Shown here piece after piece: positions 1 through 64,000 of a stretch of DNA of 64,000 nucleotides. How positions within the stretch are numbered: the stretch's first letter is position 1; each line of letters starts with the position of its first letter. Source of the stretch: a virus. The notes beneath the pieces were generated by a model. That model was not told the origin of the DNA. It searched no databases and worked only from the letters and a program-made list of their open reading frames with translations. The stretch is from the IMG/VR virus record IMGVR_UViG_3300042876_000027, positions 1 through 64,000 of that record; one strand, written 5' to 3'. Position numbers and translations under genes: made by a program.

Positions 1-110
1 AGCTTAGCAATAAAGGTTAGTGCTTCTGTTAACTCTTCATCATTCATAAAGTCAGCAATCTCTGAGAGACCGTTGACCATTTCTAGTGTCGTTTTGTTTT
101 GCGTTTCCAT
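1..110 (-). CDS. Unidentified protein, N-terminal 36 residues only
   Basis: The reading frame is open from an ATG at 110 and runs off the left edge. The visible part begins METQNKTTLEM and is acidic and helical-looking, with no recognisable domain. A TATAAT hexamer on the minus strand at 122-117 lies 6 nt before the ATG and there is no Shine-Dalgarno sequence, so the message is probably leaderless. It follows the exonuclease gene in the leftward replication block. Function unknown. Confidence 0.6.
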   Translation of the reverse strand, partial: METQNKTTLEMVNGLSEIADFMNDEELTEALTFIAK

Positions 111-117
111 TGTATTA

Positions 118-726
118 TTATACCACGCTGTCGGCTTCTTGTATAGCCTGCTTTTCCTTACTCGACACTCTACCGCCAGTTACAAACCATGGGAGCAAGA
201 TGTCGTACAGGTCTACGAGCAGGTTGACATCTTGAATCTGGTACTTCTTCATTTCCTTCCAAGCCTTGTCATCACCGTTCATACAGTCAATCCATAGGCG
301 GAATCCTGAGTGCTTTACCTTTGCACCGACCTCAAGCTTCTGAGCAACATAGTCCAACTTGTTCGATGGGAACAGGAAGTTAGCCTTGGTAATACTCATA
401 AGGTCTAGGTCCTTAGTTGGTGATGGTGGTGCCATCTTGTTCTCTAGAAACTCACGATTGATATGCTTGTGGTCAAATGCAGCGGAGTTCCAGCCAACTA
501 GTACGTCAGCCTCGTCCATAAGCTTGTGAAGCTCTTCTAGCATAGCCTTCTTGCCATCGTGATGTGCTGACTTAAAGATTACCTTCTTGTCACCCAACCA
601 ACGTGCACCAAAGCAAAGCATCTCAGTACTCTTAATGATTTGGTCGATGCTGATGTTCTGGTCAAATAGTCCCCAAGTGTACACCTGCAATGGTGTTGTC
701 TCAATGTCTAAAAATAGTGTCTTCAT
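118..726 (-). CDS. DnaQ-like 3'-5' exonuclease
   Basis: A 202-residue DEDD-family exonuclease. ExoI is DIET (Asp7, Glu9), ExoII is GWNSAAFD (Asn80, Asp85), and ExoIII is of the YxxxD type (Tyr162, Asp166). These are the two-metal-ion residues of the RNase H-fold proofreading nucleases. The polymerase encoded nearby (2504-5779) has a PHP domain but no built-in DEDD exonuclease, so this protein may proofread for it or act in recombination. Its ATG overlaps the stop of the upstream gene at 726, so translation is probably coupled. The substrate is inferred. Confidence 0.85.
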   Translation of the reverse strand: MKTLFLDIETTPLQVYTWGLFDQNISIDQIIKSTEMLCFGARWLGDKKVIFKSAHHDGKKAMLEELHKLMDEADVLVGWNSAAFDHKHINREFLENKMAPPSPTKDLDLMSITKANFLFPSNKLDYVAQKLEVGAKVKHSGFRLWIDCMNGDDKAWKEMKKYQIQDVNLLVDLYDILLPWFVTGGRVSSKEKQAIQEADSVV

Positions 727-1010
727 TATTCTCCTTCGATGATTTGCTCTAGTAGAGATAGCTCTATTATTGCAAGTCTAGTTTTTGTGTTACCTTCCCC
801 AATTACCACGATGATAGCTGGGTCGTTTCCATTTCTAATTGCGTCTGTAGTTGCCTTAGCCCAAACGTCTTTGTTTACTGTGAAAGACTTACCGACTTCT
901 TTAAAGTCAACTGTAAAGTTTTCCCAAGTTGCGTCACCCTTGTGGGTTCCTCGTCCAGAATTCTTGTGCTGCTTGGCACCAATTCTTTTACTCTCGCTCT
1001 TCTCGCTCAT
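726..1010 (-). CDS. Possible PD-(D/E)xK nuclease, resolvase-like
   Basis: A 94-residue protein. After a basic N-terminal tail comes KGDATWENFTVDFK, followed by a helix with KDVWAKA and a hydrophobic strand PAIIVVIG. The spacing of the first Asp, the later DFK and the following helix and strand resembles the PD-(D/E)xK core of small phage Holliday-junction resolvases. Its place between the exonuclease and the RecA-like gene fits branched-DNA processing. It overlaps the next upstream gene by 23 nt. The assignment rests on motif shape alone; a structural match would be needed to settle it. Confidence 0.4.
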   Translation of the reverse strand: MSEKSESKRIGAKQHKNSGRGTHKGDATWENFTVDFKEVGKSFTVNKDVWAKATTDAIRNGNDPAIIVVIGEGNTKTRLAIIELSLLEQIIEGE

Positions 1011-1173
1011 AGTCTTTCTTGCTCTTCTTGGTAGAAAGATCTACCTTGCTCATATGTTTTTGACTACACATCCAGGTGAGGAGCTTGTCTCCGCCATAGC
1101 AGCGGAGAGTAAGCACTTCTTCCTTACATGTGTGGCATGGGAACTTCCCAGATACTACTATGTACTTAGACAC
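988..1173 (-). CDS. Small zinc-ribbon-like protein
   Basis: A 61-residue protein with CHTC near residues 13-16, two further cysteines, a histidine at about residues 25-40 (CYGG, MCSQKH), and a strongly charged Lys/Glu tail. The pattern suggests a zinc ribbon or knuckle, perhaps for nucleic acid or protein binding. It overlaps the RecA-like gene by 8 nt and the resolvase-like gene by 23 nt, so it belongs to the replication operon. Specific function unknown. Confidence 0.65.
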   Translation of the reverse strand: MSKYIVVSGKFPCHTCKEEVLTLRCYGGDKLLTWMCSQKHMSKVDLSTKKSKKDYEREERE

Positions 1174-2176
1174 TTAGAACCTTCTCCTTAAGGAAGTCCT
1201 GCAAATCTAGATCTTCTCTAACTCTTGCAACAAACTTTTCCTTACCCTGTAGCTTCTCGTCAGATCCAGGCACGATATACCAGGCTCCTGTACGCTCTAC
1301 AATTCCCATCATCTCAGCAGTGTCAACTAGGTCACCAATGCTGTCTACGCCTACATCACCACGGAAGTAGAACGCATATTCTCCAGACTGGAAGGCTGGC
1401 GATGTCTTTGAGAACTGAACCTCCCATCGAATAATGCGACCAACTTTTTCTTCAATTAGCTTATCACCGACAGCAATCTTGCCCTTAAGAGCTTGATTGT
1501 CTGATTCCGAGGAAAACAGCTTGATAACAGTCGAAGAATAAAACTTAGTAGCCTGACCACCAGAAGGCTGCTGACTAGTATACATAGCGTTAATATTATT
1601 ACGAGACTGGCTAATGAGAACAAGCATAGTAGGCTTAACCTTATTGTTAGCGTAGTTAAGCATCTTCCATGCGTTGCTGAAGTCTCGTGACTCTGCACCG
1701 ATCTGCTTCGTGTTTTCCAATTCCTTAAGTTCATCAGTTCCCTTTTCAAAGTAGATTGCAGGAAGTAATGAAGTGATTGAGTCAACCACAATTAGGTCAA
1801 CACCAGCATTCATAAGTGCAACACCTACGTCTACCATCTCATTGATTGTACGTGCTTGAGATACAATAAGTTTATCAGTATCTACCCCAAGTTGTCTAGC
1901 CCAATCTTCAGAATAAGACATCTCAGCATCAATCCATGCGCAGAGCTTGCCTTCTTGCTGAGCAAGTGCAATCATCTGCAGACACATTGACGACTTAGCA
2001 GACGACTTGCTTCCCCAGATTAGTACTTGGCGACCATATGGCAGCCCTCCACCCAAAGCACGGTTTAGACCATAGCTAGGAGTAGCCTGAAATTCTGTCT
2101 TAAAGCCAACGCCTGTAGACAGACGTTTGCGAATCTTAGGATCTAGCTGTGCTAGAGCTTCTTCTACTGTTGTCAT
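1166..2176 (-). CDS. RecA-like recombinase
   Basis: A 336-residue RecA/UvsX-fold ATPase for strand exchange or recombination-dependent replication. The P-loop is WGSKSSAKSS at residues 54-63, Walker B is LIVVDSIT near residues 128-135, and a VLISQSRNN strand fits the sensor region. The Walker A deviates from the rule: alanine (Ala60, codon GCT) replaces the usual glycine just before the catalytic lysine. Its start overlaps the stop of the MazG gene at 2176 (TAATG-type coupling). The family is clear; whether it forms filaments in the canonical way is not shown. Confidence 0.85.
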   Translation of the reverse strand: MTTVEEALAQLDPKIRKRLSTGVGFKTEFQATPSYGLNRALGGGLPYGRQVLIWGSKSSAKSSMCLQMIALAQQEGKLCAWIDAEMSYSEDWARQLGVDTDKLIVSQARTINEMVDVGVALMNAGVDLIVVDSITSLLPAIYFEKGTDELKELENTKQIGAESRDFSNAWKMLNYANNKVKPTMLVLISQSRNNINAMYTSQQPSGGQATKFYSSTVIKLFSSESDNQALKGKIAVGDKLIEEKVGRIIRWEVQFSKTSPAFQSGEYAFYFRGDVGVDSIGDLVDTAEMMGIVERTGAWYIVPGSDEKLQGKEKFVARVREDLDLQDFLKEKVLSV

Positions 2177-2511
2177 TAGAAACGAACACCGTGTCTTTCT
2201 GGTCTATCTTTGTTAATATTAGTCTTCTTGTCGAATGCGTAATCTAGAGAAACCTTGGTATATCCATGCTCAACCAGACCTGCATATAGGTCAAAAGTGC
2301 GGATAAGGATATCTGACATTTCATCTGCAATCTCTTCCTCGCCCTTGTCCTTGCGGATAGCCTCCATAACCTCCACAGCCTCTGATACAATCATCATAAG
2401 CTGTTTGGTGATAAAAATATCTGTTTGCTCCTGGGTAGCGTCATCAACAACGCTCCAAAAACCCTTCTCTACTGCAGTTGTATGCAGCTGCTCTGCAATG
2501 TCATCAAACAT
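2176..2511 (-). CDS. MazG-like nucleotide pyrophosphohydrolase
   Basis: A 111-residue all-alpha NTP-PPase. SEAVEVMEAI supplies the first two glutamates and DEMSDILIR the E..D half of the metal site, the helix-pair signature of MazG and dUTPase-2 folds. Such enzymes hydrolyse (d)NTPs or alarmones to monophosphate and pyrophosphate. It is at single-domain MazG size and complete. It overlaps the polymerase gene by 8 nt, so nucleotide-pool control and replication are co-expressed. Confidence 0.8.
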   Translation of the reverse strand: MFDDIAEQLHTTAVEKGFWSVVDDATQEQTDIFITKQLMMIVSEAVEVMEAIRKDKGEEEIADEMSDILIRTFDLYAGLVEHGYTKVSLDYAFDKKTNINKDRPERHGVRF

Positions 2512-5500
2512 GTACGTCCTCCATAATTACTGTTCCATCTTTTGTTTTACCAAAATCAAATTTGTATGCATTACCCTCTTGCACTTTCATGTATGCTTTT
2601 GAAAAGTTAGTTGGGAATACTGTTACTGGGTGCAACTCTCTTGCAGAATCTGCTAGAGTTAGTGTTGCCATTTTCTTACCTGCTTTAGTTACCCTTGGCT
2701 TGAATGATATTACATACATCTCTTCATCCTTGTATGGTAGCTGCTTGTAGTTAAGAAACTTGACTAGTGCAGAATCAGTAGTCTTTAGGTCGTCTACCTG
2801 AATTGCAGTAGTAATTCTATTGTCGCTTGCTAGTAGCAAGTAGGTCTTACCTGGCTCAATGGTTGTCTGCTCTTCATCAAAGATGCCAACGCTACCAGTC
2901 TTATCCAAGATCTCTACACGACTCCAGCCCTTGCCACGTTTAATTGCCTTTACCATTCCCATGAGAATAAAGGAACCCTTTTCCTCAAAGTCTTCTACCC
3001 CAGATATAAATGCGTGGTAGTGTGATGGTACGGTGATATTAAACTCTGGTAGGTTTAGGTACTCATATAGATGCTCACGAATCTCTTCATCGTTGCGAGG
3101 CATATCAGCAAATGTTAGTGCGCCAATCTTGCGAAGTGCCTCTAGCTGTCTGCTAGTAACACCGTTGCCCTTACGTGAGAAGATTTCCTTTACCTGCTCG
3201 TATGAAGAGAATGGTCTATTCTCAATGCAAACCTTAGCAGCATTATCAGAGATATACTTAATGCTTGTCAGACCAAAACGAATAGCCTTGCCCTCAATCT
3301 TAAAGTCAGCATCTGACTCGTTAACGTGAGGTAGGCGAATAGGAATACCCATACGCTTTGCTTCGATTAGGTACTCAGTACGAGCATCCTTATCCTTTTC
3401 GTTTTTTAATAGCGAGTACATAAACTCAATTGGGTAGTAGTACTTTAGCCATGCAGTCCAGTATGATACGGTAGAGTATGCTACAGCGTGTGACTTGTTA
3501 AACGAGTACCCTGCGTGAGCCTCAAAGTCGTGCCACAGCTCTTCTGCAGTCTGCTGTGCAAGGAATCTTGAAGCACCCTGAACGAACTTGTCCTGGAACT
3601 GCTTGAATTCCTTAGCATCCTTCTTCTTACCAATGATCTTACGAACCTTGTCAGCTTCAGCCATTGTCATACCGCCAAGTTCTGTACAAGCCTGCATAAC
3701 CTGTTCCTGGTACAAGATGCAGCCATAGGTTTCAGCAGTAAATGCCTTCATTACTTGGTGGTGGTATGCAATGTTCTGCTTACCGTGCTTACGTGCAATG
3801 TAATCTTTACCAATAGTGTTTGCAGCACCTGGACGAACTAGAGCGTTAGATGCAGCAAGCTCTGCAAAGTTCTTGACACCCATCTTGACAAGCAAGTTTG
3901 TATATGGCGTAGCTTCACACTGGAATACACCCTTAGTGAATCCAGAAGATAGCATCTCATAGACCTTTGTATCTTCCATGTTAAGTGAAAGCAGGTCAAT
4001 CTTCTTACCAGATCTATCTTCAATAATCTTTAGAGTGTCTTGGATAACTGACAGAGTCTTTAGACCAAGTGCGTCAATCTTAATGAGACCAATGCGCTCT
4101 GCCTCTTCCATGTCTACCGCCACAACTGGGATACGCTCGCCAGAACCTGGGGACTGACGAGTCTCCATTGGCGCATAGCGGAAGATTGGTTCCTTAGCAG
4201 TTACAACACCAGCAGCGTGAATACCAGTACCACGAATACGACCACGTAGCTGCTCTCCGTACTGTTCAATCTCTGGATACTTCTCACGGAACCATGCAGC
4301 CTGCTTTGAGGTGCAGTAATCGTCCCAGGTGTCAATGACCTTGAGAACCTTATTCACGTCTGGAAGTGGGATGTTTAGAACACGAGCAATATCACGAACA
4401 ACACCCTTATCCTTAAACTCTAGGAATGTAGCGATAGATGCAACGTGACGATACTGACGTACTAGGTAGTCTTTAACCTCTTCACGTCTTGAATCCTGAA
4501 TATCTGTATCAATATCTGGGAAGTCATTACGTTCTGGGTTAATAAAGCGGAAAAACAGCAAGCCGTGCTGGATTGGGTCAATGTCTGTGATGCTTAGAGC
4601 ATAGCAGAGTAACGAACCAGCAGCAGAACCACGACCTGGTCCAACCATGATGCCCTCCTTCTTTGCCCACGAAATCATGTTTCGTACGACCAAGAAGTAT
4701 GGACCAAAGTTCTTGTCTTTAATAACCCGAAGCTCTTCATCTAGGCGATCTAGGTACTCCTGCTTTCCATCTAGACCACGTACTCGCAAACCTTCTAGTG
4801 CAAGGTTACGCAACTCTTCATCTGGGTTCTGGTACTGTACTGGCAGCAGGTTCTGGTGATCAAGGATCTGATAGTCCTGTACCTTATCAGCAATCTCACG
4901 AGAATACTCGTACATATCTTCACGGTCAATGCCCTGAGCCTTCATGGCATCGTGCATCTCTTCGTCAGATAGTAGGTGAATGTCAAACTTGTTAAATGAC
5001 ATCTGACGGTCTGCACCGTAAAGATAGTCAAGCTTGTCCATTAGGTTGTCAAACTTTAGTGACTTCTCGTAGGTTGCATCTTTCTCAATCTTATTAGCAT
5101 AAGTATTAAGAATAAGCTTAAGTTCCTGGATTTCTTTCTGTCCAGTGTGTGAGTGGTGGCAGTCTGGAGTTACTACAGGCTTAACGTTATACTCGTCAGC
5201 TAGCTGTAGGAGCTGCTTGTTGACCTCTGCAGGATTGTGTGGCATTACCTCAATGTAGTAGTCGTCACCAAACACACGCTTGTGCCATTCAATGATACGC
5301 TTAGCCTCTGCAAACTCTTCTGCCTCAATAGCCTTGGCTAGGGCACCAGAGAGGCACCCAGAGGTAACAATAAGTCCCTCCGAGTACTTCTCTAGTACCT
5401 CATAGTCGATACGTGGCTTTTTATAAAACCCATCAGTCCACGCAATCTCGTTGAGCTTGTTTAGATTTTCTAGCCCAACCTTGTCCTTAGCAAGAAGAAT

Positions 5501-5779
5501 AATGTGATTATAGATAAGATCAAGTGGACCCTTACGTTCATCTTTATCACGTTGATCGAATCTGTCTTCGGTAATATATCCCTCTACGCCAAGGATTGGC
5601 TTGATGCCCTTCTCCTTTGCAGCACGGTACATCTCTCGGTGCCCTGAGAGTGAGCCGTGATCAGTGATAGCAAGTGCTGACATACCAAGTTCTTGAGCAC
5701 GTTCAACGTACTCTGCTGGTGTAGCGATGCCATCAAACAAAGAATAGTGGGTGTGAACATGCAAGCCAATGTAACTCAT
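2504..5779 (-). CDS. dnaE: DNA polymerase III alpha subunit (DnaE-like)
   Basis: A 1091-residue C-family replicative polymerase, slightly shorter than bacterial DnaE. An intact N-terminal PHP domain carries H7xH9xH11 and ITDHG near residue 40. The catalytic palm has PDIDTD near residue 422 and IKIDALGLKT near 570, which supply the three acidic residues. Thumb, fingers and helix-hairpin regions follow (GFTKGVFQCE, HAGYSFNKSHAVAY), with a C-terminal OB-like part. Encoding its own alpha subunit lets the phage replicate with little or no host polymerase. The gene lies 7 nt after the SSB-like gene and overlaps the MazG gene. Confidence 0.95.
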   Translation of the reverse strand: MSYIGLHVHTHYSLFDGIATPAEYVERAQELGMSALAITDHGSLSGHREMYRAAKEKGIKPILGVEGYITEDRFDQRDKDERKGPLDLIYNHIILLAKDKVGLENLNKLNEIAWTDGFYKKPRIDYEVLEKYSEGLIVTSGCLSGALAKAIEAEEFAEAKRIIEWHKRVFGDDYYIEVMPHNPAEVNKQLLQLADEYNVKPVVTPDCHHSHTGQKEIQELKLILNTYANKIEKDATYEKSLKFDNLMDKLDYLYGADRQMSFNKFDIHLLSDEEMHDAMKAQGIDREDMYEYSREIADKVQDYQILDHQNLLPVQYQNPDEELRNLALEGLRVRGLDGKQEYLDRLDEELRVIKDKNFGPYFLVVRNMISWAKKEGIMVGPGRGSAAGSLLCYALSITDIDPIQHGLLFFRFINPERNDFPDIDTDIQDSRREEVKDYLVRQYRHVASIATFLEFKDKGVVRDIARVLNIPLPDVNKVLKVIDTWDDYCTSKQAAWFREKYPEIEQYGEQLRGRIRGTGIHAAGVVTAKEPIFRYAPMETRQSPGSGERIPVVAVDMEEAERIGLIKIDALGLKTLSVIQDTLKIIEDRSGKKIDLLSLNMEDTKVYEMLSSGFTKGVFQCEATPYTNLLVKMGVKNFAELAASNALVRPGAANTIGKDYIARKHGKQNIAYHHQVMKAFTAETYGCILYQEQVMQACTELGGMTMAEADKVRKIIGKKKDAKEFKQFQDKFVQGASRFLAQQTAEELWHDFEAHAGYSFNKSHAVAYSTVSYWTAWLKYYYPIEFMYSLLKNEKDKDARTEYLIEAKRMGIPIRLPHVNESDADFKIEGKAIRFGLTSIKYISDNAAKVCIENRPFSSYEQVKEIFSRKGNGVTSRQLEALRKIGALTFADMPRNDEEIREHLYEYLNLPEFNITVPSHYHAFISGVEDFEEKGSFILMGMVKAIKRGKGWSRVEILDKTGSVGIFDEEQTTIEPGKTYLLLASDNRITTAIQVDDLKTTDSALVKFLNYKQLPYKDEEMYVISFKPRVTKAGKKMATLTLADSARELHPVTVFPTNFSKAYMKVQEGNAYKFDFGKTKDGTVIMEDVHV

Positions 5780-5786
5780 TAGTATC

Positions 5787-6449
5787 TTACCAATCGATGT
5801 TAGAAGATGAAGTTACAGATGGTGTGTCAAAGCCGAGGTAGTAAGCCTCCTGCTCTGCATATGGAACCTTGTTAAGTGCCGACTCCAGTGGGAATGGGCG
5901 AACAGAGTTCCAGTTGAATGGCTCCTGGTCTGGAGCAGTAGGAATGAGGGTGTAGCTGGTCTCAGTTCCCTGACCATTGCGCTTTAGCTTCCACGAGAGG
6001 TTCGAGATTGAACCAGTCTCTAGAGCGTACTCACGAATGGTGTTGAAAGCAGACTGCTTGCTAACTCCCATTGACCAGATGGCAACATATGGTGCCTCAA
6101 CGCCATCGTCTACTAGCACGTTGCAGTAGAAACGAAGGCGACCACGCCAACCTGCGTTACCCTTTGGATCCTTGCGGTACATCTCCTCAGCCCAGTCACG
6201 ACCCTCTGTGTCAGTGGTGTCGATAGCCTTGCGCTTGTAGTCCTTTGGGTTGGTGTGCTCCTTTACAACAAGAGCAAGACCACGCTCTTCGTTGTAGTTT
6301 GCGCTGTCCTCGTCCAGCTCCTCAATGAAGCGGATCTTTACAGACTGACCGTCAGCTAGCTTGAGCCAGCGGACCTTTGGTGTGTTTTCGTCATACTTTG
6401 GCTTGTCAAGTAGTGCGTTGATGTTCTTTAGCCCTTTGATAACACTCAT
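5787..6449 (-). CDS. Probable single-stranded DNA-binding protein
   Basis: A 220-residue protein with a predicted beta-rich core (VKIRFIEEL, RLRFYCNVLVDDG, YVAIWSMGVS) and a serine-rich C-terminus ending NIDW. The terminal short acidic/aromatic tail is typical of phage SSBs, which use it to recruit partners. It sits between the polymerase and the primase, as gp32-like SSBs often do. A Shine-Dalgarno-like AGGAG lies before the ATG (TATAGGAGAAAAACATG). The family is inferred from position and shape rather than a catalytic motif. Confidence 0.55.
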   Translation of the reverse strand: MSVIKGLKNINALLDKPKYDENTPKVRWLKLADGQSVKIRFIEELDEDSANYNEERGLALVVKEHTNPKDYKRKAIDTTDTEGRDWAEEMYRKDPKGNAGWRGRLRFYCNVLVDDGVEAPYVAIWSMGVSKQSAFNTIREYALETGSISNLSWKLKRNGQGTETSYTLIPTAPDQEPFNWNSVRPFPLESALNKVPYAEQEAYYLGFDTPSVTSSSNIDW

Positions 6450-6478
6450 GTTTTTCTCCTATATTTTGTCTTGGTGTT

Positions 6479-7423
6479 TTAGTTTAGCATAGAGGCAATA
6501 GACTTGTCAAACGATACCTCTAATTTTTTGATGTCGTCGTCTTGCATATCGCCAATATCCTTATATTGTTTATTTAGTTGTATGACAGTAACTCTTGAGC
6601 CTAGCTTTTCAACTAGCCTATCTTTCATGTTACCGCCTGCTTCATCATTATCTGCAACTATGTAGATATTGTTGAAATATTTTTGTAGCAGCTCTACCTG
6701 CACATTAGATACATTTGCCCCTAGTGTAGCGACTGCTGGGAAGCCACACTGGTCTAGTCTAATTGCATCGAAAGATGACTCTACTACATAAACTTTGCTT
6801 GATGCTTTAACCCTATGTAGGTTAAATAGTACCTTAGACTTTGGTAGTCCAGGTGTGTTCTTGAAGTCTTTGCCCTCGACAGATCTGCCTACAAAGCCAA
6901 CCTCCATGCCATCTGGCGAGTGGACTGGAATAGTTACCATGTCTTGCTTTTCCGAATATCCAAGAGCAAACTTTTTTACAGACTCCTCTGTGATTAGTCT
7001 GCCCTGGTAGTATCGCATAGCACGAGGTGACTCAAGTGCTTGCTGATTAAGACGCTTTATCAATACCTGATCATACTGGGTATATTCTGGAATAACAACT
7101 AGCTTCTTGTTAATTTCTACAGACAGATTGGTCTCTACAGATTTGCTCTTGATGTACCTGACAGACTCAAAGTATGTTCTACCAGTTGTATGCATAATAA
7201 ACTCTACAAGATCTGCAATCTTGTGGCAAGAGAAGCAAAAGAATGTTCCAGAGAACTTGTCAATTTCTCCAGCTGGAGTTCTGTGGTTGCCATGGAATGG
7301 GCAGAAGATGATATAGTCAGTATCTACTTCGGATTCAACCGAGATGCCTGCGCCTGCAAGGACTCGTTTGATTTGCTCTTTTCCGTATAAATTACTGTCG
7401 TTTCGTCTATTCCTGATATCCAT
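6479..7423 (-). CDS. DnaG-like primase
   Basis: A 314-residue primase. The N-terminal CHC2 zinc-binding domain has Cys41-x2-His44 and Cys63-x2-Cys66. A Toprim domain follows, with VVESSFDAI supplying the glutamate and VADNDEAGG near residue 255 the DxD metal site. It lacks the C-terminal helicase-interaction domain of bacterial DnaG, as is usual for short phage primases. It lies downstream of the DnaB-like helicase gene. Its start codon lies about 100 nt inside the preceding gene in another frame. Confidence 0.9.
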   Translation of the reverse strand: MDIRNRRNDSNLYGKEQIKRVLAGAGISVESEVDTDYIIFCPFHGNHRTPAGEIDKFSGTFFCFSCHKIADLVEFIMHTTGRTYFESVRYIKSKSVETNLSVEINKKLVVIPEYTQYDQVLIKRLNQQALESPRAMRYYQGRLITEESVKKFALGYSEKQDMVTIPVHSPDGMEVGFVGRSVEGKDFKNTPGLPKSKVLFNLHRVKASSKVYVVESSFDAIRLDQCGFPAVATLGANVSNVQVELLQKYFNNIYIVADNDEAGGNMKDRLVEKLGSRVTVIQLNKQYKDIGDMQDDDIKKLEVSFDKSIASMLN

Positions 7424-7668
7424 TCGCTCTGTCTTTTCCCTACGTATACTCCATATGATGATATTTTAAATTCAAAGTGGTTGTGTTGTTGATTATATTG
7501 TAGCGTAAAATCTGTATTGATGTCAAGCCTTGGAACATATCCAGATAACCGCATTTCCGTAACTAGCAACCTGTAGTACTCTTGCCGTAGTCTTGGAATT
7601 GCAGAGTCATCATGGATAGTTCCCTCAAGATAGAACCTCTTGATTGGCTTGTGATGTACGCTTTCCAT
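7324..7668 (-). CDS. Conserved-looking phage protein, function unknown
   Basis: A 114-residue protein between helicase and primase. It has an alternating basic/aromatic N-terminus (KRFYLEGTI) and a probable mixed alpha/beta core, with no known motif. A minus-strand TATAAT at 7681-7676 lies 7 nt before the ATG and no ribosome site is visible, so initiation is probably leaderless. The 3' end overlaps the primase reading frame by 100 nt, an unusually long overlap. Its place suggests a primosome accessory role, but nothing in the sequence proves that. Confidence 0.65.
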   Translation of the reverse strand: MESVHHKPIKRFYLEGTIHDDSAIPRLRQEYYRLLVTEMRLSGYVPRLDINTDFTLQYNQQHNHFEFKISSYGVYVGKRQSEWISGIDETTVIYTEKSKSNESLQAQASRLNPK

Positions 7669-7682
7669 ACGTACTATTATAA

Positions 7683-8903
7683 CTAATTATCTTCAAAGTC
7701 CTTGTACTTATACCAGCCTTTGTCAAAGTCTACCTGAACCAAGAACTCGCCCATAAAGCCGTTACGGTTCTTACGGAATACACACTCAATAATGTCTGAG
7801 TTAGCACCACGACCAAGAGCCATTACCCAGTCAGCATCGTATGCAATCTGACGTGACCATGCAGTCTGACCCAATGTTGGAACAGTGTCAAGCTTAGTAA
7901 CGTCGTCTGGAGTAGCTGATGAAATAGCAATAATTGGAATTTCTTCAGAAATAGCCAAAAGCTTTAGCTCACGTGACAAGTTCTTCATACGTACAGTCTC
8001 ACTGTCTGCACGTTGGTTTGGACTCATAAGCTGTAGGTAGTCTACAATAATGAAGTCTGGCTTGTACTGATCAATCTTTCCACGGATAACCGATGGAGTT
8101 ACTTCTCCACCAGAGTCGTTAGAGATAATGTGGAACTCTGGCTTACCCTGTAGCTCACGCTTGTGCCATAGTCTGAGGTCATTGACATCTACTTGACCGC
8201 TAGACAGCTTTCTGTGAGAGAATAGACCTTCACCCATGATAGTGAATACACGGTTACGAACTTCTGTCTCACTCATTTCAAGAGAGATTACTAGTGGTGA
8301 CTTGCCTTGCTTCCATGCCTGTACCGCAAAGTATAGGGATAGCCATGACTTACCGATACCTGGGTAGGCTAGAAATACACCCAGCTGTCCTGGCATAATA
8401 CCTGCAGGAAGGTAGTTGTCAAATCCTGGTAGACCAGTCTTGATACCAACTGACCCTAGAGCCTGCTGCTCCTGAAGTTGCTGGTAGTAGTGAACTGCAT
8501 CTTCAATGTCTGTGACATCAATATCACGAATAACTGATGTATTCTTCTTTAGCTCAGAAGTTTTAGTAATAAGGCTTTCTAGAACCTCTGTGCCCCTACC
8601 GTTCTGAATATCGCTAGCAGCTGACATAAGGATGCCCTTGAGGCTATCGTTAAGATACTCTGCCTGCAACTCTTCTAGGTGATGCTTAGTAGCACCAATG
8701 CCATCGACTGGAGCAAAGTCACGGAACTTCTCTACTACGAGGCTTGATGGTGGCACAGATCCATTCTGCTCAGAATAGTTACGGATAAAGTTCCAGATAT
8801 CCTTGTGCGTTCTTAGGATTGTCTCTACGTTTGCCTGCAGCAAGACGTGAATCTGCTTATCCTGCAATACTGCTGATATTAGTTTGTCTTCTGCGCTACT
8901 CAT
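7683..8903 (-). CDS. DnaB-like replicative helicase
   Basis: A 406-residue RecA-fold hexameric helicase. It has an N-terminal helical domain, then Walker A AYPGIGKSW near residues 183-191, a catalytic region LVISLEMSE, Walker B FIIVDYLQLM, and a C-terminal arginine-finger region near LGQTAWSRQ. It unwinds DNA ahead of the phage polymerase and works with the primase encoded downstream. It overlaps the small upstream gene by 8 nt. Confidence 0.92.
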   Translation of the reverse strand: MSSAEDKLISAVLQDKQIHVLLQANVETILRTHKDIWNFIRNYSEQNGSVPPSSLVVEKFRDFAPVDGIGATKHHLEELQAEYLNDSLKGILMSAASDIQNGRGTEVLESLITKTSELKKNTSVIRDIDVTDIEDAVHYYQQLQEQQALGSVGIKTGLPGFDNYLPAGIMPGQLGVFLAYPGIGKSWLSLYFAVQAWKQGKSPLVISLEMSETEVRNRVFTIMGEGLFSHRKLSSGQVDVNDLRLWHKRELQGKPEFHIISNDSGGEVTPSVIRGKIDQYKPDFIIVDYLQLMSPNQRADSETVRMKNLSRELKLLAISEEIPIIAISSATPDDVTKLDTVPTLGQTAWSRQIAYDADWVMALGRGANSDIIECVFRKNRNGFMGEFLVQVDFDKGWYKYKDFEDN

Positions 8904-9204
8904 TTAGCCACTCCTTAGCCATCTTTCTTCTTTGTGCACGGTCTGCATTGTCTTGCTCATGTCGCTGACGTGAGTCAATAATCTCTTGTGTAAAGTTAGA
9001 GAAATACTTCCAGTCAGGGTTTTGAGCTACCTCGAAATAATATTCTAGCAGCTCATAGCAGGTTTGTAAACCATATGATTCCACAAGAGCGTCAGCAGCC
9101 CACTGTTCTGCCCACTGATTATATACAGGCTTTGCGTTGTATTTAAACTGATAGTGTTTGTTAAATCTACTCAGCAAAGCCATACGGTCTTTGCGATCAG
9201 CCAT
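8896..9204 (-). CDS. Small protein in helicase-loader position
   Basis: A 102-residue, highly charged, probably helical protein rich in Trp and Tyr (YNQWAEQWAADALVESYG), with a basic C-terminus (RAQRRKMAKEW). It overlaps the DnaB-like gene by 8 nt and has no ATPase motif. Some phages carry small non-ATPase helicase loaders directly before the helicase gene, so that is the leading guess. The family is not recognised. Confidence 0.6.
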   Translation of the reverse strand: MADRKDRMALLSRFNKHYQFKYNAKPVYNQWAEQWAADALVESYGLQTCYELLEYYFEVAQNPDWKYFSNFTQEIIDSRQRHEQDNADRAQRRKMAKEWLNE

Positions 9205-9413
9205 TACTTACTTTCGATCTCAGCAGATGCCTCACGGACCTTTTCCGCAAGACGGTCTTCAACAAACTTATAGACACGCTCAAAGGCATCATTAGTATTT
9301 TCGCCATCACGCTTGTTGTCAGTTACAGACAGATCAATGCGTAGCGATTGGAAGTTGCCTAGGTTAAGCGTATAGCCTAGCCCAACAGTTACCTTAGTTT
9401 CGTCGTTATTCAT
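9204..9413 (-). CDS. Small acidic protein of unknown function
   Basis: A 69-residue protein. The ATG at 9413 was preferred to an in-frame TTG at 9431 because AGAGG lies at a suitable distance upstream. It starts MNNDETKVTVGLGYTLNLG, a beta-strand-like half, followed by a helix ending in AEKVREASAEIESK. Its ATG overlaps nothing, and its stop touches the next gene at 9204. It is part of the replication block. Function unknown. Confidence 0.6.
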   Translation of the reverse strand: MNNDETKVTVGLGYTLNLGNFQSLRIDLSVTDNKRDGENTNDAFERVYKFVEDRLAEKVREASAEIESK

Positions 9414-9427
9414 ACCCTTTGTTCCTC

Positions 9428-9970
9428 TCAAGAACTGTGTCTGCGAGAATTCATAATGCCAGATATAGTTGTTCTCGCAACACCAAATATATCTGCGACC
9501 TCTTGGTGGGTCTTACCTAATGATAACACAAGATGTCTTATTGTGTCAACATCTGCATTAGACAGTCTTGAGCCTGGATGTTCTTCCCCAGACTTCAGCC
9601 TTTTATTTCTAACAGCATCCTTTCCGTTCTCGGAATATGTGCCTATTTTTAAATTAGTATATACATTGTTAGTTTTAATATCATCAATGTGACAAACTAC
9701 ATGCCCCTTTGGAATTACTCCGTTATCAGATACAAACTGCTCTGCTACAAGTCTATGAATTAAAAAATTTTTCTTTTTGCCATCTATGACTAAAGTTATT
9801 GATGGGTATCCATTTGACATCCATGGGGTTAGAAGCATTGGTTCATTTAGCCTGTTTCTTGAATTACCTCTTGGTCTCCAGGTTCTAACATTACCCAAAT
9901 TTGATACTTCATAGTCTGGCTGCCAAGCATGTTGCCTAGACCAAACTATAGTTTTCCAGATTTCATCCAT
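9428..9970 (-). CDS. HNH homing-type endonuclease (NUMOD4 + HNH + HTH)
   Basis: A 180-residue protein of three parts. YEVSNLGNVR at residues 21-30 is the NUMOD4 signature. The central HNH nuclease core runs from HRLVAEQFV through HVVCHIDDIKTNN to NLKIGTYSEN. The C-terminal THQEVADIFGVARTTIS is a helix-turn-helix. Free-standing enzymes of this kind spread by cutting cognate DNA. It has its own minus-strand TATAAT at 9982-9977, exactly 6 nt before the ATG and with no ribosome site, so it is probably expressed leaderless and on its own. Confidence 0.88.
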   Translation of the reverse strand: MDEIWKTIVWSRQHAWQPDYEVSNLGNVRTWRPRGNSRNRLNEPMLLTPWMSNGYPSITLVIDGKKKNFLIHRLVAEQFVSDNGVIPKGHVVCHIDDIKTNNVYTNLKIGTYSENGKDAVRNKRLKSGEEHPGSRLSNADVDTIRHLVLSLGKTHQEVADIFGVARTTISGIMNSRRHSS

Positions 9971-9999
9971 ATTTATATTATACCATAAAGGTATAAAAA

Positions 10000-10536
10000 T
10001 TAAATACTCTCGCTCCAGATCGGAATAAACCTTCCATCTTCGGTCCTTGTATAAGTCAGTATACCATCACCCATGCGCCTTGTCAACTCCTGCTTAGAAG
10101 GAGTTATATCATTGGTGATCAGCTTATCTTTTCTTGGTCTACCCATGTGGTAGGAAGCAAGTATATCACGAATTTCTCTAACTTGCGACTCTGAGTAGTA
10201 ACTTCTTACCTGCCAAGCACGTTCTCCACCCTTTTGTGCCCCTGTTGGAGCTGGGATAATACCAGCTTTAAACAGGTATGGGAGATACTTCTTGTGTCTA
10301 TTTACAAGCATGGCTGTTTGTCCAACAGTGTATGCTCTCTCACGATTCTTTTTAAAATCACTAATAAGACAGCTTTCGATTCTATCTTTTGTGATATTGT
10401 AGACAGACATAATGCCATTAGACTTATTGAGATGATGCGATCGCACGAGGTCTCCATTTAGAAACCATACTTTTTTATTTGCCTCGACAACTGGCAGAGA
10501 GTTATACGTCTCCATGTCGACTTTGCCATCACTCAA
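10000..10536 (-). CDS. MerR-like / winged HTH DNA-binding protein
   Basis: A 178-residue protein. The central region YTVGQTAMLVNRHKKYLPYL followed by FKAGIIPAP resembles the helix-turn-helix and wing of MerR or excisionase-like proteins. A basic segment, HMGRPRKDK, looks like an AT-hook-type stretch. The best start is a TTG at 10536 with AGGAG about 8 nt upstream. It lies at the junction of tail and replication genes and may regulate one of these blocks. Its target is unknown. Confidence 0.6.
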   Translation of the reverse strand: MSDGKVDMETYNSLPVVEANKKVWFLNGDLVRSHHLNKSNGIMSVYNITKDRIESCLISDFKKNRERAYTVGQTAMLVNRHKKYLPYLFKAGIIPAPTGAQKGGERAWQVRSYYSESQVREIRDILASYHMGRPRKDKLITNDITPSKQELTRRMGDGILTYTRTEDGRFIPIWSESI

Positions 10537-10547
10537 GTGAAAGACTC

Positions 10548-10997
10548 CTAGTTCGGGACACCGATCATCATCAGGTAAATACCTACACGAACATCGGCAC
10601 CAGTCTTGCTAATACGAACGCTTCCTGAAATGCTTGAGTTTGTCACACTTTGCAAGACTACGTTAATGTCTCCAGATAGTGCTGTCTGGTCCAATACAAT
10701 TGGAGTAGCAACAACAATTGGTGGATACTTAAACTCAGTATTTGAGAATCTATAGGTAAATGGCTGCGAGGTTGCGCTAGCACCAATAGTAGCCTCAACG
10801 TAGCCACCTGCCATCCTGACCTCATTAATTAGCAGGTTCTGCGTTCCAGCTGTAATAGTGTCTAGGGAAACGTACTTCTTAGTAGTTTGTCTAGAGATGT
10901 TGTTATCTACTAAACCATTGACTGCGCTGACAATCCTAGATAGATATGTTAGGTCTACTGGCTGACCTGGAGCTGGATCTGGAATCTTACTAATCAT
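10548..10997 (-). CDS. Minor tail / fibre protein
   Basis: The last gene of the tail module. The preferred ATG at 10997 gives 149 residues, with a minus-strand TATAAT at 11010-11005 just 7 nt upstream. An upstream in-frame TTG at 11018 would overlap the previous gene. The C-terminal half is a beta-rich domain (PFTYRFSNTEFKYPPIVVA, SGSVRISKTGADVRVGIYLMMIG) like virion-surface domains at fibre ends. Location after the tail-tip genes supports a virion role; exact placement unknown. Confidence 0.65.
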   Translation of the reverse strand: MISKIPDPAPGQPVDLTYLSRIVSAVNGLVDNNISRQTTKKYVSLDTITAGTQNLLINEVRMAGGYVEATIGASATSQPFTYRFSNTEFKYPPIVVATPIVLDQTALSGDINVVLQSVTNSSISGSVRISKTGADVRVGIYLMMIGVPN

Positions 10998-11010
10998 AGT
11001 TAATATTATA

Positions 11011-11460
11011 TCACGCAATGCCTTCAGATGGCACTGTTTGTGTTCCCTGGAATAGCTCTAGGCTTGGTGATGGGGCATCCTTATAATAGCTAGATTTTTG
11101 TACAATAAAGTCAAAATCTCCAAATGTCGTTGGTCTAACATAATATTGATAGAATGTTTCCGAAGTCGTAGCTGCTAGGCTCCAAGGTCCACCATCCATT
11201 CTTACAAATATGTCATATGGACCCTTTACTGTGTCATCCCAGTCTAAGATGATAACACGCAAAGATGATACAAAACGTATGCTACCATTTACACCACCCT
11301 GTGGTATTTCTTGGGCATCGATATTATATACTGGAGACCAGTGAGAGAATCTGTTTTGGTCTTGAGAAACAATCCTAAATCTAACAATATAGGTATTGTC
11401 TGGGCTTACAAGTGGCAGATCTGCTGCCCTAATTACTGCCTTCTTTACAACGTCTACCAT
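11011..11460 (-). CDS. Minor tail protein with fibronectin-like fold
   Basis: A 149-residue protein. It looks like two beta-sandwich repeats: YIVRFRIVSQDQNRFSHWSP and VIILDWDDTVKGPYDIFVR are typical of fibronectin type III strands, with a Trp/Asp-rich core. It overlaps the stop of the 377-residue tail gene at 11460. Such domains usually decorate tail tips and help adhesion. Assignment is by fold impression and gene order. Confidence 0.6.
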   Translation of the reverse strand: MVDVVKKAVIRAADLPLVSPDNTYIVRFRIVSQDQNRFSHWSPVYNIDAQEIPQGGVNGSIRFVSSLRVIILDWDDTVKGPYDIFVRMDGGPWSLAATTSETFYQYYVRPTTFGDFDFIVQKSSYYKDAPSPSLELFQGTQTVPSEGIA

Positions 11461-12593
11461 TATTGCACATCCAGCTCAAACCTAAATTCAATAAAGCTTG
11501 TAGTATTGGCTTCCTTGACAAATGTCAGGGCATCGTCAGTCCTAATTACGCTGTATCCAGTCAGACCATATAGCGGTGTTGTAGCGTTAGTATTCTCTAG
11601 CCTTAGAGCGTCTAGCAGGACATAGAAATTATTTGATGGAGCATTATTCTTAATTGCAGTCACAAAGATCTTAACCTTGTCCACCTGACTCCAAGTAAAG
11701 CCGTTAGACTTTACTAAATCAGTAATTCTTGATGTCTCTACAAAGTATCTATTTTCACTAAAGTCTACGCCATCTTGACCATCTGTGAGTACGATAGACA
11801 TTACTGCTGTCTGAGAGTTATCCTGTGAAGAAAAGATAACAGTAATATGTACAGCATCTGGCGATACCAAATCCTGTGGATCATCTACACCAGTCTTATT
11901 AATTACAGAGAATGCCAGTCTAAGTTCATCTCCAGGAGAGTTCTTGCTAAGGTCAAGCACAACGTCGTTTAGCTCTACCGCATCTCCACGCCAAGCATAT
12001 GCTCCTGTGTTTGCAGTAGAAGACATGTCTCCACGTACAGCTAGAGTTGTATTAAGATATCTAGCGGTCTCGTATCTTTGCTCTCTGTCTGCATTGGTAA
12101 AGATTCTGTTGTTAGAGTTAGTATAGAATACCTTATCAGTTACAGAAATAATGTTTGTTGGGTCTGCGCCATCTAGTGGCTCAAAGCGTTCTGGGATTGA
12201 CTTTGCAGTGCTATTCTCATTAAATACCCACGCTTCTCTGGTTGTAGAAAATGATAGTAGGTTCTTGCTGTCATATGCACCAGCAGCAGGATTGGATGCT
12301 GCTGAAAAGATCCCAACCTCTGTAATCTCATAACGCTCTGCAGTTGGAAGTTCTCCAGTAAAAACAAGGCTAGTTACACCGTCAGTATCTGATACGTACC
12401 CTCTTGATGTAATTGGAACTCTAAACATTTCGAAGTCTAGGTTTTCTTTTGCGGAATACTCTTCGATTTGACCACTAGTTGGATTCTGAGACAGTGGCTT
12501 TGGTCCACAGCCTACAGCAATATACGAAGCATACGAAGGTGCCTGACCAAGCAAAAATTTGCTGATGATTCTTTTACCAGTTTCAGTGATCAT
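11460..12593 (-). CDS. Minor tail protein
   Basis: A 377-residue protein with a good Shine-Dalgarno (GGAGGATAATT) before ATG 12593. The N-terminus (ISKFLLGQAPSYASYIAVGCG) resembles the start of tail-fibre or baseplate adaptor proteins that bind the tail tip. The rest is beta-rich with carbohydrate-binding-like strands (DKVKIFVTAIKNN, NFYVLLDALRLEN). The LDALRLEN ending is often seen at the edge of LamG or CBM-like sandwiches. It is co-transcribed with the neighbouring tail genes. Confidence 0.7.
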   Translation of the reverse strand: MITETGKRIISKFLLGQAPSYASYIAVGCGPKPLSQNPTSGQIEEYSAKENLDFEMFRVPITSRGYVSDTDGVTSLVFTGELPTAERYEITEVGIFSAASNPAAGAYDSKNLLSFSTTREAWVFNENSTAKSIPERFEPLDGADPTNIISVTDKVFYTNSNNRIFTNADREQRYETARYLNTTLAVRGDMSSTANTGAYAWRGDAVELNDVVLDLSKNSPGDELRLAFSVINKTGVDDPQDLVSPDAVHITVIFSSQDNSQTAVMSIVLTDGQDGVDFSENRYFVETSRITDLVKSNGFTWSQVDKVKIFVTAIKNNAPSNNFYVLLDALRLENTNATTPLYGLTGYSVIRTDDALTFVKEANTTSFIEFRFELDVQ

Positions 12594-12595
12594 AA

Positions 12596-13075
12596 TTATC
12601 CTCCATATATTGTATCATTGATAGCCTCTCCAGACTTTAGAATTTGTATCTCTATAAGCTCGTCATCTGCAAGATTAATACCTTCTACCACCAGATCTCC
12701 AGCATCATTTAGATATGCTGGGTTTGGGGTAAAGTTTATCTTATCCTCTAGCTTAATTGAAAATGACTTAAATCGAACGTTTTCCGTATCAAACATTGGC
12801 AGAATGTTTTTAGAACCAAACCTATCTTCAATATGCTCAAGGTTCTTTATTGGCTGATATATAATCTTCTGACCGTTTACAACATCGTTTCTAGCAATAT
12901 TAATAATGTCAATACTCTCCATTGAGTCAAAGAATATCTGTGTTCTTACGTCAAAACCGCTATCTGTAACATTTGGGTTTTCTTGATAGAACTGTTCTGG
13001 TGTTGCAGATTTAATACCTGGAATTGCGTCAGATAGTTTAACTACCTTTGGCGTATTTGGAATTGGACTAACCAT
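12596..13075 (-). CDS. Minor tail protein
   Basis: A 159-residue protein directly after the 1464-residue tail protein (stop and start share base 13075) and 2 nt before the next tail gene. It has several Asp/Asn-rich loops and strands (FDVRTQIFFDSMESIDIINI) but no catalytic motif. Position inside the tail-tip cluster is the main evidence for its role. Confidence 0.6.
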   Translation of the reverse strand: MVSPIPNTPKVVKLSDAIPGIKSATPEQFYQENPNVTDSGFDVRTQIFFDSMESIDIINIARNDVVNGQKIIYQPIKNLEHIEDRFGSKNILPMFDTENVRFKSFSIKLEDKINFTPNPAYLNDAGDLVVEGINLADDELIEIQILKSGEAINDTIYGG

Positions 13076-16000
13076 TATACCACCTCACTAAGATATACTG
13101 TCATTTCTGGACCATTAATGCTAGAGCGATACTCTATATTGTATACCACAAATCTGCTGTCTTCTGGAACGTGTCTGATTCCATCTGGTGTCTGGTAAGA
13201 TATTCTAACGATGTCTCCTAGCTGTAGAATTGGCATAGCAAATACCTGAACTCCAACCGAAAGTCTTGGCTTGGATATCTTTTCCGAAAGCCAGCCCATC
13301 ATTCTGCTTGCCTGATCCTGACTTTGAATATAGTTAGATGATATCGAAAACTCATTGCGACCATATGTAATTCTATTAAATACAATATCTTCGTATAGCT
13401 TATTAGACTTTAGCGGTGACGATATAAGTCTGTTATTTGCAAATCTTGGGTTTGAGAGATCTCCAGCCTTGCTAAAGTATTGATCCATGGTAAGCTCTAG
13501 TGCAGAATCCTGCGTAGTAGCAACACCAACAACACTTAGACCATTTCCATTTCCAGAGTCTAGGACTACTGTTGTATCTGTTGCATTGAATACTAGGAAT
13601 TCTGCCCCATATGGTGTCTTCGTTAGACCAGAAACTACATAATTCTTCAGGTCTTGAACTTGTGGAGATAGGTTTGCTACGAGTGCTGGATATGCCTTGT
13701 CATACTTAATATTGAAGTAGGCTACCTCACGCATAATAGTTCCAAACTCGTCATAGTATAGATTATACGCTGGTTGGGTGGCTGAAGATATTCCAGACAG
13801 GTATGTAGACTGAATCATTCCACTAATTGCGTATTTGCGAAGTGACTCGTCAGACGTGATAGTCGTGTCTCCAAATGCACTGTTAACAGGCGTGTCAAGG
13901 ACGTAGGCGGCATTTTGGCTGTATCTGTATCCAAGAGCATAGATGTTTTCAAACATAGCCCTAGAGGATCCTCGAACGAATAGAGCCATATTATTAAATA
14001 CTGGTAGCTTGTCCTTATCATCCACTACAGCTTGCAAAACATTATTAATATATAGATAGAATCTTCTAAAACCAGAGAAATCTTCATACTCTACCGCTAG
14101 GTCATAAACAGTAGTATTCTCTTCTCCAACTACCCTTGACTGACCAACAAAGTTACCATCATCGCCCAGGATGCCCAAAGTCTTTCCCCATAGCCTTACT
14201 GGAATAGCTTTGTCGGTTGGCGATGTAGATGCTGAGTTTTTTACAGTCTTGTAGAATACAACGTCAAAGTCTGTGCTTTCAAAGGCAGTAGATGATGCTC
14301 CAGATGATGTCGACGATAGAGCCATAATCTCAAAGAAGTATCCGTTATTTGTGGCTGGGTCTACCATTACACCAATACCGCCAGAACCACCAACAATGTT
14401 TTCTCCATAGTAAACGTTACCGCCTACTGGCATTTGACCAACATATTCGTTATTTTCATATTTGGTAACAATTCTCATGCGTGTTCCAAAGTGGACATAC
14501 TTAGAGTCTAGTTTTTTATTAATGTATGTGATGTGATCAACTGGCTTATCAGTTACTTCAAATGCTGGTCCATTAACTACCAAGGCACTTGCCTGAACTG
14601 ATCCTGCAATTGGCTTAGTGTAGTTATTTACTACCGACTCCTTGGTGTCTGACTTAGCAACGTAGTTTTTAATAATTCCGTTTCTAGTAGACTGTCTGGC
14701 TTTTGCAGTTTCAATACCTGCTGCACCTGTAGTTATAGAAATGTTGTTAAGGTCGGCTTCCTTTAGAGCAAATATCAAAGATGACTCCATCTTGCATCCA
14801 AAGACATTTGTATTGTCTGACCAGTAAGTGCCAAGACCTGCAGTGTGCGCTAATACTGGCGTTCCAAATTGACCACGACCATGCTTAGCAATGCTAACAA
14901 TCTTTTCGGTGCCGTCTGACTGCGTCTGATAGTTTGGCTCTGTATAAATTCTGATAAGACCAGTAGCATACATCTTTGCATTTAGTGGCAACTTAGATAG
15001 ATAGTTTACATACTCTTGAGTATCAGTAATCCATACGTTATTACCAGCTGTGACTGATAGGTCTTCTCCATACTGACTAAGCTTTGGAACCGAGTACTCT
15101 ACAGCATCATATCTTATAATCTCACCGTTAGCATATAGGTATCCAGAGTACTGTGGTAAACCAGCAGTGTCTATTCCCTCGCCAAGGTCAATAACATTAT
15201 TAACAATCACGCCATTTGATACTGACGGCAATGCGCTTGTAAGATCTGAGTTTAGTGGTACTGCGATAAGTTTATAGTTGTCATCTGTTTGTCCTAGCTT
15301 TCTTACGCTCTCTGCACCTGGTACCTGCCAAAGATTTGAAACTTTGTAAACTACACTCTTAGATCTTTCTTGCATGTCTTCAGACTCAAAGATGCTGCCA
15401 ATTTGCCTGTCAATAGCACGTGCTGTGTACTGAATCGCTCCATCGTTATAGATGTCTGAGTCTTGCTTCTCTAGGTCTACAATATTGGCAAGCTGTTCTT
15501 GCGTCTTGGCGTTACTTATAATACCGCTCTTGGCATAGTCAACATCTCCCCTTAGCACAGCATCTATAGATCTCTGTGTCTCAGTTGGCATAATGTATCC
15601 CTTGCTCATAACTACAAAGTTATTGTATTCATCAAAGAACATGGCTGACTGAGTTGCAACTGCAATTTCATTCAGAATCTCTGCTACCGAGACATCGGTG
15701 CCAGTAAAGAAAAATGGAATTACATCTTCTGGCTCTCCGCTGTTTCTCTTAAATGTGTAGTTAGAAAAGCCAATCGAGTCTAAAAGTAGCGATACCGCAT
15801 AGCTCATTGATGCATTTTGGATAAATAGCTCTGGTGCAGAGTTATTCTCAAAATAGTGGAACATGTCTCTTAGCTGTATAGCAATTGATCTATCCATTGC
15901 ATTAACGGTTGGGAATCCCTCAGCATAGAGCGTCTTAATAGGGATATAGAAGTTTAGGAAGCATGGCTGCCCAGAAGAGTTTTCTACCTGCTCAACTTCA

Positions 16001-17469
16001 CGAATCTTTTCATAAATCTTAACTTGTAGATTACGTGTACTAAAATTAGCAATAATGCTATCTTGGTTCAGTTCATTAAATGCCTGATCAAAGTCAAATA
16101 GGTTTAGAGTTCCTGTGGATGCAATAAGCTGACCTACTGGCATACCGCTGACACCAAGGTCTGAAGCAGCCTTCGTTACTGACAAATCATTTGTAAGTTC
16201 TGTAATGTCTGCAGTTAGTCTTGGGGATAGCTCAATTAGGTCAAACGTAGAGCGATACTTATTCATAGTGTCTACTACGATTCTAAGACCGTGCAGGTAT
16301 TGGAACTCTGAGTATTTAGAAAGATTAGTGGCTAGGTTGTCTCCAATTTCAGTTGGGTAAACTAGCTTTGTCACCAGTCCATGTAGATCGCTTACTGAGT
16401 CATCTAGTAGCTGCCACCCATACTTAGGGAATATTTCAACATATGAGTCACCGTCCCACAAGAAGTATTGCTCAGCAGTTCCATCGTATACCTTGTATGT
16501 ATATCCTCTCAATGAGGTTACTGGCAGCTCAGATACTAGAGAATATTCGCCAGCAAAAACAAAAATGTTACGATACTTTTGTGGAATGATTAGTCCGTAG
16601 CCAATTTCGACATAGCCATCTTCCCTTATTACTGGTGTACCGTCTGGTCTAGTTGATGCTTCATTAAATGACATCAGGTCTACCCAGGAGTTAGTACTAT
16701 CTAGTCCCTGAATTCTCCATCTAACTGGCACTTGCATATTATCTCTACCAGCAAATGGGTCTGAGATAATTGCACCAGATGGCATAGACACTATACCAAC
16801 GTTTGTAGTACCGACATGAGTCTGCATTTTAATAACAACTCTATTGGCAGGTACTGGATTTTTGTAAATAACAAATGGAGCTGCATCTTGTATGTAGTGC
16901 TTACCATTAATAGTCTTATTAGCAATACCACGCTCAGCAGATGTATCTGTGGTCTGCGCCGTATCTTTTTCTATTGCTACATTACGACCAGTTGTTCTGT
17001 ATGATGTCCAATACTTAAAGTTATCTGTCTTGTGAGCTGCATAATATCGTGGGCGTGTTGCCATGTCAGCATCTGAGTTTGGAACAAAAGCTGTGTCAAA
17101 GTATCTTAGCTTATTGATTCCTGAACGTGGTCTAAATCTTGCAAAGCAATCCTCTAGCGAATATAGAAGCTTTTCATTTAACTTTGGCTCTGTGAATACT
17201 GCTGGAGTTTCACCGTCATCCTCAAAGCCATTTTCAATGCTGATATCTGCGTCTGTAGCATTAGTATAGTAGCCACCAACATCTGCAGGGTCAAAGTTGC
17301 TTGGAACAAACCTAAACTTAGACTCTGTCTTTTCTGGTCTGTTTCTGTAGTTTCCAACAAGCTGGATGTTGTTTGAAAAGTTCATGTTCCACTCAGCGAC
17401 AATAAAGCTATTGCCCTTAATGGTTGACGAAGTCTCTAGATGGTTCTTAAGCTGATCATCTGAAAACAA
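13075..17469 (-). CDS. Large tail-tip protein
   Basis: A 1464-residue virion protein, second largest in the tail module. It starts with TTG at 17469, preceded by AAGAGG at a suitable distance. An N-terminal beta-rich part (NNIQLVGNYRNRPEKTESKF) and a middle region resemble baseplate-hub proteins. A LamG-like sandwich lies near the last third (KYVHFGTRMRIVTKYEN, FRRFYLYINNVLQAVVDD). The end, SISSNYIQSQDQASRMMGWL, followed by LQLGDIVRISYQT, is like the C-terminal hub fold of siphovirus tail proteins. It probably sits at the tail tip beneath the tape measure. Confidence 0.75.
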   Translation of the reverse strand: MFSDDQLKNHLETSSTIKGNSFIVAEWNMNFSNNIQLVGNYRNRPEKTESKFRFVPSNFDPADVGGYYTNATDADISIENGFEDDGETPAVFTEPKLNEKLLYSLEDCFARFRPRSGINKLRYFDTAFVPNSDADMATRPRYYAAHKTDNFKYWTSYRTTGRNVAIEKDTAQTTDTSAERGIANKTINGKHYIQDAAPFVIYKNPVPANRVVIKMQTHVGTTNVGIVSMPSGAIISDPFAGRDNMQVPVRWRIQGLDSTNSWVDLMSFNEASTRPDGTPVIREDGYVEIGYGLIIPQKYRNIFVFAGEYSLVSELPVTSLRGYTYKVYDGTAEQYFLWDGDSYVEIFPKYGWQLLDDSVSDLHGLVTKLVYPTEIGDNLATNLSKYSEFQYLHGLRIVVDTMNKYRSTFDLIELSPRLTADITELTNDLSVTKAASDLGVSGMPVGQLIASTGTLNLFDFDQAFNELNQDSIIANFSTRNLQVKIYEKIREVEQVENSSGQPCFLNFYIPIKTLYAEGFPTVNAMDRSIAIQLRDMFHYFENNSAPELFIQNASMSYAVSLLLDSIGFSNYTFKRNSGEPEDVIPFFFTGTDVSVAEILNEIAVATQSAMFFDEYNNFVVMSKGYIMPTETQRSIDAVLRGDVDYAKSGIISNAKTQEQLANIVDLEKQDSDIYNDGAIQYTARAIDRQIGSIFESEDMQERSKSVVYKVSNLWQVPGAESVRKLGQTDDNYKLIAVPLNSDLTSALPSVSNGVIVNNVIDLGEGIDTAGLPQYSGYLYANGEIIRYDAVEYSVPKLSQYGEDLSVTAGNNVWITDTQEYVNYLSKLPLNAKMYATGLIRIYTEPNYQTQSDGTEKIVSIAKHGRGQFGTPVLAHTAGLGTYWSDNTNVFGCKMESSLIFALKEADLNNISITTGAAGIETAKARQSTRNGIIKNYVAKSDTKESVVNNYTKPIAGSVQASALVVNGPAFEVTDKPVDHITYINKKLDSKYVHFGTRMRIVTKYENNEYVGQMPVGGNVYYGENIVGGSGGIGVMVDPATNNGYFFEIMALSSTSSGASSTAFESTDFDVVFYKTVKNSASTSPTDKAIPVRLWGKTLGILGDDGNFVGQSRVVGEENTTVYDLAVEYEDFSGFRRFYLYINNVLQAVVDDKDKLPVFNNMALFVRGSSRAMFENIYALGYRYSQNAAYVLDTPVNSAFGDTTITSDESLRKYAISGMIQSTYLSGISSATQPAYNLYYDEFGTIMREVAYFNIKYDKAYPALVANLSPQVQDLKNYVVSGLTKTPYGAEFLVFNATDTTVVLDSGNGNGLSVVGVATTQDSALELTMDQYFSKAGDLSNPRFANNRLISSPLKSNKLYEDIVFNRITYGRNEFSISSNYIQSQDQASRMMGWLSEKISKPRLSVGVQVFAMPILQLGDIVRISYQTPDGIRHVPEDSRFVVYNIEYRSSINGPEMTVYLSEVV

Positions 17470-17470
17470 T

Positions 17471-18202
17471 TTAAACCTCTTCCAGGGATAGGCTTATGTT
17501 CCAGAAATCATAACCAGTCCCAACGCTTCCTCTGCGCTCTACGCTATAATCAAATTTTTCAAAGTATACTTCGACTACTTCATTATACTTATCAAGATTA
17601 GCATATGGATCGTCTGATGTAAAGTTCTTGTAGTTATCGTATGCTAGGTAGACATAGAATGGTCCTTGGTGATTCTTATACCAATCCAAAATTTCTGCAC
17701 CACCAGCACCGCCGTCTGTAGTAAACTGCTGATCTTTATAGAACAATGATCCTGATGACACTACTTTTTTATTTGGAGTCAGGATATTGCCGTCTTCATT
17801 GATAGATGTTACAAGACCAGTTGGCTTACCATCCTCGCCAAACTCTGGGTTAGTTCTAAATGACCGAGATGGAAGCATTGACCAAGAAAGGCTAATATTT
17901 AGCTTGTCAGCAATGTGGTAAGAGCGCATACGACCGTTAATCATGCGCTCACGCTTTTCAATTCTAGTGGTTCCAAAGTTAATTGGAGATCTGTTGTCAT
18001 CAGAAAGGATAATGAAGCTTTGGTCTTCATTGGCAGCGTTATTATATTCATAGCCAAGAGGGATGTGGAAATTAGAAGTAACTGTCTGACCATCTACATC
18101 ATATGTATATGACACAATTGTACCTGGGTTGTCTGCAAATAGCACAGCTTGTGGTCTGCTATACTTTTTACGATTCTGCATGTACTCTTGTGTATTAGCC
18201 AC
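17471..18202 (-). CDS. Minor tail protein, distal tail (Dit)-like by position
   Basis: A 243-residue protein encoded just after the tape measure; its ATG shares base 18202 with the tape measure stop. Proteins in this slot are usually the distal tail protein that connects the tube to the hub. The sequence is beta-rich with conserved-looking aromatic strands (YYVHFDYSVERRG-like region near residues 210-220, WNISLSLEEV at the end). No enzyme motif. The Dit role is inferred from gene order. Confidence 0.65.
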   Translation of the reverse strand: MANTQEYMQNRKKYSRPQAVLFADNPGTIVSYTYDVDGQTVTSNFHIPLGYEYNNAANEDQSFIILSDDNRSPINFGTTRIEKRERMINGRMRSYHIADKLNISLSWSMLPSRSFRTNPEFGEDGKPTGLVTSINEDGNILTPNKKVVSSGSLFYKDQQFTTDGGAGGAEILDWYKNHQGPFYVYLAYDNYKNFTSDDPYANLDKYNEVVEVYFEKFDYSVERRGSVGTGYDFWNISLSLEEV

Positions 18203-21200
18203 TAGAATCTTCCTCCTCTAATTCTTTGCGAGTCTACCTGCTTGATTTGAGCCATAACAGTTCTTGCAATCTGGTCTGCGTCAGCATCTGACTTAACGTT
18301 AATGTTTACCTCATAATTATACACTGATTCGCCATTGTACGAGCCACTATTAATAGCCTTTAGGTTATCTGCACCAAAGCTTGATACAGCATACTTACTC
18401 ATTACAAATTCTCCAGGGGTTAGCATAGCTGGAACAATGTCTGTGCCAAGTGGCTGACCGCCATTAGCAAAGTATTTAATCATTCCACCTCTAGCCTTAA
18501 ATGCCCATCCTTGCTTTCCAGCAGGAGGCATCCATCCACCTCTTTCATCATCCCACTCCCAGCCCATTTGAGCTGGTTTTTGGGTAGTTACAGTAACTCC
18601 AGCAGGAGCATTTCCTAGCAAGGCGTTAGCTGCAGTTAAAGCCTTCGTGTAATCCCATGCGCTATAAGCTGCATTCTTAATCTGTGCATCGAGAAGCTCC
18701 CACTTGAGCTTTTGGTCTTCTAGAGTAGAAAGAATGTCATCTCTTGCATCCTCAAGAAGCTGAATTCTATAACGTGCTGGCTCTATTGATTCTTCCTCAA
18801 TCTTAGCAATCTGCTTTTGCTTAGCAAGAATTGAATCTTCGATCTCAAGCCTAGTCATCTTAATGCCATTAACGGTTGTTGTGATGTTCTTTAGCTCGTT
18901 ATCACGTGCCTGCTCGATAATTCTTCTTCTAGTTTCTGCTGCTGCAGATGCCTTGTCAGCTCTAAACTTTTGGATAGCCGATGCTGCTGCTGAAGAGTCT
19001 CCAGACGACATTGCACGAGCTAATTCAAACTCAGCTCTTTGCTGTTCAATAGCACGTCTTCTAGCCTCTTCTACCTTATCTAGTGCCTCTAGACGCTTAT
19101 CGTACTTCTTGTTAATTTCGTCTTCTTGATACCCAATTTGGTCAAGACCGTACTGTAGGTCATCAATACCGCCAGGCTCATTTACAATCTTATCTATCTG
19201 ATCTTGGCTCTTACGAATAGCGTCTTCAAGTGGCTTGGTGTCAGCTCTAAACTGAATGTCAATAGCCTGCTCTCTGTCGCCAATAATTCCAATAGCCTTA
19301 TCATACATATCAGCAAACTGCTCTTCTACAGTCTTTGACTTCTTTATGGCTTCAATGTAGTTATTGATTTCAGCAATTCGCTTTTTAATTTCATCTGTAG
19401 TCTTTGCACTTGTAAGTGCCCAGGCAATCTGTGAATCAGAAGCTAGCTGCTCTGCGTCAGCCTGGTCAAAGCCAGCCTTGATAAGCATATCTCTAGCCTT
19501 TGCTGCATCGGTTGCTGCGTTTGCCTGATCTCTATATGCATTTGCAGTCTCGCCCATCACAAGGCTTCTTTCGAAAGCTACAAGCTTTTCACCTTCCTTG
19601 TTTAGACCCTTAGACATTTTACCGCCCTTGAAGTACTTCTTTGCAAACTTTGCTTGCTCTTCTGGACTTAGGTCAGAAATAATCTTAACCATTTCTGGAG
19701 ACAGTCCTGTAGACTTTAGCTGATCTGCAAGATACTTCTCAAGACCCACACCACCAGAAGCAATCTTAAACTTGCTAATAGCATCAGCAGATGCCTTGAA
19801 GCCAGCAGTAAGCTTTTGAGTCATGTTTAGGGCATTCTTTGCACGTCTTACGTAATCATCTAGCCACGAGCTGTCTGCGCCAGCACCGCCACCTCCGTTG
19901 CCACCGTCTCCGTCGCCACCACCATTTGTTGCCTCATAAAGCTGTGTTACGCTCTTTGCACGATCGGCAGCGATTGAGAACCTGGCTGCATCTCTAGCTG
20001 CAGTGCTACTTCTAGGATCAGTTTCAAACGAGCTTCCATTGTATTTACCCCCAAGAGCAATTTTCTTTTTCGTGTTAGGGTCAATATATGTGCCACCCTT
20101 TGAGTTTTGCTTAATATAAGCATCTAGCTCTGTATCGTCTACCTGCACTGTAAGGAATGTTTGCATGTACAATACCTTTTGTACAGGATCTAGTCCATCG
20201 AAATATTTCTGGTTTGCCTTAAATGCTTGTAGCTGAGTGTCGTCTGTAATAATCTTTTGCTCAATTACAGACTCTGCGTTTAATTTACCCTGGTTTGCTA
20301 GATCCTTAACCTTATCAATTTGCCCCATTACTTTTTCTAGGTTATCTCCTGTTTGCAAGAATTTATAGGTAGCCTCAGCATTAATAACACTTCCGTATGT
20401 ATCAATCATGCTATATAGGTCTAGAATGTTTTTCTTATCTTCTGGCTTTCCTGCTGCAGTAATTTGAGCAATAAAAGTTGAAGATGATACCTTTGCTTCT
20501 CCAAGATTCTCAAGAATATTAGCAAACTGGACTCCGTCTCTGCCACCAAGCTTTGTAACAATATCTACATATGCAGTTTGGTTTGTTTGACCATTCATGG
20601 TATCTGGATCAAAGATTCCGCCATCTCCAAACATTCTAGTTGCATCTTCTGGCTTGAGCAATCCAGACTTAAGACTTAGCATTGTTGTAATCTTTACTGT
20701 GCTGTTAATTTCTTCATCGTCTGCAATTTGCTCTACAATTTTTCTCATTGGCTCATTTTCATCGCCAGTAAATTCTGTATTTATGTTTTGCTGAATATTT
20801 TCTACAATAGCATTAACATTTTGCTGCTTATTTCCAGTTTGCTCTGTCTTTAGGTAAGATGTTTCATACGATCCGCCAAATTCGTCATAGGTAGTGTATG
20901 TGTCCATCTTAGCAGAGAAGCCTTCCATCGACTGGATGGTCCTCATGAATGAGCCATACTGAGCACCATATTCATCTAGTGCTTTTGTGCGCTTGCCTAA
21001 ATATGTAGCCTCAAGCTTTGACGCTTCTTCTAGCTTCCCAGCCTTTTCAAGCTCTTGAATCTTTGGCAAGTATTCAGAGTCTAGAAGGTCTAGTGTTAGC
21101 TGAGCACCATTGACAAGCTCCTGAGCTGCGATTGCAGTATCTTTTTCATTTGCTTGAACTTTAGCCCATGCATCAGCACCATCAAAGAGTCCAGTTTCTG

Positions 21201-24200
21201 TATTTACTAGTTGCTGAAGTGGACCATTTGGGTCATTGAGAGGTTTTGCGTTGGCAGTAATCATAAGATTTACTGGAATGTCAATTGGCTGAGTTGTTAC
21301 ATCATAGCCATCTAGTCCTACAAACTGTTCAATTTGAGCAGTTACGCCTATGGTAAGAGAGTAGTCGTCTAGCTCTTTACCAAGTGCCGTGGCAATCGAC
21401 AATGCCTGTTCGCTAGTTAGCAATCCAGAGACAATGCCATAAGACAGGTCTTTTCCTACTGCCCTGATGGCACTTTGCTTATCTTGACCTGCCATTGCTG
21501 TAACATTTTCAAGCATCGACAAGCCAGCATCTGACTGAAGATATGCCTCTCCGAATGGTGTTTTTCCTGGAGCATAATTAACTGGTGCAAACTTTCCACC
21601 AATCATCCTATCCATAATTTCTTTTGGAGTAGCTTGACCAGTTGCTTCTGCAAAATCTTGCAATTCTGAATTAGTGGTAGTCATATTGTCACCAAAAATT
21701 CTTAAACCTTCTGCAGTAGTTCTAACCTTTTCATTAAATAACTCTACGCCAATCTGGAGACCTGTTGTAATTACCGCAAGCGCAGCTAGGATTGGTGCTG
21801 CTGGACCACCAAGAGCAGATGCCCCAAGTCTTGCAGCCAAGCCACCCCCAACTCTAGCAGCAATACCAGTAGCAGCCTTACCTGCAGCATTTGCAGCAGC
21901 TGCCCTACCAGCAGCGACTGCTGCCTTTGTGCCTGCACTAGCTGCCTTAGCAGCCTTTGCTCCAGTAAATGCAGTCTTTACTGTATCGCCAAATGTCTTA
22001 ATTCCAGAAAGTATCTTGCTACCTCTAAATAGGTTTGCAACTTCAGCAATAGAGCTAATTACTAGTGCAATGCTACCAGCATTCATAATTGCTTCATTGC
22101 CAGTTGCCCCACCAATCATGGATGCAGCCATACCAACAGAGCCACCAACCATACCAACCTTGCTTGGTCTATATGAACGATCAAAGTCGCTACCTGGCTT
22201 AGCGGTGGTCTTAACTACTCTTGGCTTACGTCTCTGAACTGTAGTAGTTGGTGTAGCCTTAGCTTCAGCTGCTCTCTGACGTGCACGTTCATTTCTGTTG
22301 TCTAGCTTAATAAGTCTTTGGGCTTCTTCCTTGCTTAGGAATTTACCAGTCTCTCTATCTTGATACTTACCAGATTGAGAAATCTTTACTCTCTTTGTAC
22401 CGCCATCTTTGAATCCATCTACGGCAGCTTCTCCAAGCTTTGCGCCAGCTTTCTTAGCCTTCTTGCTGCCATCTTCAATACCCTTCTCAACACCATCAAC
22501 GATATTGTCAGTAGCCTCTATCATTTTCTTTGATGGGGACCGTGACCTTGAACTCTTGTTTAGTCCCTTTGCAATCAATGCCTGAGTTTGACCAGAATTT
22601 GTTTTTGGTGCTTTTGGAGCACCCTTAATTCCCTTTGCACCAACAAGATTGGCTGCATCTAAATCTAGAATATCTCCTGCCTGCAGTGCTGATGCCTGCT
22701 TTCCATACCCACCAAATCTTGATATAAACTGAGCCTTTTGCTTGTATCCAACAACCTTGCCCTTGCTCTTGCTGAAACGTCTATCGCCAACAACAATACC
22801 TGTTACTGGATCTACAACCTGCTGACCACGAAGTGCAAGTCTTCCATCCTTGACTCTCTCTTCCATTTCTGCACCAGTAAAGTTGCCACGGACATCTCCG
22901 AGAACCTTTGCTCTATTTTTAAGTATGTTTGCAACCTTGCTTCTCTTGCCTCTGCCAGCTGATGCTTCTGATAGAACCTCGTTGGCTACTTCAGCAACTA
23001 GGCTATCCTTTACACGGATACCTTCCCTACGTGCTTTTGCTGCTACTCGCTTTCCAATTTCATCTTCTAGCTCTTGCAGGGTTCTCATACCTTGAACATC
23101 ATTAGCATCTAGACCGCCTGCAAGTGCAGTACCCTTTAGCTTATTCTTTAAGCCATTCCAGCCACGCTCAAAATCATCTGGATCAATTCCAGCTCCTCTT
23201 TCACGCAATCCCTGGTTCATCTTGTCAGAAAGCTCTGCTACAAGAGATCCAGAGAATTTAATTCTATTCTTCATTTCATCTGACATAGAGTCGAAGTTAG
23301 GATAGAGTGCAAGAATTTGCTTTCTGACTACTGGATCATTCAAATCAAGATCGCCTTGTAGGTGCGATTTCTGTGTCTTTAGACCTTGGCTGAAGCCAGG
23401 AATCTTACCATCAACCATAGCGTTAATTAGTGGAGCATATCTCTTTGCATACTTCTTTGGAATAACTGCTTCACCAGGAGTAAGCATAGCAGGAACCTTG
23501 TCGGTGTTTCCTGTACCTGGAACGCTTACAACACCAGAGTTGTACTTCTTAAACTGTGTAGATTGTTTTGGTAGACCAACTCTAGAGTGGATTTCGTGAT
23601 ACTTTGTCCAGTCTACATTTCTACCCTCTTCAAGTCTACGAACCATGTTTTCGTAGTATGGCAATTCATCTGGAGATAGGTCTAGAGACTTAATAGTCTT
23701 CTTTAGCTTTGGAAGAACTTCATCAATCTCAGCTCGCATCATTTGAGCGTATTGTTGTGCGCTCATGCCACGAACCATGTCTGCAGTTGACTCAGCAAAT
23801 GCCTTCTTAGCTCCACCCTTAACAGCTAGCAGGTTAATCTTAGCTTGCTCTTCAAGGGATGGCATGTTTGGCTCGTAGTCACGTAGACCAGAGGCACGGC
23901 TAAATACACCAGCAGTGCCCACGTCTGGCAAAACATCTCCATAGACATTATCTGCTGAAAGGTCCTTATCTCCACGAACCAGAGAGGCTAGAAGTTGCTT
24001 AAAGTACTGCTTCTTTGTAAACTTGCCTGTTGGTGTAGAGAATGTTGGGTCAAGTGGTGACTCAAGTGCTAGGAACTTTCTGTTGCCAGTCTTATCTGAT
24101 GGATCTTTCAGAACGACAATCTTTTGCTCTGGAGACTTTAGACCATGAGCTTCACGAGCAATCTTGGTTGCACGAATTTCTGCTAGTGCAGCCTTGTCAT

Positions 24201-26574
24201 CCATTACTGGCTTTACATATACTCTTGAACCGTCTGGCTTCTGATATACCCCACCAAGACCAAAGATTGGGAAGCTGTGACCACTACCTGGCTTTACCTG
24301 TCTTTGGTAATTCTCTGGCTGCTGGTCCTTAAATCTGCTTTGCTGGAATATACCAGCCATTTCCTTAGCAGTCTCTCTTTCCTTAGAAACACGCTTAAAC
24401 GACTTTGGCATTCCAAGGAATCCCTTAGCAAAACCAGGAATACTGCCTGCAACCATTCCTTCAATAAGACCAGAATATCTCTGAGCCATCTTTGCTGGAA
24501 TAACAGCTTCACCTGGTGAAAGCATTGCTGGAATAACGTCGCCAGCACCCTTTGGACCAGGAACAGATACAACACCACTTGCATACTTCTTAGGAGCTGC
24601 TTTAGCTCTTCTTGTAGCTGGCACAGCAAAACCTGCTTGAGCGGTAGTAGCTCTCTGATAAGCTGCAGTTAGGTTGTCAATAGCAGTTTTTTCAGATGTG
24701 TATGTTTGACGTAGCTTTGAGTGTGCTGAGTTTAGAGATGCAGAAACTGATAGTGCTTCTAGCTGTTCTTGTGTCAGATAGTTTACGCTTTCACCAAGAG
24801 CACCAGTTCCACCCTTTAGCTTTAGGAATACATTACGTACCGCTGCAAATCCCTTAATAATATTTGCAACACCATTAGCCAAAAGACCAAATGTCATAAT
24901 AGCAATAGGACCAATAACACCAAGACCTGCTGTTAGACCAACAATAAATGTTTTAGTACCTTCGTCTAGCTTGGCAAATTCTTTTAGTGCCTTAGATGCA
25001 AATTCAATAATTGGTGTAGCAATCTTTAGGAACTGCTCGCCTAGTGGGATCAGGGAAGCCTTTAGGTCTTCCACTGACTTTTGAAACTTTGTTAGTGGGG
25101 AGTCTGCAAGCTTATTCAATTCTCGCTCTGCTACAATTGCAAGCTCTTCTGTGCTGTTTCTTGTTAGGTCTAGTACCTTTGCAGCTTGGCTGCCGTCTTT
25201 AATAACGTTCTGGAATAGTGTAGACAGACGTGCAAACTGAAACTTACCGAATAGCTGCTCAATAGCACGTGCACGGTTTAGTGGATCTAGAGTATCCAGT
25301 GCTTGCGCAAAGTCTAGGACAAGCCCCTTAACGTCTCCCTTATTAGCATCTACCAGACCCTTTAGGTTAATTCCAAATCCCTGCAAAAACTCAGAAGCTT
25401 TTGCTGTTGGGTTGATAAGAGATGCAAGACCCGACTTTAGTGCGTTAGCACTTTCCGATGCATTGATTCCACCCTCACGCATAGCAGTAAGGAAGAACGT
25501 AAGGTCTTCTACGTCACCACCAAGCTGTTGAATTACTGGACCAGCTTTTGGAATGGCGACTGTAAGGTCTTCGATGGATGTTACTGTCTGGTTTTCTACA
25601 GAGTTAAGGAAGTTAATTTTTCCAGCTAGCTGATCTGCTGCTGTACCGAAGGCGTTAGTCAGCGAGATTGTTGTTTCGAGTGCCTGTGCTTGTTCTACAC
25701 CACCAAGCACTGCAAGCCTTGTTGCTTCAGAAACCTGGGCAGTTAGATCTGCGCCCATCTTACCCATAGCAGCTGCATCTGCAGCAAGACCCATAGTCTT
25801 TTCTACAGCAACACCATACTTGGTAAACTCATTTGCAAGGTTCTTGATGTCAGATACCATTTGCTCTGTTTGCTGGACGGTTGTATTAAAGTCACCATAG
25901 ACACGGCGCAGACGAATAATTTGCTTTTCCATGTCCATAAATGCTTTACCAGCAGTTGTGGCAAACATTGTTAGAGGAATGGTAAAACCAACCATAAGCT
26001 GGCGACCAGCCCACTGGGTGTTTTTACCAAAGTTTAGAAGGTTTGTAGAGCCTTGCTTAAGTACCTGATTAAAGATCTGCTGCTTTTGTGCAGCGATTGC
26101 AGTCTTATTTGCAAGGTTGTCCATGTCAAGTGCTAGTGGTCTAACAGCAATCGACTTCATTGCACCGCTGGCATCTCTACCTAGCTTGATGTACTGAGTC
26201 TGAATTGTCTTGACACGTTCACGAGCAACCTTTTCTACGGTTGCCATTTCTGTCTTAAATAGTCTACCAAACGTCTTGGTAGAACCCATACCATATCTAA
26301 AGTACTCTCCAAGCGATAGCTTGTTTTTCTCTAGAGAGGTAGTGAATTGCTCAGTTGTTGTTTTTACATTGCGTACTGATGCTGCAAATTGACCAGTAGC
26401 ATTAATGTTATTGAGAAGGTCTTTTTGAAGGTTAGCTGCAGCTGTTCTATTAGCTGCATTGCCCTTCGACATTGCAGTTTGAAAGACTGATATCTGTCTC
26501 TGAAGTTCTCTTAGGGTGGCGAGGGCACCGCTACCATCTATATCTAAGCGAACATTGGAGTTGATATCAGCCAT
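18202..26574 (-). CDS. Tape measure protein with kinase-like insertion
   Basis: 2790 residues. The TMP core lies at about residues 190-600, with ALETTISLTNAFGTAADQL-type helices and a hydrophobic segment near 545-590. Repeated glycine-rich motifs of the form VPAML(S/T)PGEAVIP occur near 670, 1020 and 2705. Between the first two, at about residues 725-1000, is an inserted domain. It has a G-rich hairpin with GSRVYVKP, a helix ALAEIRATKIARE, then GDKDLSADNVYGD near 863-876 and PDVGTAGVF, which resembles the active-site order of protein/lipid-kinase-like folds. A second hydrophobic run occurs near 1570-1610, and a long coiled coil near 2440-2600. By the usual scaling the tail would be several hundred nm long. 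Kinase activity is inference. Confidence 0.93.
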   Translation of the reverse strand: MADINSNVRLDIDGSGALATLRELQRQISVFQTAMSKGNAANRTAAANLQKDLLNNINATGQFAASVRNVKTTTEQFTTSLEKNKLSLGEYFRYGMGSTKTFGRLFKTEMATVEKVARERVKTIQTQYIKLGRDASGAMKSIAVRPLALDMDNLANKTAIAAQKQQIFNQVLKQGSTNLLNFGKNTQWAGRQLMVGFTIPLTMFATTAGKAFMDMEKQIIRLRRVYGDFNTTVQQTEQMVSDIKNLANEFTKYGVAVEKTMGLAADAAAMGKMGADLTAQVSEATRLAVLGGVEQAQALETTISLTNAFGTAADQLAGKINFLNSVENQTVTSIEDLTVAIPKAGPVIQQLGGDVEDLTFFLTAMREGGINASESANALKSGLASLINPTAKASEFLQGFGINLKGLVDANKGDVKGLVLDFAQALDTLDPLNRARAIEQLFGKFQFARLSTLFQNVIKDGSQAAKVLDLTRNSTEELAIVAERELNKLADSPLTKFQKSVEDLKASLIPLGEQFLKIATPIIEFASKALKEFAKLDEGTKTFIVGLTAGLGVIGPIAIMTFGLLANGVANIIKGFAAVRNVFLKLKGGTGALGESVNYLTQEQLEALSVSASLNSAHSKLRQTYTSEKTAIDNLTAAYQRATTAQAGFAVPATRRAKAAPKKYASGVVSVPGPKGAGDVIPAMLSPGEAVIPAKMAQRYSGLIEGMVAGSIPGFAKGFLGMPKSFKRVSKERETAKEMAGIFQQSRFKDQQPENYQRQVKPGSGHSFPIFGLGGVYQKPDGSRVYVKPVMDDKAALAEIRATKIAREAHGLKSPEQKIVVLKDPSDKTGNRKFLALESPLDPTFSTPTGKFTKKQYFKQLLASLVRGDKDLSADNVYGDVLPDVGTAGVFSRASGLRDYEPNMPSLEEQAKINLLAVKGGAKKAFAESTADMVRGMSAQQYAQMMRAEIDEVLPKLKKTIKSLDLSPDELPYYENMVRRLEEGRNVDWTKYHEIHSRVGLPKQSTQFKKYNSGVVSVPGTGNTDKVPAMLTPGEAVIPKKYAKRYAPLINAMVDGKIPGFSQGLKTQKSHLQGDLDLNDPVVRKQILALYPNFDSMSDEMKNRIKFSGSLVAELSDKMNQGLRERGAGIDPDDFERGWNGLKNKLKGTALAGGLDANDVQGMRTLQELEDEIGKRVAAKARREGIRVKDSLVAEVANEVLSEASAGRGKRSKVANILKNRAKVLGDVRGNFTGAEMEERVKDGRLALRGQQVVDPVTGIVVGDRRFSKSKGKVVGYKQKAQFISRFGGYGKQASALQAGDILDLDAANLVGAKGIKGAPKAPKTNSGQTQALIAKGLNKSSRSRSPSKKMIEATDNIVDGVEKGIEDGSKKAKKAGAKLGEAAVDGFKDGGTKRVKISQSGKYQDRETGKFLSKEEAQRLIKLDNRNERARQRAAEAKATPTTTVQRRKPRVVKTTAKPGSDFDRSYRPSKVGMVGGSVGMAASMIGGATGNEAIMNAGSIALVISSIAEVANLFRGSKILSGIKTFGDTVKTAFTGAKAAKAASAGTKAAVAAGRAAAANAAGKAATGIAARVGGGLAARLGASALGGPAAPILAALAVITTGLQIGVELFNEKVRTTAEGLRIFGDNMTTTNSELQDFAEATGQATPKEIMDRMIGGKFAPVNYAPGKTPFGEAYLQSDAGLSMLENVTAMAGQDKQSAIRAVGKDLSYGIVSGLLTSEQALSIATALGKELDDYSLTIGVTAQIEQFVGLDGYDVTTQPIDIPVNLMITANAKPLNDPNGPLQQLVNTETGLFDGADAWAKVQANEKDTAIAAQELVNGAQLTLDLLDSEYLPKIQELEKAGKLEEASKLEATYLGKRTKALDEYGAQYGSFMRTIQSMEGFSAKMDTYTTYDEFGGSYETSYLKTEQTGNKQQNVNAIVENIQQNINTEFTGDENEPMRKIVEQIADDEEINSTVKITTMLSLKSGLLKPEDATRMFGDGGIFDPDTMNGQTNQTAYVDIVTKLGGRDGVQFANILENLGEAKVSSSTFIAQITAAGKPEDKKNILDLYSMIDTYGSVINAEATYKFLQTGDNLEKVMGQIDKVKDLANQGKLNAESVIEQKIITDDTQLQAFKANQKYFDGLDPVQKVLYMQTFLTVQVDDTELDAYIKQNSKGGTYIDPNTKKKIALGGKYNGSSFETDPRSSTAARDAARFSIAADRAKSVTQLYEATNGGGDGDGGNGGGGAGADSSWLDDYVRRAKNALNMTQKLTAGFKASADAISKFKIASGGVGLEKYLADQLKSTGLSPEMVKIISDLSPEEQAKFAKKYFKGGKMSKGLNKEGEKLVAFERSLVMGETANAYRDQANAATDAAKARDMLIKAGFDQADAEQLASDSQIAWALTSAKTTDEIKKRIAEINNYIEAIKKSKTVEEQFADMYDKAIGIIGDREQAIDIQFRADTKPLEDAIRKSQDQIDKIVNEPGGIDDLQYGLDQIGYQEDEINKKYDKRLEALDKVEEARRRAIEQQRAEFELARAMSSGDSSAAASAIQKFRADKASAAAETRRRIIEQARDNELKNITTTVNGIKMTRLEIEDSILAKQKQIAKIEEESIEPARYRIQLLEDARDDILSTLEDQKLKWELLDAQIKNAAYSAWDYTKALTAANALLGNAPAGVTVTTQKPAQMGWEWDDERGGWMPPAGKQGWAFKARGGMIKYFANGGQPLGTDIVPAMLTPGEFVMSKYAVSSFGADNLKAINSGSYNGESVYNYEVNINVKSDADADQIARTVMAQIKQVDSQRIRGGRF

Positions 26575-26592
26575 TCAAATACTACATCCTTT

Positions 26593-26913
26593 TTAGGCGA
26601 TACCGCCCAGAATTGCTGCATCGGCAAGCTTGATGCCTGATGCCTCTTCTACGATTCTGTAAACCGTTGGAAGATCAAGAAGGTCTTCTAGTGCCTTAGC
26701 ATCAGCCGAAAGTTCTGGCTTGTACTGCTTCATAGCAATTTGAACACATTCCATTAGCAGGTCAATTGACTTATCATTGTCATCTGCGACCTCTGCGATA
26801 CCCTCAAACTTCTTAGTGAATTCACGAAGTAGCGATACCTTTAGTGGTCTTACGTTGATTTGAGTTCCGTCGAGTAGGTCGACTGTCTTCAGCTCATTGA
26901 TGGTTGTTGTCAT
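26593..26913 (-). CDS. Tail assembly chaperone, short form
   Basis: A 106-residue protein with a good ribosome site (AAAGGAGG) before ATG 26913. It aligns along its whole length with the first 105 residues of the gene just upstream: shared order VPLK(V/I)..LREF, CxxIxMKQ, ED..DLPT(V/M)Y and a conserved GVKI/GIKL end. That upstream gene adds a C-terminal extension. The pair stands where other siphoviruses have G and G-T chaperones made by frameshifting. Only 18 nt separate it from the tape measure, so no frameshifted extension is possible here. Confidence 0.8.
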   Translation of the reverse strand: MTTTINELKTVDLLDGTQINVRPLKVSLLREFTKKFEGIAEVADDNDKSIDLLMECVQIAMKQYKPELSADAKALEDLLDLPTVYRIVEEASGIKLADAAILGGIA

Positions 26914-26967
26914 TTAGATTCCTCCTTTTAAGGGTCTAAATAATTATATCATAGACTAACTATTTTT

Positions 26968-27648
26968 TTAGTCTATTCTCTCGTAGTCAAGCCCCATGCC
27001 AATACCAAAACCAGCCTTTACCGCATTCTGACCCTGCAGGGCTAGTACGTCGTTAGCACTTGTTGCCTGACCACCACTAAATACTCTAGCCTTCATATCT
27101 TCCCAGGCATTTGATTTGTTTGTTTGTGCATCAAGGTCTACTCCTTGGATAGCTGCAAAGAACTTTTTATCGCTATAGTCTAGATCTCTCTTTGCACTTA
27201 GTGTTGCAACTAACTCTGGCATAGACAGTGATCGCTCTAGTTCGTCATAGTCTTTCCAAATACCCAGCAAAAAAGCCTCTGACTCTAGCTTTGCTAGATC
27301 CATATCTTCCCAGCTTGTGCCACTTTCTTTAGCCTGCTCTACTGGCGTTTCTTCTGACTTTTCATTAATCTTAACACCTGCTGCAATGTCTAGAATCTTA
27401 TACATTGTTGGCAAGTCAAAGGTGTCTTCTAGCTCTTCTACTGTAGTTATTGTTGGCAAGAACTGCTTCATTGTTATTAAGATACATTTTGATAATGCAT
27501 CAATACCTGCATCTTCGCCTTTTGATCTTTTGAGATCTTCAAAGGCTACGATGAATTCTCTTAGGTATTTGATCTTTAGTGGTACGATGTCTATTGGTAG
27601 ACCATCAACAGTAGTTACCGTTTCGATGTCGTAGATTTTAGTTGCCAT
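26968..27648 (-). CDS. Tail assembly chaperone, long form
   Basis: A 226-residue protein. Residues 1-105 are a paralog of the short chaperone encoded downstream. Residues about 120-226 (AFLLGIWKDYDELERSLSM, then KKFFAAIQGVD) form an extra tail-interacting domain fused in frame. It is expressed from a minus-strand TATACT at 27660-27655, exactly 6 nt before the ATG and with no ribosome site, so initiation is probably leaderless. It likely loads the major tail protein onto the tape measure. Confidence 0.8.
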   Translation of the reverse strand: MATKIYDIETVTTVDGLPIDIVPLKIKYLREFIVAFEDLKRSKGEDAGIDALSKCILITMKQFLPTITTVEELEDTFDLPTMYKILDIAAGVKINEKSEETPVEQAKESGTSWEDMDLAKLESEAFLLGIWKDYDELERSLSMPELVATLSAKRDLDYSDKKFFAAIQGVDLDAQTNKSNAWEDMKARVFSGGQATSANDVLALQGQNAVKAGFGIGMGLDYERID

Positions 27649-27660
27649 CTAACAAGTATA

Positions 27661-27701
27661 CCAAAAATACAAAACCGCCAAGGGGATTAGCCTCGGCGGT
27701 T
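27661..27701 (-). terminator. Intrinsic terminator after the major tail gene
   Basis: On the minus strand, AACCGCC at 27701-27695 pairs with GGCGGTT at 27679-27673, with further inner pairs. A T-rich run (TTTTGTATTTTT) follows. It ends leftward transcription of the major tail protein, and it lies just before the chaperone promoter. Confidence 0.8.
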
Positions 27702-27721
27702 CTGTGTTATTAAGTTATGTA

Positions 27722-28354
27722 TTACGAGTTTGCAACGGTGCGGTCTACGATCTTACCGTAGGTTGCGTCGTTGTTTGGGAGCAAACGGAACGAAACTTCG
27801 AACATAGTAGCTTCGTCACGCTTTGCGGATACAGTTACGTTCTCAATTGAGAGCGCACGGTATGCGACATAGACACGCTCGATTGAGCTGCCTGCTGCAC
27901 AGTCACCAGTACCTGGACCAACTGCTACCAGACCACGCTCGACTGGGCACTCACCAATATTGCCTGCTGTAAGCTCTAGTGTTGGGTTACCGCCCACTGT
28001 GGTTAGGTCACCGTCAACACCGCCCTTACCTGCGATTGCAAATAGAAGGTTTTCAAGAGTTGCCTCTGCGAATGTAGTGTTTAGGTTTACAGTCATACCC
28101 TGCTTGTATAGCTTGGCTACGTCAAGCAGCTGGTCAACCTGGACCTCACCGAAGTCAGGCTGGAACGAAAGCTCAAGACCGTTCATAGTGTAACCTACGT
28201 TACGGAAGTCAGCGTGGTCCTCCAGGGTGTCCTTGTATGTGACACCTGCATCATATGCAGGTAGCAGATTATTTGTTAGTTCGCCATCTTCGTATGTGAA
28301 GAGAGCAGCTGCACCAACAATGATCTGGCTGTTTGTACCTCTGTTATATGCCAT
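27722..28354 (-). CDS. Major tail protein
   Basis: A 210-residue tube protein. ATG 28354 is preferred over 28363 because AGGTG lies 5-7 nt upstream of it. The beta-rich sequence fits the major tail fold (VTYKDTLEDHADFRNVGYT, SFQPDFGEVQVDQLLDVAKL). Gene order supports it: after the neck genes, before the chaperones and the tape measure, with its own strong terminator. A highly expressed tube subunit would need such a terminator. Confidence 0.85.
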   Translation of the reverse strand: MAYNRGTNSQIIVGAAALFTYEDGELTNNLLPAYDAGVTYKDTLEDHADFRNVGYTMNGLELSFQPDFGEVQVDQLLDVAKLYKQGMTVNLNTTFAEATLENLLFAIAGKGGVDGDLTTVGGNPTLELTAGNIGECPVERGLVAVGPGTGDCAAGSSIERVYVAYRALSIENVTVSAKRDEATMFEVSFRLLPNNDATYGKIVDRTVANS

Positions 28355-28429
28355 ATTTTTCACCTCTTTTTTCTATATGGAATTAGTAGGCGTGTTTCCT
28401 CAAGTTAATTATATCAGTCTTTTGAGAAA

Positions 28430-28960
28430 TTACTGATAGTCCTTGGTGTGATAATCATAGTCAATGATTACCTTATTGCCAGCAAAAGTTCTAGCTGTAC
28501 CAAAGTCCACAATATCCCTAGTTTCTTCTAGCTGGTAAACCTTTAGATTGTGGAAGAAGACTGGCTTAAACTCTTCGCCATCAATTACAATAACTCCGCT
28601 CTGATTTACTTTAGTGGCAATCCAAGCGTTTAGCTCTTGGGCTGATTCATCTTCTCTGTCTAGTAAATCGTGAATTTTTTGAGTTGTCTTAAGAAGCTTT
28701 ACTGGATCTCCAGCTGTCTTATAAAAGTAATATAAAAGCTGCTCACACTTAATGTGTGGGAATGGTGTTCTTCTATACTTGAACATTCTGTCATATACCG
28801 CAAAAACATTGTTTGCTGCATCTGGGAATAGAGTTGTTAGAGCATCGATGTCTGTTGGCATTGTTGGCATAAATGGAATAGTAAAACCAAATCTATCGTC
28901 TTGCAAAACCTTCTCTTGAAGGTATTTGTTAATTAGTGTAGGTGGGTGAGTAATTGCCAT
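28430..28960 (-). CDS. Tail completion / terminator-like neck protein
   Basis: A 176-residue protein between the gp10-like protein and the major tail protein. It has a helical C-terminal half (AQELNAWIATKVNQSGVIVI) and a conserved-looking N-terminal PPTLINKYLQE. Its place is that of the tail terminator of other siphoviruses. It overlaps the upstream gene by one base. The role is inferred from order. Confidence 0.6.
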   Translation of the reverse strand: MAITHPPTLINKYLQEKVLQDDRFGFTIPFMPTMPTDIDALTTLFPDAANNVFAVYDRMFKYRRTPFPHIKCEQLLYYFYKTAGDPVKLLKTTQKIHDLLDREDESAQELNAWIATKVNQSGVIVIDGEEFKPVFFHNLKVYQLEETRDIVDFGTARTFAGNKVIIDYDYHTKDYQ

Positions 28961-29634
28961 TATAGTGATACTCCTGTCTTAGATACCCACTGGCTTCCTG
29001 CCTTCTTGCCTGCCTGGCGACCGCCAGTCTTGGCACGTGGGAAGTACTTATCATACTCTTTTGGTGTTTCAAGGTGCTTTAGAATTCCACTTGATCTTAG
29101 GAAGGCTTGAGAGAAATAGCTATTGAAAAATGTATCTACTGCTCTTTCGAAGGCTCCCTGTACCTCAGAGCCACCTGGATTGTCTACTCTAACTGGATTC
29201 TTAGTAAAGATCTGTTCTCCGTCTACGTCAAATGCAAGTGCAGACTTTTTAGGAACAATAGTTACTGGGATTCCCTTTTCCATAATCTCTGCCTTGTTAT
29301 AAAATGGAACAGTTGATCCTGCCTTGATAGATTTTGACTGAGTAAATGTATAAGAAAACGATAGACCATTTCCAACGACCTTATAGTCTATATCGAACAG
29401 TCTTGCAGATGGGCTTCCTGTTTGCTCCCACTCATATACGTGGTGCATTGCTTGTGGAGACATTCTGGCGTTTGAATCTAGGTAGTTTTTTAGTGATTCA
29501 ACTGTGAACGAACCTACAGTATCTACTAATACTGGAAGTGCCTCTTTGGCACCATCTACAAATCCCTCAGAATACTTAATTACATTCTTAATATCTTTGA
29601 CAAATGAGCTTACGTCGAATGAGGCTGATATCAT
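28960..29634 (-). CDS. HK97 gp10-like neck protein
   Basis: A 224-residue protein, ATG 29634, overlapping the upstream gene by 4 nt. The N-terminal SSFVKDIKNVIKYSEGFVD helix, the middle beta region, and the long C-terminal basic helix (KTGGRQAGKKAGSQWV) fit the HK97-gp10-type tail-completion family. Location in the neck cluster agrees. Confidence 0.6.
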   Translation of the reverse strand: MISASFDVSSFVKDIKNVIKYSEGFVDGAKEALPVLVDTVGSFTVESLKNYLDSNARMSPQAMHHVYEWEQTGSPSARLFDIDYKVVGNGLSFSYTFTQSKSIKAGSTVPFYNKAEIMEKGIPVTIVPKKSALAFDVDGEQIFTKNPVRVDNPGGSEVQGAFERAVDTFFNSYFSQAFLRSSGILKHLETPKEYDKYFPRAKTGGRQAGKKAGSQWVSKTGVSL

Positions 29635-30080
29635 ACGTCAACCCCCTGGTTTTCTGATCTTCTAAGAACTACGTTATAGTATTCGACAGTTCCAAATGGA
29701 CCAACAAATGGCTCGTTCGATGCAATTTCAAAGATTGTGGACTTGCCAGCACGTGGACCAGATGTCTCTACATACACAGGATTGCAGTTCTTATCTTTAA
29801 TATTAGTTACAACTATATTTGTAATTGCATTGTTGCTGTCAAGACTCGATACCCTGAGATCTCCACGCACACGACCTATTAGGATTAGTTCATTAGTAAT
29901 ATTAACGTTTGGCTTCACATCTTCTTTTGATGCTGATCCTGCTGAGTTAAAGTTACATCCAATGGTTCTGTCTCTTGACCAAGTCTTTTGTATCTGACCA
30001 AAGCCACCTTGAGCAATAATTGGATAAAAGATATCTGCCTCAAGTGGGAACATGAAGTCTGTGTTAGTTCCACATGCCAT
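29631..30080 (-). CDS. Neck / head-closure-like protein
   Basis: A 149-residue beta-rich protein between the connector and the gp10-like gene. The N-terminus ADIFYPIIAQGGFGQIQK, a Cys-containing segment, and a predicted beta-barrel (RGDLRVSSLDSNNAITNIVV) fit a stopper or closure ring. The start is ATG 30080 (MACGTNTDF). The role is inferred from order. Confidence 0.6.
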   Translation of the reverse strand: MACGTNTDFMFPLEADIFYPIIAQGGFGQIQKTWSRDRTIGCNFNSAGSASKEDVKPNVNITNELILIGRVRGDLRVSSLDSNNAITNIVVTNIKDKNCNPVYVETSGPRAGKSTIFEIASNEPFVGPFGTVEYYNVVLRRSENQGVDV

Positions 30081-30081
30081 C

Positions 30082-31002
30082 TTATAACACCCCGATTGTA
30101 GTAATAGACTTTTGATACTTTGATAGAATCTTGTCTACTATTAGGTTTCCTGTTCCCTCAAATGACTTTGCGTCAAACTTGATTCTAAACTGGTCTGTGT
30201 TATAGTCTGAAACATAACGCTTAAAATAGTCAAGCTTACCGCAAGCAATATCAGAGACTAGAAGCTCTGTAGCCTTAACGATGTCTGATGGCACCGTAGG
30301 GTGTCCATGTGCAACAACTAGTATGTAGTCAAACGTTCTTGGAAATCCTCTAAACTCCCAGTTAATGTCAATGAAGTCCGATGGGCTTCCTGGCAAAATG
30401 TTTGGTGCTGACTCTAGTCTATTGAGTTGACCAGCATATGTTTCAATAACAGATGCCTTATTTGGAGATATCTCAAATGAGCGAGAGTAGTCTGATGCAT
30501 TGTCTGCATCATAAATTAGTACGTTGTTCTCGTATAGTTTTAGCACTTTCTTTGCATCTACCCAAATTGGTAGGTAGTCTGTACCAAGACCTGTAGTTAC
30601 AATTGCTTTCTTTTGGTAGTAGAATCCTTCTGGAATCACTGACTCAATGATAGCCCTTGCCACTTCTTCATTTTGTGCATATTCTGCAATCTCAGAAGCC
30701 GTAGTGCCCTTAGTATTTGCGTCTACATATGGTCTTCTGAGTTCAAAGGTTTCATCTGCAATGATTTCACCTGTTTCGATAATTCTAACTTCTACCCTAT
30801 AGTCAGCATCATAGGCATTTGGTATTTCCTGTGTAATTGAGGTTACCGCCTGACTTTCAATATCAATGTCATTAGATGACAGGATACTTAGGTCTGACAT
30901 GTCTGTGATTACTGCTCTTAGAGGCACCCCGACATAATTGGCAGGTGGTAACTGAACAGTTACTGATGTTGAGCCATAGGGTAGAAGTCTAAGAATTTCC
31001 AT
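30082..31002 (-). CDS. Head-to-tail connector-like protein
   Basis: A 306-residue protein in the connector slot. The N-terminal half is beta-rich (SVTVQLPPANYVGVPLR); the C-terminal half (VKATELLVSDIACGKLDYF) is helical, like gp6-type adaptors. It shares base 31002 with the upstream gene stop. No enzymatic residues. The role is inferred from gene order and composition. Confidence 0.6.
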   Translation of the reverse strand: MEILRLLPYGSTSVTVQLPPANYVGVPLRAVITDMSDLSILSSNDIDIESQAVTSITQEIPNAYDADYRVEVRIIETGEIIADETFELRRPYVDANTKGTTASEIAEYAQNEEVARAIIESVIPEGFYYQKKAIVTTGLGTDYLPIWVDAKKVLKLYENNVLIYDADNASDYSRSFEISPNKASVIETYAGQLNRLESAPNILPGSPSDFIDINWEFRGFPRTFDYILVVAHGHPTVPSDIVKATELLVSDIACGKLDYFKRYVSDYNTDQFRIKFDAKSFEGTGNLIVDKILSKYQKSITTIGVL

Positions 31003-31445
31003 TAAAGAACACCAAACTCCTTGGCAACTTCTTCTGGTGTTGCTAGTCTGGTATGGTTACGAGTCAGCCACTTCTCTGCCTGCTCTTCTGTAACAATGTT
31101 GAAACCTACATATAGCTTTCCAACACCAGTCCATGTAACGTTCTTGCTTGAATAAACTGCAACCTTTTCTACCTTCTTGCCATCTACTGGCTTTGGCTTC
31201 TTGGATGCCTTTGTGACCGAAGCAGAAGCTGATCCGATAACTCCATCTGCTACTGGTGCAATTGCAGGCACCTTCTTAACAGATTCTACTGGCTCTGGAG
31301 CTGAGATAACTCCCTCTGCCTGCTTGTCATCTTTTACTTCTTCGATAGTTGCTTCGATACCTAGATCTGCAGCAAGCTCCTCTGTTGTGGTTAGCTCTTC
31401 TACTGCTGCAATTTCTACATCATCATTTTTGATTTCTTCTGACAT
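31002..31445 (-). CDS. Acidic head-associated protein
   Basis: A 147-residue protein. A long acidic, Ala/Glu-rich N-terminus is followed by a Lys-rich linker (KKPKPVDGKKVEK) and a C-terminal globular part (GVGKLYVGFNIVTEEQAEKW). A strong ribosome site, TTAGGAGGAAC, precedes ATG 31445. It lies just after the capsid terminator, so it may be a decoration or head-neck protein. Family not recognised. Confidence 0.6.
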   Translation of the reverse strand: MSEEIKNDDVEIAAVEELTTTEELAADLGIEATIEEVKDDKQAEGVISAPEPVESVKKVPAIAPVADGVIGSASASVTKASKKPKPVDGKKVEKVAVYSSKNVTWTGVGKLYVGFNIVTEEQAEKWLTRNHTRLATPEEVAKEFGVL

Positions 31446-31480
31446 AGTTCCTCCTAAATATTAATTATAACAGATTAATG

Positions 31481-31518
31481 AAAAAAAGAGGGCAGGAGCG
31501 CAATGCCCCTGCCCCCTC
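31481..31518 (-). terminator. Intrinsic terminator after the major capsid gene
   Basis: On the minus strand, GAGGGGGCAGG at 31518-31508 pairs with CCTGCCCTC at 31496-31488 (two-base bulge). A run of seven T follows. It ends the capsid message. Confidence 0.85.
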
Positions 31519-31532
31519 AAGGGTGCTAAGGT

Positions 31533-32648
31533 TTAGCTATCTGCAGCTGCGTCAGCATATGCAACAGCGTCTTCCTCTTCCCACTGAACACCGAAGCGGA
31601 CGAATACAGTGTATTCAATTGTGTCCTTCTTTGGCTTGTATTCACGGTTTACAGTGATGTCTCTCTGGAAACCCCAAACACGGTTCTGAGGGAATGTTAG
31701 GTCAACATAACCTTCTGGGTAGTAAGGAACTTCCTGAACGTCAATTCCAAGAACACGAGTAGTACGTGCTCCACCGAATGTCTGTCCAGCACCATCTAGG
31801 TAAGCCTGACGGTTTGCAGGGGTACCTGCTGGAGTGCCAGCAAAAGCCTCGGCGATAGCGTCAGCTAGAGTACCGTTGTTCTTTACGATGCCCTGGAATG
31901 CGTCTGTACCAGCGTAGAACTTAAGGTTGTTCTTAAGTGCACGGTACTTGCGAGGCATTGCAAGAATAATGTTCTGCATTACCTCTGGAGTCCATGCGTT
32001 ATCTGCTACTGTTACAACAGCTTCGTGTGCGTCACCGTTGGTCTTGACCTTGTTAACGAAACCTTCCATGATTGAAAGGAATGCGTTGTTACCAGTTCCA
32101 GTACCGTTGATCGCAAGGTCCTCGATGTCATTCGCAAATGCGTTTGTCATCAGACGAACCAAGTGATCCTCTAGTGCAGCACCTTCAATGCCATCCTCTA
32201 GAGCCTCAGCTGAAACTTCCCAGTCAAGACGAATCTTCTTGGTAGTCAGCTCGACCTTGCTAAAGGTAGCACCTGTGTTTGTATAGTCAGCATTTGCCTG
32301 AGCAGCAGCACGAATAACACGCTCACCGACGTTAACCTTCTCAAGCTCCATAGTGTTGGCTCTCATAGTTACACGACGACCATCCTTGGCGAGAGTAGTA
32401 GCATCCCATACGTAGTCAATAAAACGACGTGCCTGTTCAGGGCGAAGGATACCGCTGCCTGCATCACCCGAAGGATTGACGGCATTTGGTCCAGTTGTAA
32501 GACCATAGTTTGCAGTTGGAATGTTTCCGAGGGTGCTTGCACCTGGATCAGAGACACCTCCAATGCCACCAGAAGCGAAGGCACCTTCACCGTTTACGGT
32601 TGGGTCACCATTTGCATCTGGATAATTTTTCTTAATTTCTTCCGACAT
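31533..32648 (-). CDS. Major capsid protein (HK97 fold)
   Basis: A 371-residue protein when begun at ATG 32648, which has AGGAGGTGAAAAAT just upstream. An in-frame upstream ATG at 32720 lacks a site and would extend into the protease gene. The protein has the usual extended N-arm, then an HK97-like body with LRPEQARRFIDYV, a spine helix, and IRLDWEVSAEALEDG; LEDHLVRLMTNAFANDIEDL is a long helix of the A-domain type. It lies between protease/scaffold and neck genes, with its own terminator. Confidence 0.9.
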   Translation of the reverse strand: MSEEIKKNYPDANGDPTVNGEGAFASGGIGGVSDPGASTLGNIPTANYGLTTGPNAVNPSGDAGSGILRPEQARRFIDYVWDATTLAKDGRRVTMRANTMELEKVNVGERVIRAAAQANADYTNTGATFSKVELTTKKIRLDWEVSAEALEDGIEGAALEDHLVRLMTNAFANDIEDLAINGTGTGNNAFLSIMEGFVNKVKTNGDAHEAVVTVADNAWTPEVMQNIILAMPRKYRALKNNLKFYAGTDAFQGIVKNNGTLADAIAEAFAGTPAGTPANRQAYLDGAGQTFGGARTTRVLGIDVQEVPYYPEGYVDLTFPQNRVWGFQRDITVNREYKPKKDTIEYTVFVRFGVQWEEEDAVAYADAAADS

Positions 32649-32677
32649 ATTTTTCACCTCCTGTGATTGTTTTCTTA

Positions 32678-34024
32678 TTATTTCAATAAGTCGGCAGTTT
32701 TGAGGAAACGACCGCCCCATAGGGATTTTTGAACCTGTTCTGGTTCGTTTTCCTGTACGATCTCGCCTAGATCGCCAGACTTGCGGAAAGCAGTGTCAGC
32801 TTCAACAGCGTCTACTCTCTTTCCAAACTCATTAAACTCACTCTTAGCATTAGCTACTTCGCTCTTTACTGCTGCGATTTCGCTATTTGCTGTGTCAAGA
32901 GATTTGCTTAGTGCAGAAACCTGCTCGTTTAGAGCCTTAATGGTTACTGCCAGATCGCTAAAGGCTGATGTTATAGAGTTCTTGATTTCGGCTACCGAGC
33001 TAACGATAGCGTCATCTGACTTAGATACCTCTTCGCCAGCAACAGAATCAGACTTTGCAACTTCTTCCTCGTCGTCTTCGGTACCAGACATGTCGTCTGC
33101 TTCCTCAGCAACTTCGGTTCCTGGAACATCATCTTCATCAGCATCTGCTGACTTTTCTACATCCGCAGCCACTGCTTCTTCAGCTACTGCTTCTGCTGTG
33201 GCATCTGCCTCTGGAGCGACCTGTGATTCCTCAACTGTAGTTTCTTCAACTACATCATTTGTTGTGTCAGTCATAGGACTTACCTCCTTGTTCATCTTAG
33301 AAGTATTAATGCCTTTAGCACTATCAACTAAGAACTTTATCATTTCTGTTTTTTCGCTGTCATTCTTTTCAACGAAACCTATGTTCTCCATCTGTGCACC
33401 AGTAGTTGGGCTAGTCTCAGATTCGTTTTGCGATAGCAAAACTAGACCAGATGTTGAATCCCAGAAAACATTTTCCAAAACTGTGTCGGACTTTTCAATG
33501 TCAGCTGCATCCATCTTTTCAATTGATACAAAGTTAGCTAGCTGATTTGCAGGAGAGTCTACTAGAGAAAGCTCAAAAAGATCGTACTCCTTGATGATGC
33601 GAACAGTCTTGTCTAGCTCTGCATTGTATGCATTATCAAACTTGTTCATCTTACCACCAATAGAGAATCCAGATAGGGTTCCGTCAAGAACCTTTTCCCA
33701 GGTGTCCTGAGCACCCTTTGATACATAAGCAGATACGTAGATACCAGAATAGAATTTCTTGGTCTCTGGATCAAAGTACTTATCTTCCTTGAATCCAACC
33801 ATCTTACCGACAGAAATTGGTTGGTGCATTTCACGAATGTTGCCACGGAATTTTTGGAAAGCCTTAAGAGAGGCTTCTGGAAGAACGATATCGTTTTGAC
33901 GATCTAGGTTATCGAGTGTGGCAAAACCTGAGACGATTCTTCGTTCCTTGTCTACCTTACTAAATGGCATTGAAAGACGTAGGTCTTCGCCATTAGTGTC
34001 GAAATGTGCCTTTGATATAGTCAT
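32678..34024 (-). CDS. Prohead protease fused to scaffold-like domain
   Basis: A 448-residue protein. Residues 1-165 match HK97-type prohead proteases, with catalytic His67 in REMHQP and a Ser near 157 in SLVDSPAN. After a linker comes a very acidic Ala/Glu/Asp-rich segment (about 250-330), then a coiled coil at about 335-420 (ALNEQVSALSKSLDTANSE). This is what one expects of a scaffold that is cleaved away during maturation. A minus-strand TATAAT at 34039-34034 precedes the ATG by 9 nt. Confidence 0.88.
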   Translation of the reverse strand: MTISKAHFDTNGEDLRLSMPFSKVDKERRIVSGFATLDNLDRQNDIVLPEASLKAFQKFRGNIREMHQPISVGKMVGFKEDKYFDPETKKFYSGIYVSAYVSKGAQDTWEKVLDGTLSGFSIGGKMNKFDNAYNAELDKTVRIIKEYDLFELSLVDSPANQLANFVSIEKMDAADIEKSDTVLENVFWDSTSGLVLLSQNESETSPTTGAQMENIGFVEKNDSEKTEMIKFLVDSAKGINTSKMNKEVSPMTDTTNDVVEETTVEESQVAPEADATAEAVAEEAVAADVEKSADADEDDVPGTEVAEEADDMSGTEDDEEEVAKSDSVAGEEVSKSDDAIVSSVAEIKNSITSAFSDLAVTIKALNEQVSALSKSLDTANSEIAAVKSEVANAKSEFNEFGKRVDAVEADTAFRKSGDLGEIVQENEPEQVQKSLWGGRFLKTADLLK

Positions 34025-34075
34025 ACTACCTTAATTATATACCCTTTTTATAGATTCGTTATATTATTATAGCAC

Positions 34076-35677
34076 TTATTGTGCACTTCTGCCTTCACCT
34101 TGAGCATTTCTACCAGAAATTGTTGCAGAGTTGTCAGAAGAATTATTGGTTCTCTCTACATCTCTCTGTCTATTTCCTGCTAGATCTGCTCTTGCGTCTG
34201 CAGATTGTCTTGACGACATCTCAAAAGGAGAGTCTCCGTCTGGTCTGTGAGGAAGACCAAGCTTCTCTCTAGCCTCATTTGGAACCATAATCTGAGTCTT
34301 TACATAACGCTCAAGAATTTGAGACTGTACATTTTCATCAGTCAAGGTTAGCTCATTAAACTTAAGCTCCATTATGTCTGTCTTTTCACGAATGATCTTG
34401 TTCAAAATCTTTTCCAAGTACTTCTGTGCTGGTCTTGCAACCTGCTCTTTAAATGTACGGTCTTGAGCAATGGCTGCTGCAATAGCTGCAGAGTCGCCAC
34501 CACCAATCTTAGATAGTGGAACCTGGTGAGCTACTAGGATATCATCACGGTTACGTAGTCTATACTCATTAAATGATGCCTCTTGAATACCGTTTTCAAT
34601 TGGCTTCATGTCGAACTCTACCTTGTTGTTATCTGAATCCCCAGGCAATGGAACGTACAGAGTTCTGTGGTTCTGCCCCTTGAGACCAGTTTGAAGGAAT
34701 GCAAATAGCTTGTCTTCGGCATCGGGAGACAGCTTAGCACCCTTAAGGGTTACAATGTATCGTGGAGTAGCCTTGTTGGCAAAGTAGTCAATGTTGTATT
34801 GTGAAGCTAGCTGATCTCCGTGCAATGCTCCAACTGCAGACATAATGTCTGGAATACCATAGTAAGTGTTTAGTGGGGAGTACTCTGTGAAGTGAATAAT
34901 CTCATTTGGTCTTGGGTCATTTGTAATTGGATTTGCATTCTTTGCACCAAAGTTTCTAAAGTAAACAACCTTCTGACCAATGATCTGAACGTATCCGTCA
35001 CGTAGTCTTCGTACACGCATAGTAGTAGATGGAATGTGACCAACATATCCAATCTCGCCATTAACAGTTCTACCAATTTCAAGATATCCGTTTCCTGTGG
35101 CTTCCCAGTCAGTACAAACCTTCATCATTGTTGTAGTAAACGAGTCATCGTCATTCAAATTCTCTAGCCATTCACGTAGCTCCATCTTAACTCGTTCAAT
35201 TCGCTTACGAGCTTTTTCACGAGCTGACTCATTATCATTTGCCTCAATCATCATCTGGGCACGGCTAGTAATGTGGAAGTCATAGCCAAGACCTACGATG
35301 TTTTGAACCTTTGCATCAATTGCAGCGTGATTAGCAAACGATGTATCGTAGAAGTTGGCTAGCTCATACAGGTTCCATGGTGGAGTAATAACATCGAACA
35401 TGCTATAGCCATTGCTATAAACAGTTCCTGGATTAATTTCTTTTGACTTTGCTCCGTCAATACCCGATCGAACAGCAAGGGCACTGTCCTGATACGCAGG
35501 TGCAGTAGTATCTACGACAGCTTTTGAAATTCTGTCTGATCTACGTCTAAAGTTTTTATCAAGCCCATTTAGACTCTTAAGGTTGTCCCAAGACTTAATA
35601 AATGGGTCTTGATTCTTAAACTGATTTACTTCTGCCTGCGACTCGTCGATCGAAGCATTGATGTAATACTCTTGCAT
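34076..35677 (-). CDS. Portal protein
   Basis: A 533-residue portal. The middle part, GIPDIMSAVGALHGDQLASQ followed by YFANKATPRYIVTLKGA, and the clip-like region (PLSKIGGGDSAAIAAAIAQD) resemble portals of the PBSX/HK97 groups. It has a long hydrophilic N-terminus and a Ser/Asn/Arg-rich disordered C-terminus. Its ATG overlaps the TAA of the upstream gene (TAATG). The terminase gene that often precedes the portal is not here. Confidence 0.88.
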   Translation of the reverse strand: MQEYYINASIDESQAEVNQFKNQDPFIKSWDNLKSLNGLDKNFRRRSDRISKAVVDTTAPAYQDSALAVRSGIDGAKSKEINPGTVYSNGYSMFDVITPPWNLYELANFYDTSFANHAAIDAKVQNIVGLGYDFHITSRAQMMIEANDNESAREKARKRIERVKMELREWLENLNDDDSFTTTMMKVCTDWEATGNGYLEIGRTVNGEIGYVGHIPSTTMRVRRLRDGYVQIIGQKVVYFRNFGAKNANPITNDPRPNEIIHFTEYSPLNTYYGIPDIMSAVGALHGDQLASQYNIDYFANKATPRYIVTLKGAKLSPDAEDKLFAFLQTGLKGQNHRTLYVPLPGDSDNNKVEFDMKPIENGIQEASFNEYRLRNRDDILVAHQVPLSKIGGGDSAAIAAAIAQDRTFKEQVARPAQKYLEKILNKIIREKTDIMELKFNELTLTDENVQSQILERYVKTQIMVPNEAREKLGLPHRPDGDSPFEMSSRQSADARADLAGNRQRDVERTNNSSDNSATISGRNAQGEGRSAQ

Positions 35678-36045
35678 TATCCCTCGTCTCCGTACAGTTC
35701 AATAGTTTTCTTTGCATCCATGACTGCACCAAGGTCGTTAAGGTTTGGGATAAGCCCCTGTTGCATTCTTTCTACCTGTTCGCTGTACTCTTCGTCAGAG
35801 ATTCTTGCCATTCCTGCAAAAAACTCAGCGTGTCCGTCGCCTTGACCAAGATATTCAGCTTCTCGCTTCAGCTTTGCTAGCTGTAGACCATCACCCCTAT
35901 GAGACGGTATATTTAAAACTCCACCCTGCCCATCAGTGAATGGCTTGCCGTTTGCCTTGATCCAAACATAGATACCCCAATCGTAGTGCTTATCGATTAC
36001 AGTTAGTTTGGATTCACCAATTTGACCAGGAAATTTTTCATTCAT
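35677..36045 (-). CDS. Small protein upstream of the portal
   Basis: A 122-residue protein when started at ATG 36045. The minus-strand TATACT at 36058-36053 sits 7 nt before that ATG and only 1 nt before an upstream in-frame ATG at 36051, so the downstream start fits the other leaderless genes. It is acidic, with a helical C-terminus (ISDEEYSEQVERMQQG). It is coupled to the portal by TAATG. Function unknown. Confidence 0.65.
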   Translation of the reverse strand: MNEKFPGQIGESKLTVIDKHYDWGIYVWIKANGKPFTDGQGGVLNIPSHRGDGLQLAKLKREAEYLGQGDGHAEFFAGMARISDEEYSEQVERMQQGLIPNLNDLGAVMDAKKTIELYGDEG

Positions 36046-36063
36046 AACCATAAGTATACCATA

Positions 36064-39000
36064 TTATGCAGGTTTTATCTGTTGCGACTGCCAAGACACT
36101 GCATCATATGTTCTATACTTATAATTCTTTAACCTAAACGTTATATTGTCACCAGATATAAACTTGTTGGTTCCAGTAAATGCCTTGAATAGATCCTGTG
36201 GGTCTACTCCATAATATGTAATGTCGGAAAGTACCAGAACTCTATTCCAGTTGTAAGTTGGCACATTCCAGAAGAACCAGTCTAGTGGAACTATACCATT
36301 TTGCTTAACCTTAAGCCATGGTCTCTTGGCAACGCTAGAAACCTCTTGTAGGTTTGTTGACTGATAGAAAGAAATGTTGTTGAATAGTAGTGGACCAACT
36401 AACCTAATACCGCCAACATAATTGGAGAACTCTAGGGTATTACCAAAGCTAATGCCAAGCATCATCCATTCCTTAACTGTAATAATTGGATCCTTAACTA
36501 TCTTACCGTTTACGTAAAAGCCAATACCATTCTCAAAGCTTCCAGTCTTAGCGTTAATTGCATAAATCTTAGCCCTTTTGCCATCCCGATCAATAGGTGT
36601 CATATAAAACTTGATCGTATTGCTGAGCTTATCCTGGATTTCAAATATCTGAGTATCTCCATAAGAAAAGAAGTCTTGATCATATCTAACTGCTGCTTGC
36701 ATAGCAATTACTTTGTAGTTGTCAGACTTGAATTCATTTACTGGTATGTACAAACCTCTAAAGTCTTCATTAGATACGTCTCCTCTAACCTCTATGCCAG
36801 AATATCTGTTCAGGTATAGGTATGGGGTAGAGCCTTTATAGATGCTAAATGGGTTGCTGTTCTTGTAATCATAATATACCCCAGACTTTTTAAATGGGTA
36901 AAGTGGAACACCAAATCTGGAACCTACCTTGGCAGGGCTAGTTTGACTCATTGACTGAGCAGCATACTCAAGCTTTTTGATGGCTACTGGATTAGTGTTA
37001 ATTCCATCAAGGTCTACCTCGATATGCGTCACAATTGCGATGTCTGCGACATTTACATTTTTAGGCAAGTAGACGATTGCATTATTCACAATTTCATACT
37101 TTGTTGTCATCCAGTCTGATCCTGGAACAATAACGTTATTCTTAGGAGCAGGTGCTGTTGATGTGAAGTATGATTGTGCTTGTGACACACCAGCATCTAG
37201 ATACTGGAATGTTATATAGGTTCTAACATGTGACAACGATGTGTCATAGTTGTATATCTTTACTGACTTTTCCATCAGGTCGGTATAGTCGTCGTAGCCT
37301 GTGTATAGGTGGTTAGAAAGAAGCTCATACGTCTTTCCGTCATAGGCAGCCTGAAGCTGCTCATAAGTCCAAGACGATGTTGTTTCTTCTTCGTAGAACA
37401 TTGATGGTGCTGGATAGTCTATGTTTACCTGCACAAAATCTACGTCATAATATGGCTTACCCTTATCATCATTAACGTACTTAGCGAAGTATCTCATTGG
37501 GATGTAGTCTTCCCAGTATCCGTCAATTGCAATGTCTAGATATGAAGTATCTAGGTATTCCTTAAATATAAGACCATAGCTTGGGGTATGATCTATTGTG
37601 TAAGATGTGATGAAGTCATTTGGAGAACCTCCATCTAGAACATACTCCCACAGGGTAGTGTTGTACAAACCACCATCAATAAATGATGCTGACTGATAAA
37701 GATCAAAGACGTTCTCGTAGTCTAGTGGCAAGCCTCTCTCACCAAACAAGGACTCTATTTTAGAGAAGTTTCTATCATTACAAAATGCAACGGTATATAT
37801 GTTACCTGCAAATGTCTTTGTAAATGTCTTATCTCCGCCAATGTATAGCGAAATCTGTGACTTATTTCCAAAGAATGTCAGCAGGTTTCCTCCAAACGCT
37901 TGAGTCATTTTATCAATATGGAATCCAACTGTAAACATGTCTCCAACGATAGTTCCATCTGAGCTATCAGTTCCCCAAGCCTCGTAAACGACAGTCTCGG
38001 TAGATCCATACTTAAGCCTATACTCAATGTTATTATTGGTCATTGCTATAGTAAATGTATTTAAAGTTACCTGATCTTCAAATAGCATAAGGACTTGTTC
38101 AGATGTTGGAAGGGAGTCCTTAATCTTAAAGATACCATAAATAGCAGCAGTATCATCTACTAGCATATTTATATTATTGAATAATATGTACCCTGGCTCA
38201 ATGGTCTGACCTGTCTTAAAGGTAACAAATCTGTCATCTTCATTTTGAACTGAAGCTAGGTCTGAATACCAAGATCCTAAAGTTTTGTTGGTCTGAAAAA
38301 TAACTTCTGGCAAAGAATAGTTTGGTGCAGTAATTGCCTTGCCAACAGTTGACAGGTTACTGACTATTGCATCGCTAAAGCTAGACATGGCAGGATAGTT
38401 TTGATTTTTAGAATATTGAGCGAACCCATAGTCGACAACTACAGATGTTCCAGAGTATGCCTTTTCAATATTCTCTGGGTACTTGACACCCTGACCATAG
38501 ACCCATCTTCTTTTAGATACTACGGATGGAACTTCGTATGAGTATATCGCTACAGCATCAATCTCTATTGGAGATACATCTTCATAAGCATAGAATCCAA
38601 GCCACTCCTGACTCTTACCAGCAACAATTTGCTCTGGAAATACGATAGAATCATCTAGAGTCAAGCCAACGACCTGCTCTCCATTAATTAGCAGGCTTGC
38701 TGATGTTGCAGAGTATCTAATATCTACAAGCATTGGTCTTGCCCATTCACCTACATAGTGACTACCAATATTCTTACCAATTACAAGCTTTAGGAATGGA
38801 CCATCGACATATAAACCATCCTGCGATGTAAGTGGACCAAACACTCTTTTTGGAACTACTGTGTCTGAAACAACTCGCATCCAGAACTCTGCAGTAAATT
38901 GCTTATACCTTCCAGAGTCATTTAAAAATCCCATACTTGGCAGGATCAGTGATGGCTGATTATTATTTGGATACAGTATAGTAACGCTAGAAGCTCCATA

Positions 39001-39744
39001 TACCATTGGGATGCCAGAATTTTTTGCCATCAGGGTGTTGGTGCCAGACAAGTAGTACCCATCTTTATCCTGCTCTCCATATGCTGAAGCAAGAACTCCA
39101 ACATTATATGGTGAGCTAATTGGAATATTGGCAGGGATCGTTGATGGCTGAACACCCAATGAGGTAGCATTGAACTCTTCTGATCTTTGACCAAATGTGG
39201 TTCCATTAATCATAAATTCGCTAGATGTATCTCCACCAAGATATACAAATTCTAGGAATATCTCAAAGTCTGTTTCTTCGTCTGGTATCTTAAATGTTTC
39301 TGATATAAGGGTCCACTTATTGGCTTCTGGTATGTCAAATAGCTCTACAACTTTTACGAATGTATTTGATGTTGGATCTAGATATCTATAGCCCAGGTTA
39401 AATCCTGTAACATACTCTGTCTTAGAGTATACATATGTACTAATAGAAAATGTGCCTATGTCAAAGTTTAGGGATGATCTTGAGATTGATGGTCCAATCA
39501 TCTGAGTTGTTCCAACCTGCCCCTGTGATAGCAGGGTAGCAGAAACTAGATTAACAACTGAGTCAAATGGCTTTTTTGATAGTGTGACTGATGAAGACTC
39601 TCCACCCACTATTGTCCAGTTGTCAAAATCTCTGTCATTTTCTGATATTAGTGAAACGTAGTCCACAGATTCGTCAAGAGACCACATTGCAATGGGGTGC
39701 TCTGCAAATATTTTTTCTGCATAAAGGTTGGAAGGACTAGACAT
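36064..39744 (-). CDS. Large virion adhesin with LamG-like domains
   Basis: A 1226-residue protein. It contains at least three predicted concanavalin-type sandwiches. One, near residues 300-400, has RYKQFTAEFWMRVV and SATSASLLINGEQVVG; others have similar strand order (FSYGDTQIFEIQDKLSNTIK near 1040). Such domains bind glycans or proteins on cells or capsid neighbours. It lies between the portal block and the dioxygenase cluster, so it may be a tail or head fibre. Beta-rich, without an enzyme motif. Confidence 0.7.
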   Translation of the reverse strand: MSSPSNLYAEKIFAEHPIAMWSLDESVDYVSLISENDRDFDNWTIVGGESSSVTLSKKPFDSVVNLVSATLLSQGQVGTTQMIGPSISRSSLNFDIGTFSISTYVYSKTEYVTGFNLGYRYLDPTSNTFVKVVELFDIPEANKWTLISETFKIPDEETDFEIFLEFVYLGGDTSSEFMINGTTFGQRSEEFNATSLGVQPSTIPANIPISSPYNVGVLASAYGEQDKDGYYLSGTNTLMAKNSGIPMVYGASSVTILYPNNNQPSLILPSMGFLNDSGRYKQFTAEFWMRVVSDTVVPKRVFGPLTSQDGLYVDGPFLKLVIGKNIGSHYVGEWARPMLVDIRYSATSASLLINGEQVVGLTLDDSIVFPEQIVAGKSQEWLGFYAYEDVSPIEIDAVAIYSYEVPSVVSKRRWVYGQGVKYPENIEKAYSGTSVVVDYGFAQYSKNQNYPAMSSFSDAIVSNLSTVGKAITAPNYSLPEVIFQTNKTLGSWYSDLASVQNEDDRFVTFKTGQTIEPGYILFNNINMLVDDTAAIYGIFKIKDSLPTSEQVLMLFEDQVTLNTFTIAMTNNNIEYRLKYGSTETVVYEAWGTDSSDGTIVGDMFTVGFHIDKMTQAFGGNLLTFFGNKSQISLYIGGDKTFTKTFAGNIYTVAFCNDRNFSKIESLFGERGLPLDYENVFDLYQSASFIDGGLYNTTLWEYVLDGGSPNDFITSYTIDHTPSYGLIFKEYLDTSYLDIAIDGYWEDYIPMRYFAKYVNDDKGKPYYDVDFVQVNIDYPAPSMFYEEETTSSWTYEQLQAAYDGKTYELLSNHLYTGYDDYTDLMEKSVKIYNYDTSLSHVRTYITFQYLDAGVSQAQSYFTSTAPAPKNNVIVPGSDWMTTKYEIVNNAIVYLPKNVNVADIAIVTHIEVDLDGINTNPVAIKKLEYAAQSMSQTSPAKVGSRFGVPLYPFKKSGVYYDYKNSNPFSIYKGSTPYLYLNRYSGIEVRGDVSNEDFRGLYIPVNEFKSDNYKVIAMQAAVRYDQDFFSYGDTQIFEIQDKLSNTIKFYMTPIDRDGKRAKIYAINAKTGSFENGIGFYVNGKIVKDPIITVKEWMMLGISFGNTLEFSNYVGGIRLVGPLLFNNISFYQSTNLQEVSSVAKRPWLKVKQNGIVPLDWFFWNVPTYNWNRVLVLSDITYYGVDPQDLFKAFTGTNKFISGDNITFRLKNYKYRTYDAVSWQSQQIKPA

Positions 39745-39783
39745 ATTTCACCATGTATAGTTTACCATATATAGCTAAATTAT

Positions 39784-40395
39784 TTAGTCAATGAGGAACC
39801 AGAATCCTGGAGACATATACTTTGTACCACTGATAATTTTAGTAGACTCGTGGACAAATGGCGGTACTGATGGAAATATGACTATGCTTCCTGCTTTTGG
39901 CTTAATCCTAATACCCTGGTTTGGAAAATTAAGTTCTCCGCCCTCATAATTATCGTTTAAGTATAGTACAGAAGATATGTGTTCTATGGTTGGCTCTGGT
40001 GGAGAGTCTGTGTGCGGTCCCATAAAAGCATCTACAAAATACTTGCTAATGCTTATTGGTGCTTGCTTTCCCATTTCAATTCCTAGTGTACTGCAGTAAT
40101 CTTTGGCTGTTATATCTAAGGCTATTTTTATAAGATCATAAACATTTTTTGTAACATCATCAGATTGAGCGTAAGCTTCTGGATTTGTTGTTTTCCTAGC
40201 ACCAAAAATAATATCACTGTTATCACTGGCAGACCATGTGTGCCAAGACGATATTAGTGAGTTATCTGAAAGACTTCCGTCAACAGCCTCGATTGCAGCA
40301 ATAACACTAGACGGTATTTCCAAAACATTTTCATAATAGAATATCTTATCTGCATATACCGTTTTCTTTATAGCATTAGGCAAACTTGTTTCCAT
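39784..40395 (-). CDS. 2OG-Fe(II) dioxygenase-like protein (Lys type)
   Basis: A 203-residue double-stranded beta-helix protein. The metal triad is His128-x-Asp130 in MGPHTDSP and His182 in PFVHEST. The 2-oxoglutarate-binding position is Lys192 (SGTKY), as in prolyl 4-hydroxylases, where most phage relatives have Arg. The core motif is LYLNDNYEGGELNFPNQGI. Last of a seven-gene operon; it overlaps the preceding gene by 20 nt. Substrate unknown; proline or related residues are inferred from the Lys. Confidence 0.85.
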   Translation of the reverse strand: METSLPNAIKKTVYADKIFYYENVLEIPSSVIAAIEAVDGSLSDNSLISSWHTWSASDNSDIIFGARKTTNPEAYAQSDDVTKNVYDLIKIALDITAKDYCSTLGIEMGKQAPISISKYFVDAFMGPHTDSPPEPTIEHISSVLYLNDNYEGGELNFPNQGIRIKPKAGSIVIFPSVPPFVHESTKIISGTKYMSPGFWFLID

Positions 40396-41104
40396 TTAGC
40401 CAGTGCTCCTTTTGCTTAGCCTGCTGTTCTCTTACCCACTTAAACTCTTCTTCCCACTCTAGCTTTCGCTCTTCAGAATATTCTGCATCATCAAAATCCC
40501 AGAAAGAAACCATAGTGTATCTAGTTCCATCTGTAATTTCTTTTACTCCGTGAATATTTTCTACACCACCAGGAAAGACGTAGTATGATAGCCCATTTGG
40601 CTTAAACTCAATATTGTGGTCTGGAAAGTACAACTCTCCTCCACCGTAGTTATCGTTTAAATATAGGATCCCTACATACTTATTAATTTCAAAAGCATTG
40701 GGTTTTCCATGGCTATCGGAGTTGTCTGAATGTGGATTAGCATATCCACCAACATTCCACTTTTGTGCATGTGAAGTGTTTGGCTTTACCCCCCTACCAA
40801 AAATCTCTTCTACGTGAGCCTTAAAAGACTCCTTCAGCTCTTCAAAAAATAGTCCAGGCAAGCCATGGTCAGACAATTTGGGATCATTTGGCAAAAGCCC
40901 CATACCCTCAGATCCATAGAATGCAATGTCTCCCCAGTCACTAGCCTTATCCTCAAAATACGCAATCATTTTATCTGCAGTATCTTTTGTAATAAAGTTT
41001 GGAACTTCTACTATACGATTATCTTTAATTCCAAGGATGCTGTTTTCTATTGGCTCGTCCTTATAAAAAACGAATGAGCTTTTGTCAACTGATTTGATAA
41101 ACAT
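40376..41104 (-). CDS. 2OG-Fe(II) dioxygenase-like protein (Arg type)
   Basis: 242 residues from ATG 41104, which overlaps the upstream stop as TAATG; an upstream in-frame ATG at 41137 would lie inside that gene. Metal ligands are the His and Asp of NPHSDNSD and a distal His in ENIHGVKE. The 2OG anchor is Arg in DGTRYT. The core ILYLNDNYGGGELYFPDHNI is the family signature. The N-terminal 70 residues (FVFYKDEPIENS) are not shared with the paralogs, so they may bind a partner. Confidence 0.87.
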   Translation of the reverse strand: MFIKSVDKSSFVFYKDEPIENSILGIKDNRIVEVPNFITKDTADKMIAYFEDKASDWGDIAFYGSEGMGLLPNDPKLSDHGLPGLFFEELKESFKAHVEEIFGRGVKPNTSHAQKWNVGGYANPHSDNSDSHGKPNAFEINKYVGILYLNDNYGGGELYFPDHNIEFKPNGLSYYVFPGGVENIHGVKEITDGTRYTMVSFWDFDDAEYSEERKLEWEEEFKWVREQQAKQKEHWLNGNKFA

Positions 41105-41772
41105 TATGCCTTCTCTCTGTGTGCCAAAATGGTCCAAAAGAATGGACAGGTATATCTAATTCCAGAGTTTAAAACAGTAACTCCATGAATATAATTTCGG
41201 TCGCCTGGGAAAAAGTAAACTGCTCCCTTTTTGGGCTTAAATTGTATTCCCTGATTTGGAAAGTATAATTCTCCACCCTCATAGTCATCATTTAGATAAA
41301 TAATAGTTGCAAGATCATACCATGGAAAATCATTTGGCTTACCTGCATCGTCACCCTGATGTAGCTCTTTATCTGCATGAGGCATCTGCAATTGACCTGG
41401 CAGCCACTTTACCATTGCTGGAGATGTAGGATTTGCTTCTACATTAAAAAATGACTCAACTTCTGGTTTAAGCCTATCTACTATTTTTCTAATTAATGCT
41501 ACTATTTCTGGGTTTGATTTCATCAATGTTGGAAGCGTTGCCACACGGTCTTTCCAGTAATCGGCATCGTATATTACTGTACCCTCGTCATTGTAGTGAG
41601 TCTCTGTTACGTCCCACTGATCATTATTTCTAATGAAGTTATTAAGTATATCTATTTCTTCTTCGGTCAAGAAAGGCTCAATGCCACCAATCATCTCTGG
41701 TCCTGAACCAAAGAATCCTGATGGCGTGATTGAAACTGGAAGATCGTTATATTGTTTAGTGTTTTCTGTCAT
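41104..41772 (-). CDS. 2OG-Fe(II) dioxygenase-like protein (Arg type)
   Basis: A 222-residue paralog with HAD in MPHADKE, distal His in NYIHGVTV and Arg in SGIRYT. The core is IIYLNDDYEGGELYFPNQGI. It has a private minus-strand promoter: TATAAT at 41784-41779, exactly 6 nt before ATG 41772 with no ribosome site, hence a probable leaderless transcript. It is translationally coupled (TAATG) to the next dioxygenase. Confidence 0.87.
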   Translation of the reverse strand: MTENTKQYNDLPVSITPSGFFGSGPEMIGGIEPFLTEEEIDILNNFIRNNDQWDVTETHYNDEGTVIYDADYWKDRVATLPTLMKSNPEIVALIRKIVDRLKPEVESFFNVEANPTSPAMVKWLPGQLQMPHADKELHQGDDAGKPNDFPWYDLATIIYLNDDYEGGELYFPNQGIQFKPKKGAVYFFPGDRNYIHGVTVLNSGIRYTCPFFWTILAHREKA

Positions 41773-41786
41773 ATATTAATTATACA

Positions 41787-42515
41787 CTATTCGTACTTAC
41801 GACGCTCCCATACATCTCTCTGATATACCCCACCATTTGGTACACGGTATTTTTCAGAATTTTCCATATTCTTTTTACGAAGAGTTTCTTGATCTGTGAC
41901 TAGCTCTACTTCTGAAGTCCAGCTCTCTCTTTTAAATGGGATTATTTGTGCATATGGAGTTCCTGCTGGAAGAATGCCAGTCCATCCTGATGCAACAAAG
42001 AATGGCATTGTTCCTGGCAAGTTTACCTTATCGTTATCAATAATTCCTGCTGTAGTTAAGAACGGAAGCTCAAATCTATTCAGTGGCTGAGTATAGATGG
42101 CACTATACCCTTCTGGCAACTCTACTGCCCAATCTGACCACCAGGCAAAGTGCACTTCTTCATAGCCATGTGGAACTGGAAATTGTGGCATAGGGGATCT
42201 TGGCTGGACAAAATGAACATACTTAGGATCATCAACCTTTACCGAAAGAACGCCAGAATCAGAGATGTAAAACTCAATATCACATGGTGTCTTGTAGACA
42301 TATCCGCTGCCCATAATGTCATAGATTGCTGGGCAGGCTTTCCAAGTAGGAACTTTGCCACCGTCTGGACCAATCCAGTGCTCGCCATCTGGTCTTTGCG
42401 CAAACCTGTCTGCATTTCTATACCAGTCTGGAATAGTCTTTAGAATTGGTGTTGGTCTAGATACGCTATCTTCTGTTAGCCAGGACCTGTTTGAAACAAA
42501 TTTTATAGACTGCAT
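41787..42515 (-). CDS. DUF6065-like protein, longer paralog
   Basis: A 242-residue protein. The C-terminal half shares, in order, an NRFELP-type strand, LPGTMPFF and ILPAGTPYAQIIPFKRE with the 235-residue protein encoded just upstream (MPVPNQF, LPGELPVAW, IPAGTPIAAIIP). Both resemble DUF6065, a family with no assigned reaction. The first 110 residues, with Trp-rich PDWYRNADRF, differ. It starts as TAATG with the preceding gene and lies between dioxygenase genes. Function unknown; a jelly-roll-type fold is possible. Confidence 0.65.
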   Translation of the reverse strand: MQSIKFVSNRSWLTEDSVSRPTPILKTIPDWYRNADRFAQRPDGEHWIGPDGGKVPTWKACPAIYDIMGSGYVYKTPCDIEFYISDSGVLSVKVDDPKYVHFVQPRSPMPQFPVPHGYEEVHFAWWSDWAVELPEGYSAIYTQPLNRFELPFLTTAGIIDNDKVNLPGTMPFFVASGWTGILPAGTPYAQIIPFKRESWTSEVELVTDQETLRKKNMENSEKYRVPNGGVYQRDVWERRKYE

Positions 42516-43222
42516 TACTGCTCCTTAGTAGTTTTTAAAATAATTTTCTTTGCTTCGTGCTTACCAACAGTAGCACCAAGATGATCTTTAGCGTCTCTAT
42601 AGAAGTGGGTCCACTCACCACGAGAATTCATTTCTTGTGCAGCATCTCCACGTGCAGACATATAGCTGTTATAGCTTTCATTATAAATTTCTGATGATGG
42701 TTTAATTACCATCTCAAAAGACTGAATGTCAGTTAGCGATATTGGTATGATTGCAGCAATTGGTGTTCCTGCAGGAATGACAATTTCTTCATTAGCCTTT
42801 GTTACCATCCATGCTACTGGAAGCTCTCCTGGCAAAACAGATGTGCTTGTTAAGGTTGTCATACATTGAGCACCGTCAATAAACTGATTTGGAACAGGCA
42901 TTGTCAATAGTGTTACGTTTTCGTCTGACTTAAACGTTAGTCCAGTACTAAAGCTTACCGTTCTGTTACCACGATATGTATGAACATAACTGTTTCCAGA
43001 AAGTATTTTTATATGGTCAGCAGTTGAATCGTTAATGCCATCCCAAATAAATCTAATATCTTCATTAAATGAAATTCCCCAGCCAAGCCGATTTGCTAAA
43101 GAAATAGGAAAGCAATGATACGCATGTCTATCAAAGGTTATGTCCATCCAGTCACGCTTCATTCCAATTTGATCTAGAACTGCTGCGTTACCGTTATTTT
43201 GGTATACGTTAATGATTGACAT
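42515..43222 (-). CDS. DUF6065-like protein
   Basis: A 235-residue protein. KRDWMDITFDRHAYHCFPIS followed by LANRLGWGI is close to the N-terminal DUF6065 pattern. Later come a strand FSTGLTFKSDENVTLL and the IPAGTPIAAIIP motif. There are several His and Asp residues but no obvious HxD...H triad. TAATG coupled on both sides inside the dioxygenase operon. The biochemical role of this family is not known to me. Confidence 0.7.
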   Translation of the reverse strand: MSIINVYQNNGNAAVLDQIGMKRDWMDITFDRHAYHCFPISLANRLGWGISFNEDIRFIWDGINDSTADHIKILSGNSYVHTYRGNRTVSFSTGLTFKSDENVTLLTMPVPNQFIDGAQCMTTLTSTSVLPGELPVAWMVTKANEEIVIPAGTPIAAIIPISLTDIQSFEMVIKPSSEIYNESYNSYMSARGDAAQEMNSRGEWTHFYRDAKDHLGATVGKHEAKKIILKTTKEQ

Positions 43223-43917
43223 TAGTCACCAGTTTCTTGGTAGAAGCCTTCTCTGTGGTACTTTGCTGAGTAGTCAAGCATAGTAACAATTGAGTATTTG
43301 GTTCCTGAGTGTACTGGCATTGCTCTGTGAGGATACATAAAGTTAGATGGGAAAAGGTATAGATCTCCTGCCTTTGGCTTGATGTTTAGGTTTTGTAGTC
43401 TAAAGAAAAGCTCTCCACCCTCATAATCGTCGTTTGGATATGATACTGCTGATAGGACACAGTTGTACGAGTAGCCATTGTCGTGGTGCTCCTGGAAGTG
43501 CTGACCTGGACCGTACTTAATAAAGTTCATAGCTTCCCAATAACGAAGCTCTCCGATGTTGTATGTCCGACAGTAGTGCTTTACTGCTTGAAGCTGTCTA
43601 AAATAAACTTCATCCCACAACTGCTGTAGTTTTAGGGATGCCTCTGACCTGTCATCAGCAATGTCTGTCTTTTTAAACTTAAAGTCTTGGCAGTCACGGT
43701 ATTCTGGCATCCTCATGCCATATCCGACTTTTGCTTCGCTGTAAGAAAATCTATTATTTGGATCATTTAAGACATCTTCTAGTCTTGATATAATCTCCAT
43801 ACTTTTTGGAAGAACATCACGGTATACAAGAATACCGTTTCCAAAATCTTCTACAGAAGACCATGTTTGCTCTTCAATCTGATAATACTTTTGAATTCGT
43901 TCGTGAATGTTTTCCAT
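43222..43917 (-). CDS. 2OG-Fe(II) dioxygenase-like protein (Lys type)
   Basis: A 231-residue protein with a ribosome site (AAGGAAT) before ATG 43917. Metal ligands are H-x-D of QEHHDNG and the distal His of MYPHRAMP; the 2OG anchor is Lys in SGTKYS. The core is SYPNDDYEGGELFFRLQNL. Helical N-terminal region with charged residues. The Lys and the HxD...H order match prolyl 4-hydroxylase-like proteins. It and the next gene (43927-44658) are each other's closest relatives here. Confidence 0.87.
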   Translation of the reverse strand: MENIHERIQKYYQIEEQTWSSVEDFGNGILVYRDVLPKSMEIISRLEDVLNDPNNRFSYSEAKVGYGMRMPEYRDCQDFKFKKTDIADDRSEASLKLQQLWDEVYFRQLQAVKHYCRTYNIGELRYWEAMNFIKYGPGQHFQEHHDNGYSYNCVLSAVSYPNDDYEGGELFFRLQNLNIKPKAGDLYLFPSNFMYPHRAMPVHSGTKYSIVTMLDYSAKYHREGFYQETGD

Positions 43918-43926
43918 TATTATTCC

Positions 43927-44658
43927 TTAATATGATAGTTCGTTGTCTGATTCTCTGTAGTTATAGTTTCTAAGGTTACCCCTTGAATTATAGTCTGTCA
44001 TAACTACGATTGCATACTTTGTACCAGAGATCATGTCCTGTGAGGCATGTTCGTACACGTATGTTGATGGGAAGACTATTACATCGCCAGCCTGTGGCTT
44101 AATAGTCAGGTTAAAGCGTGGAAAGTAAATTTCTCCGCCCTCGTAGTCGTCATTTATATATGCAACAACAGATACAGTAGTCACATATGCTGGACCATGG
44201 TCAGCATGAATCTTAAAGTGTGTTCCTGGTCCGTCGTACTTGACAAAATTAAATGCTTCAAAATACTGTATACCTACACCCCATGATGCTGAGTAGTGAT
44301 TAGTGCAACTACGAATTTTCTGAAATGAATCTTCGTGGATATCGTAAAGTGCCTTATTCTGATCATTAACTGGTCCAAGAGATCCTCTGCGAATCTTAAA
44401 ATCTAGACAATTTCTTGCTGACTTTACAACATCATCAGATTCTGTGACCATTGCGCCAGACCACTTATACTGAGTTTGACCATTAAGCGTATTTTCTAGC
44501 ACGGAAATATAGCGTTCACCATCTTGCTTTGGAATAGCATTCCTATAAATATTTATTCCAAGTGCAGGATTAATTACAGTAATGCCATTGCCAAGATTAA
44601 GATCTGGCTTTCTATTTGTATCTGTTTCACTTCTATCTAATTCAAACCAACTTGTCAT
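43927..44658 (-). CDS. 2OG-Fe(II) dioxygenase-like protein (Lys type)
   Basis: A 243-residue paralog with HAD in KIHADHG, distal His in VYEHASQ, and Lys in SGTKYA. The core is AYINDDYEGGEIYFPRFNL. A leaderless promoter is visible: minus-strand TATAAT at 44670-44665, 6 nt before ATG 44658, with no Shine-Dalgarno. It begins the seven-gene operon and follows the Pro/Phe-rich adhesin gene, which has its own ATG at 45448. Confidence 0.87.
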   Translation of the reverse strand: MTSWFELDRSETDTNRKPDLNLGNGITVINPALGINIYRNAIPKQDGERYISVLENTLNGQTQYKWSGAMVTESDDVVKSARNCLDFKIRRGSLGPVNDQNKALYDIHEDSFQKIRSCTNHYSASWGVGIQYFEAFNFVKYDGPGTHFKIHADHGPAYVTTVSVVAYINDDYEGGEIYFPRFNLTIKPQAGDVIVFPSTYVYEHASQDMISGTKYAIVVMTDYNSRGNLRNYNYRESDNELSY

Positions 44659-44680
44659 GCATTAATTATAACATAACCAA

Positions 44681-45448
44681 TTAGCATGGGCAACCTTTAG
44701 TACATTCTGGGCAGAATGAGGGTGGGAAGAATGGGAAAAACGGTGGGAAGAATGGGAAAAACGGTGGGAAGAATGGTGGGAAGAATGGAAAGAATGGCGG
44801 AAAGAACGGACCAAAGCTTGGGAAGAATGGGAAGAATGGTGGGAAGAATGGAGCCTGAGTTGTTACGCTATTAGAGTTTGCAGAGTATACACCAGCACCA
44901 TTGGCATTCTCAGCACGGACCTGGTATGTTTGAGCTGTGTTAGCTTCCTGTGTTACAACAACTGAAGTTGATGTTGTTGTTCCAGTTTTGCCATCAGAAG
45001 ATGTCCATCTGTAAAGGCTGATAGCCTTTCCTCCATTGTTAGGAATATTCCAAGATACAGTATCCTGATTTACTCCTGCCGTAGCAGTTGGTGCAGATAT
45101 AGTTGCTGGAACTGTTGTTGCTGTTACTGAAGCAGAAGGTGAAGACGCTGCTGAGGTACCAAACGCATTTGTTGCAGTAACTGTAAAAGTATAAGATGTA
45201 TTGCTGGACAAACCTCCAACAACAATTGGCGATGTAGATCCAGTTGCAGTGTGTCCTGCAGAAGACGTTACAGTAAATGATGTGGCTGCACCAGATCCAG
45301 CTGGCAAAGAAAATGCTACAGATATAGCACCATCATTAAAGGCACGGTTAGTTCCTACATCTGTACCAACTACGTTAATTGGTGCCAATGGTGGAATAAA
45401 GTCATTTTGTGCTAGTGACTTCTTACCTGCTCTTTTATTCTGTGCCAT
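44681..45448 (-). CDS. Fibronectin III protein with Pro/Phe-rich C-terminus
   Basis: A 255-residue virion-like protein. It begins with a basic stretch (AQNKRAGKKS), then two fibronectin type III domains at about residues 17-110 and 112-200 (GGLSSNTSYTFTVTATNAFG; VSWNIPNNGGKAISLYRW). It ends in about 50 residues of alternating PPFFPFFP blocks and a Cys-rich PECTKGCPC. Such a tail is rare and would be sticky or membrane-seeking, and prolines here are plausible hydroxylase substrates. ATG 45448 has a weak AAGG site. It is next to the Lys-type dioxygenase gene. Confidence 0.8.
   Translation of the reverse strand: MAQNKRAGKKSLAQNDFIPPLAPINVVGTDVGTNRAFNDGAISVAFSLPAGSGAATSFTVTSSAGHTATGSTSPIVVGGLSSNTSYTFTVTATNAFGTSAASSPSASVTATTVPATISAPTATAGVNQDTVSWNIPNNGGKAISLYRWTSSDGKTGTTTSTSVVVTQEANTAQTYQVRAENANGAGVYSANSNSVTTQAPFFPPFFPFFPSFGPFFPPFFPFFPPFFPPFFPFFPPFFPFFPPSFCPECTKGCPC
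44724..44860. repeat. Short imperfect tandem repeat coding Pro-Phe blocks
   Basis: Units of about 9 to 18 bases (GGTGGGAAGAATGGG with variants AAAAACGG and AAAGAATGG) recur at least eight times in the 3' end of the preceding fibronectin-type gene. They keep frame and encode the PFFPP blocks. They could change in number by slippage. Confidence 0.75.
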
Positions 45449-45463
45449 TTTCTAAATACCTTC

Positions 45464-47245
45464 CTAAGCTGTAAGGTCTCCATAGACGACCCAAGTGTTT
45501 GCAGCTCTCTTAAATATTGTAGCAGATGACCACTGAGTACGTAGCTTAAGACCTGGTGTTGCATTTACGGTTACTCCGCCAGCACCAGCAATTGTTACTT
45601 GACCAGTACCAGTTTGAAGAATATCTAGAGATGTTCCTACTGGGAAATTCAAAGTAGCATCTGCTGGAATTGTTAGAGTCATAGCTGAAGAAGACCCCAT
45701 CTCGATTAGATCATCTCTCTCTGTCAGCGAAGATAGTGTGTATGACGATGTCTTCTGAATAATTGGAGTAAGGGATGGAACACCCTGTAGGCTTTGTGTT
45801 CCGTCTGGGAATACCACTGCAGCAGCTGTTAGGTTGTTCAGCTGTAGATTATCTAGCGATCCCTGAGCAAAGTTAACTGTGGTAGTTGGCTCGTCAGTTA
45901 CTCCCTTAAACAACTTCCAAACATCGGCGGATGCGTCACGAACAATACCTGTGTGCTGATAGGTTCCATTGTTAAAGTTTCCAACAATACCAATGTCTAC
46001 TAGGTTTGCAGAATTACCTTCACCAATGTAAATAAGTGGGTCAGTAACAATTAGGTCTGTTGCGCTAACTGTAGTTGTTGTTCCAGTTACAGTAAGGTTT
46101 CCATCGACAACTAAGTTTGTCTCTACAGTAACGTCACCAGTAAATGTAGCACCAGTAAGGTTTGCCTTTGCGTTGAGTGCAGTCTGGGTAGCTGTTGATA
46201 TTGGTTTATTTGCATCTGATGTATTTTCTACATTACCAAGACCAACCATGTCTTTTGTAATACCAGAAACTGTTCCAGTAAATGTTGGGCTATTGATTGG
46301 TGCCTTTGAATTTATTTGTGTCTGAATTGCAGACGTTACACCACTAAGATATGATATTTCTGTTCCAGAAACATATCCAATAGTCGTTGTTGATGGCAAT
46401 AAGACATCTCCAGTAAGTTCTGCATCATTAATTGGTGCATAAGTTGTTGCAGCTGTTGCAGATGCAAGCTTTGCATCTAACTGAGTCTGAATGCTTCCAG
46501 TAACACCGTTTAGGGTTAGAATTTCAGCAGCTGAAACATCTCCAATATTTGTAGTTGTTGGTAGAACTACGTTACCAGAGAATGTTGGACTAGCCACATC
46601 TGCCTTAGATGTTTCGTGGGTAGTTACTGTGTTGTATGCATATGTAGCGTCTGATACTACGTCATTAATTTGTGACTGAATTGGTCCAGTAACACCAGAA
46701 AGGTATGACAACTCTGTAGATGTTACGTTTCCCTGAAATGTTTCAAAATCACTTCTGAGATCGTCAATGTCTCCATTTATAATTAACACTGTTGCATCTA
46801 AAATAGTTTGCAAAGAAGCCATTGTTGCCACTGGGGAAAGCTGTGCCCAGGTGAGGTCTCCCATACCAATTTTAATTTGGTCATTTGTAGAGTTGTAAGC
46901 AACTGTGCCTACAGGAATTGCTGTTGAGTATGAAGACCATTCTGAATCAGTTTTTGTCAGAACTCCTGCCTTTGTAGCTAGCGAGTTTGTAACCGTTGTA
47001 GCAAAGTTTTCGTCATCGCCAAGTGCAGCTGCTAGCTCATTTAGAGTATCTAGTGCTCCAGGTGCACCTGCGACAATGGCATCTAGGTTGGTGAAGTATG
47101 GCAAAGCAGTCCAAGAACTTGAACCATCACCAATCTTAAACTTGCTGGTGTCTGTCTCAAATCCAATTTCTCCAGCTGCAAGCACTGGGTTAGCAGTAGT
47201 CCACTGGGAGGCTGTTCCTCTTCGTTGCTGCATTCTTGTTGCCAT
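45464..47245 (-). CDS. Long tail fibre protein
   Basis: A 593-residue fibre. The N-terminus MATRMQQRRGTASQW and AAGEIGFETDTSKFKIGDG form the well-known small beta-domain that attaches many fibres. A shaft follows with recurring S(Y/L)LSGVTxxIQxQI and TFSGNVxLPTTTxIG units. The C-terminal 75 residues, ending TWVVYGDLTA, also occur in the 216-residue protein at 53849-54499. A strong AGGAG site lies before ATG 47245. Confidence 0.87.
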   Translation of the reverse strand: MATRMQQRRGTASQWTTANPVLAAGEIGFETDTSKFKIGDGSSSWTALPYFTNLDAIVAGAPGALDTLNELAAALGDDENFATTVTNSLATKAGVLTKTDSEWSSYSTAIPVGTVAYNSTNDQIKIGMGDLTWAQLSPVATMASLQTILDATVLIINGDIDDLRSDFETFQGNVTSTELSYLSGVTGPIQSQINDVVSDATYAYNTVTTHETSKADVASPTFSGNVVLPTTTNIGDVSAAEILTLNGVTGSIQTQLDAKLASATAATTYAPINDAELTGDVLLPSTTTIGYVSGTEISYLSGVTSAIQTQINSKAPINSPTFTGTVSGITKDMVGLGNVENTSDANKPISTATQTALNAKANLTGATFTGDVTVETNLVVDGNLTVTGTTTTVSATDLIVTDPLIYIGEGNSANLVDIGIVGNFNNGTYQHTGIVRDASADVWKLFKGVTDEPTTTVNFAQGSLDNLQLNNLTAAAVVFPDGTQSLQGVPSLTPIIQKTSSYTLSSLTERDDLIEMGSSSAMTLTIPADATLNFPVGTSLDILQTGTGQVTIAGAGGVTVNATPGLKLRTQWSSATIFKRAANTWVVYGDLTA

Positions 47246-47302
47246 AGTTAAATTCTCCTAATGGGGTTTACCCACACTTCTATACTAATTATAACATAAT
47301 TA

Positions 47303-47683
47303 TTAAACTGAGCCTGCATCAAGCGAGTACTCGAACTCTTCGTTATATGGTCCTCCACCGTCAACAGTGCTTTCAAATACAGACTGTGCTGGAATACCTC
47401 CGTCTGGATATGAGGTTATTTGTCCAACAACAAACCAGACACCACCATAATATATCTTTAGCTGTTCGCTATCCATGTCGAGCCATACCGCTCCCTGGGG
47501 TGGAGAGCTTGGTGGTATGTAATCTGCAAATGTTTCTCTGCCTGCTAGGGCATCTACATAGCTTTTTGTAGTTGCGTGATCTGGGTTAGTAGGAGTGCCA
47601 ACAACTACAGGTCCACCAAAGCTACCACCTTGACCTACCTGTATTCCCTGTTTGACCCTAAAGTCATTGTTTGTTGTTGACAC
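47303..47683 (-). CDS. Short tail fibre protein
   Basis: A 126-residue protein beginning with GTG at 47683. Its start (STTNNDFRVKQGIQVGQGG) is a shorter version of the N-terminus of the 453-residue fibre encoded just upstream (DKDFRIKSGLIVEG). The middle has PDHATTKSYVDALAGRE and then a Pro-rich PPSSPPQGAVWLDMD, typical of fibre head-binding linkers. It lies between two large fibres. The start rests on AGGAA near the GTG. Confidence 0.7.
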   Translation of the reverse strand: MSTTNNDFRVKQGIQVGQGGSFGGPVVVGTPTNPDHATTKSYVDALAGRETFADYIPPSSPPQGAVWLDMDSEQLKIYYGGVWFVVGQITSYPDGGIPAQSVFESTVDGGGPYNEEFEYSLDAGSV

Positions 47684-47702
47684 TTCCTACATCCCTGCTT
47701 AA

Positions 47703-49064
47703 TTAGTCGTTATACGCAATCAGAGTTGCTGCAACAAGAACCTCTGAGGCATTGTTGGCAGTTGTTACTCTCAATCGGTATTGTGAGTTTGCTGCATCCC
47801 AGTCTGCTGTGATGGTTGCAAGTTCGCTTACTGATGTATAAATAGTACCATACTCAAGTACTGCAATGTTGTTTGAGGAATCTGTTGTTACTAGAACTTC
47901 AGATACCTGCGAGTTTCCACCATTGTATACACGAACAAGATACTTTACGCTACCCTTGTTTGCACCAAAAGTATGTGCTGTTACAGTTCCTGCAGTTGCT
48001 ACATTTGTCCAGGTTGCCTCTTCTTTGCGCACCCACGTTACGTCTACAGATGCAAACTGTGGAGTAGTGTTCTGAATTGCATCTACTGCTCTCTGATTAG
48101 TAAAGTAAAGGTTAGTTACACCTTCTGGAACATCGTCTGACGTAATGTCGCCAACACCAGTAGAAACCGCATTGTCAACGTATGTCTTTGTTGCGATTGT
48201 GCTATCTACCGAAATGGTGTCAGTTACAATTGAAATGCCGTCGCCAGCAGTTAGAATGTTTTGCTTTTCGCCAATCTGAGTAGCAATAGTTGATGCAAAT
48301 GATGCGTCATCATTAATTGCTGCAGCAAGCTCATTAAGAGTGTCTAGCAATGCTGGTGCACCGTCTACAAGATTCGCTACTGCTGTATCTGTGTATGCAT
48401 TTGCATTGCTTTCTGCAGTAGCTGCTGAGCCAGCAGCATCGTAGTTAGATGCCAGACTGTCTGCATAAGACTTAGCACTCTGCTCTGCAGTTAGAGCTAC
48501 TGTATCTGCATATCCCTTAGCATTGTTTTCTGCAGTAAGAGCGACACCGTCTGCATAAGTATTTGCAGCAGCTTCGGCAGCGTCTGCTGAGCCTGCAGGG
48601 TCATAGTTTACTGCAAGACCATCTGCATACGATACCGCATTGTTATATGCAGTAGTTGATACTGAGTCAGCGTAGTTTTCTGCTGCAGTTTGTGCTGCAG
48701 ATGCTGCGCCAGCAGCGTCATATGCAGAGGCTGTTGCATCTAGTGCACGTTGATCTGTAAAGTACTTGTTAGTGGTACCCTCTGCGAGATCATCTGTTGT
48801 AGAGTCTGCAACACCATTTTCAGCAGTAATGGTTAGACCAGTTTCATCACCTGTAATAGTAATGTTTGTAAGTGTTGCGCCTGTCAGAAGGTCTGCTGCA
48901 TCTGACTTTGCCTGTGTTGCCGAATAGTACTTATTTGTAATACCTTCAGCCAAGTCGTCGGTGGTGCTACCAGTTGTAATGATGTCTTCACCATTAACGG
49001 TAGCGTTGGCACCTTCGACAATAAGTCCAGACTTAATTCTAAAGTCTTTATCTACTGTTGCCAT
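47703..49064 (-). CDS. Coiled-coil tail fibre protein
   Basis: A 453-residue protein. The shaft from about residue 95 to 235 is built from degenerate Ala/Asp-rich units (YADG/SxxxTAENNAKx, AAGSAATAESNANAY), which fit a trimeric coiled coil. The region ALLDTLNELAAAINDDASFA is shared with the 593-residue fibre. The C-terminal head is beta-rich (YLVRVYNGGNSQVSEVLV). ATG 49064 has AAGGAGA upstream. Likely a tail or side fibre. Confidence 0.82.
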   Translation of the reverse strand: MATVDKDFRIKSGLIVEGANATVNGEDIITTGSTTDDLAEGITNKYYSATQAKSDAADLLTGATLTNITITGDETGLTITAENGVADSTTDDLAEGTTNKYFTDQRALDATASAYDAAGAASAAQTAAENYADSVSTTAYNNAVSYADGLAVNYDPAGSADAAEAAANTYADGVALTAENNAKGYADTVALTAEQSAKSYADSLASNYDAAGSAATAESNANAYTDTAVANLVDGAPALLDTLNELAAAINDDASFASTIATQIGEKQNILTAGDGISIVTDTISVDSTIATKTYVDNAVSTGVGDITSDDVPEGVTNLYFTNQRAVDAIQNTTPQFASVDVTWVRKEEATWTNVATAGTVTAHTFGANKGSVKYLVRVYNGGNSQVSEVLVTTDSSNNIAVLEYGTIYTSVSELATITADWDAANSQYRLRVTTANNASEVLVAATLIAYND

Positions 49065-49078
49065 AATATTCTCCTTAG

Positions 49079-49519
49079 TTATGCCTTAAGTCCCATACGA
49101 GCAAATCGCACGGTGACTGGCTTAATTGCAGAATCTGGGGTAACCGTAATATTCACGGTATCTCCAGATCTTGAGACGCTAATGGTGCCCATATTCCCAT
49201 CGTTGTCCATAACTCCATACTCAGTAACGTTTAGGTTTGTGCCGTCAAAAAGTATAGAAATCTCAGTGGCATAGAACTTGTTGGCTGTTGTTTTTGAGAT
49301 AGTAATCATGTATTTTACAAATCTCCAAATAGATGCATCGTATGAATCTATTACGGTTGGATTTTCAATTCCATTGATTACTGATTCATTGTTTCCAGCT
49401 GTCCCCAAGTCAGTTGCTTGCTGAACAAGAGTGTCAATCAAATCTAGATAATCAGCCTGCGAAGGTCTATCTCCAGATTCAAACTTGGATTTAACTTGAG
49501 ACAGGGTTGTTCTAGCCAT
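49079..49519 (-). CDS. Fibre-associated protein
   Basis: A 146-residue protein next to the coiled-coil fibre. It starts MARTTLSQVKSKFESG, a helix that often attaches short fibre units, followed by beta strands (SIWRFVKYMITISKTTANKF). A minus-strand TATAAT lies at 49534-49529, 9 nt before ATG 49519, with no clear ribosome site. No known family; virion role inferred from context. Confidence 0.6.
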   Translation of the reverse strand: MARTTLSQVKSKFESGDRPSQADYLDLIDTLVQQATDLGTAGNNESVINGIENPTVIDSYDASIWRFVKYMITISKTTANKFYATEISILFDGTNLNVTEYGVMDNDGNMGTISVSRSGDTVNITVTPDSAIKPVTVRFARMGLKA

Positions 49520-49542
49520 AATATAATAATTATAGCATTATC

Positions 49543-49770
49543 TTAAAGAATATAGTTATTTATTCCAATGACTGCAATGCCGATTGGGGCTGGGGAACTT
49601 GGACCATATGCGGACATTGTTCCAGGTAAAAACTTAACTCTAAATGGTAGAACTTGCTCTACTTTTGTTTTACGCTGATTCTGAGATATCTTTACTGCTT
49701 TAGGGTATTGTGTCTGACTAATCTTTTTGAGTATTGGGTAGTCCGTCTGAGACAGGGTTGCCTTTCTCAT
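49543..49770 (-). CDS. Short fibre-cluster protein
   Basis: A 75-residue basic protein with four repeats of a Lys-Ile-Ser-Gln theme (LKKISQTQYPKAVKISQNQ). It shares base 49770 with the preceding gene stop. The end (GPSSPAPIGIAVIGINNYIL) is Pro/Gly-rich and hydrophobic. Function not recognised; probably part of the tail-fibre operon. Confidence 0.5.
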   Translation of the reverse strand: MRKATLSQTDYPILKKISQTQYPKAVKISQNQRKTKVEQVLPFRVKFLPGTMSAYGPSSPAPIGIAVIGINNYIL

Positions 49771-50126
49771 TAGTCAGTTACGTCCTCAATAACATTCATC
49801 TTGCCCTGAGCAACAGTCCAGACATATGCCTCGGTTGAAAGCTGTATATCAAAGACATCATCCGTTTCTAGAAGTTCAGACTGGCTAGAAGATAAAGATA
49901 CTGTAAATTCTCCAGGACCGTCATTGTCTCCAGCAGATGGTGTGAGAGAAACAATTGTTGAAGCAGATCTCTTAATATCCATCTTAACTTCCCACTCGCT
50001 AATTACTAGTGGTTGCTTGTTGTCGTCTGTTACAAAGACACGGAATGAGGCAGTATCTCCACGAACAATAGTCCAAACTATTTGTGGTGGAATACTTCCA
50101 ATTGCCTGTGTCGTTGATCTTGCCAT
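49770..50126 (-). CDS. BppU-like N-terminal domain protein
   Basis: A 118-residue protein. IVWTIVRGDTASFRVFV and then SEWEVKMDIKRSAST define a small beta-domain seen also in the genes at 55548-55892 and 56453-56839, resembling the N-terminal domain of baseplate protein BppU. A leaderless start is clear: TATAAT at 50138-50133, 6 nt before ATG 50126. It probably anchors other fibre proteins. Confidence 0.7.
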   Translation of the reverse strand: MARSTTQAIGSIPPQIVWTIVRGDTASFRVFVTDDNKQPLVISEWEVKMDIKRSASTIVSLTPSAGDNDGPGEFTVSLSSSQSELLETDDVFDIQLSTEAYVWTVAQGKMNVIEDVTD

Positions 50127-50144
50127 GAGTATATTATATCACTA

Positions 50145-50654
50145 TTAAGCTAGTCCAGCCTTTAGTGCCCCCCATGTTCCATTTCCCTTAGCATCAATGA
50201 TAATTGACCCATGTTCGGCTGCGTGTGCTACAACCCCAACTGCAGCACCAGATGCTGGTTGAGTAGTTGTAAGACCACCAGATGATCCAACAAAAAGAAT
50301 ATCTCCAGCAGTAAATGCCGAGGTGTTGATGTCCTCAACAACACCAGAAACAACAACAACTCCAGTTGCGTTATTAGCAATTGACTGCTTAGCAAGACCA
50401 AGAATTGGATTAGTTGTAGAAGATGTCGCTCTAGCGACAGTTGTATTATTTGACTGATACCCAGTTATATAAACTGGATCGCCTGCTGAGATTGTAGTTC
50501 CACTAACATTCCTAGCTACAATCTGAGAATAAGATGCAGCTGGCAATACCGCTTCTAGCCTATCGACTAGCTGCTTGATATCTGTATGAACCTTTACCTG
50601 ATCTCCAGCTAGTGGAAATGGTAGGTCGTATGATGCTGATTCTCCTGTTGCCAT
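50145..50654 (-). CDS. Tail/head surface protein with beta-barrel core
   Basis: A 169-residue protein. The C-terminal 115 residues (VSGTTISAGDPVYITGY, VVVVSGVVEDINTSAF, AVGVVAHAAEHGSIIIDA) have the strand and turn order of small phage decoration or fibre-head domains. A minus-strand TATAAT lies at 50667-50662, 7 nt before ATG 50654, with no ribosome site. Its upstream region is divergent with the NlpC/P60 gene. Confidence 0.6.
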   Translation of the reverse strand: MATGESASYDLPFPLAGDQVKVHTDIKQLVDRLEAVLPAASYSQIVARNVSGTTISAGDPVYITGYQSNNTTVARATSSTTNPILGLAKQSIANNATGVVVVSGVVEDINTSAFTAGDILFVGSSGGLTTTQPASGAAVGVVAHAAEHGSIIIDAKGNGTWGALKAGLA

Positions 50655-50669
50655 ATATTAAATTATAGC

Positions 50670-50698
50670 ATGACAAATCAGGGAAACGATGGTATAAT
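50670..50698 (+). promoter_or_regulatory. Sigma70-type promoter of the NlpC/P60 gene
   Basis: ATGACA at 50670-50675 and a perfect TATAAT at 50693-50698 are 17 bases apart. It faces right, opposite to nearly all genes in this half, and drives the lone plus-strand lysis-type gene. It overlaps the divergent leftward promoter region of the gene ending at 50145. Confidence 0.75.
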
Positions 50699-50703
50699 TT
50701 ATA

Positions 50704-50726
50704 GAACACTCTCTCAAGGAGTGTTT
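50704..50726 (+). terminator. Hairpin with T-run at the transcript start
   Basis: ACACTC and GAGTGT pair around TCTCAAG and are followed by TTTTT. The hairpin begins right at the expected first transcribed base, so it looks like an attenuator or a 5' stability structure. It is too early to be an ordinary end of a gene. Confidence 0.6.
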
Positions 50727-50742
50727 TTCCGTTAAGGAGGAA

Positions 50743-50814
50743 ATGATGAAACAGAGTGACAACAAAGTGACAATCGTGACAATCCAAGACAGTTTATTTT
50801 TGCTATCGCTGTAA
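50743..50814 (+). CDS. Possible 23-residue leader peptide
   Basis: A short frame from ATG 50743 (MMKQSDNKVTIVTIQDS, ending LFLLSL) sits behind a strong AAGGAGG site at a good distance. It contains two copies of GTGACAATC. It could be a leader peptide for the downstream NlpC/P60 gene, or chance. No homology is known. Its coupling with the upstream hairpin is the reason to note it. Confidence 0.35.
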   Translation: MMKQSDNKVTIVTIQDSLFLLSL

Positions 50815-50876
50815 AAATAATGTCGCCAGGAGCCAGTGACAGTGGCTAGTAACTACATGAAAAATAAGGAGGTAGC

Positions 50877-51446
50877 ATGTTTAAAAAATTTGCTGCAATC
50901 GGTCTTTCGACCATTTTTATTACTGGTTGTGTTTCGCCAGCAGAATCTCAAGTTCTGAAAGTAAACACAGCAATTGCTATGAGCTATACAAAGACAACCC
51001 CACTATTAGTTCATATTGCTCAAACAGAAAAAATCTCAATGCACAATATGACCATTACCGCTAATAGAGAAAAGGTAAGTCTAGCAATTAAATCACTTAA
51101 AAAATATGTTGGAAAAACTTGGTATGTTTTTTCTGGCAATACCCCATCTGGTTGGGACTGCTCAGGACTAACCATGTGGTTTTATTCACAACTAGGTTTT
51201 GACCTAGAACATAGAGCATCTAAGCAAGAAAGTGCTGGAGAGCTAGTCATTGATGCAATGCCTGGTGACCTTGTTGTATTTAAATACAAGGGGTATAAGT
51301 CAGCATACCATGTTGGTATATATATTGGAAATGGAAAGATGATCCATGCACCTAGAAAAGGTGAGGTCACAAGAATTGAAGATGTTAGCCAATTTGGTGG
51401 AAACTACTCAAATATTTATTACTATAGAATGATTCAGTTATCCTGA
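50877..51446 (+). CDS. NlpC/P60-type peptidase, lipoprotein signal
   Basis: A 189-residue protein. The N-terminus has a basic start, hydrophobic core and a lipobox ending at Cys18 (IFITGC). The catalytic domain has Cys95 in WDCSGL, His145 in AYHVGIY and His157 in MIHAPR, the Cys-His-His triad of peptidoglycan-cleaving NlpC/P60 enzymes. Secretion followed by lipid anchoring fits an outward-facing cell-wall enzyme. The ATG has AAGGAGG. The 3' end overlaps the convergent dioxygenase gene by 13 bases. It is the only plus-strand gene in the late region. Confidence 0.85.
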   Translation: MFKKFAAIGLSTIFITGCVSPAESQVLKVNTAIAMSYTKTTPLLVHIAQTEKISMHNMTITANREKVSLAIKSLKKYVGKTWYVFSGNTPSGWDCSGLTMWFYSQLGFDLEHRASKQESAGELVIDAMPGDLVVFKYKGYKSAYHVGIYIGNGKMIHAPRKGEVTRIEDVSQFGGNYSNIYYYRMIQLS

Positions 51447-51979
51447 TCTTTTTTCTTCAAAAATATTTGAACAGTTACTCGTAATTTATCTGACGTTACA
51501 GGCGTAGTCCCATGCTCTAACCCAAAAGCATTAACAATGCCAAGGTTAAAGTGTGGGATTACGCACACCCAGTCTTCATCATTTGGTTCTCTCCAAGTAA
51601 AAAATCCACCATCATTAAATCCCCATTCTTCATTTAGATACACCGTAACAGCTTTGCTATACTTTGCATCACTGTGATATGGAATATATGATCCTGGCAT
51701 CCATACATAAATCATTGCACTTCTAGTCTCAGTTATTAGCTTGTCTGTTTCAGTATTTAGTATTCCACGACTAATTAGCGTATCTTCTATTTCTTTAAGG
51801 TATCTATCTGGTATAGATATGCAAAATACTGAAGAGTTTTTGCCAATTATGCTATCTGACCAAGCATAGTTTGTCCATGTTTTTACTGGCTCCTGATATT
51901 GACCAGAAATTATATTTTGAGCAAACTCATAAAGCTCTTTGGCAAGAGAAACTCTTAGTGTGTTATTATATTTAATCAT
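51434..51979 (-). CDS. 2OG-Fe(II) dioxygenase-like protein (Arg type, divergent)
   Basis: A 181-residue protein. Ligands are HSD in PYHSDAKY, a distal His in LEHGTTP, and an Arg in KLRVTVQ. The NDD-YEGGEL core is replaced by YLNEEWGFNDGGFFTW, so this is the least similar paralog. It overlaps the stop of the neighbouring dioxygenase gene by 4 bases (ATGA). It may have a different substrate from the others. Confidence 0.8.
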   Translation of the reverse strand: MIKYNNTLRVSLAKELYEFAQNIISGQYQEPVKTWTNYAWSDSIIGKNSSVFCISIPDRYLKEIEDTLISRGILNTETDKLITETRSAMIYVWMPGSYIPYHSDAKYSKAVTVYLNEEWGFNDGGFFTWREPNDEDWVCVIPHFNLGIVNAFGLEHGTTPVTSDKLRVTVQIFLKKKDQDN

Positions 51980-52557
51980 TTAATCCATCCTACTATTGCG
52001 TATCTGATGCCAGACTCTACTGGCAATACAGAGTGATTGTATGTGTACCCTGATGGGAATACTAAAAGCTCATTTGCTGATGGCTTGTGCGCTATATTAA
52101 ATCTTGGAAACTTTATTTCGCCACCGATGTAATCGTCATTCATATAGTATACCATTGAGATTCTTCTATGGTATTTTGGATGATCATCTATATGATTAAC
52201 AAATTTTTGATCCTTTCCGTACTTAAGAATGCTGTAGTCCTCTGGGTCAGAGTAGAAGACACCGTATTCAGCCATATAATCCTCTACAGGGGCTTTTACG
52301 ATAGAGTTAATGATATCTAGCATATTCTTATAGAAAACGTCTCTAGGGGTCTCTGAGAGCCTTTTAGGCAATTTTGCTGGAATTACAATTGTGTCTGTAT
52401 CTCTTGTATCTTTATTTTTACCATCTGATACGCTTGCTTCTAGCCATGATATTGCATCATACTCTACAGCCTCTTCTATCATTTTAGGTAGCTCTGCGTA
52501 TTCTGCATATACGTCTGAGTATGATACGATTCCTGGTGCTAGCTCTTTCTTGACCAT
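51976..52557 (-). CDS. 2OG-Fe(II) dioxygenase-like protein (Arg type)
   Basis: A 193-residue protein. It has HID in NHIDDHPK, distal His in YNHSVLP and Arg in SGIRYA. The core is YYMNDDYIGGEIKFPRFNI. Along its whole length it is close to the plus-strand protein at 57723-58322 (shared start ELAPGI, then DTHI/DTIV, HIDDHP, GVRYS/GIRYA). It follows the zinc-ribbon gene by one base, as does that copy. Confidence 0.87.
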   Translation of the reverse strand: MVKKELAPGIVSYSDVYAEYAELPKMIEEAVEYDAISWLEASVSDGKNKDTRDTDTIVIPAKLPKRLSETPRDVFYKNMLDIINSIVKAPVEDYMAEYGVFYSDPEDYSILKYGKDQKFVNHIDDHPKYHRRISMVYYMNDDYIGGEIKFPRFNIAHKPSANELLVFPSGYTYNHSVLPVESGIRYAIVGWIK

Positions 52558-52558
52558 T

Positions 52559-52801
52559 TTACCACTTGCCTAGTGGACATTCTGCTTTTTCAAGCTGCGT
52601 CTTTAGCCCCATAAAACATCCGCACTTTTTACATTGTGATGTTAGTTTGATTAACTCTGGACAAGACTTACAGATATCCATTCTTTTAGATGATATCTCT
52701 ATTGATACTTTTTTCTCAGCTGGATTTATCATATCCCAGGGACGAGTGTCGCCTAGATTCTTTTTCCACTCTTGCCAAGGATTAAGTTTTTCTTCAGACA
52801 T
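52559..52801 (-). CDS. Zinc-ribbon protein, late copy
   Basis: An 80-residue protein. The C-terminal half has CKSCPEL, CKKCGCFM and a final CPLGKW, with Cys spacings CxxC, CxxCxC and one more. The same C-terminal scheme, ending CP(L/I)GKW, occurs in the plus-strand gene 57520-57720. It immediately precedes a dioxygenase gene in both places. Resembles small DUF6171-like zinc proteins of phages; function unknown. Confidence 0.8.
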   Translation of the reverse strand: MSEEKLNPWQEWKKNLGDTRPWDMINPAEKKVSIEISSKRMDICKSCPELIKLTSQCKKCGCFMGLKTQLEKAECPLGKW

Positions 52802-52805
52802 TTAT

Positions 52806-53015
52806 CTACTCCGATGGTGGTATAAAGTTTGTGCCATCAAATGTCCAACCCCACTCAATTCCATCAATGCTTGACGCATCGACTGCAATTGGATTCGACG
52901 ACATGCCTGCTACAATTCTAGCAATATTTGGATTAGATTCTAGATTTGAAACATCAAAGGTAAACACTGCAAATACCTCTGAGTCTACGATCATTGCAAA
53001 TTTCTTTTCAGCCAT
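52806..53015 (-). CDS. Small virion-region protein
   Basis: A 69-residue protein with AGGAGA before ATG 53015. MAEKKFAMIVDSEVFAVF is a beta-hairpin-like start, and the end (GWTFDGTNFIPPSE) is typical of small fibre-associated proteins. No catalytic residues. Located between the PASTA-type adhesin and the zinc-ribbon gene. Confidence 0.55.
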   Translation of the reverse strand: MAEKKFAMIVDSEVFAVFTFDVSNLESNPNIARIVAGMSSNPIAVDASSIDGIEWGWTFDGTNFIPPSE

Positions 53016-53050
53016 AATATCTCCTTTTATAAAATTATAGCACAGTCAGA

Positions 53051-53845
53051 CTAGAATGCACATCCAGTGTACTGGCAGCTAGAATTACACAAAGAGATAC
53101 CGCCATTGCCATCACACGATGCATTGAAACAGTTACAAGGCGCAGGTGCAGGAGCTGGTGCAGGTGCAGGAGCTGGTGCAGGAGCTGGTGCAGGAGCTGG
53201 TGCAGGAGCTGGTGCAGGAGCTGGTGCAGGAGCTGGAGATGAGGGGCATGTGTAGATTCCGCTAGATGGGTTTGGGTAACCACTTGTAGAACATGCAACA
53301 CCAGCAATACCATTAGTACAGTATGACTCATTAGATGTTGTAGTATAAGTAAATGTATCTCCAGTATTTTCCATGTATCTACAGTACCAAGTTGTTGCAC
53401 ATGCTGGTGGAGCAGATGGGTTAGGGACTCCAGGTGTAGTTTGGCAAACAGTTCTGTAGTCGTCACAAACTACTCCACTAACATCTGTTGAGCTAGTAAA
53501 TTCTGATGAAACAACGCCATTTTCATCGGCTGTCTTACAGTAGTAAGTTGTTGTTGGGGTAGGAGTCGGTGTAGGAGTTGGAGTAGGGGTTGGAGTAGGA
53601 ACCCAGTAATAAACAACAATATCAATAGTTGTACCTGGATCGACTACAGTGCCTGCTGCAATGCTTTGTGTTGCAACAGTATTATTGTTTTCAACTGTTG
53701 CTCCAGAAGTTGTTGTGTTTACAGACCCTACCGTGAGTCCTGCTGCTGTAATTGCTGATTGTGCCTGTGAGCTGCCAAGACCAGTAAGCAGTGGAACTAC
53801 TGCACTACCCCTTGTCGCTGCGTAAAACCCAAGTACACCCAGCAT
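53051..53845 (-). CDS. PASTA-domain protein with Pro-rich linkers
   Basis: A 264-residue protein. One PASTA-like domain lies at about residues 15-80 (QAQSAITAAGLTVGSV, then VVDPGTTIDIVVYY), followed by repeated TP, a Cys-rich segment, a long PAPA repeat and a final Cys-rich tail (CNCFNASCDGNG, CNSSCQYTGC). PASTA domains bind cell-wall muropeptides in bacteria, so this may help adhesion. Its prolines and proximity to dioxygenases make it a candidate hydroxylation target. The TAA/ATG boundaries are tight with the next fibre. Confidence 0.75.
   Translation of the reverse strand: MLGVLGFYAATRGSAVVPLLTGLGSSQAQSAITAAGLTVGSVNTTTSGATVENNNTVATQSIAAGTVVDPGTTIDIVVYYWVPTPTPTPTPTPTPTPTTTYYCKTADENGVVSSEFTSSTDVSGVVCDDYRTVCQTTPGVPNPSAPPACATTWYCRYMENTGDTFTYTTTSNESYCTNGIAGVACSTSGYPNPSSGIYTCPSSPAPAPAPAPAPAPAPAPAPAPAPAPAPAPAPAPCNCFNASCDGNGGISLCNSSCQYTGCAF
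53139..53236. repeat. Tandem 12-bp repeat (GGTGCAGGAGCT)
   Basis: About eight direct copies of a 12-base unit encode the PAPA linker of the minus-strand PASTA protein. Each copy adds four residues, so length changes keep the frame. The shadow frame on the plus strand reads as GAGAGA and is not a gene. Confidence 0.85.
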
Positions 53846-53848
53846 CGC

Positions 53849-54499
53849 TTATGCCTTTAGGTCACCTATGAGAAGCCACTCGTTGTTTGCAATCTTTGTC
53901 AGCATAACACCGCTGTAAGTTGCTCCAATTTTAAGCTGATTATTCTTTGAACGAATTGTGACGTTTGATCCTGCCACAAAAGTGACATCACCAGTGTTTG
54001 CTCTAACGACTTCGATCCTAGCACCAACTGGAAGCTCATTTGAATTATTAGAATCTTCAACAATTGTGATAGTAATGTTCGACAATGTGTTTACAACGAC
54101 AAGCTTATCGATTTCAAACTTTGAAAGAGTAAAGCTAGCATTTGAGTTTGCAATTGTTGGGGCATTGATATTTTTCCATCCACCAGCAACATATGCTTGC
54201 AACTGGTTTAGTGGTTCTCCAAGTGATGTTTGACGAACAAAACAGATTGTGCCTTCTGCTGGAGATGGGATAGCTGTATCCCTATCTGTAGTAGTTTGAA
54301 AGTTGTTAAAACCGTCTTCAAGGATTACTGTATTTTTAAAAGTAGATGCACTCACAAAATTAGTGGTGTTGTTAAATTGATGCGTTCCAGTCCAGCTGTA
54401 ATTGGCTACCGTGCTAGCATTACCAGCAATTGGGTGCCAAGTTTGCGTATTTGAGTCATAGATATAGCCAACCTTGCCAACTGTTGATACTGTAGCCAT
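53849..54499 (-). CDS. Tail fibre with shared C-terminal head
   Basis: A 216-residue protein. The N-terminal part (MATVSTVGKVGYIYDSNTQTW) is fibre-like; the middle has HQFNNTTNFVSASTFKNTV. The C-terminal 75 residues (ITITIVEDSNNSNELPVG, VTFVAGSNVTIRS, ending WLLIGDLKA) match the head of the 593-residue fibre. It shares base 54499 with the upstream gene. It is probably a short or accessory fibre with the same receptor domain. Confidence 0.78.
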   Translation of the reverse strand: MATVSTVGKVGYIYDSNTQTWHPIAGNASTVANYSWTGTHQFNNTTNFVSASTFKNTVILEDGFNNFQTTTDRDTAIPSPAEGTICFVRQTSLGEPLNQLQAYVAGGWKNINAPTIANSNASFTLSKFEIDKLVVVNTLSNITITIVEDSNNSNELPVGARIEVVRANTGDVTFVAGSNVTIRSKNNQLKIGATYSGVMLTKIANNEWLLIGDLKA

Positions 54500-54948
54500 T
54501 ATGCACCAATCTCTTTCCAGGTAGCTAGTCCTGCGTCATAAACATACATCTTTAGTGGAGATGAATTCTTGTCTACCCAAAGAAGTCCATCGACTAGACC
54601 AGTTGTTGGTGCATCATTTTGATATGCAGCTACTGTGCCCACTATGGCACTTACGGAGCTATTGGAGTCTACCCAAATAAAATTATCTACTGGCGTTGCT
54701 GGAAGATCTCCTGTTGGACCATAGAAAGATCCAACTCCTGCAGCCTCTACAACTGCAACCCTATCATCTAGTGCTTCTAAGTGACCAGCTACCGAGTTAG
54801 CAACGATACCACCAGTACCACCAATTTGCTTTACGGTTGGCACAGTTGTGCTTCCATAGTGATATAGCTTTAAGGCAGCCTGAATGTCAGCTGCTTCCGT
54901 ATAATCAGGAATCTGAGTTGAGTAGATGTTTCCAATAGAACTAGACAA
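54499..54948 (-). CDS. Short fibre protein
   Basis: A 149-residue protein starting with TTG at 54948, with GGTGA six bases upstream. It has a helical segment GNIYSTQIPDYTEAADIQAA, a QIGGTGGIVANSVAGHLEAL linker and a C-terminal beta unit (GLLWVDKNSSPLKMYVYD). Similar DNFIWVDSNS units appear twice, suggesting an internal duplication. Likely a tail-fibre or chaperone component. Confidence 0.6.
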   Translation of the reverse strand: MSSSIGNIYSTQIPDYTEAADIQAALKLYHYGSTTVPTVKQIGGTGGIVANSVAGHLEALDDRVAVVEAAGVGSFYGPTGDLPATPVDNFIWVDSNSSVSAIVGTVAAYQNDAPTTGLVDGLLWVDKNSSPLKMYVYDAGLATWKEIGA

Positions 54949-54966
54949 TTAATATCACCAATGAAA

Positions 54967-55548
54967 TTATACCACAGTAATAGACAGATGGCAGATAGTT
55001 TCTCCAGTCATTGCTGCCCATGTAGTTCCAGTCAGTGAGGATGCGTAAATTGTCAGTGGTAGCGACAAAACATTATTTGATTTTGATACAGATCCAATTG
55101 AAACAGATGCTGCTACTGGCTTTCCAACATTGACTAGCTGCATTTGAATATTAAAATCTGTTGCAGTTGGGGTAGATGGAAGACTTGGCAGATACACGCT
55201 TGCATCAGCAACTGATACTGTTGTAGTTGCCACACCGTTTGTAAATGTTAATGCTTTATTCTGTGCAAACACATTTGGAATAAGCTTTAGGATTGGCTCC
55301 CAAGTATTTGACGATGGTCCAGCAATAAACTGGTACATGTATAGATATTCTGAATCTGATGTATTTGCATTGATGAACATGTCTCCAACAACTGGGTCTG
55401 TCAGAAACTCATAGTCGTTTGGGTTCTGATCTCCAACGATAAAAGTGCTACCCCTGTCACCTTGTGGACCAAAGTCTACTGATAGGTCAATAACTGCTGG
55501 ACCACCGATAACTGTTAGATCATCATTTGACAAGACGACTTCTGTCAT
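54967..55548 (-). CDS. Fibre-cluster beta-rich protein
   Basis: A 193-residue protein with an N-terminal GPQGDRGSTFIVGDQ, a collagen-like remnant that often sits near fibre knobs. The middle (SDSEYLYMYQFIAGPSSNTW) and the rest are strand-rich and end in LSITVV. It follows a BppU-like gene (shared base 55548). Virion component by context. Confidence 0.6.
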   Translation of the reverse strand: MTEVVLSNDDLTVIGGPAVIDLSVDFGPQGDRGSTFIVGDQNPNDYEFLTDPVVGDMFINANTSDSEYLYMYQFIAGPSSNTWEPILKLIPNVFAQNKALTFTNGVATTTVSVADASVYLPSLPSTPTATDFNIQMQLVNVGKPVAASVSIGSVSKSNNVLSLPLTIYASSLTGTTWAAMTGETICHLSITVV

Positions 55549-55892
55549 TATACAGCTCCAACAACATCTGCGGTTACATCAACATTTCCAGTTAGCAGGG
55601 TATAGACAGTTCCATCGCTAGATCTGGTTACCTGAACATCGTATACATATGTTGTCCCTGCTGTTAGCTGTCTTCCAACTCCTGCTGGAATCTTGCAAGC
55701 AACTGTTCCATTAGAAATAGTGGCAAAGCACTCATACTGGGTTGCACCAGCACCTCTGGCGGTAGCAATCTTAAAAGCAACAGCAAAGTCTGTTAGTGAA
55801 AATGCAGACCCATCTGAATTTTTAGGGTAGATGTTAAACTCGTAGGTATCACCCTCATAGTAGCTAATATTATACGTTGCTGGAAAAGCCAT
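55548..55892 (-). CDS. BppU-like N-terminal domain protein
   Basis: A 114-residue protein. YYEGDTYEFNIYP and then LTDFAVAFKIATARG match the pattern of the genes at 49770-50126 and 56453-56839. Followed by a fibre protein, as those are. It shares base 55548 with its downstream neighbour. Confidence 0.65.
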   Translation of the reverse strand: MAFPATYNISYYEGDTYEFNIYPKNSDGSAFSLTDFAVAFKIATARGAGATQYECFATISNGTVACKIPAGVGRQLTAGTTYVYDVQVTRSSDGTVYTLLTGNVDVTADVVGAV

Positions 55893-56452
55893 TAGTTTAC
55901 CTCCGTAATATAGGTTCCGTTTATATAAATCTTGCTTGCTGTAGTTAGTGTAACTGGTGCATTTTGCTTAAAGATAGCTTCCATGATTGGGCTATTTGCT
56001 CCACCAGACTGCTTTAGATAGTGAAGATCTAAAGTCTGAGATCCAGCCAAATGATCTGCATTTAGAATAAAGTGTCCAGCTAAGTCAGGATTTTGAGTTG
56101 GGTCAAGATTTACCCATCCAGCAAAATGGTTCATAGCTCCTGAAAGAGCAGGGAATGGGAGTTGAAGATTATATTGACCAGTTCCAAAGTTTGTTACTGT
56201 GTTTAGGTCTACTGCAATCCAAAAGCTAACCATTTGACCATTTTTAACATAGTATGAGTTATATGTTGGATAGCTTGTTCCAGATCCAGTAAATGTAAGA
56301 CCTGTAGCCGAAAATACTGGAGACCATCTTACTGCAGAAGGAAACTCTGCATCTGCCCCTGCTGGACCCTGTGCGCCTTGCTCTCCCTGTGGTCCCTGCG
56401 GACCAGTAGGACCAGGTGCTCCTGGAAACGGTACAATTTTGATAACTGACAT
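55892..56452 (-). CDS. Tail fibre with collagen-like repeat
   Basis: A 186-residue protein. Residues about 9-33 are Gly-X-Y repeats (GAPGPTGPQGPQGEQGAQGP), which form a triple helix; the rest is a beta-rich knob (MVSFWIAVDLNTVTNFGTG). In collagens the Y-position prolines are the target of prolyl hydroxylases, which here are encoded nearby. It shares base 55892 with the BppU-like gene and sits beside another. Confidence 0.75.
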   Translation of the reverse strand: MSVIKIVPFPGAPGPTGPQGPQGEQGAQGPAGADAEFPSAVRWSPVFSATGLTFTGSGTSYPTYNSYYVKNGQMVSFWIAVDLNTVTNFGTGQYNLQLPFPALSGAMNHFAGWVNLDPTQNPDLAGHFILNADHLAGSQTLDLHYLKQSGGANSPIMEAIFKQNAPVTLTTASKIYINGTYITEVN

Positions 56453-56839
56453 TTATAAACTTCCTCCTGTGACATCTCCAAGTACAGAAATAGTTCCTAG
56501 GAGAGGTGTCCAAACTTTTTCACCATTAATAGTTACTTCAAGGTCAAAGACTAGTTCTGCTACGATAGAAGAACTTCCTTCTCCCCAATTTCTTGTTACA
56601 TCAGATGATGCAATAATGTCTACATACCCATCAGAAACAACTACTTCAAGATCATCAAGAATCTCTCCTCTAGAATCATAAGCAGAGGAAGAAAACTCCC
56701 AATCAGAGATATCTAGAAATGTTACTTCATCATTTTCTAAAAATTCTACACGAAGCTCAGAAGTATCTCCTCTTACAACATTCCATTTTACTGTTGCAGG
56801 CTTACTTCCTAGTTCTTGTATAGAATTACATTGAGTCAT
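56453..56839 (-). CDS. BppU-like N-terminal domain protein
   Basis: A 128-residue paralog (VKWNVVRGDTSELRVEF, then ISDWEFSSSAYD). A minus-strand TATAAT at 56854-56849 lies 9 bases before ATG 56839. It begins a run of four to five fibre genes and directly follows a strong terminator hairpin, so it seems to need its own promoter. Confidence 0.65.
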   Translation of the reverse strand: MTQCNSIQELGSKPATVKWNVVRGDTSELRVEFLENDEVTFLDISDWEFSSSAYDSRGEILDDLEVVVSDGYVDIIASSDVTRNWGEGSSSIVAELVFDLEVTINGEKVWTPLLGTISVLGDVTGGSL

Positions 56840-56870
56840 AGTACTTAAATTATATCATTAAAAATAAAAA

Positions 56871-56917
56871 ACTAGTGCTCAGGGCGGTGGGTATGAGAGA
56901 CAACCCTGAACACTAGT
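56871..56917 (-). terminator. Large terminator hairpin before the fibre genes
   Basis: ACTAGTGCTCAGGG (56871-56884) pairs with CCCTGAACACTAGT (56904-56917) with one mismatch. On the minus strand the second arm is followed by a T-rich run (TTTTTTATTTTT). It stops leftward transcripts from the holin-like gene just before the fibre operon. Confidence 0.85.
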
Positions 56918-57123
56918 AACATAAGTATATCATAAATAACAAAACGATAACTTCGTTGATTTTAAAGGGGTTGCTAAATTGTTATCAAAATCGTTATAAA
57001 ACTTTTATCAAAAAATGACTTGACAAGAACGATTTGTGTGTTAGCATAATATATATTAATTAATAAATAAATAATAGCTAGTTAGATATATTATATATAT
57101 TTATATATATTATATATAAGATA
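56918..57123. promoter_or_regulatory. AT-rich non-coding region with repeated motifs
   Basis: No gene is visible. It holds several related words (CGATAAC, GTTATCA, CGTTATA, TTATCAA) in both orientations at 56943-57010, a plus-strand TTGACA at 57020-57025 with CATAAT at 57045-57050, and a run of nearly pure A/T (57040-57118). This could be an operator set or a replication origin, or a weakly structured spacer. The function is open. Confidence 0.45.
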
Positions 57124-57363
57124 TTACTTTTTAGCTAGATACTCTATAAATTTATCGTAGAGGTCATCAATCTTTGATTCTAGCTTGTCAGTCTTGTCTT
57201 CGAGTCTTGTTACTTGATCTTTCATGCTTTGTCCGCTATTTGGCTTTAGTTCGTGCTTGATTTCATCAAAATAGTGTTTGACAAGCCACCGAACGCCCAT
57301 TGACGCTGATGCAATTATTGTTGATACTCCGACTATGATGCCGACCCAAGATTCTATTGACAT
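57124..57363 (-). CDS. Small membrane protein, holin-like
   Basis: A 79-residue protein with one N-terminal hydrophobic segment at about residues 5-28 (WVGIIVGVSTIIASASMGV), then a coiled-coil-like tail (VTRLEDKTDKLESKIDDLY). This shape occurs in many actinophage membrane proteins called holins or DUF2746-like. A minus-strand TATAAT lies at 57378-57373, 9 bases before ATG 57363. A lysis role is likely but not shown. Confidence 0.6.
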   Translation of the reverse strand: MSIESWVGIIVGVSTIIASASMGVRWLVKHYFDEIKHELKPNSGQSMKDQVTRLEDKTDKLESKIDDLYDKFIEYLAKK

Positions 57364-57519
57364 ATATCTTTAATTATATAACATTTTTAAACTCGGCGGT
57401 AAAGTTCTCGGCTAAAATAGAGGTTTTATCACGGCGGTAAAATAGAGGACCCATCCACACTTCTGCACTAAAAGTGCAATATGTGGACATATTCTCTGTT
57501 TTCGTGATATCATTAATAC
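57364..57519. promoter_or_regulatory. Divergent control region between leftward and rightward genes
   Basis: The plus-strand promoter is TGGACA at 57484-57489 and TATCAT at 57508-57513, 18 apart. Its -35 overlaps the right arm of a hairpin: TGCACT/AGTGCA at 57464-57478 plus outer CCACA/TGTGG. Two direct copies of CGGCGGTAAA (57394, 57432) and of AAAATAGAGG (57414, 57439) lie upstream. The leftward promoter is TATAAT at 57378-57373. Repressor or activator sites here would switch both directions. Confidence 0.6.
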
Positions 57520-57720
57520 ATGGGAGACGACGTAAAGTTTTTAGATCTATTTGATCCAAACCAGCCTAGGTCCGATAAGGAGATTATCGATGACAGGCTG
57601 AAGATATGCAATGAATGTCCTTGGCTAAACAAGGCATTGCAGAAATGTCGTAAGTGTGGGTGCTTTATGCATTTAAAAACTACTCTCCTAAACGCAAAGT
57701 GTCCAATTGGAAAGTGGTAG
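57520..57720 (+). CDS. Zinc-ribbon protein, early copy
   Basis: A 66-residue protein. The C-terminal part (CNECPWL, CRKCGCFM, then CPIGKW) repeats the Cys scheme of the minus-strand gene at 52559-52801, while the N-terminus (DDVKFLDLFDPNQP) differs. The ATG is 6 bases after the -10 with no Shine-Dalgarno, so translation is probably leaderless. It is followed after 2 bases by a dioxygenase gene. Confidence 0.8.
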   Translation: MGDDVKFLDLFDPNQPRSDKEIIDDRLKICNECPWLNKALQKCRKCGCFMHLKTTLLNAKCPIGKW

Positions 57721-57722
57721 GT

Positions 57723-58322
57723 ATGAAAAAAGAAGAACTGGCTCCAGGAATCCTCCTGGTACGTGATGTAATCCCAGGATATGAACAGCTAATCCCTTAC
57801 ATTGAAATGTCCGTGCAAATGGGGCAGGTAGACTGGGAAAAGGCAGACGTAAGATCTTATGAAGAAAACGAACGGTCTACAAATGACAGTGTAAGAGATA
57901 CACATATCATTGGTATTCCCCATAACTACATGTACCAAGATCCAAACATCCCAGATCTTTCTTTTGAGGATAGGATGAACTCTATTTTTACGATGTTCTT
58001 TGGTCAACACGAACTTGAGTATGCTAAAGAGTACAAAGCTTTAATGTCAAAACACGAGTCGTATTCTATTTTGAGATATCAAAGAGGTCAGCACTTTGCA
58101 GAACACATCGATGACCACCCAGATCGCATCAGAAGAGTGTCTACCGTCTACTTTATGAATGATACATATTCAGGAGGAGAGTTGGAGTTTCCACGATTTG
58201 ACCTAAAGATCAAACCAGAAGCAAATTCACTATTGCTTTTCCCCTCTAACCACGTATATAATCATATTGTGCATCCTGTAACTGATGGCGTTAGGTATTC
58301 TGTAGCTAGCTTCGTGGGATAA
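57723..58322 (+). CDS. 2OG-Fe(II) dioxygenase-like protein (Arg type), early copy
   Basis: 199 residues from ATG 57723, 2 nt after the upstream stop; a longer in-frame start at 57654 would run inside the zinc-ribbon gene. Ligands are HID in EHIDDHPD and His in YNHIVHP; Arg is in DGVRYS. The core is YFMNDTYSGGELEFPRFDL. It aligns over its length with the late copy at 51976-52557. The only dioxygenase in the rightward block. Confidence 0.87.
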   Translation: MKKEELAPGILLVRDVIPGYEQLIPYIEMSVQMGQVDWEKADVRSYEENERSTNDSVRDTHIIGIPHNYMYQDPNIPDLSFEDRMNSIFTMFFGQHELEYAKEYKALMSKHESYSILRYQRGQHFAEHIDDHPDRIRRVSTVYFMNDTYSGGELEFPRFDLKIKPEANSLLLFPSNHVYNHIVHPVTDGVRYSVASFVG

Positions 58323-58377
58323 GGGATCAAGCAAGCTTGACCCAATACCGTCCAAATTTTAAATAGAAAGAGCAATC

Positions 58378-58755
58378 ATGACAACAATTGTAGATATTGA
58401 CGATACAATCATTAGAAACCGTACTCAGCCTATCAAAAGAGTTATTGACTATGTAAATTCATTGCCTGGATCAATAACTATCGTTACAGGAAGACCAGAA
58501 TCTCAAAGAGCAGAAACTGTTCGTGCTCTTGCAGCAGCTGGAGTTAAATACTCAAGACTAATTATGAACCCATATTCTACTAGAGAGTCTAACAAGCATA
58601 AAGCTGAAGTTGCTGATAAGTTGAAATCTACAGCTACCCTGGCTATTGACGATAACCCTGGAGCTAGAGCTGCATATAGTAAGGCTGGAATTCCTACTAA
58701 GGATCCTGCTACCCTGCCAGAAATGAAGAAGTTTTGGTCTATCTTTAGTAAATAG
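58378..58755 (+). CDS. HAD-superfamily phosphatase, PNKP-3'-phosphatase-like
   Basis: A 125-residue protein. HAD motif I is DIDDT (Asp6, Asp8), motif II is near VTGRPESQR, and motif IV is AIDDNPGAR. There is no cap domain. In phages such proteins are often the phosphatase half of polynucleotide kinase, or dephosphorylate nucleotides. AAAGAG lies before the ATG and a strong terminator follows. Confidence 0.78.
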   Translation: MTTIVDIDDTIIRNRTQPIKRVIDYVNSLPGSITIVTGRPESQRAETVRALAAAGVKYSRLIMNPYSTRESNKHKAEVADKLKSTATLAIDDNPGARAAYSKAGIPTKDPATLPEMKKFWSIFSK

Positions 58756-58768
58756 TGTCATCAAACGA

Positions 58769-58815
58769 AAATGCTATATTTGTATCACTACATGATACAT
58801 TTATAGCATTTTTTT
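58769..58815 (+). terminator. Intrinsic terminator after the HAD gene
   Basis: Arms AAATGCTATATTTGTATCA (58769-58787) and TGATACATTTATAGCATTT (58793-58811) pair with two mismatches and are followed by T-residues. Clear rho-independent signal. Confidence 0.9.
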
Positions 58816-59029
58816 GTATGATCATACCAATTTGTTATAATTCTGTTACATTTGATATCTTGCAAAATCTGAAAAATTTTATATTTGGGAAAATCTGAAT
58901 ATTTTGTAGAGATGTATGATACATGTTCTACGCCACAAAAACCAAATATATAGTGCGACCACATCCAGCTACTGGTGCCTGCCAAATAAATAAAAAAGAT
59001 CGATCCACTACGGCGTGTCTGACTTGCTA
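58816..59029. promoter_or_regulatory. Non-coding stretch with short palindromes
   Basis: No gene is seen for about 320 bases including the flanking terminator. There is a perfect 12-base palindrome GTATGATCATAC at 58816-58827, a second imperfect one (ATGTATGATACATG) near 58913-58926, and a GTTATAATTCTGTTAC word near 58834 that recurs near 60111 and, imperfectly, near 59590. These could bind a regulator. A rightward promoter at 59024-59053 closes the region. Confidence 0.4.
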
Positions 59030-59053
59030 AATGTCGGTGCCTAGTGTTAGTAT
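59024..59053 (+). promoter_or_regulatory. Array promoter 1
   Basis: TTGCTA-like -35, the AATGTC element at 59030 and TAGTAT at 59048, 18 bases apart. Drives the 59079 gene; leader of about 24 bases. Confidence 0.7.
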
Positions 59054-59078
59054 TTATTTAGTTAGGAAAGGAAAAGAA

Positions 59079-59324
59079 ATGGCTACCAAGGGATACACAC
59101 TAAACGAGATGATGAACTTCGGTTTCTACACTTGGACTGAGATTGCTCGTGAGTCCGTATCGGTTGAGGGTTGGGGTTGCCAGTCCTATGATGACTGCCC
59201 TTGCTGCAACTGTGACGACACTGTAGTTGTCAAGGTAACCTACGCTCGTCCTCGTTGGTCAAAGTCAGGCAAGCGTATGGTTGAGGACACCGACTCTTTC
59301 TACCTCTGCTCTGCTCACGCATAA
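59079..59324 (+). CDS. Small Cys-rich protein
   Basis: 81 residues from ATG 59079 (GAAAGGAAAAGAA upstream); an upstream in-frame ATG at 59031 lies inside the promoter and is rejected. DDCPCCNCDD plus a later CSAHA suggest a small metal site. Beta-like TVVVKVTYARPRW. First of the monocistronic right-arm genes. Family not recognised. Confidence 0.7.
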   Translation: MATKGYTLNEMMNFGFYTWTEIARESVSVEGWGCQSYDDCPCCNCDDTVVVKVTYARPRWSKSGKRMVEDTDSFYLCSAHA

Positions 59325-59326
59325 TA

Positions 59327-59350
59327 AGTGTCAGACCCTTCACCTAAACT
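59327..59350 (+). promoter_or_regulatory. Array promoter 2
   Basis: AGTGTC at 59327 and TAAACT at 59345, 18 apart. The element overlaps the 3' end of the previous gene. Gene starts at 59376. Confidence 0.65.
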
Positions 59351-59375
59351 AATAGTATCAAGAAAGGATACAACT

Positions 59376-59534
59376 ATGGGATTCGGATTGGCTATGCTAA
59401 CTAAGGCGGTAGTGGCAAAGAAGGTATTGCGTAAGTTTCCTAAGATAAGTGTTATTGCGTGTCAGACTTGCAATACCCTCGCTGCTATCAAGGTCTACAA
59501 GGACCACATTGAAATCGTTAGGTGTAAGTGCTAG
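59376..59534 (+). CDS. Small basic protein with CxxC and CKC
   Basis: 52 residues from ATG 59376 (AAGAAAGGATACAACT upstream); an earlier in-frame ATG at 59328 falls in the promoter. Contains CQTCN and a terminal RCKC, so a zinc knuckle is possible, after a basic, partly hydrophobic N-terminus (MLTKAVVAKKVLRKF). Function unknown. Confidence 0.65.
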   Translation: MGFGLAMLTKAVVAKKVLRKFPKISVIACQTCNTLAAIKVYKDHIEIVRCKC

Positions 59535-59544
59535 CAACACGCCC

Positions 59545-59571
59545 AGGGGTCAGCTTGACAAACTGACCTCT
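59545..59571 (+). terminator. Intergenic hairpin
   Basis: AGGGGTCAG pairs with CTGACCTCT (one G-T pair) around CTTGACAAA. No U-run, so termination is uncertain. It is followed by the GAGCGCTCC motif. Confidence 0.5.
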
Positions 59572-59624
59572 TCGTGAGCGCTCCGTTTTGTTATATTTCT
59601 GTTATGAATAAACTACGATCTACA

Positions 59625-59654
59625 TTGATAAATGTCGGTGGTATATGCTAAGTT
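59625..59654 (+). promoter_or_regulatory. Array promoter 3 (leaderless type)
   Basis: TTGATA at 59625, AATGTC at 59631, TAAGTT at 59649. The ATG at 59661 is exactly 30 bases from the element and no ribosome site is present. Confidence 0.7.
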
Positions 59655-59660
59655 ATAGGT

Positions 59661-59729
59661 ATGGAAACAAAGAGCAGGAGCAGTGGCTTTAGAGATACCG
59701 CTGGTCGACACGGCGTGAGAGAAATGTAG
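59661..59729 (+). CDS. 22-residue small protein
   Basis: Frame from ATG 59661, METKSRSSGFRDTAGR and a short rest. Basic and Ser-rich. Its start coincides with the predicted first transcribed base, like three other genes here, so it is likely leaderless. Very short: a coding role is suggested only by the promoter geometry. Confidence 0.45.
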   Translation: METKSRSSGFRDTAGRHGVREM

Positions 59730-59739
59730 AATACATCTC

Positions 59740-59763
59740 AATGTCACACCCCCACAATAGAAT
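59740..59763 (+). promoter_or_regulatory. Array promoter 4
   Basis: AATGTC at 59740, TAGAAT at 59758. Start of the next gene is 54 bases from the element. Confidence 0.65.
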
Positions 59764-59793
59764 AGATTTATCAAAAGAAAAGGAAAGAAACAA

Positions 59794-59970
59794 ATGAGCG
59801 TAGTAGTAACCTTCAATGACGGCAAGACCATCAACCCTATCTTTGAGCCAACACCTCGTAACCTAGTAGCAGTAAAGGAATTCTACCTTGACCTACTAAA
59901 CAAGAATGAGATTTATCACTTCTCAATTACCTATGACAACGGCGATGTATTTGCTCAGGGTCGTCTATAA
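59794..59970 (+). CDS. Small protein of unknown function
   Basis: 58 residues from ATG 59794 with AAAGGAAAGAAACAA upstream. Composition VVVTFNDGKTINP, then a helix with VAVKEFYLDLLN, ending in YDNGDVFAQGRL. Ends with TAATG, coupled to the next gene. Confidence 0.65.
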   Translation: MSVVVTFNDGKTINPIFEPTPRNLVAVKEFYLDLLNKNEIYHFSITYDNGDVFAQGRL

Positions 59971-60083
59971 TGAGGGAGTTTGTATCTGAGTGGCTATGGG
60001 TTATCCTGGCTACCCTCGGTCTAGTGGGCTATGGGGCATTCCAGATAGCCCTAGCAATACAGGGAATGGGTGGGTTCGCATAG
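59970..60083 (+). CDS. Small one-helix membrane protein
   Basis: 37 residues from ATG 59970, overlapping the previous stop by TAATG. One hydrophobic segment (WLWVILATLGLVGYGAFQIA). No known family. Position in the early region suggests a host-directed membrane role, but this is a guess. Confidence 0.6.
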   Translation: MREFVSEWLWVILATLGLVGYGAFQIALAIQGMGGFA

Positions 60084-60151
60084 TGTCGGACCCCTCAGAG
60101 CGCCTCGATCGTTATAATTCTGTTACCAGAATAGGCGTGTTTAAGTAGATA

Positions 60152-60175
60152 AATGTCGTACCCCTATGATAGGTT
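60152..60175 (+). promoter_or_regulatory. Array promoter 5
   Basis: AATGTC at 60152 and TAGGTT at 60170, 18 apart. Gene start at 60201, 49 bases from the element. Confidence 0.7.
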
Positions 60176-60200
60176 ATAAGTAGTTAGAAAGGATAAGCAA

Positions 60201-60419
60201 ATGGCTAAAGGAATTGAGTGGGTAGTAACAGGTAAGACCGAAGACGGCACTGTTTACCGAGGTGTTCAGGTTGCTTGGTATGGTCACCCTGCTATGGACT
60301 TTTTCGCAAAGCGTAAGGGTGTAACCTTTGTTACCTCTTGGGCAGAGAAGAAGTTTCACTTTGACAACTTCCTAGAGAAGGGTCTTCGTGAGCCACTAAC
60401 GGAAGCAGAACTTTCGTAA
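60201..60419 (+). CDS. Small protein of unknown function
   Basis: 72 residues, ATG 60201, with AGAAAGGATAAGCAA upstream. WVVTGKTEDGTVYRGVQVAWYG looks like beta strands, then a basic aromatic helix (EKKFHFDNFLEKGLREP). Followed by two hairpins and the GAGCGCC motif. No recognisable family. Confidence 0.65.
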   Translation: MAKGIEWVVTGKTEDGTVYRGVQVAWYGHPAMDFFAKRKGVTFVTSWAEKKFHFDNFLEKGLREPLTEAELS

Positions 60420-60425
60420 CCAACG

Positions 60426-60450
60426 GCGTGTCGACTTGACAAGTCCACGC
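60426..60450 (+). terminator. Intergenic hairpin A
   Basis: GCGTG...CACGC with inner GACTT/AAGTC around a 3-base loop. No U-run. Located right after a stop codon. Confidence 0.5.
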
Positions 60451-60469
60451 TTTCGGAGCGCCCAGCACA

Positions 60470-60506
60470 AGATCTAGTAGCTTACGAGGTTTAAGACACT
60501 AGATCT
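60470..60506 (+). terminator. Intergenic hairpin B
   Basis: AGATCTAGT (60470-60478) and ACTAGATCT (60498-60506) are perfect arms around a 19-base loop. Together with hairpin A it ends the 60201 gene. Confidence 0.5.
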
Positions 60507-60546
60507 AGATCCCCCAGAATGTTACCAATTTGTTACCAAAAAACAC

Positions 60547-60575
60547 TTGACAGTGTCAGACCTATCTGATAGGTT
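60547..60575 (+). promoter_or_regulatory. Array promoter 6 (TTGACA, leaderless type)
   Basis: Perfect TTGACA at 60547-60552, AGTGTC at 60552, TAGGTT at 60570. Spacing TTGACA to -10 is 17. The ATG at 60582 is exactly 30 bases from the element. Confidence 0.75.
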
Positions 60576-60581
60576 ATAGGT

Positions 60582-60701
60582 ATGAAGAAAGCAAGAATGA
60601 CTAAGTCAGAAAAGCAGTGGTTCCGTGCCCAGGACTTCCGCACCCTTGAGGGCGAAGACCTACAGCGTTGGTTTTATCTTTGGGCAAATAAGACCTATTA
60701 G
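60582..60701 (+). CDS. Small protein, leaderless start
   Basis: 39 residues from ATG 60582 (MKKARMTKSEKQW). An internal ATG at 60597 has a weak AAGAAAG upstream and would give 34 residues, but the promoter geometry favours the first. Contains two Trp-rich stretches (WFRAQDFRTL, RWFYLWANK). Function unknown. Confidence 0.55.
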   Translation: MKKARMTKSEKQWFRAQDFRTLEGEDLQRWFYLWANKTY

Positions 60702-60723
60702 TGTCTGACCCCTCTGGTAAACT
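60700..60723 (+). promoter_or_regulatory. Array promoter 7
   Basis: AGTGTC at 60700 overlapping the previous stop, TAAACT at 60718. Gene at 60745. Confidence 0.65.
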
Positions 60724-60744
60724 CAAATCAAAGAAAGGATAACT

Positions 60745-60867
60745 ATGTATCACTGGAATGACCAATACTATGAAGCCGAGTGTGTCGAGTGTGGCACCGA
60801 GATTTTTGGTAAGACAATTGCCGAAATGGATAAGCAGGTTTCGCAACACGCCTGCACCAATTGCTAA
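60745..60867 (+). CDS. 40-residue Cys-rich protein
   Basis: ATG 60745 with AGAAAGGAT. MYHWNDQYYEAECVECGTE and a later HACTNC give a CxxC-H-CxxC pattern, a likely zinc knuckle. Not a known family. Confidence 0.6.
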   Translation: MYHWNDQYYEAECVECGTEIFGKTIAEMDKQVSQHACTNC

Positions 60868-60869
60868 TA

Positions 60870-60893
60870 AATGTCTGACCCCTATGCTAGAGT
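60870..60893 (+). promoter_or_regulatory. Array promoter 8
   Basis: AATGTC at 60870, TAGAGT at 60888; the element begins right after the previous TAA. Confidence 0.65.
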
Positions 60894-60917
60894 TTTAGTA
60901 AATCGAAAGGAAATGAA

Positions 60918-61082
60918 ATGAACAAGTTTGAGAATGTAGACGCAGACCTTCGTATCTGTGCTTACTGTATGGACACTACTTACTCGTATGTCTGCCCTAA
61001 CTGTAATGAGTATGACGGACTAATGCCGTTCACCACTAGCACCGAAGAGTATCTGGGTGTAGACTTGCTAGAGTATCTCTAG
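60918..61082 (+). CDS. 54-residue zinc-ribbon-like protein
   Basis: ATG 60918 (a nearby ATG at 60913 is out of frame) after GAAAGGAAATGAA. CAYCMDTTYSYVCPNC is two CxxC pairs, followed by a helix EEYLGVDLLEYL. Small metal-binding protein of unknown role. Confidence 0.6.
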   Translation: MNKFENVDADLRICAYCMDTTYSYVCPNCNEYDGLMPFTTSTEEYLGVDLLEYL

Positions 61083-61084
61083 TA

Positions 61085-61108
61085 AATGTCTGACCTATGT
61101 GCTAGATT
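61085..61108 (+). promoter_or_regulatory. Array promoter 9
   Basis: AATGTC at 61085, TAGATT at 61103. Gene at 61133. Confidence 0.65.
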
Positions 61109-61132
61109 AGTTTTAGAAAGAAAGGATAACTA

Positions 61133-61324
61133 ATGTTCAAGTCACTAGTTTTCAACCCATACATCGGAACTGGCTCTACCCTCGCAGAAATCGAGACCGA
61201 GTTGGAGTCACTACTCAAGTATGCCGAAGAGGTATTGGATTGGGACATCACGGAAGAGGAAACTCGCCGTCTAACCCTACTAACCAGACTAGCCAAGTCA
61301 ATGGGTTCAACCAGAAAGTGGTAA
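61133..61324 (+). CDS. 63-residue helical protein
   Basis: ATG 61133 with AAAGAAAGGATAACTA. Strongly helical (LAEIETELESLLKYAEEVL). No motif. Followed by a GGGCG/CGCCC hairpin. Confidence 0.6.
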   Translation: MFKSLVFNPYIGTGSTLAEIETELESLLKYAEEVLDWDITEEETRRLTLLTRLAKSMGSTRKW

Positions 61325-61330
61325 CCGCTA

Positions 61331-61343
61331 GGGCGACACGCCC
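61331..61343 (+). terminator. Small GC hairpin
   Basis: GGGCG, ACA loop, CGCCC. It precedes the GGCGCTCCG motif at 61350. Termination is uncertain. Confidence 0.45.
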
Positions 61344-61420
61344 GACGCAGGCGCTCCGATAGATCCAGCTTTGTCAAGTTAAGAACTTAAGAAAAACTTT
61401 CCAGATCCTCGGCGTGTCGT

Positions 61421-61450
61421 TTGATAAATGTCTGAGGGGTGTGATAGGTT
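61421..61450 (+). promoter_or_regulatory. Array promoter 10 (leaderless type)
   Basis: TTGATA at 61421, AATGTC at 61427, TAGGTT at 61445. ATG 61457 is 30 bases from the element. Confidence 0.72.
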
Positions 61451-61456
61451 ATAACT

Positions 61457-61594
61457 ATGAGCGAATACACACACATTCAAGTAACTACCCCTAGCAACAC
61501 CACTCAGATGATTCAGAATACCGCCAAAAACTTGACTTGGGTAAAGATGGCATACAACCACGGCTGGATAGTCGCTTGGGAAAAAGTAAAATAA
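61457..61594 (+). CDS. 45-residue protein, leaderless start
   Basis: MSEYTHIQVTTPSNTTQM, then a helix with LTWVKMAYNHGWIVAWEK. No ribosome site before ATG 61457. No known family; the promoter geometry is the best argument for the start. Confidence 0.55.
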   Translation: MSEYTHIQVTTPSNTTQMIQNTAKNLTWVKMAYNHGWIVAWEKVK

Positions 61595-61617
61595 ATGTCA
61601 GACCCCTGTGATAGATT
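61594..61617 (+). promoter_or_regulatory. Array promoter 11
   Basis: AATGTC at 61594, TAGATT at 61612; overlaps the previous stop codon. Gene at 61643. Confidence 0.65.
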
Positions 61618-61642
61618 TCAAGTAATCAGAAAGGATAAATAA

Positions 61643-61813
61643 ATGGCTTACAGCAAAGAGGCACACGACCTGATGGACAAGACCCTAGAGGTTCTAAAGA
61701 CTAAGGCTGACTACCCATACGCTAGAATGGTTGGCTTCCTAATCCCTAACATAGACTTGCCAACTGCCCAAAGAATTGCTAGAATGGTCGAAGAGATGGA
61801 GGTTCAGAAATGA
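61643..61813 (+). CDS. 56-residue helical protein
   Basis: ATG 61643 after AAAGGATAAAT. KEAHDLMDKTLEVLKTKADY and a second amphipathic helix (AQRIARMVEEMEVQ). Its stop overlaps the next ATG by 4 bases. Unknown role. Confidence 0.6.
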   Translation: MAYSKEAHDLMDKTLEVLKTKADYPYARMVGFLIPNIDLPTAQRIARMVEEMEVQK

Positions 61814-61914
61814 GCAAACTAAGTGTCGAGGAACTTGAAGAACTAATTTTCAAAATTGACTTGATGTTGTCGGATACTCGTGGTATTCTAGAGTCATCAA
61901 ACGAAGGGAACTGA
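61810..61914 (+). CDS. 34-residue helical protein
   Basis: ATG 61810 overlaps the previous TGA (ATGA). MSKLSVEELEELIFKIDLM. The tight coupling and the next frame two bases later support a real operon of three genes. Confidence 0.5.
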   Translation: MSKLSVEELEELIFKIDLMLSDTRGILESSNEGN

Positions 61915-61915
61915 A

Positions 61916-62035
61916 ATGATTTTTTACAACGGATTTAACCTGCTAGTTGACATCATCCTCGTTAGCGTGGTATACCTCCTGGCTCACGGCATCGGTTTCC
62001 GAAAGGGTCTTGACCAAAACAAGCCTCCGTTCTAA
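61916..62035 (+). CDS. 39-residue membrane protein
   Basis: ATG 61916, one base after the previous stop. Hydrophobic segment VDIILVSVVYLLAHGIG, then a basic FRKGLDQNK. One transmembrane helix is likely. Ends before a strong hairpin. Confidence 0.6.
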   Translation: MIFYNGFNLLVDIILVSVVYLLAHGIGFRKGLDQNKPPF

Positions 62036-62041
62036 ACGGTA

Positions 62042-62086
62042 ACACAATATCTAGTGGCAATAACCAAGCTTGCTACTAGATGTTGT
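62042..62086 (+). terminator. Long hairpin ending the three-gene operon
   Basis: CACAATATCTAGTGGCAA (62042-62059) and TTGCTACTAGATGTTGTG (62069-62086) pair with two G-T pairs. No long U-run, but the stem is strong and GAGCGCCCC follows. Confidence 0.65.
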
Positions 62087-62145
62087 GCCGAGCGCCCCTA
62101 CTTCAGTCGATCGATTTACGAAGCTTACGACACGTTTCCCGAATT

Positions 62146-62175
62146 CCCTAAAATGTCTGAGGTGTAATGTATAAT
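62146..62175 (+). promoter_or_regulatory. Array promoter 12 (leaderless type)
   Basis: AATGTC at 62152, TATAAT at 62170. No good -35, but ATG 62182 is exactly 30 bases from the element. Confidence 0.7.
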
Positions 62176-62181
62176 AATCCT

Positions 62182-62352
62182 ATGAAGAAAAGAAAGAAGC
62201 CACTAGGCAAGGCAAACGAAGCAAGGCGTAAGGCAGAGAGCAAGGAATTGTTCCAGAGCCTAATGCTATCCCCACACATTGTTGCTACCCCTACCAAGTA
62301 TAAGGGAAGCCGTCAGAGCAACAAGCGTAAGGCTATCTCCGAGTCTTACTAA
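62182..62352 (+). CDS. 56-residue very basic protein
   Basis: ATG 62182 was chosen over 62167, which lies inside the promoter. MKKRKKPLGKANEARRKAE and a Lys/Arg-rich end (SRQSNKRKAISESY). Possibly nucleic-acid binding. The predicted first transcribed base is the A of this ATG. Confidence 0.65.
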   Translation: MKKRKKPLGKANEARRKAESKELFQSLMLSPHIVATPTKYKGSRQSNKRKAISESY

Positions 62353-62354
62353 TA

Positions 62355-62378
62355 AATGTCTGACCCCTGTCGTATAAT
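62355..62378 (+). promoter_or_regulatory. Array promoter 13
   Basis: AATGTC at 62355, perfect TATAAT at 62373. Gene at 62404, 49 bases from the element. Confidence 0.72.
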
Positions 62379-62403
62379 CTAAGTATCTAAGAAGGGATAC
62401 CAA

Positions 62404-62583
62404 ATGACCAAGCAAGAGCAAGAGTTCTTCGACTACTACAACCCTATTCAGGAGTTGGCAGACAAGCACGATGTGTCTATCTACACCATCGTAAACATTC
62501 GTCAAATCTTTGACTACGCTTATGCTGTTGGCAAGGCAGACGGAGCAACCGAGATGTTGAACATTGTAAAGGAAGGCAACTAA
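62404..62583 (+). CDS. Small HTH-like protein
   Basis: 59 residues from ATG 62404. PIQELADKHDVSIYTIVNIR reads as a helix-turn-helix, so it may bind DNA. Its stop overlaps the next ATG (TAATG). Confidence 0.55.
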   Translation: MTKQEQEFFDYYNPIQELADKHDVSIYTIVNIRQIFDYAYAVGKADGATEMLNIVKEGN

Positions 62584-63023
62584 TGTTGGATTGGGATTTG
62601 GTCGAAGACCGCATTGACGAGGCTAAGGGCATTGCTTTCGATACCTGCCACAAGATTTACATCCTGATGGATGACCAGCAGATGGTCAAGATGAAAGAGT
62701 ATGAGTATGACCCTCTAATCTCTAAGAGCGAGATGTCTGCTAGTGAGATGTTGGAAACTGTCAAGCATTGGTATGCCGAGAGTTGTGGCTTGAAGTTTGT
62801 TGAGGCTGTTTCTACTACCGCCGAGGGGATTGACCCCAATGAAGGCTTTGAAACTTTGATTGAGCAAGGTGCTAGAGAGTTTGACGAGTGCCTTGAGTGT
62901 GGCGAGGAAAACTGTGATGGTTGGGACTGCCAGACCGAGCGTTGCGACAAGTGCGGTGATGATGACATCTATGACGAGGGCATGTGTCGTGATTGCTATG
63001 ATGATGACCAGGAGGAGGACTAG
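62583..63023 (+). CDS. 146-residue acidic zinc-ribbon protein
   Basis: ATG 62583. The N-terminal half is a mixed alpha/beta region (WDLVEDRIDEAKGIAF). The C-terminal part has CLECGEENC, CQTERCDKCGDDDIYDEG and CRDCYDDD, a multi-Cys zinc module, and a poly-acidic end. Coupled to the HTH-like protein. Unknown role; possibly a host RNA polymerase or ribosome ligand, but that is speculation. Confidence 0.65.
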   Translation: MLDWDLVEDRIDEAKGIAFDTCHKIYILMDDQQMVKMKEYEYDPLISKSEMSASEMLETVKHWYAESCGLKFVEAVSTTAEGIDPNEGFETLIEQGAREFDECLECGEENCDGWDCQTERCDKCGDDDIYDEGMCRDCYDDDQEED

Positions 63024-63028
63024 TTCCT

Positions 63029-63039
63029 CCCCTTTGGGG
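63029..63039 (+). terminator. Short CCCC/GGGG hairpin
   Basis: CCCC, TTT loop, GGGG immediately after the stop codon and before GGGCGCTCCG at 63037. Weak as a terminator alone. Confidence 0.4.
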
Positions 63040-63094
63040 CGCTCCGCTCCTTGGCTAGCTTAGTTACGACACGATCACTATTTCCCCCAAAATA

Positions 63095-63118
63095 AATGTC
63101 GGAGTGGTGTGCAATAAT
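63095..63118 (+). promoter_or_regulatory. Array promoter 14
   Basis: AATGTC at 63095, AATAAT at 63113 (the only copy lacking a TA start). Gene at 63144. Confidence 0.6.
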
Positions 63119-63143
63119 TTATTTATCAACGAAAGGAACCCCA

Positions 63144-63272
63144 ATGAACGAACTAGACCCAGACGTAATGGAACTCTTTGAGTTGGCACAGGCTGGAGAG
63201 ATTTCCTATTCAGAGGTAATGGCTGACCTAGATATAATGGGTTTTGATGGCGACATTATTGACTATCTATAA
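63144..63272 (+). CDS. 42-residue acidic protein
   Basis: ATG 63144 after GAAAGGAACCCCA. MNELDPDVMELFELAQAGEI, many Asp and Glu. Could mimic DNA charge, but this is only a guess. No family. Confidence 0.55.
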   Translation: MNELDPDVMELFELAQAGEISYSEVMADLDIMGFDGDIIDYL

Positions 63273-63294
63273 TGTCACACCCCTATGCTAATCT
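63271..63294 (+). promoter_or_regulatory. Array promoter 15
   Basis: AATGTC at 63271 overlapping the stop, TAATCT at 63289. Gene at 63320. Confidence 0.65.
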
Positions 63295-63319
63295 ATAACT
63301 AACTAAGAAAGGATACCTC

Positions 63320-63628
63320 ATGGGTTCACTACAAGCAGCAGAGATGGCAGAGATGCTAACTATCGAAGATGGTCTAGCCTGGCACTTGCGTTCAAACCAC
63401 TATCCACCTGTTCCACTAGTCATGATTCAGCCATGTATTGAGGCTATTGACGCTGCCCTTGAAGATAACTGGGATAAAGAGATTCAGTTGCCTTTTGATG
63501 GTGAGCGAGATGGCAAGCCTTTTCAGGTGACTTGGCGTGGTCAAGATACCGCTCCAGCATGGGCAATCATCGAAGGACACCACCTTCACTCATGGGTTGA
63601 ACTTGACGAGGAGGGGCTAGAGGACTAA
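63320..63628 (+). CDS. 102-residue acidic protein
   Basis: ATG 63320 with AAGAAAGGATACCTC. Contains a helix AEMAEMLTIEDGLAWHLRS, then IQLPFDGERDGKPFQVTWRG and a His/Trp segment (EGHHLHSWVELDEEG). Complete; no known family. Confidence 0.65.
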   Translation: MGSLQAAEMAEMLTIEDGLAWHLRSNHYPPVPLVMIQPCIEAIDAALEDNWDKEIQLPFDGERDGKPFQVTWRGQDTAPAWAIIEGHHLHSWVELDEEGLED

Positions 63629-63631
63629 CCT

Positions 63632-63645
63632 CTCCCTTCGGGGAG
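63632..63645 (+). terminator. TTCG tetraloop hairpin
   Basis: CTCCC, TTCG, GGGAG just after the stop codon, overlapping GAGCGCCTCG. A compact stable hairpin without a U-run. Confidence 0.5.
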
Positions 63646-63703
63646 CGCCTCGGCAGCCAGTGATCTATTTACGACACGAAAATAATTTCCCCCAAATACT
63701 ATA

Positions 63704-63727
63704 AATGTCTGACCCTACTGCTAAAAT
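63704..63727 (+). promoter_or_regulatory. Array promoter 16
   Basis: AATGTC at 63704, TAAAAT at 63722. Gene at 63753, 49 bases from the element. Confidence 0.65.
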
Positions 63728-63752
63728 AAACAAGTAAAGAAAGGCAACCCCA

Positions 63753-64000
63753 ATGGCACTTATCAGAAGCAAAGACCGCAAAGTTACTAACGCTGTATCA
63801 CCTAATGGCAAGACACCTACTATTGCTAACACTTTTGGTTTACCTGCTGGCAAGGCTTATTCCTGCCCTGGGGCTACCTCGGTTTGCGAGAAGATGTGCT
63901 ACGCTGGCAAACTTGAGAAGGTATACAAAGGTGTTCGCAACATCCTAGTGAGCAACTATGAGCAATTGGTAAACGCTGATTACCTAACTATGTATAACCT
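63753..64000 (+). CDS. Gp88-like protein, truncated by window end
   Basis: The first 82 residues of a protein opening MALIRSKDRKVTNAVSPN. SCPGATSVCEKMCYAGK is the Cys-rich signature of the actinophage Gp88 family (also in mycobacteriophage L5). Its role in phage is not established. ATG 63753 has AAAGAAAGGCAACCCCA. The frame runs off the right edge. Confidence 0.8.
   Translation, partial: MALIRSKDRKVTNAVSPNGKTPTIANTFGLPAGKAYSCPGATSVCEKMCYAGKLEKVYKGVRNILVSNYEQLVNADYLTMYN

What the first reader, a model, noticed from the sequence alone, without database searches (positions are those of the whole stretch)
39784..58322. Eight 2-oxoglutarate/Fe(II) dioxygenase-like genes in one phage window
Eight genes (39784-40395, 40376-41104, 41104-41772, 43222-43917, 43927-44658, 51434-51979, 51976-52557, 57723-58322) each carry the HxD...H metal triad and a Lys or Arg at the 2OG site. 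Seven share a YxNDxYxGGExxFPxxxI core. They are spread through the late tail-fibre region and one early locus. So many paralogs in one phage is striking, and suggests a modifying pathway with several substrates. The family assignment follows from motifs; the substrates are inference.
Basis: partly seen in the sequence, partly recalled or inferred. Interest (0 to 1): 0.85.

Follow-up and report, generated by a model that had tools for sequence, protein, structure and literature searches.

The report
Phage prolyl-hydroxylase-like enzymes beside proline-rich fibre
This uncultured phage carries eight intact genes for oxygen-using enzymes that resemble prolyl hydroxylases, and two of them almost always sit directly next to a virus protein with a tail made almost only of phenylalanine and proline, which points to a likely target for viral prolyl hydroxylases whose use in viruses has been called cryptic.

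Summary
All eight ORFs are real. All keep the HxD...H triad and the 2OG-binding Lys/Arg; seven pass the Pfam 2OG-FeII_Oxy_3 cut-off (51434-51979 is sub-threshold). The copy number is ordinary for this uncultured phage group (up to 13 per record) and for some cyanophages (24 in S-SCSM1). What is new is the context. Five of the genes are in a conserved operon: [fn3 protein with an (FFP/FFPP)n tail]-G-F-E(DUF6065)-D-C-B-A-...-portal. Homologous fn3 proteins with single-Pro tails (FSPFGFSPF) lack G/F/C/E. In loci sampled without reference to 2OG genes, F orthologs occur with 74/77 PP tails and 0/58 others. In loci sampled by peptide motif alone, 41/42 PP tails and 2/26 single-Pro tails have a 2OG gene within 2.5 kb downstream. 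The model of F matches prolyl hydroxylases best (algal P4H bound to (Ser-Pro)5, Z 16.6). Best explanation: G and F, and probably C, hydroxylate prolines in the Phe-Pro tail of a virion protein; other paralogs probably serve other repeat proteins. Hydroxylation itself is untested. The association rests on few independent switches (4 well-supported pairs, all concordant, p = 0.125), and two ~37 kb records carry FFPPFFPP without any 2OG gene.

The parts
44681..45448 (-). fn3 protein with an (FFP/FFPP)n C-terminal tail; candidate substrate
   Evidence: Pfam fn3 E 4.5e-8; tail class tracks F/G/C/E orthologs; PP-type tails are 47% F and 40% P
44720..44851 (-). Phe-Pro repeat tail of that protein (PFFPPFFPFFPSFGPFFPP...)
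   Evidence: translation; tandem repeat 44721-44848
43927..44658 (-). G: 2OG-Fe(II) oxygenase, first gene after the fn3 protein
   Evidence: PF13640 E 9e-11; triad 111/111; 71/76 PP tails and 1/50 single-Pro tails, the one being L040, which in fact has a Phe-Pro tail
43222..43917 (-). F: 2OG-Fe(II) oxygenase, prolyl-hydroxylase-like model
   Evidence: PF13640 E 7e-15; triad and Lys 123/123; model pLDDT 86, best matches prolyl hydroxylases
42515..43222 (-). E: DUF6065 protein with dUTPase-like fold
   Evidence: PF19541 E 1e-28; 69/76 PP tails and 1/50 single-Pro tails; dUTPase fold
41787..42515 (-). D: phrog_7084 protein, weakly similar to E; also found without the 2OG module
   Evidence: phrog_7084 E 4.5e-34; 72/76 PP tails and 10/50 single-Pro tails
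41104..41772 (-). C: 2OG-Fe(II) oxygenase
   Evidence: PF13640 E 1.8e-7; triad 118/118; 69/76 PP tails and 0/50 single-Pro tails
40376..41104 (-). B: 2OG-Fe(II) oxygenase
   Evidence: PF13640 E 1.3e-6; triad 62/62
39784..40395 (-). A: 2OG-Fe(II) oxygenase
   Evidence: PF13640 E 4e-11; triad 26/26
51434..51979 (-). H: divergent 2OG-like protein, below the Pfam cut-off
   Evidence: PF13640 17.8 bits; H102/D104/H156/R167 conserved in 4 sequences; profile comparison inconclusive
51976..52557 (-). I: 2OG-Fe(II) oxygenase near the Pro-rich PASTA protein
   Evidence: PF13640 E 6e-16; triad 22/22; P4H hits in PDB sequences
53051..53845 (-). PASTA protein with (PT)n and (PA)n repeats; possible substrate of I
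   Evidence: PASTA E 9e-10; linkage in relatives partial
57723..58322 (+). J: 2OG-Fe(II) oxygenase, opposite strand, 43% identical to I
   Evidence: PF13640 E 9e-16; triad 5/5; identity

Best explanation
The genes encode active 2OG/Fe(II) oxygenases of the prolyl-hydroxylase-like branch. G and F, and probably C, act during virion assembly on the neighbouring fn3 protein and hydroxylate prolines of its (FFP/FFPP)n tail. That would turn a very hydrophobic Phe-Pro polymer into a stiffer, more soluble polyproline-type rod or adhesive strand. The remaining paralogs probably modify other repeat positions or other repeat proteins, for example I on the PASTA protein. E (DUF6065, dUTPase-like fold) is a non-oxygenase partner, perhaps an assembly or substrate-presenting factor. 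Shown here: gene integrity, conserved catalytic residues, fold, operon-like layout, and co-occurrence with the PP tail. Inferred: that the enzymes are active, that proline is the modified residue, that the fn3 protein is in the virion, and all effects on the tail.
For: Catalytic residues are invariant in orthologs. The profile of the eight hits PDB prolyl hydroxylases first: B. anthracis P4H 2.9e-11, then P3H1, EGLN1 and PBCV-1 P4H. The F model matches algal P4H bound to (Ser-Pro)5 (Z 16.6, 2.8 A over 175 residues), HIF PHDs, P. putida P4H and PBCV-1 P4H. Sampling by fn3 domain or portal, F occurs with 74/77 PP tails and 0/58 others (counting L040 as PP). Sampling by peptide motif, a 2OG gene lies within 2.5 kb downstream for 41/42 PP and 2/26 single-Pro fn3 proteins (Fisher 5e-15), and F/G orthologs for 38/42 and 0/26. 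In reverse, 34/36 F orthologs have a PP-rich ORF just upstream. Gene order PP-protein-G-F-(E-D)-C is conserved, and the smallest cases keep G-F, F or G alone. ORF boundaries overlap or nearly abut from the fn3 gene to gene A.
Against: No biochemical or mass-spectrometry evidence exists. Linked cassette exchange could keep genes together without an enzyme-substrate relation. On the fn3 tree only 4 well-supported independent pairs exist, all concordant (p = 0.125). Records G108 (38 kb) and G111 (37 kb) encode FFPPFFPP with no PF13640 gene, though both may be fragments. Non-fn3 proteins with FFPPFFPP have a 2OG gene within 2.5 kb downstream in only 15/29 cases. 44/49 single-Pro records carry some other 2OG gene, so only specific orthogroups are informative. 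For PBCV-1, which encodes a P4H, an amino-acid analysis from 2000 cited in PMC7019647 (ref. 162) found no hydroxyproline in virions.
Confidence: 0.6

Rival explanations
1. The 2OG oxygenases are auxiliary metabolic genes that draw down or sense host 2-oxoglutarate and reprogram host nitrogen or energy metabolism, as proposed for cyanophages.
For: Proposed for cyanophage 2OG genes (PMC3037559, PMC9602691). 2OG genes of other families are common background in related records.
Against: F, G, C and E sit in a structural operon and track one repeat type of one neighbouring protein. The nearest folds are protein prolyl hydroxylases.
Confidence: 0.12
2. They hydroxylate another residue of the same tails (Phe, Tyr, Asn or Lys) or of other fibre proteins, not proline.
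For: The same fold includes lysyl hydroxylase LH3 and other hydroxylases. PP-type tails hold as much Phe as Pro. L206 has two 2OG genes beside a Pro-poor INTINT repeat protein.
Against: Single-Pro tails are also Phe-rich (34% F) but lack F/G/C, so the Pro content, especially PP, is what differs. The top structural and sequence matches are prolyl hydroxylases.
Confidence: 0.17
3. DNA or nucleotide oxygenases (AlkB/TET-like) used for repair or base modification.
For: Weak Tet_JBP match in C (E 4.6e-4, below cut-off); some PHROG names mention DNA endonuclease V; AlkB is on the structural list (Z 13.9).
Against: Below the Tet_JBP cut-off; AlkB ranks below many prolyl hydroxylases; the genes lie in the fibre operon.
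Confidence: 0.05
4. The module is a hitchhiking fibre cassette: the genes move together with the fn3 gene because they are adjacent, and the enzymes act elsewhere.
For: Only 4 well-supported independent switches; fibre regions are mosaic.
Against: The order PP-protein-G-F is kept across strongly diverged relatives with invariant active sites, and minimal cases keep only F and/or G next to the PP tail.
Confidence: 0.15

Closest known systems
PBCV-1 prolyl 4-hydroxylase (vCPH, PDB 5c5t)
   Same: Viral, single-domain P4H fold; hit by profile (8e-7) and by the F model (Z 14.9)
   Different: An enzyme of an algal virus; no hydroxyproline was found in virions according to PMC7019647 ref. 162. Here several paralogs in a bacteriophage, linked to a Phe-Pro repeat protein
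Chlamydomonas P4H-1 (PDB 3gze, bound to (Ser-Pro)5)
   Same: Best structural match of the F model (Z 16.6); acts on proline-rich repeats
   Different: Eukaryotic enzyme; substrate repeats differ (Ser-Pro versus FFP/FFPP)
Bacillus anthracis P4H (PDB 3itq, 5hv0)
   Same: Best sequence match in PDB for the profile of the eight (2.9e-11)
   Different: Cellular enzyme, not part of a phage fibre operon
Cyanophage phrog_61 2OG-Fe(II) oxygenases (for example 24 2OG genes in S-SCSM1)
   Same: Same PHROG family and Pfam domain; multiple diverged copies per phage
   Different: I found no report of an adjacent Phe-Pro repeat protein or DUF6065; best tblastn matches of F are under 60% identity, and the fn3 and DUF6065 partners have no match in 50,697 phage records

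Membership tests
2OG-Fe(II) oxygenase superfamily, PF13640 | Pfam gathering score | tested here: met
   7 of 8 over the cut-off; 51434-51979 not met (17.8 of 27 bits)
2OG-Fe(II) oxygenase superfamily, PF13640 | HxD...H Fe(II) triad and Lys/Arg for 2OG | tested here: met
   All eight; invariant among orthologs apart from K/R swaps
Prolyl 4-hydroxylase family | Closest known sequences and folds are prolyl hydroxylases | tested here: met
   Profile versus PDB sequences; F model versus PDB. Model made for F only
Prolyl 4-hydroxylase family | Hydroxylates peptidyl proline in the presence of Fe(II), 2OG and O2 | not testable with these tools
   Needs an enzyme assay or mass spectrometry
Prolyl 4-hydroxylase family | Proline-rich repeat substrate available | tested here: met
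   Adjacent FFP/FFPP tail, linkage only
phrog_61 phage 2OG oxygenases | Profile match | tested here: met
   E 1e-16 to 2e-28 for seven; 51434-51979 has no phrog_61 match
AlkB/TET nucleic-acid dioxygenases | Tet_JBP cut-off | tested here: not met
   19.9 bits of 34.9 for C, 13.8 for A
DUF6065 (PF19541) | Pfam gathering score | tested here: met
   E: 100.7 bits of 26.6; the neighbour D has no Pfam match
dUTPase | Fold | tested here: met
   E model: Z 9.4, 4.1 A over 125 residues (3lqw); Z 9.2, 2.4 A over 109 residues (3ecy)
dUTPase | Catalytic motifs and activity | not tested
   No claim is made that E is a dUTPase

The most novel reading that the evidence does not exclude
A widespread group of uncultured phages builds a virion appendage from a nearly two-letter Phe-(hydroxy)Pro polymer, made by a dedicated battery of paralogous prolyl hydroxylases plus a dUTPase-fold helper: a bacterial-virus counterpart of hydroxyproline-rich structural proteins.
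Probability: 0.35. Interest if true: 0.85.

Novelty: new variant of a known kind. Interest (0 to 1): 0.68.

Why it matters
2OG oxygenases and prolyl 4-hydroxylases are common auxiliary genes of aquatic viruses, and a 2022 survey states that how viruses use prolyl 4-hydroxylase 'remains cryptic' (PMC9301287). A tight link between specific orthogroups and a Phe-Pro repeat tail names a candidate substrate and makes the question directly testable with recombinant enzymes and synthetic peptides, without a cultured phage. If true, it would give bacteriophages a hydroxyproline-type structural material and shift the reading of these genes from host metabolism to virion maturation.

Tried and rejected
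Copy number as the surprise: rejected; relatives have up to 13 and S-SCSM1 has 24. Presence of any 2OG gene as the correlate: too common, 44/49 single-Pro records carry one; only the F/G/C/E orthogroups are specific. Collagen-like protein 55892-56452 as substrate of J: not supported, since a 61% ortholog is in G028, which has no PF13640 gene. PASTA protein and I: partial only; PTPTPT repeats occur without an adjacent 2OG gene in L201, L205 and L208, whose records hold one PF13640 gene each. Profile comparison of H with F: inconclusive because the H alignment is shallow. Significance on a tree: too few independent switches, p = 0.125. Literature on DUF6065: none held.
Full report
OBSERVATION. 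The eight ORFs are real and intact, seven on the minus strand and 57723-58322 on the plus strand. I label them A 39784-40395, B 40376-41104, C 41104-41772, F 43222-43917, G 43927-44658, H 51434-51979, I 51976-52557 and J 57723-58322; D (41787-42515) and E (42515-43222) lie between C and F. Seven pass the Pfam PF13640 cut-off; H does not (17.8 of 27 bits). Seven match phrog_61, the known phage 2OG-Fe(II) oxygenase family. The whole 69,767-base record holds exactly these eight PF13640 matches. All have HxD...H with a Lys or Arg 10 residues (11 in H) after the distal His, and the triad is invariant in their orthologs. The strict 'core' motif is in four proteins, not seven; F, G and J carry variants. 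The paralogs are 15-43% identical to each other (mean 25%), whereas most orthologs in related contigs are 55-95% identical. They are therefore old paralogs kept by selection, not a recent burst.

SURROUNDINGS. The genome has a portal 49% identical to that of Streptomyces phages, UvsX, DnaB, primase and DNA polymerase, no tRNA genes in the window, and a block of fibre and tail genes at 44-57 kb, including an Mtd_N fibre. From the fn3 gene (44681-45448) to gene A the ORFs overlap or are at most about 22 bases apart, and gene A is 39 bases from the next ORF toward the portal (coordinates), so they look like one operon.

COPY NUMBER IS ORDINARY. Related records carry up to 13 PF13640 genes, and most records with the module have 5-10. 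Cyanomyoviruses usually have up to five (PMC3037559) and S-SCSM1 has 24 2OG genes (PMC9602691).

THE NEW OBSERVATION. The fn3 protein ends in a tail made almost only of Phe and Pro (APFFPPFFPFFPSFGPFFPPFFPFFPP...). Comparing loci fetched by the portal showed that the block [fn3 protein - G - F - E - D - C - B - A] is conserved as a unit, and that relatives lacking the block carry a homologous fn3 protein with a different tail, FSPFGFSPFGAFGFSPF. I then tested this in three ways.

(1) Loci found by the fn3 domain or portal, not by 2OG genes, with at least 5 kb downstream: 75 of 76 PP-type tails have a same-strand 2OG gene within 8 kb and 69 have three or more; of 50 single-Pro tails, 25 have one or two and none has three; 0 of 9 Pro-free tails have any. 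By orthogroup the contrast is sharper: F 73/76 versus 1/50, G 71/76 versus 1/50, C 69/76 versus 0/50, E 69/76 versus 1/50. The single exception, L040, has a Phe-Pro tail (TQSPFFPFFPFFPSFGPYFPYFPPFF) that my rule binned wrongly; counting it as PP gives 74/77 versus 0/58 for F (Fisher 5e-35, uncorrected for relatedness).

(2) Loci found only by the encoded peptide (FFPPFFPP versus GFSPFGFSPF): among fn3-family proteins with at least 2.5 kb downstream, 41/42 PP and 2/26 single-Pro have a 2OG gene within 2.5 kb downstream (Fisher 5e-15), and 38/42 versus 0/26 have an F or G ortholog in the locus.

(3) In reverse: of 36 F orthologs with enough upstream DNA, 34 have a PP-rich ORF just upstream.

The gene order after the PP protein is nearly always G-F-C-..., and the smallest cases keep only G-F, F, or G. 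This suggests that G and F are the enzymes that matter for the tail. PP-type tails are 47% Phe and 40% Pro; single-Pro tails are 34% Phe and 13% Pro. The feature that goes with the enzymes is therefore the proline content, especially PP, rather than phenylalanine.

LIMITS OF THE ASSOCIATION. The loci are related. On a tree of the fn3 domain the tail class changes at least 6 times, and only 4 independent pairs lie on well-supported branches; nearly all random pairings have all 4 going the same way for '>=3 2OG genes' and none goes the other way, giving p = 0.125. Proteins other than fn3 that carry FFPPFFPP have a 2OG gene within 2.5 kb downstream in 15 of 29 cases. At record level most of the exceptions have 2OG genes elsewhere, but two records of 37-38 kb (G108, G111) and four small ones have none. 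2OG genes of other orthogroups are common background in single-Pro records (44/49), so mere presence of the family says nothing. Some of those near single-Pro tails have lost HxD (L081, L289, L293, L296).

WHAT THE ENZYMES RESEMBLE. A profile of the eight hits, among all PDB sequences, B. anthracis P4H (2.9e-11), then prolyl 3-hydroxylase 1, EGLN1/PHD2, PKHD hydroxylases and PBCV-1 P4H. The model of F (36 orthologs, pLDDT 86, pTM 0.85) is closest to prolyl hydroxylases: Chlamydomonas P4H with (Ser-Pro)5 (Z 16.6, 2.8 A, 175 residues), Trichoplax and human HIF PHDs, P. putida P4H, and PBCV-1 vCPH (Z 14.9). Rows within 1 Z unit are tied, and AlkB and LH3 are also on the list (Z 13.8-13.9), so the fold supports 'prolyl-hydroxylase-like' but does not prove the reaction. 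From general knowledge of the family, a Lys ten residues after the distal His is also what collagen P4H uses for 2OG; this was not tested here.

PARTNERS. E (DUF6065) models confidently (pLDDT 86) as a dUTPase-like fold (Foldseek E 2e-4; Z 9.2-9.4). It is as specific to PP tails as G and C; D also occurs elsewhere. Neither the fn3 protein nor E has a tblastn match in 50,697 deposited phage records. A close relative of F (72% identity) was otherwise seen only in one contig binned into a MAG, so I know the module only from uncultured viral contigs.

MECHANISM. Most likely, G and F (and probably C) hydroxylate prolines in the Phe-Pro tail of the fn3 protein during assembly. A polymer of Phe and Pro would be very insoluble; 4-hydroxylation would add polar groups and favour an extended polyproline II rod (inference). 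I put 0.6 on 'modifies prolines of this tail'. Rivals are hydroxylation of another residue, host metabolism, DNA repair, and cassette hitchhiking. A caution from the literature: PBCV-1 encodes a P4H, yet a cited amino-acid analysis found no hydroxyproline in its virions (PMC7019647 ref. 162).

NOVELTY. Viral prolyl hydroxylases and multi-copy phage 2OG genes are known kinds. The linked module with a Phe-Pro tail and a dUTPase-fold partner is, as far as the searched library and collections go, undescribed; a 2022 survey calls the viral use of P4H 'cryptic' (PMC9301287).

Noticed in passing
42515-43222 and 41787-42515: DUF6065 protein E models as a dUTPase-like fold; its sister D (phrog_7084) occurs also in relatives without the 2OG module.
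   Followed up: partly
L034:2706-4040, L289:10001-11209: Many fn3 repeat-tail proteins (for example these single-Pro ones) end in a Hint/intein-like domain after the repeat (Pfam Intein_splicing E 1.1e-6 and 0.0016, below cut-off), suggesting self-processing of the tail.
   Followed up: partly
L081:4024-4623, L289:12077-12682, L293:12226-12825, L296:5074-5673: Degenerate 2OG-fold proteins near single-Pro tails lack the HxD motif (GPQFD, PQLD), possibly pseudoenzymes.
   Followed up: no
L206:6001-7455: PASTA protein with long INTINTINT repeats and no Pro run, followed at once by two 2OG oxygenase genes.
   Followed up: no
L160:7923-9610, L170:1012-2178, L027:358-1284: Other aromatic low-complexity tails on the fn3 or PASTA proteins (FYNYSNFYN, GAFGAFGAF, FSHYGGFSHYGG): the tail repeat type is exchanged between relatives.
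   Followed up: no
55892-56452: Short collagen-like protein (about 8 Gly-X-Y); a 61% identical ortholog occurs in a 64 kb record without any PF13640 gene.
   Followed up: partly
45464-47245: Tail fibre with Mtd_N domain (E 2.5e-15), the N-terminal domain of major tropism determinants; no diversity-generating retroelement was looked for.
   Followed up: no
50877-51446: Plus-strand NlpC/P60 endopeptidase gene convergent with and overlapping the end of H, inside the fibre region.
   Followed up: no
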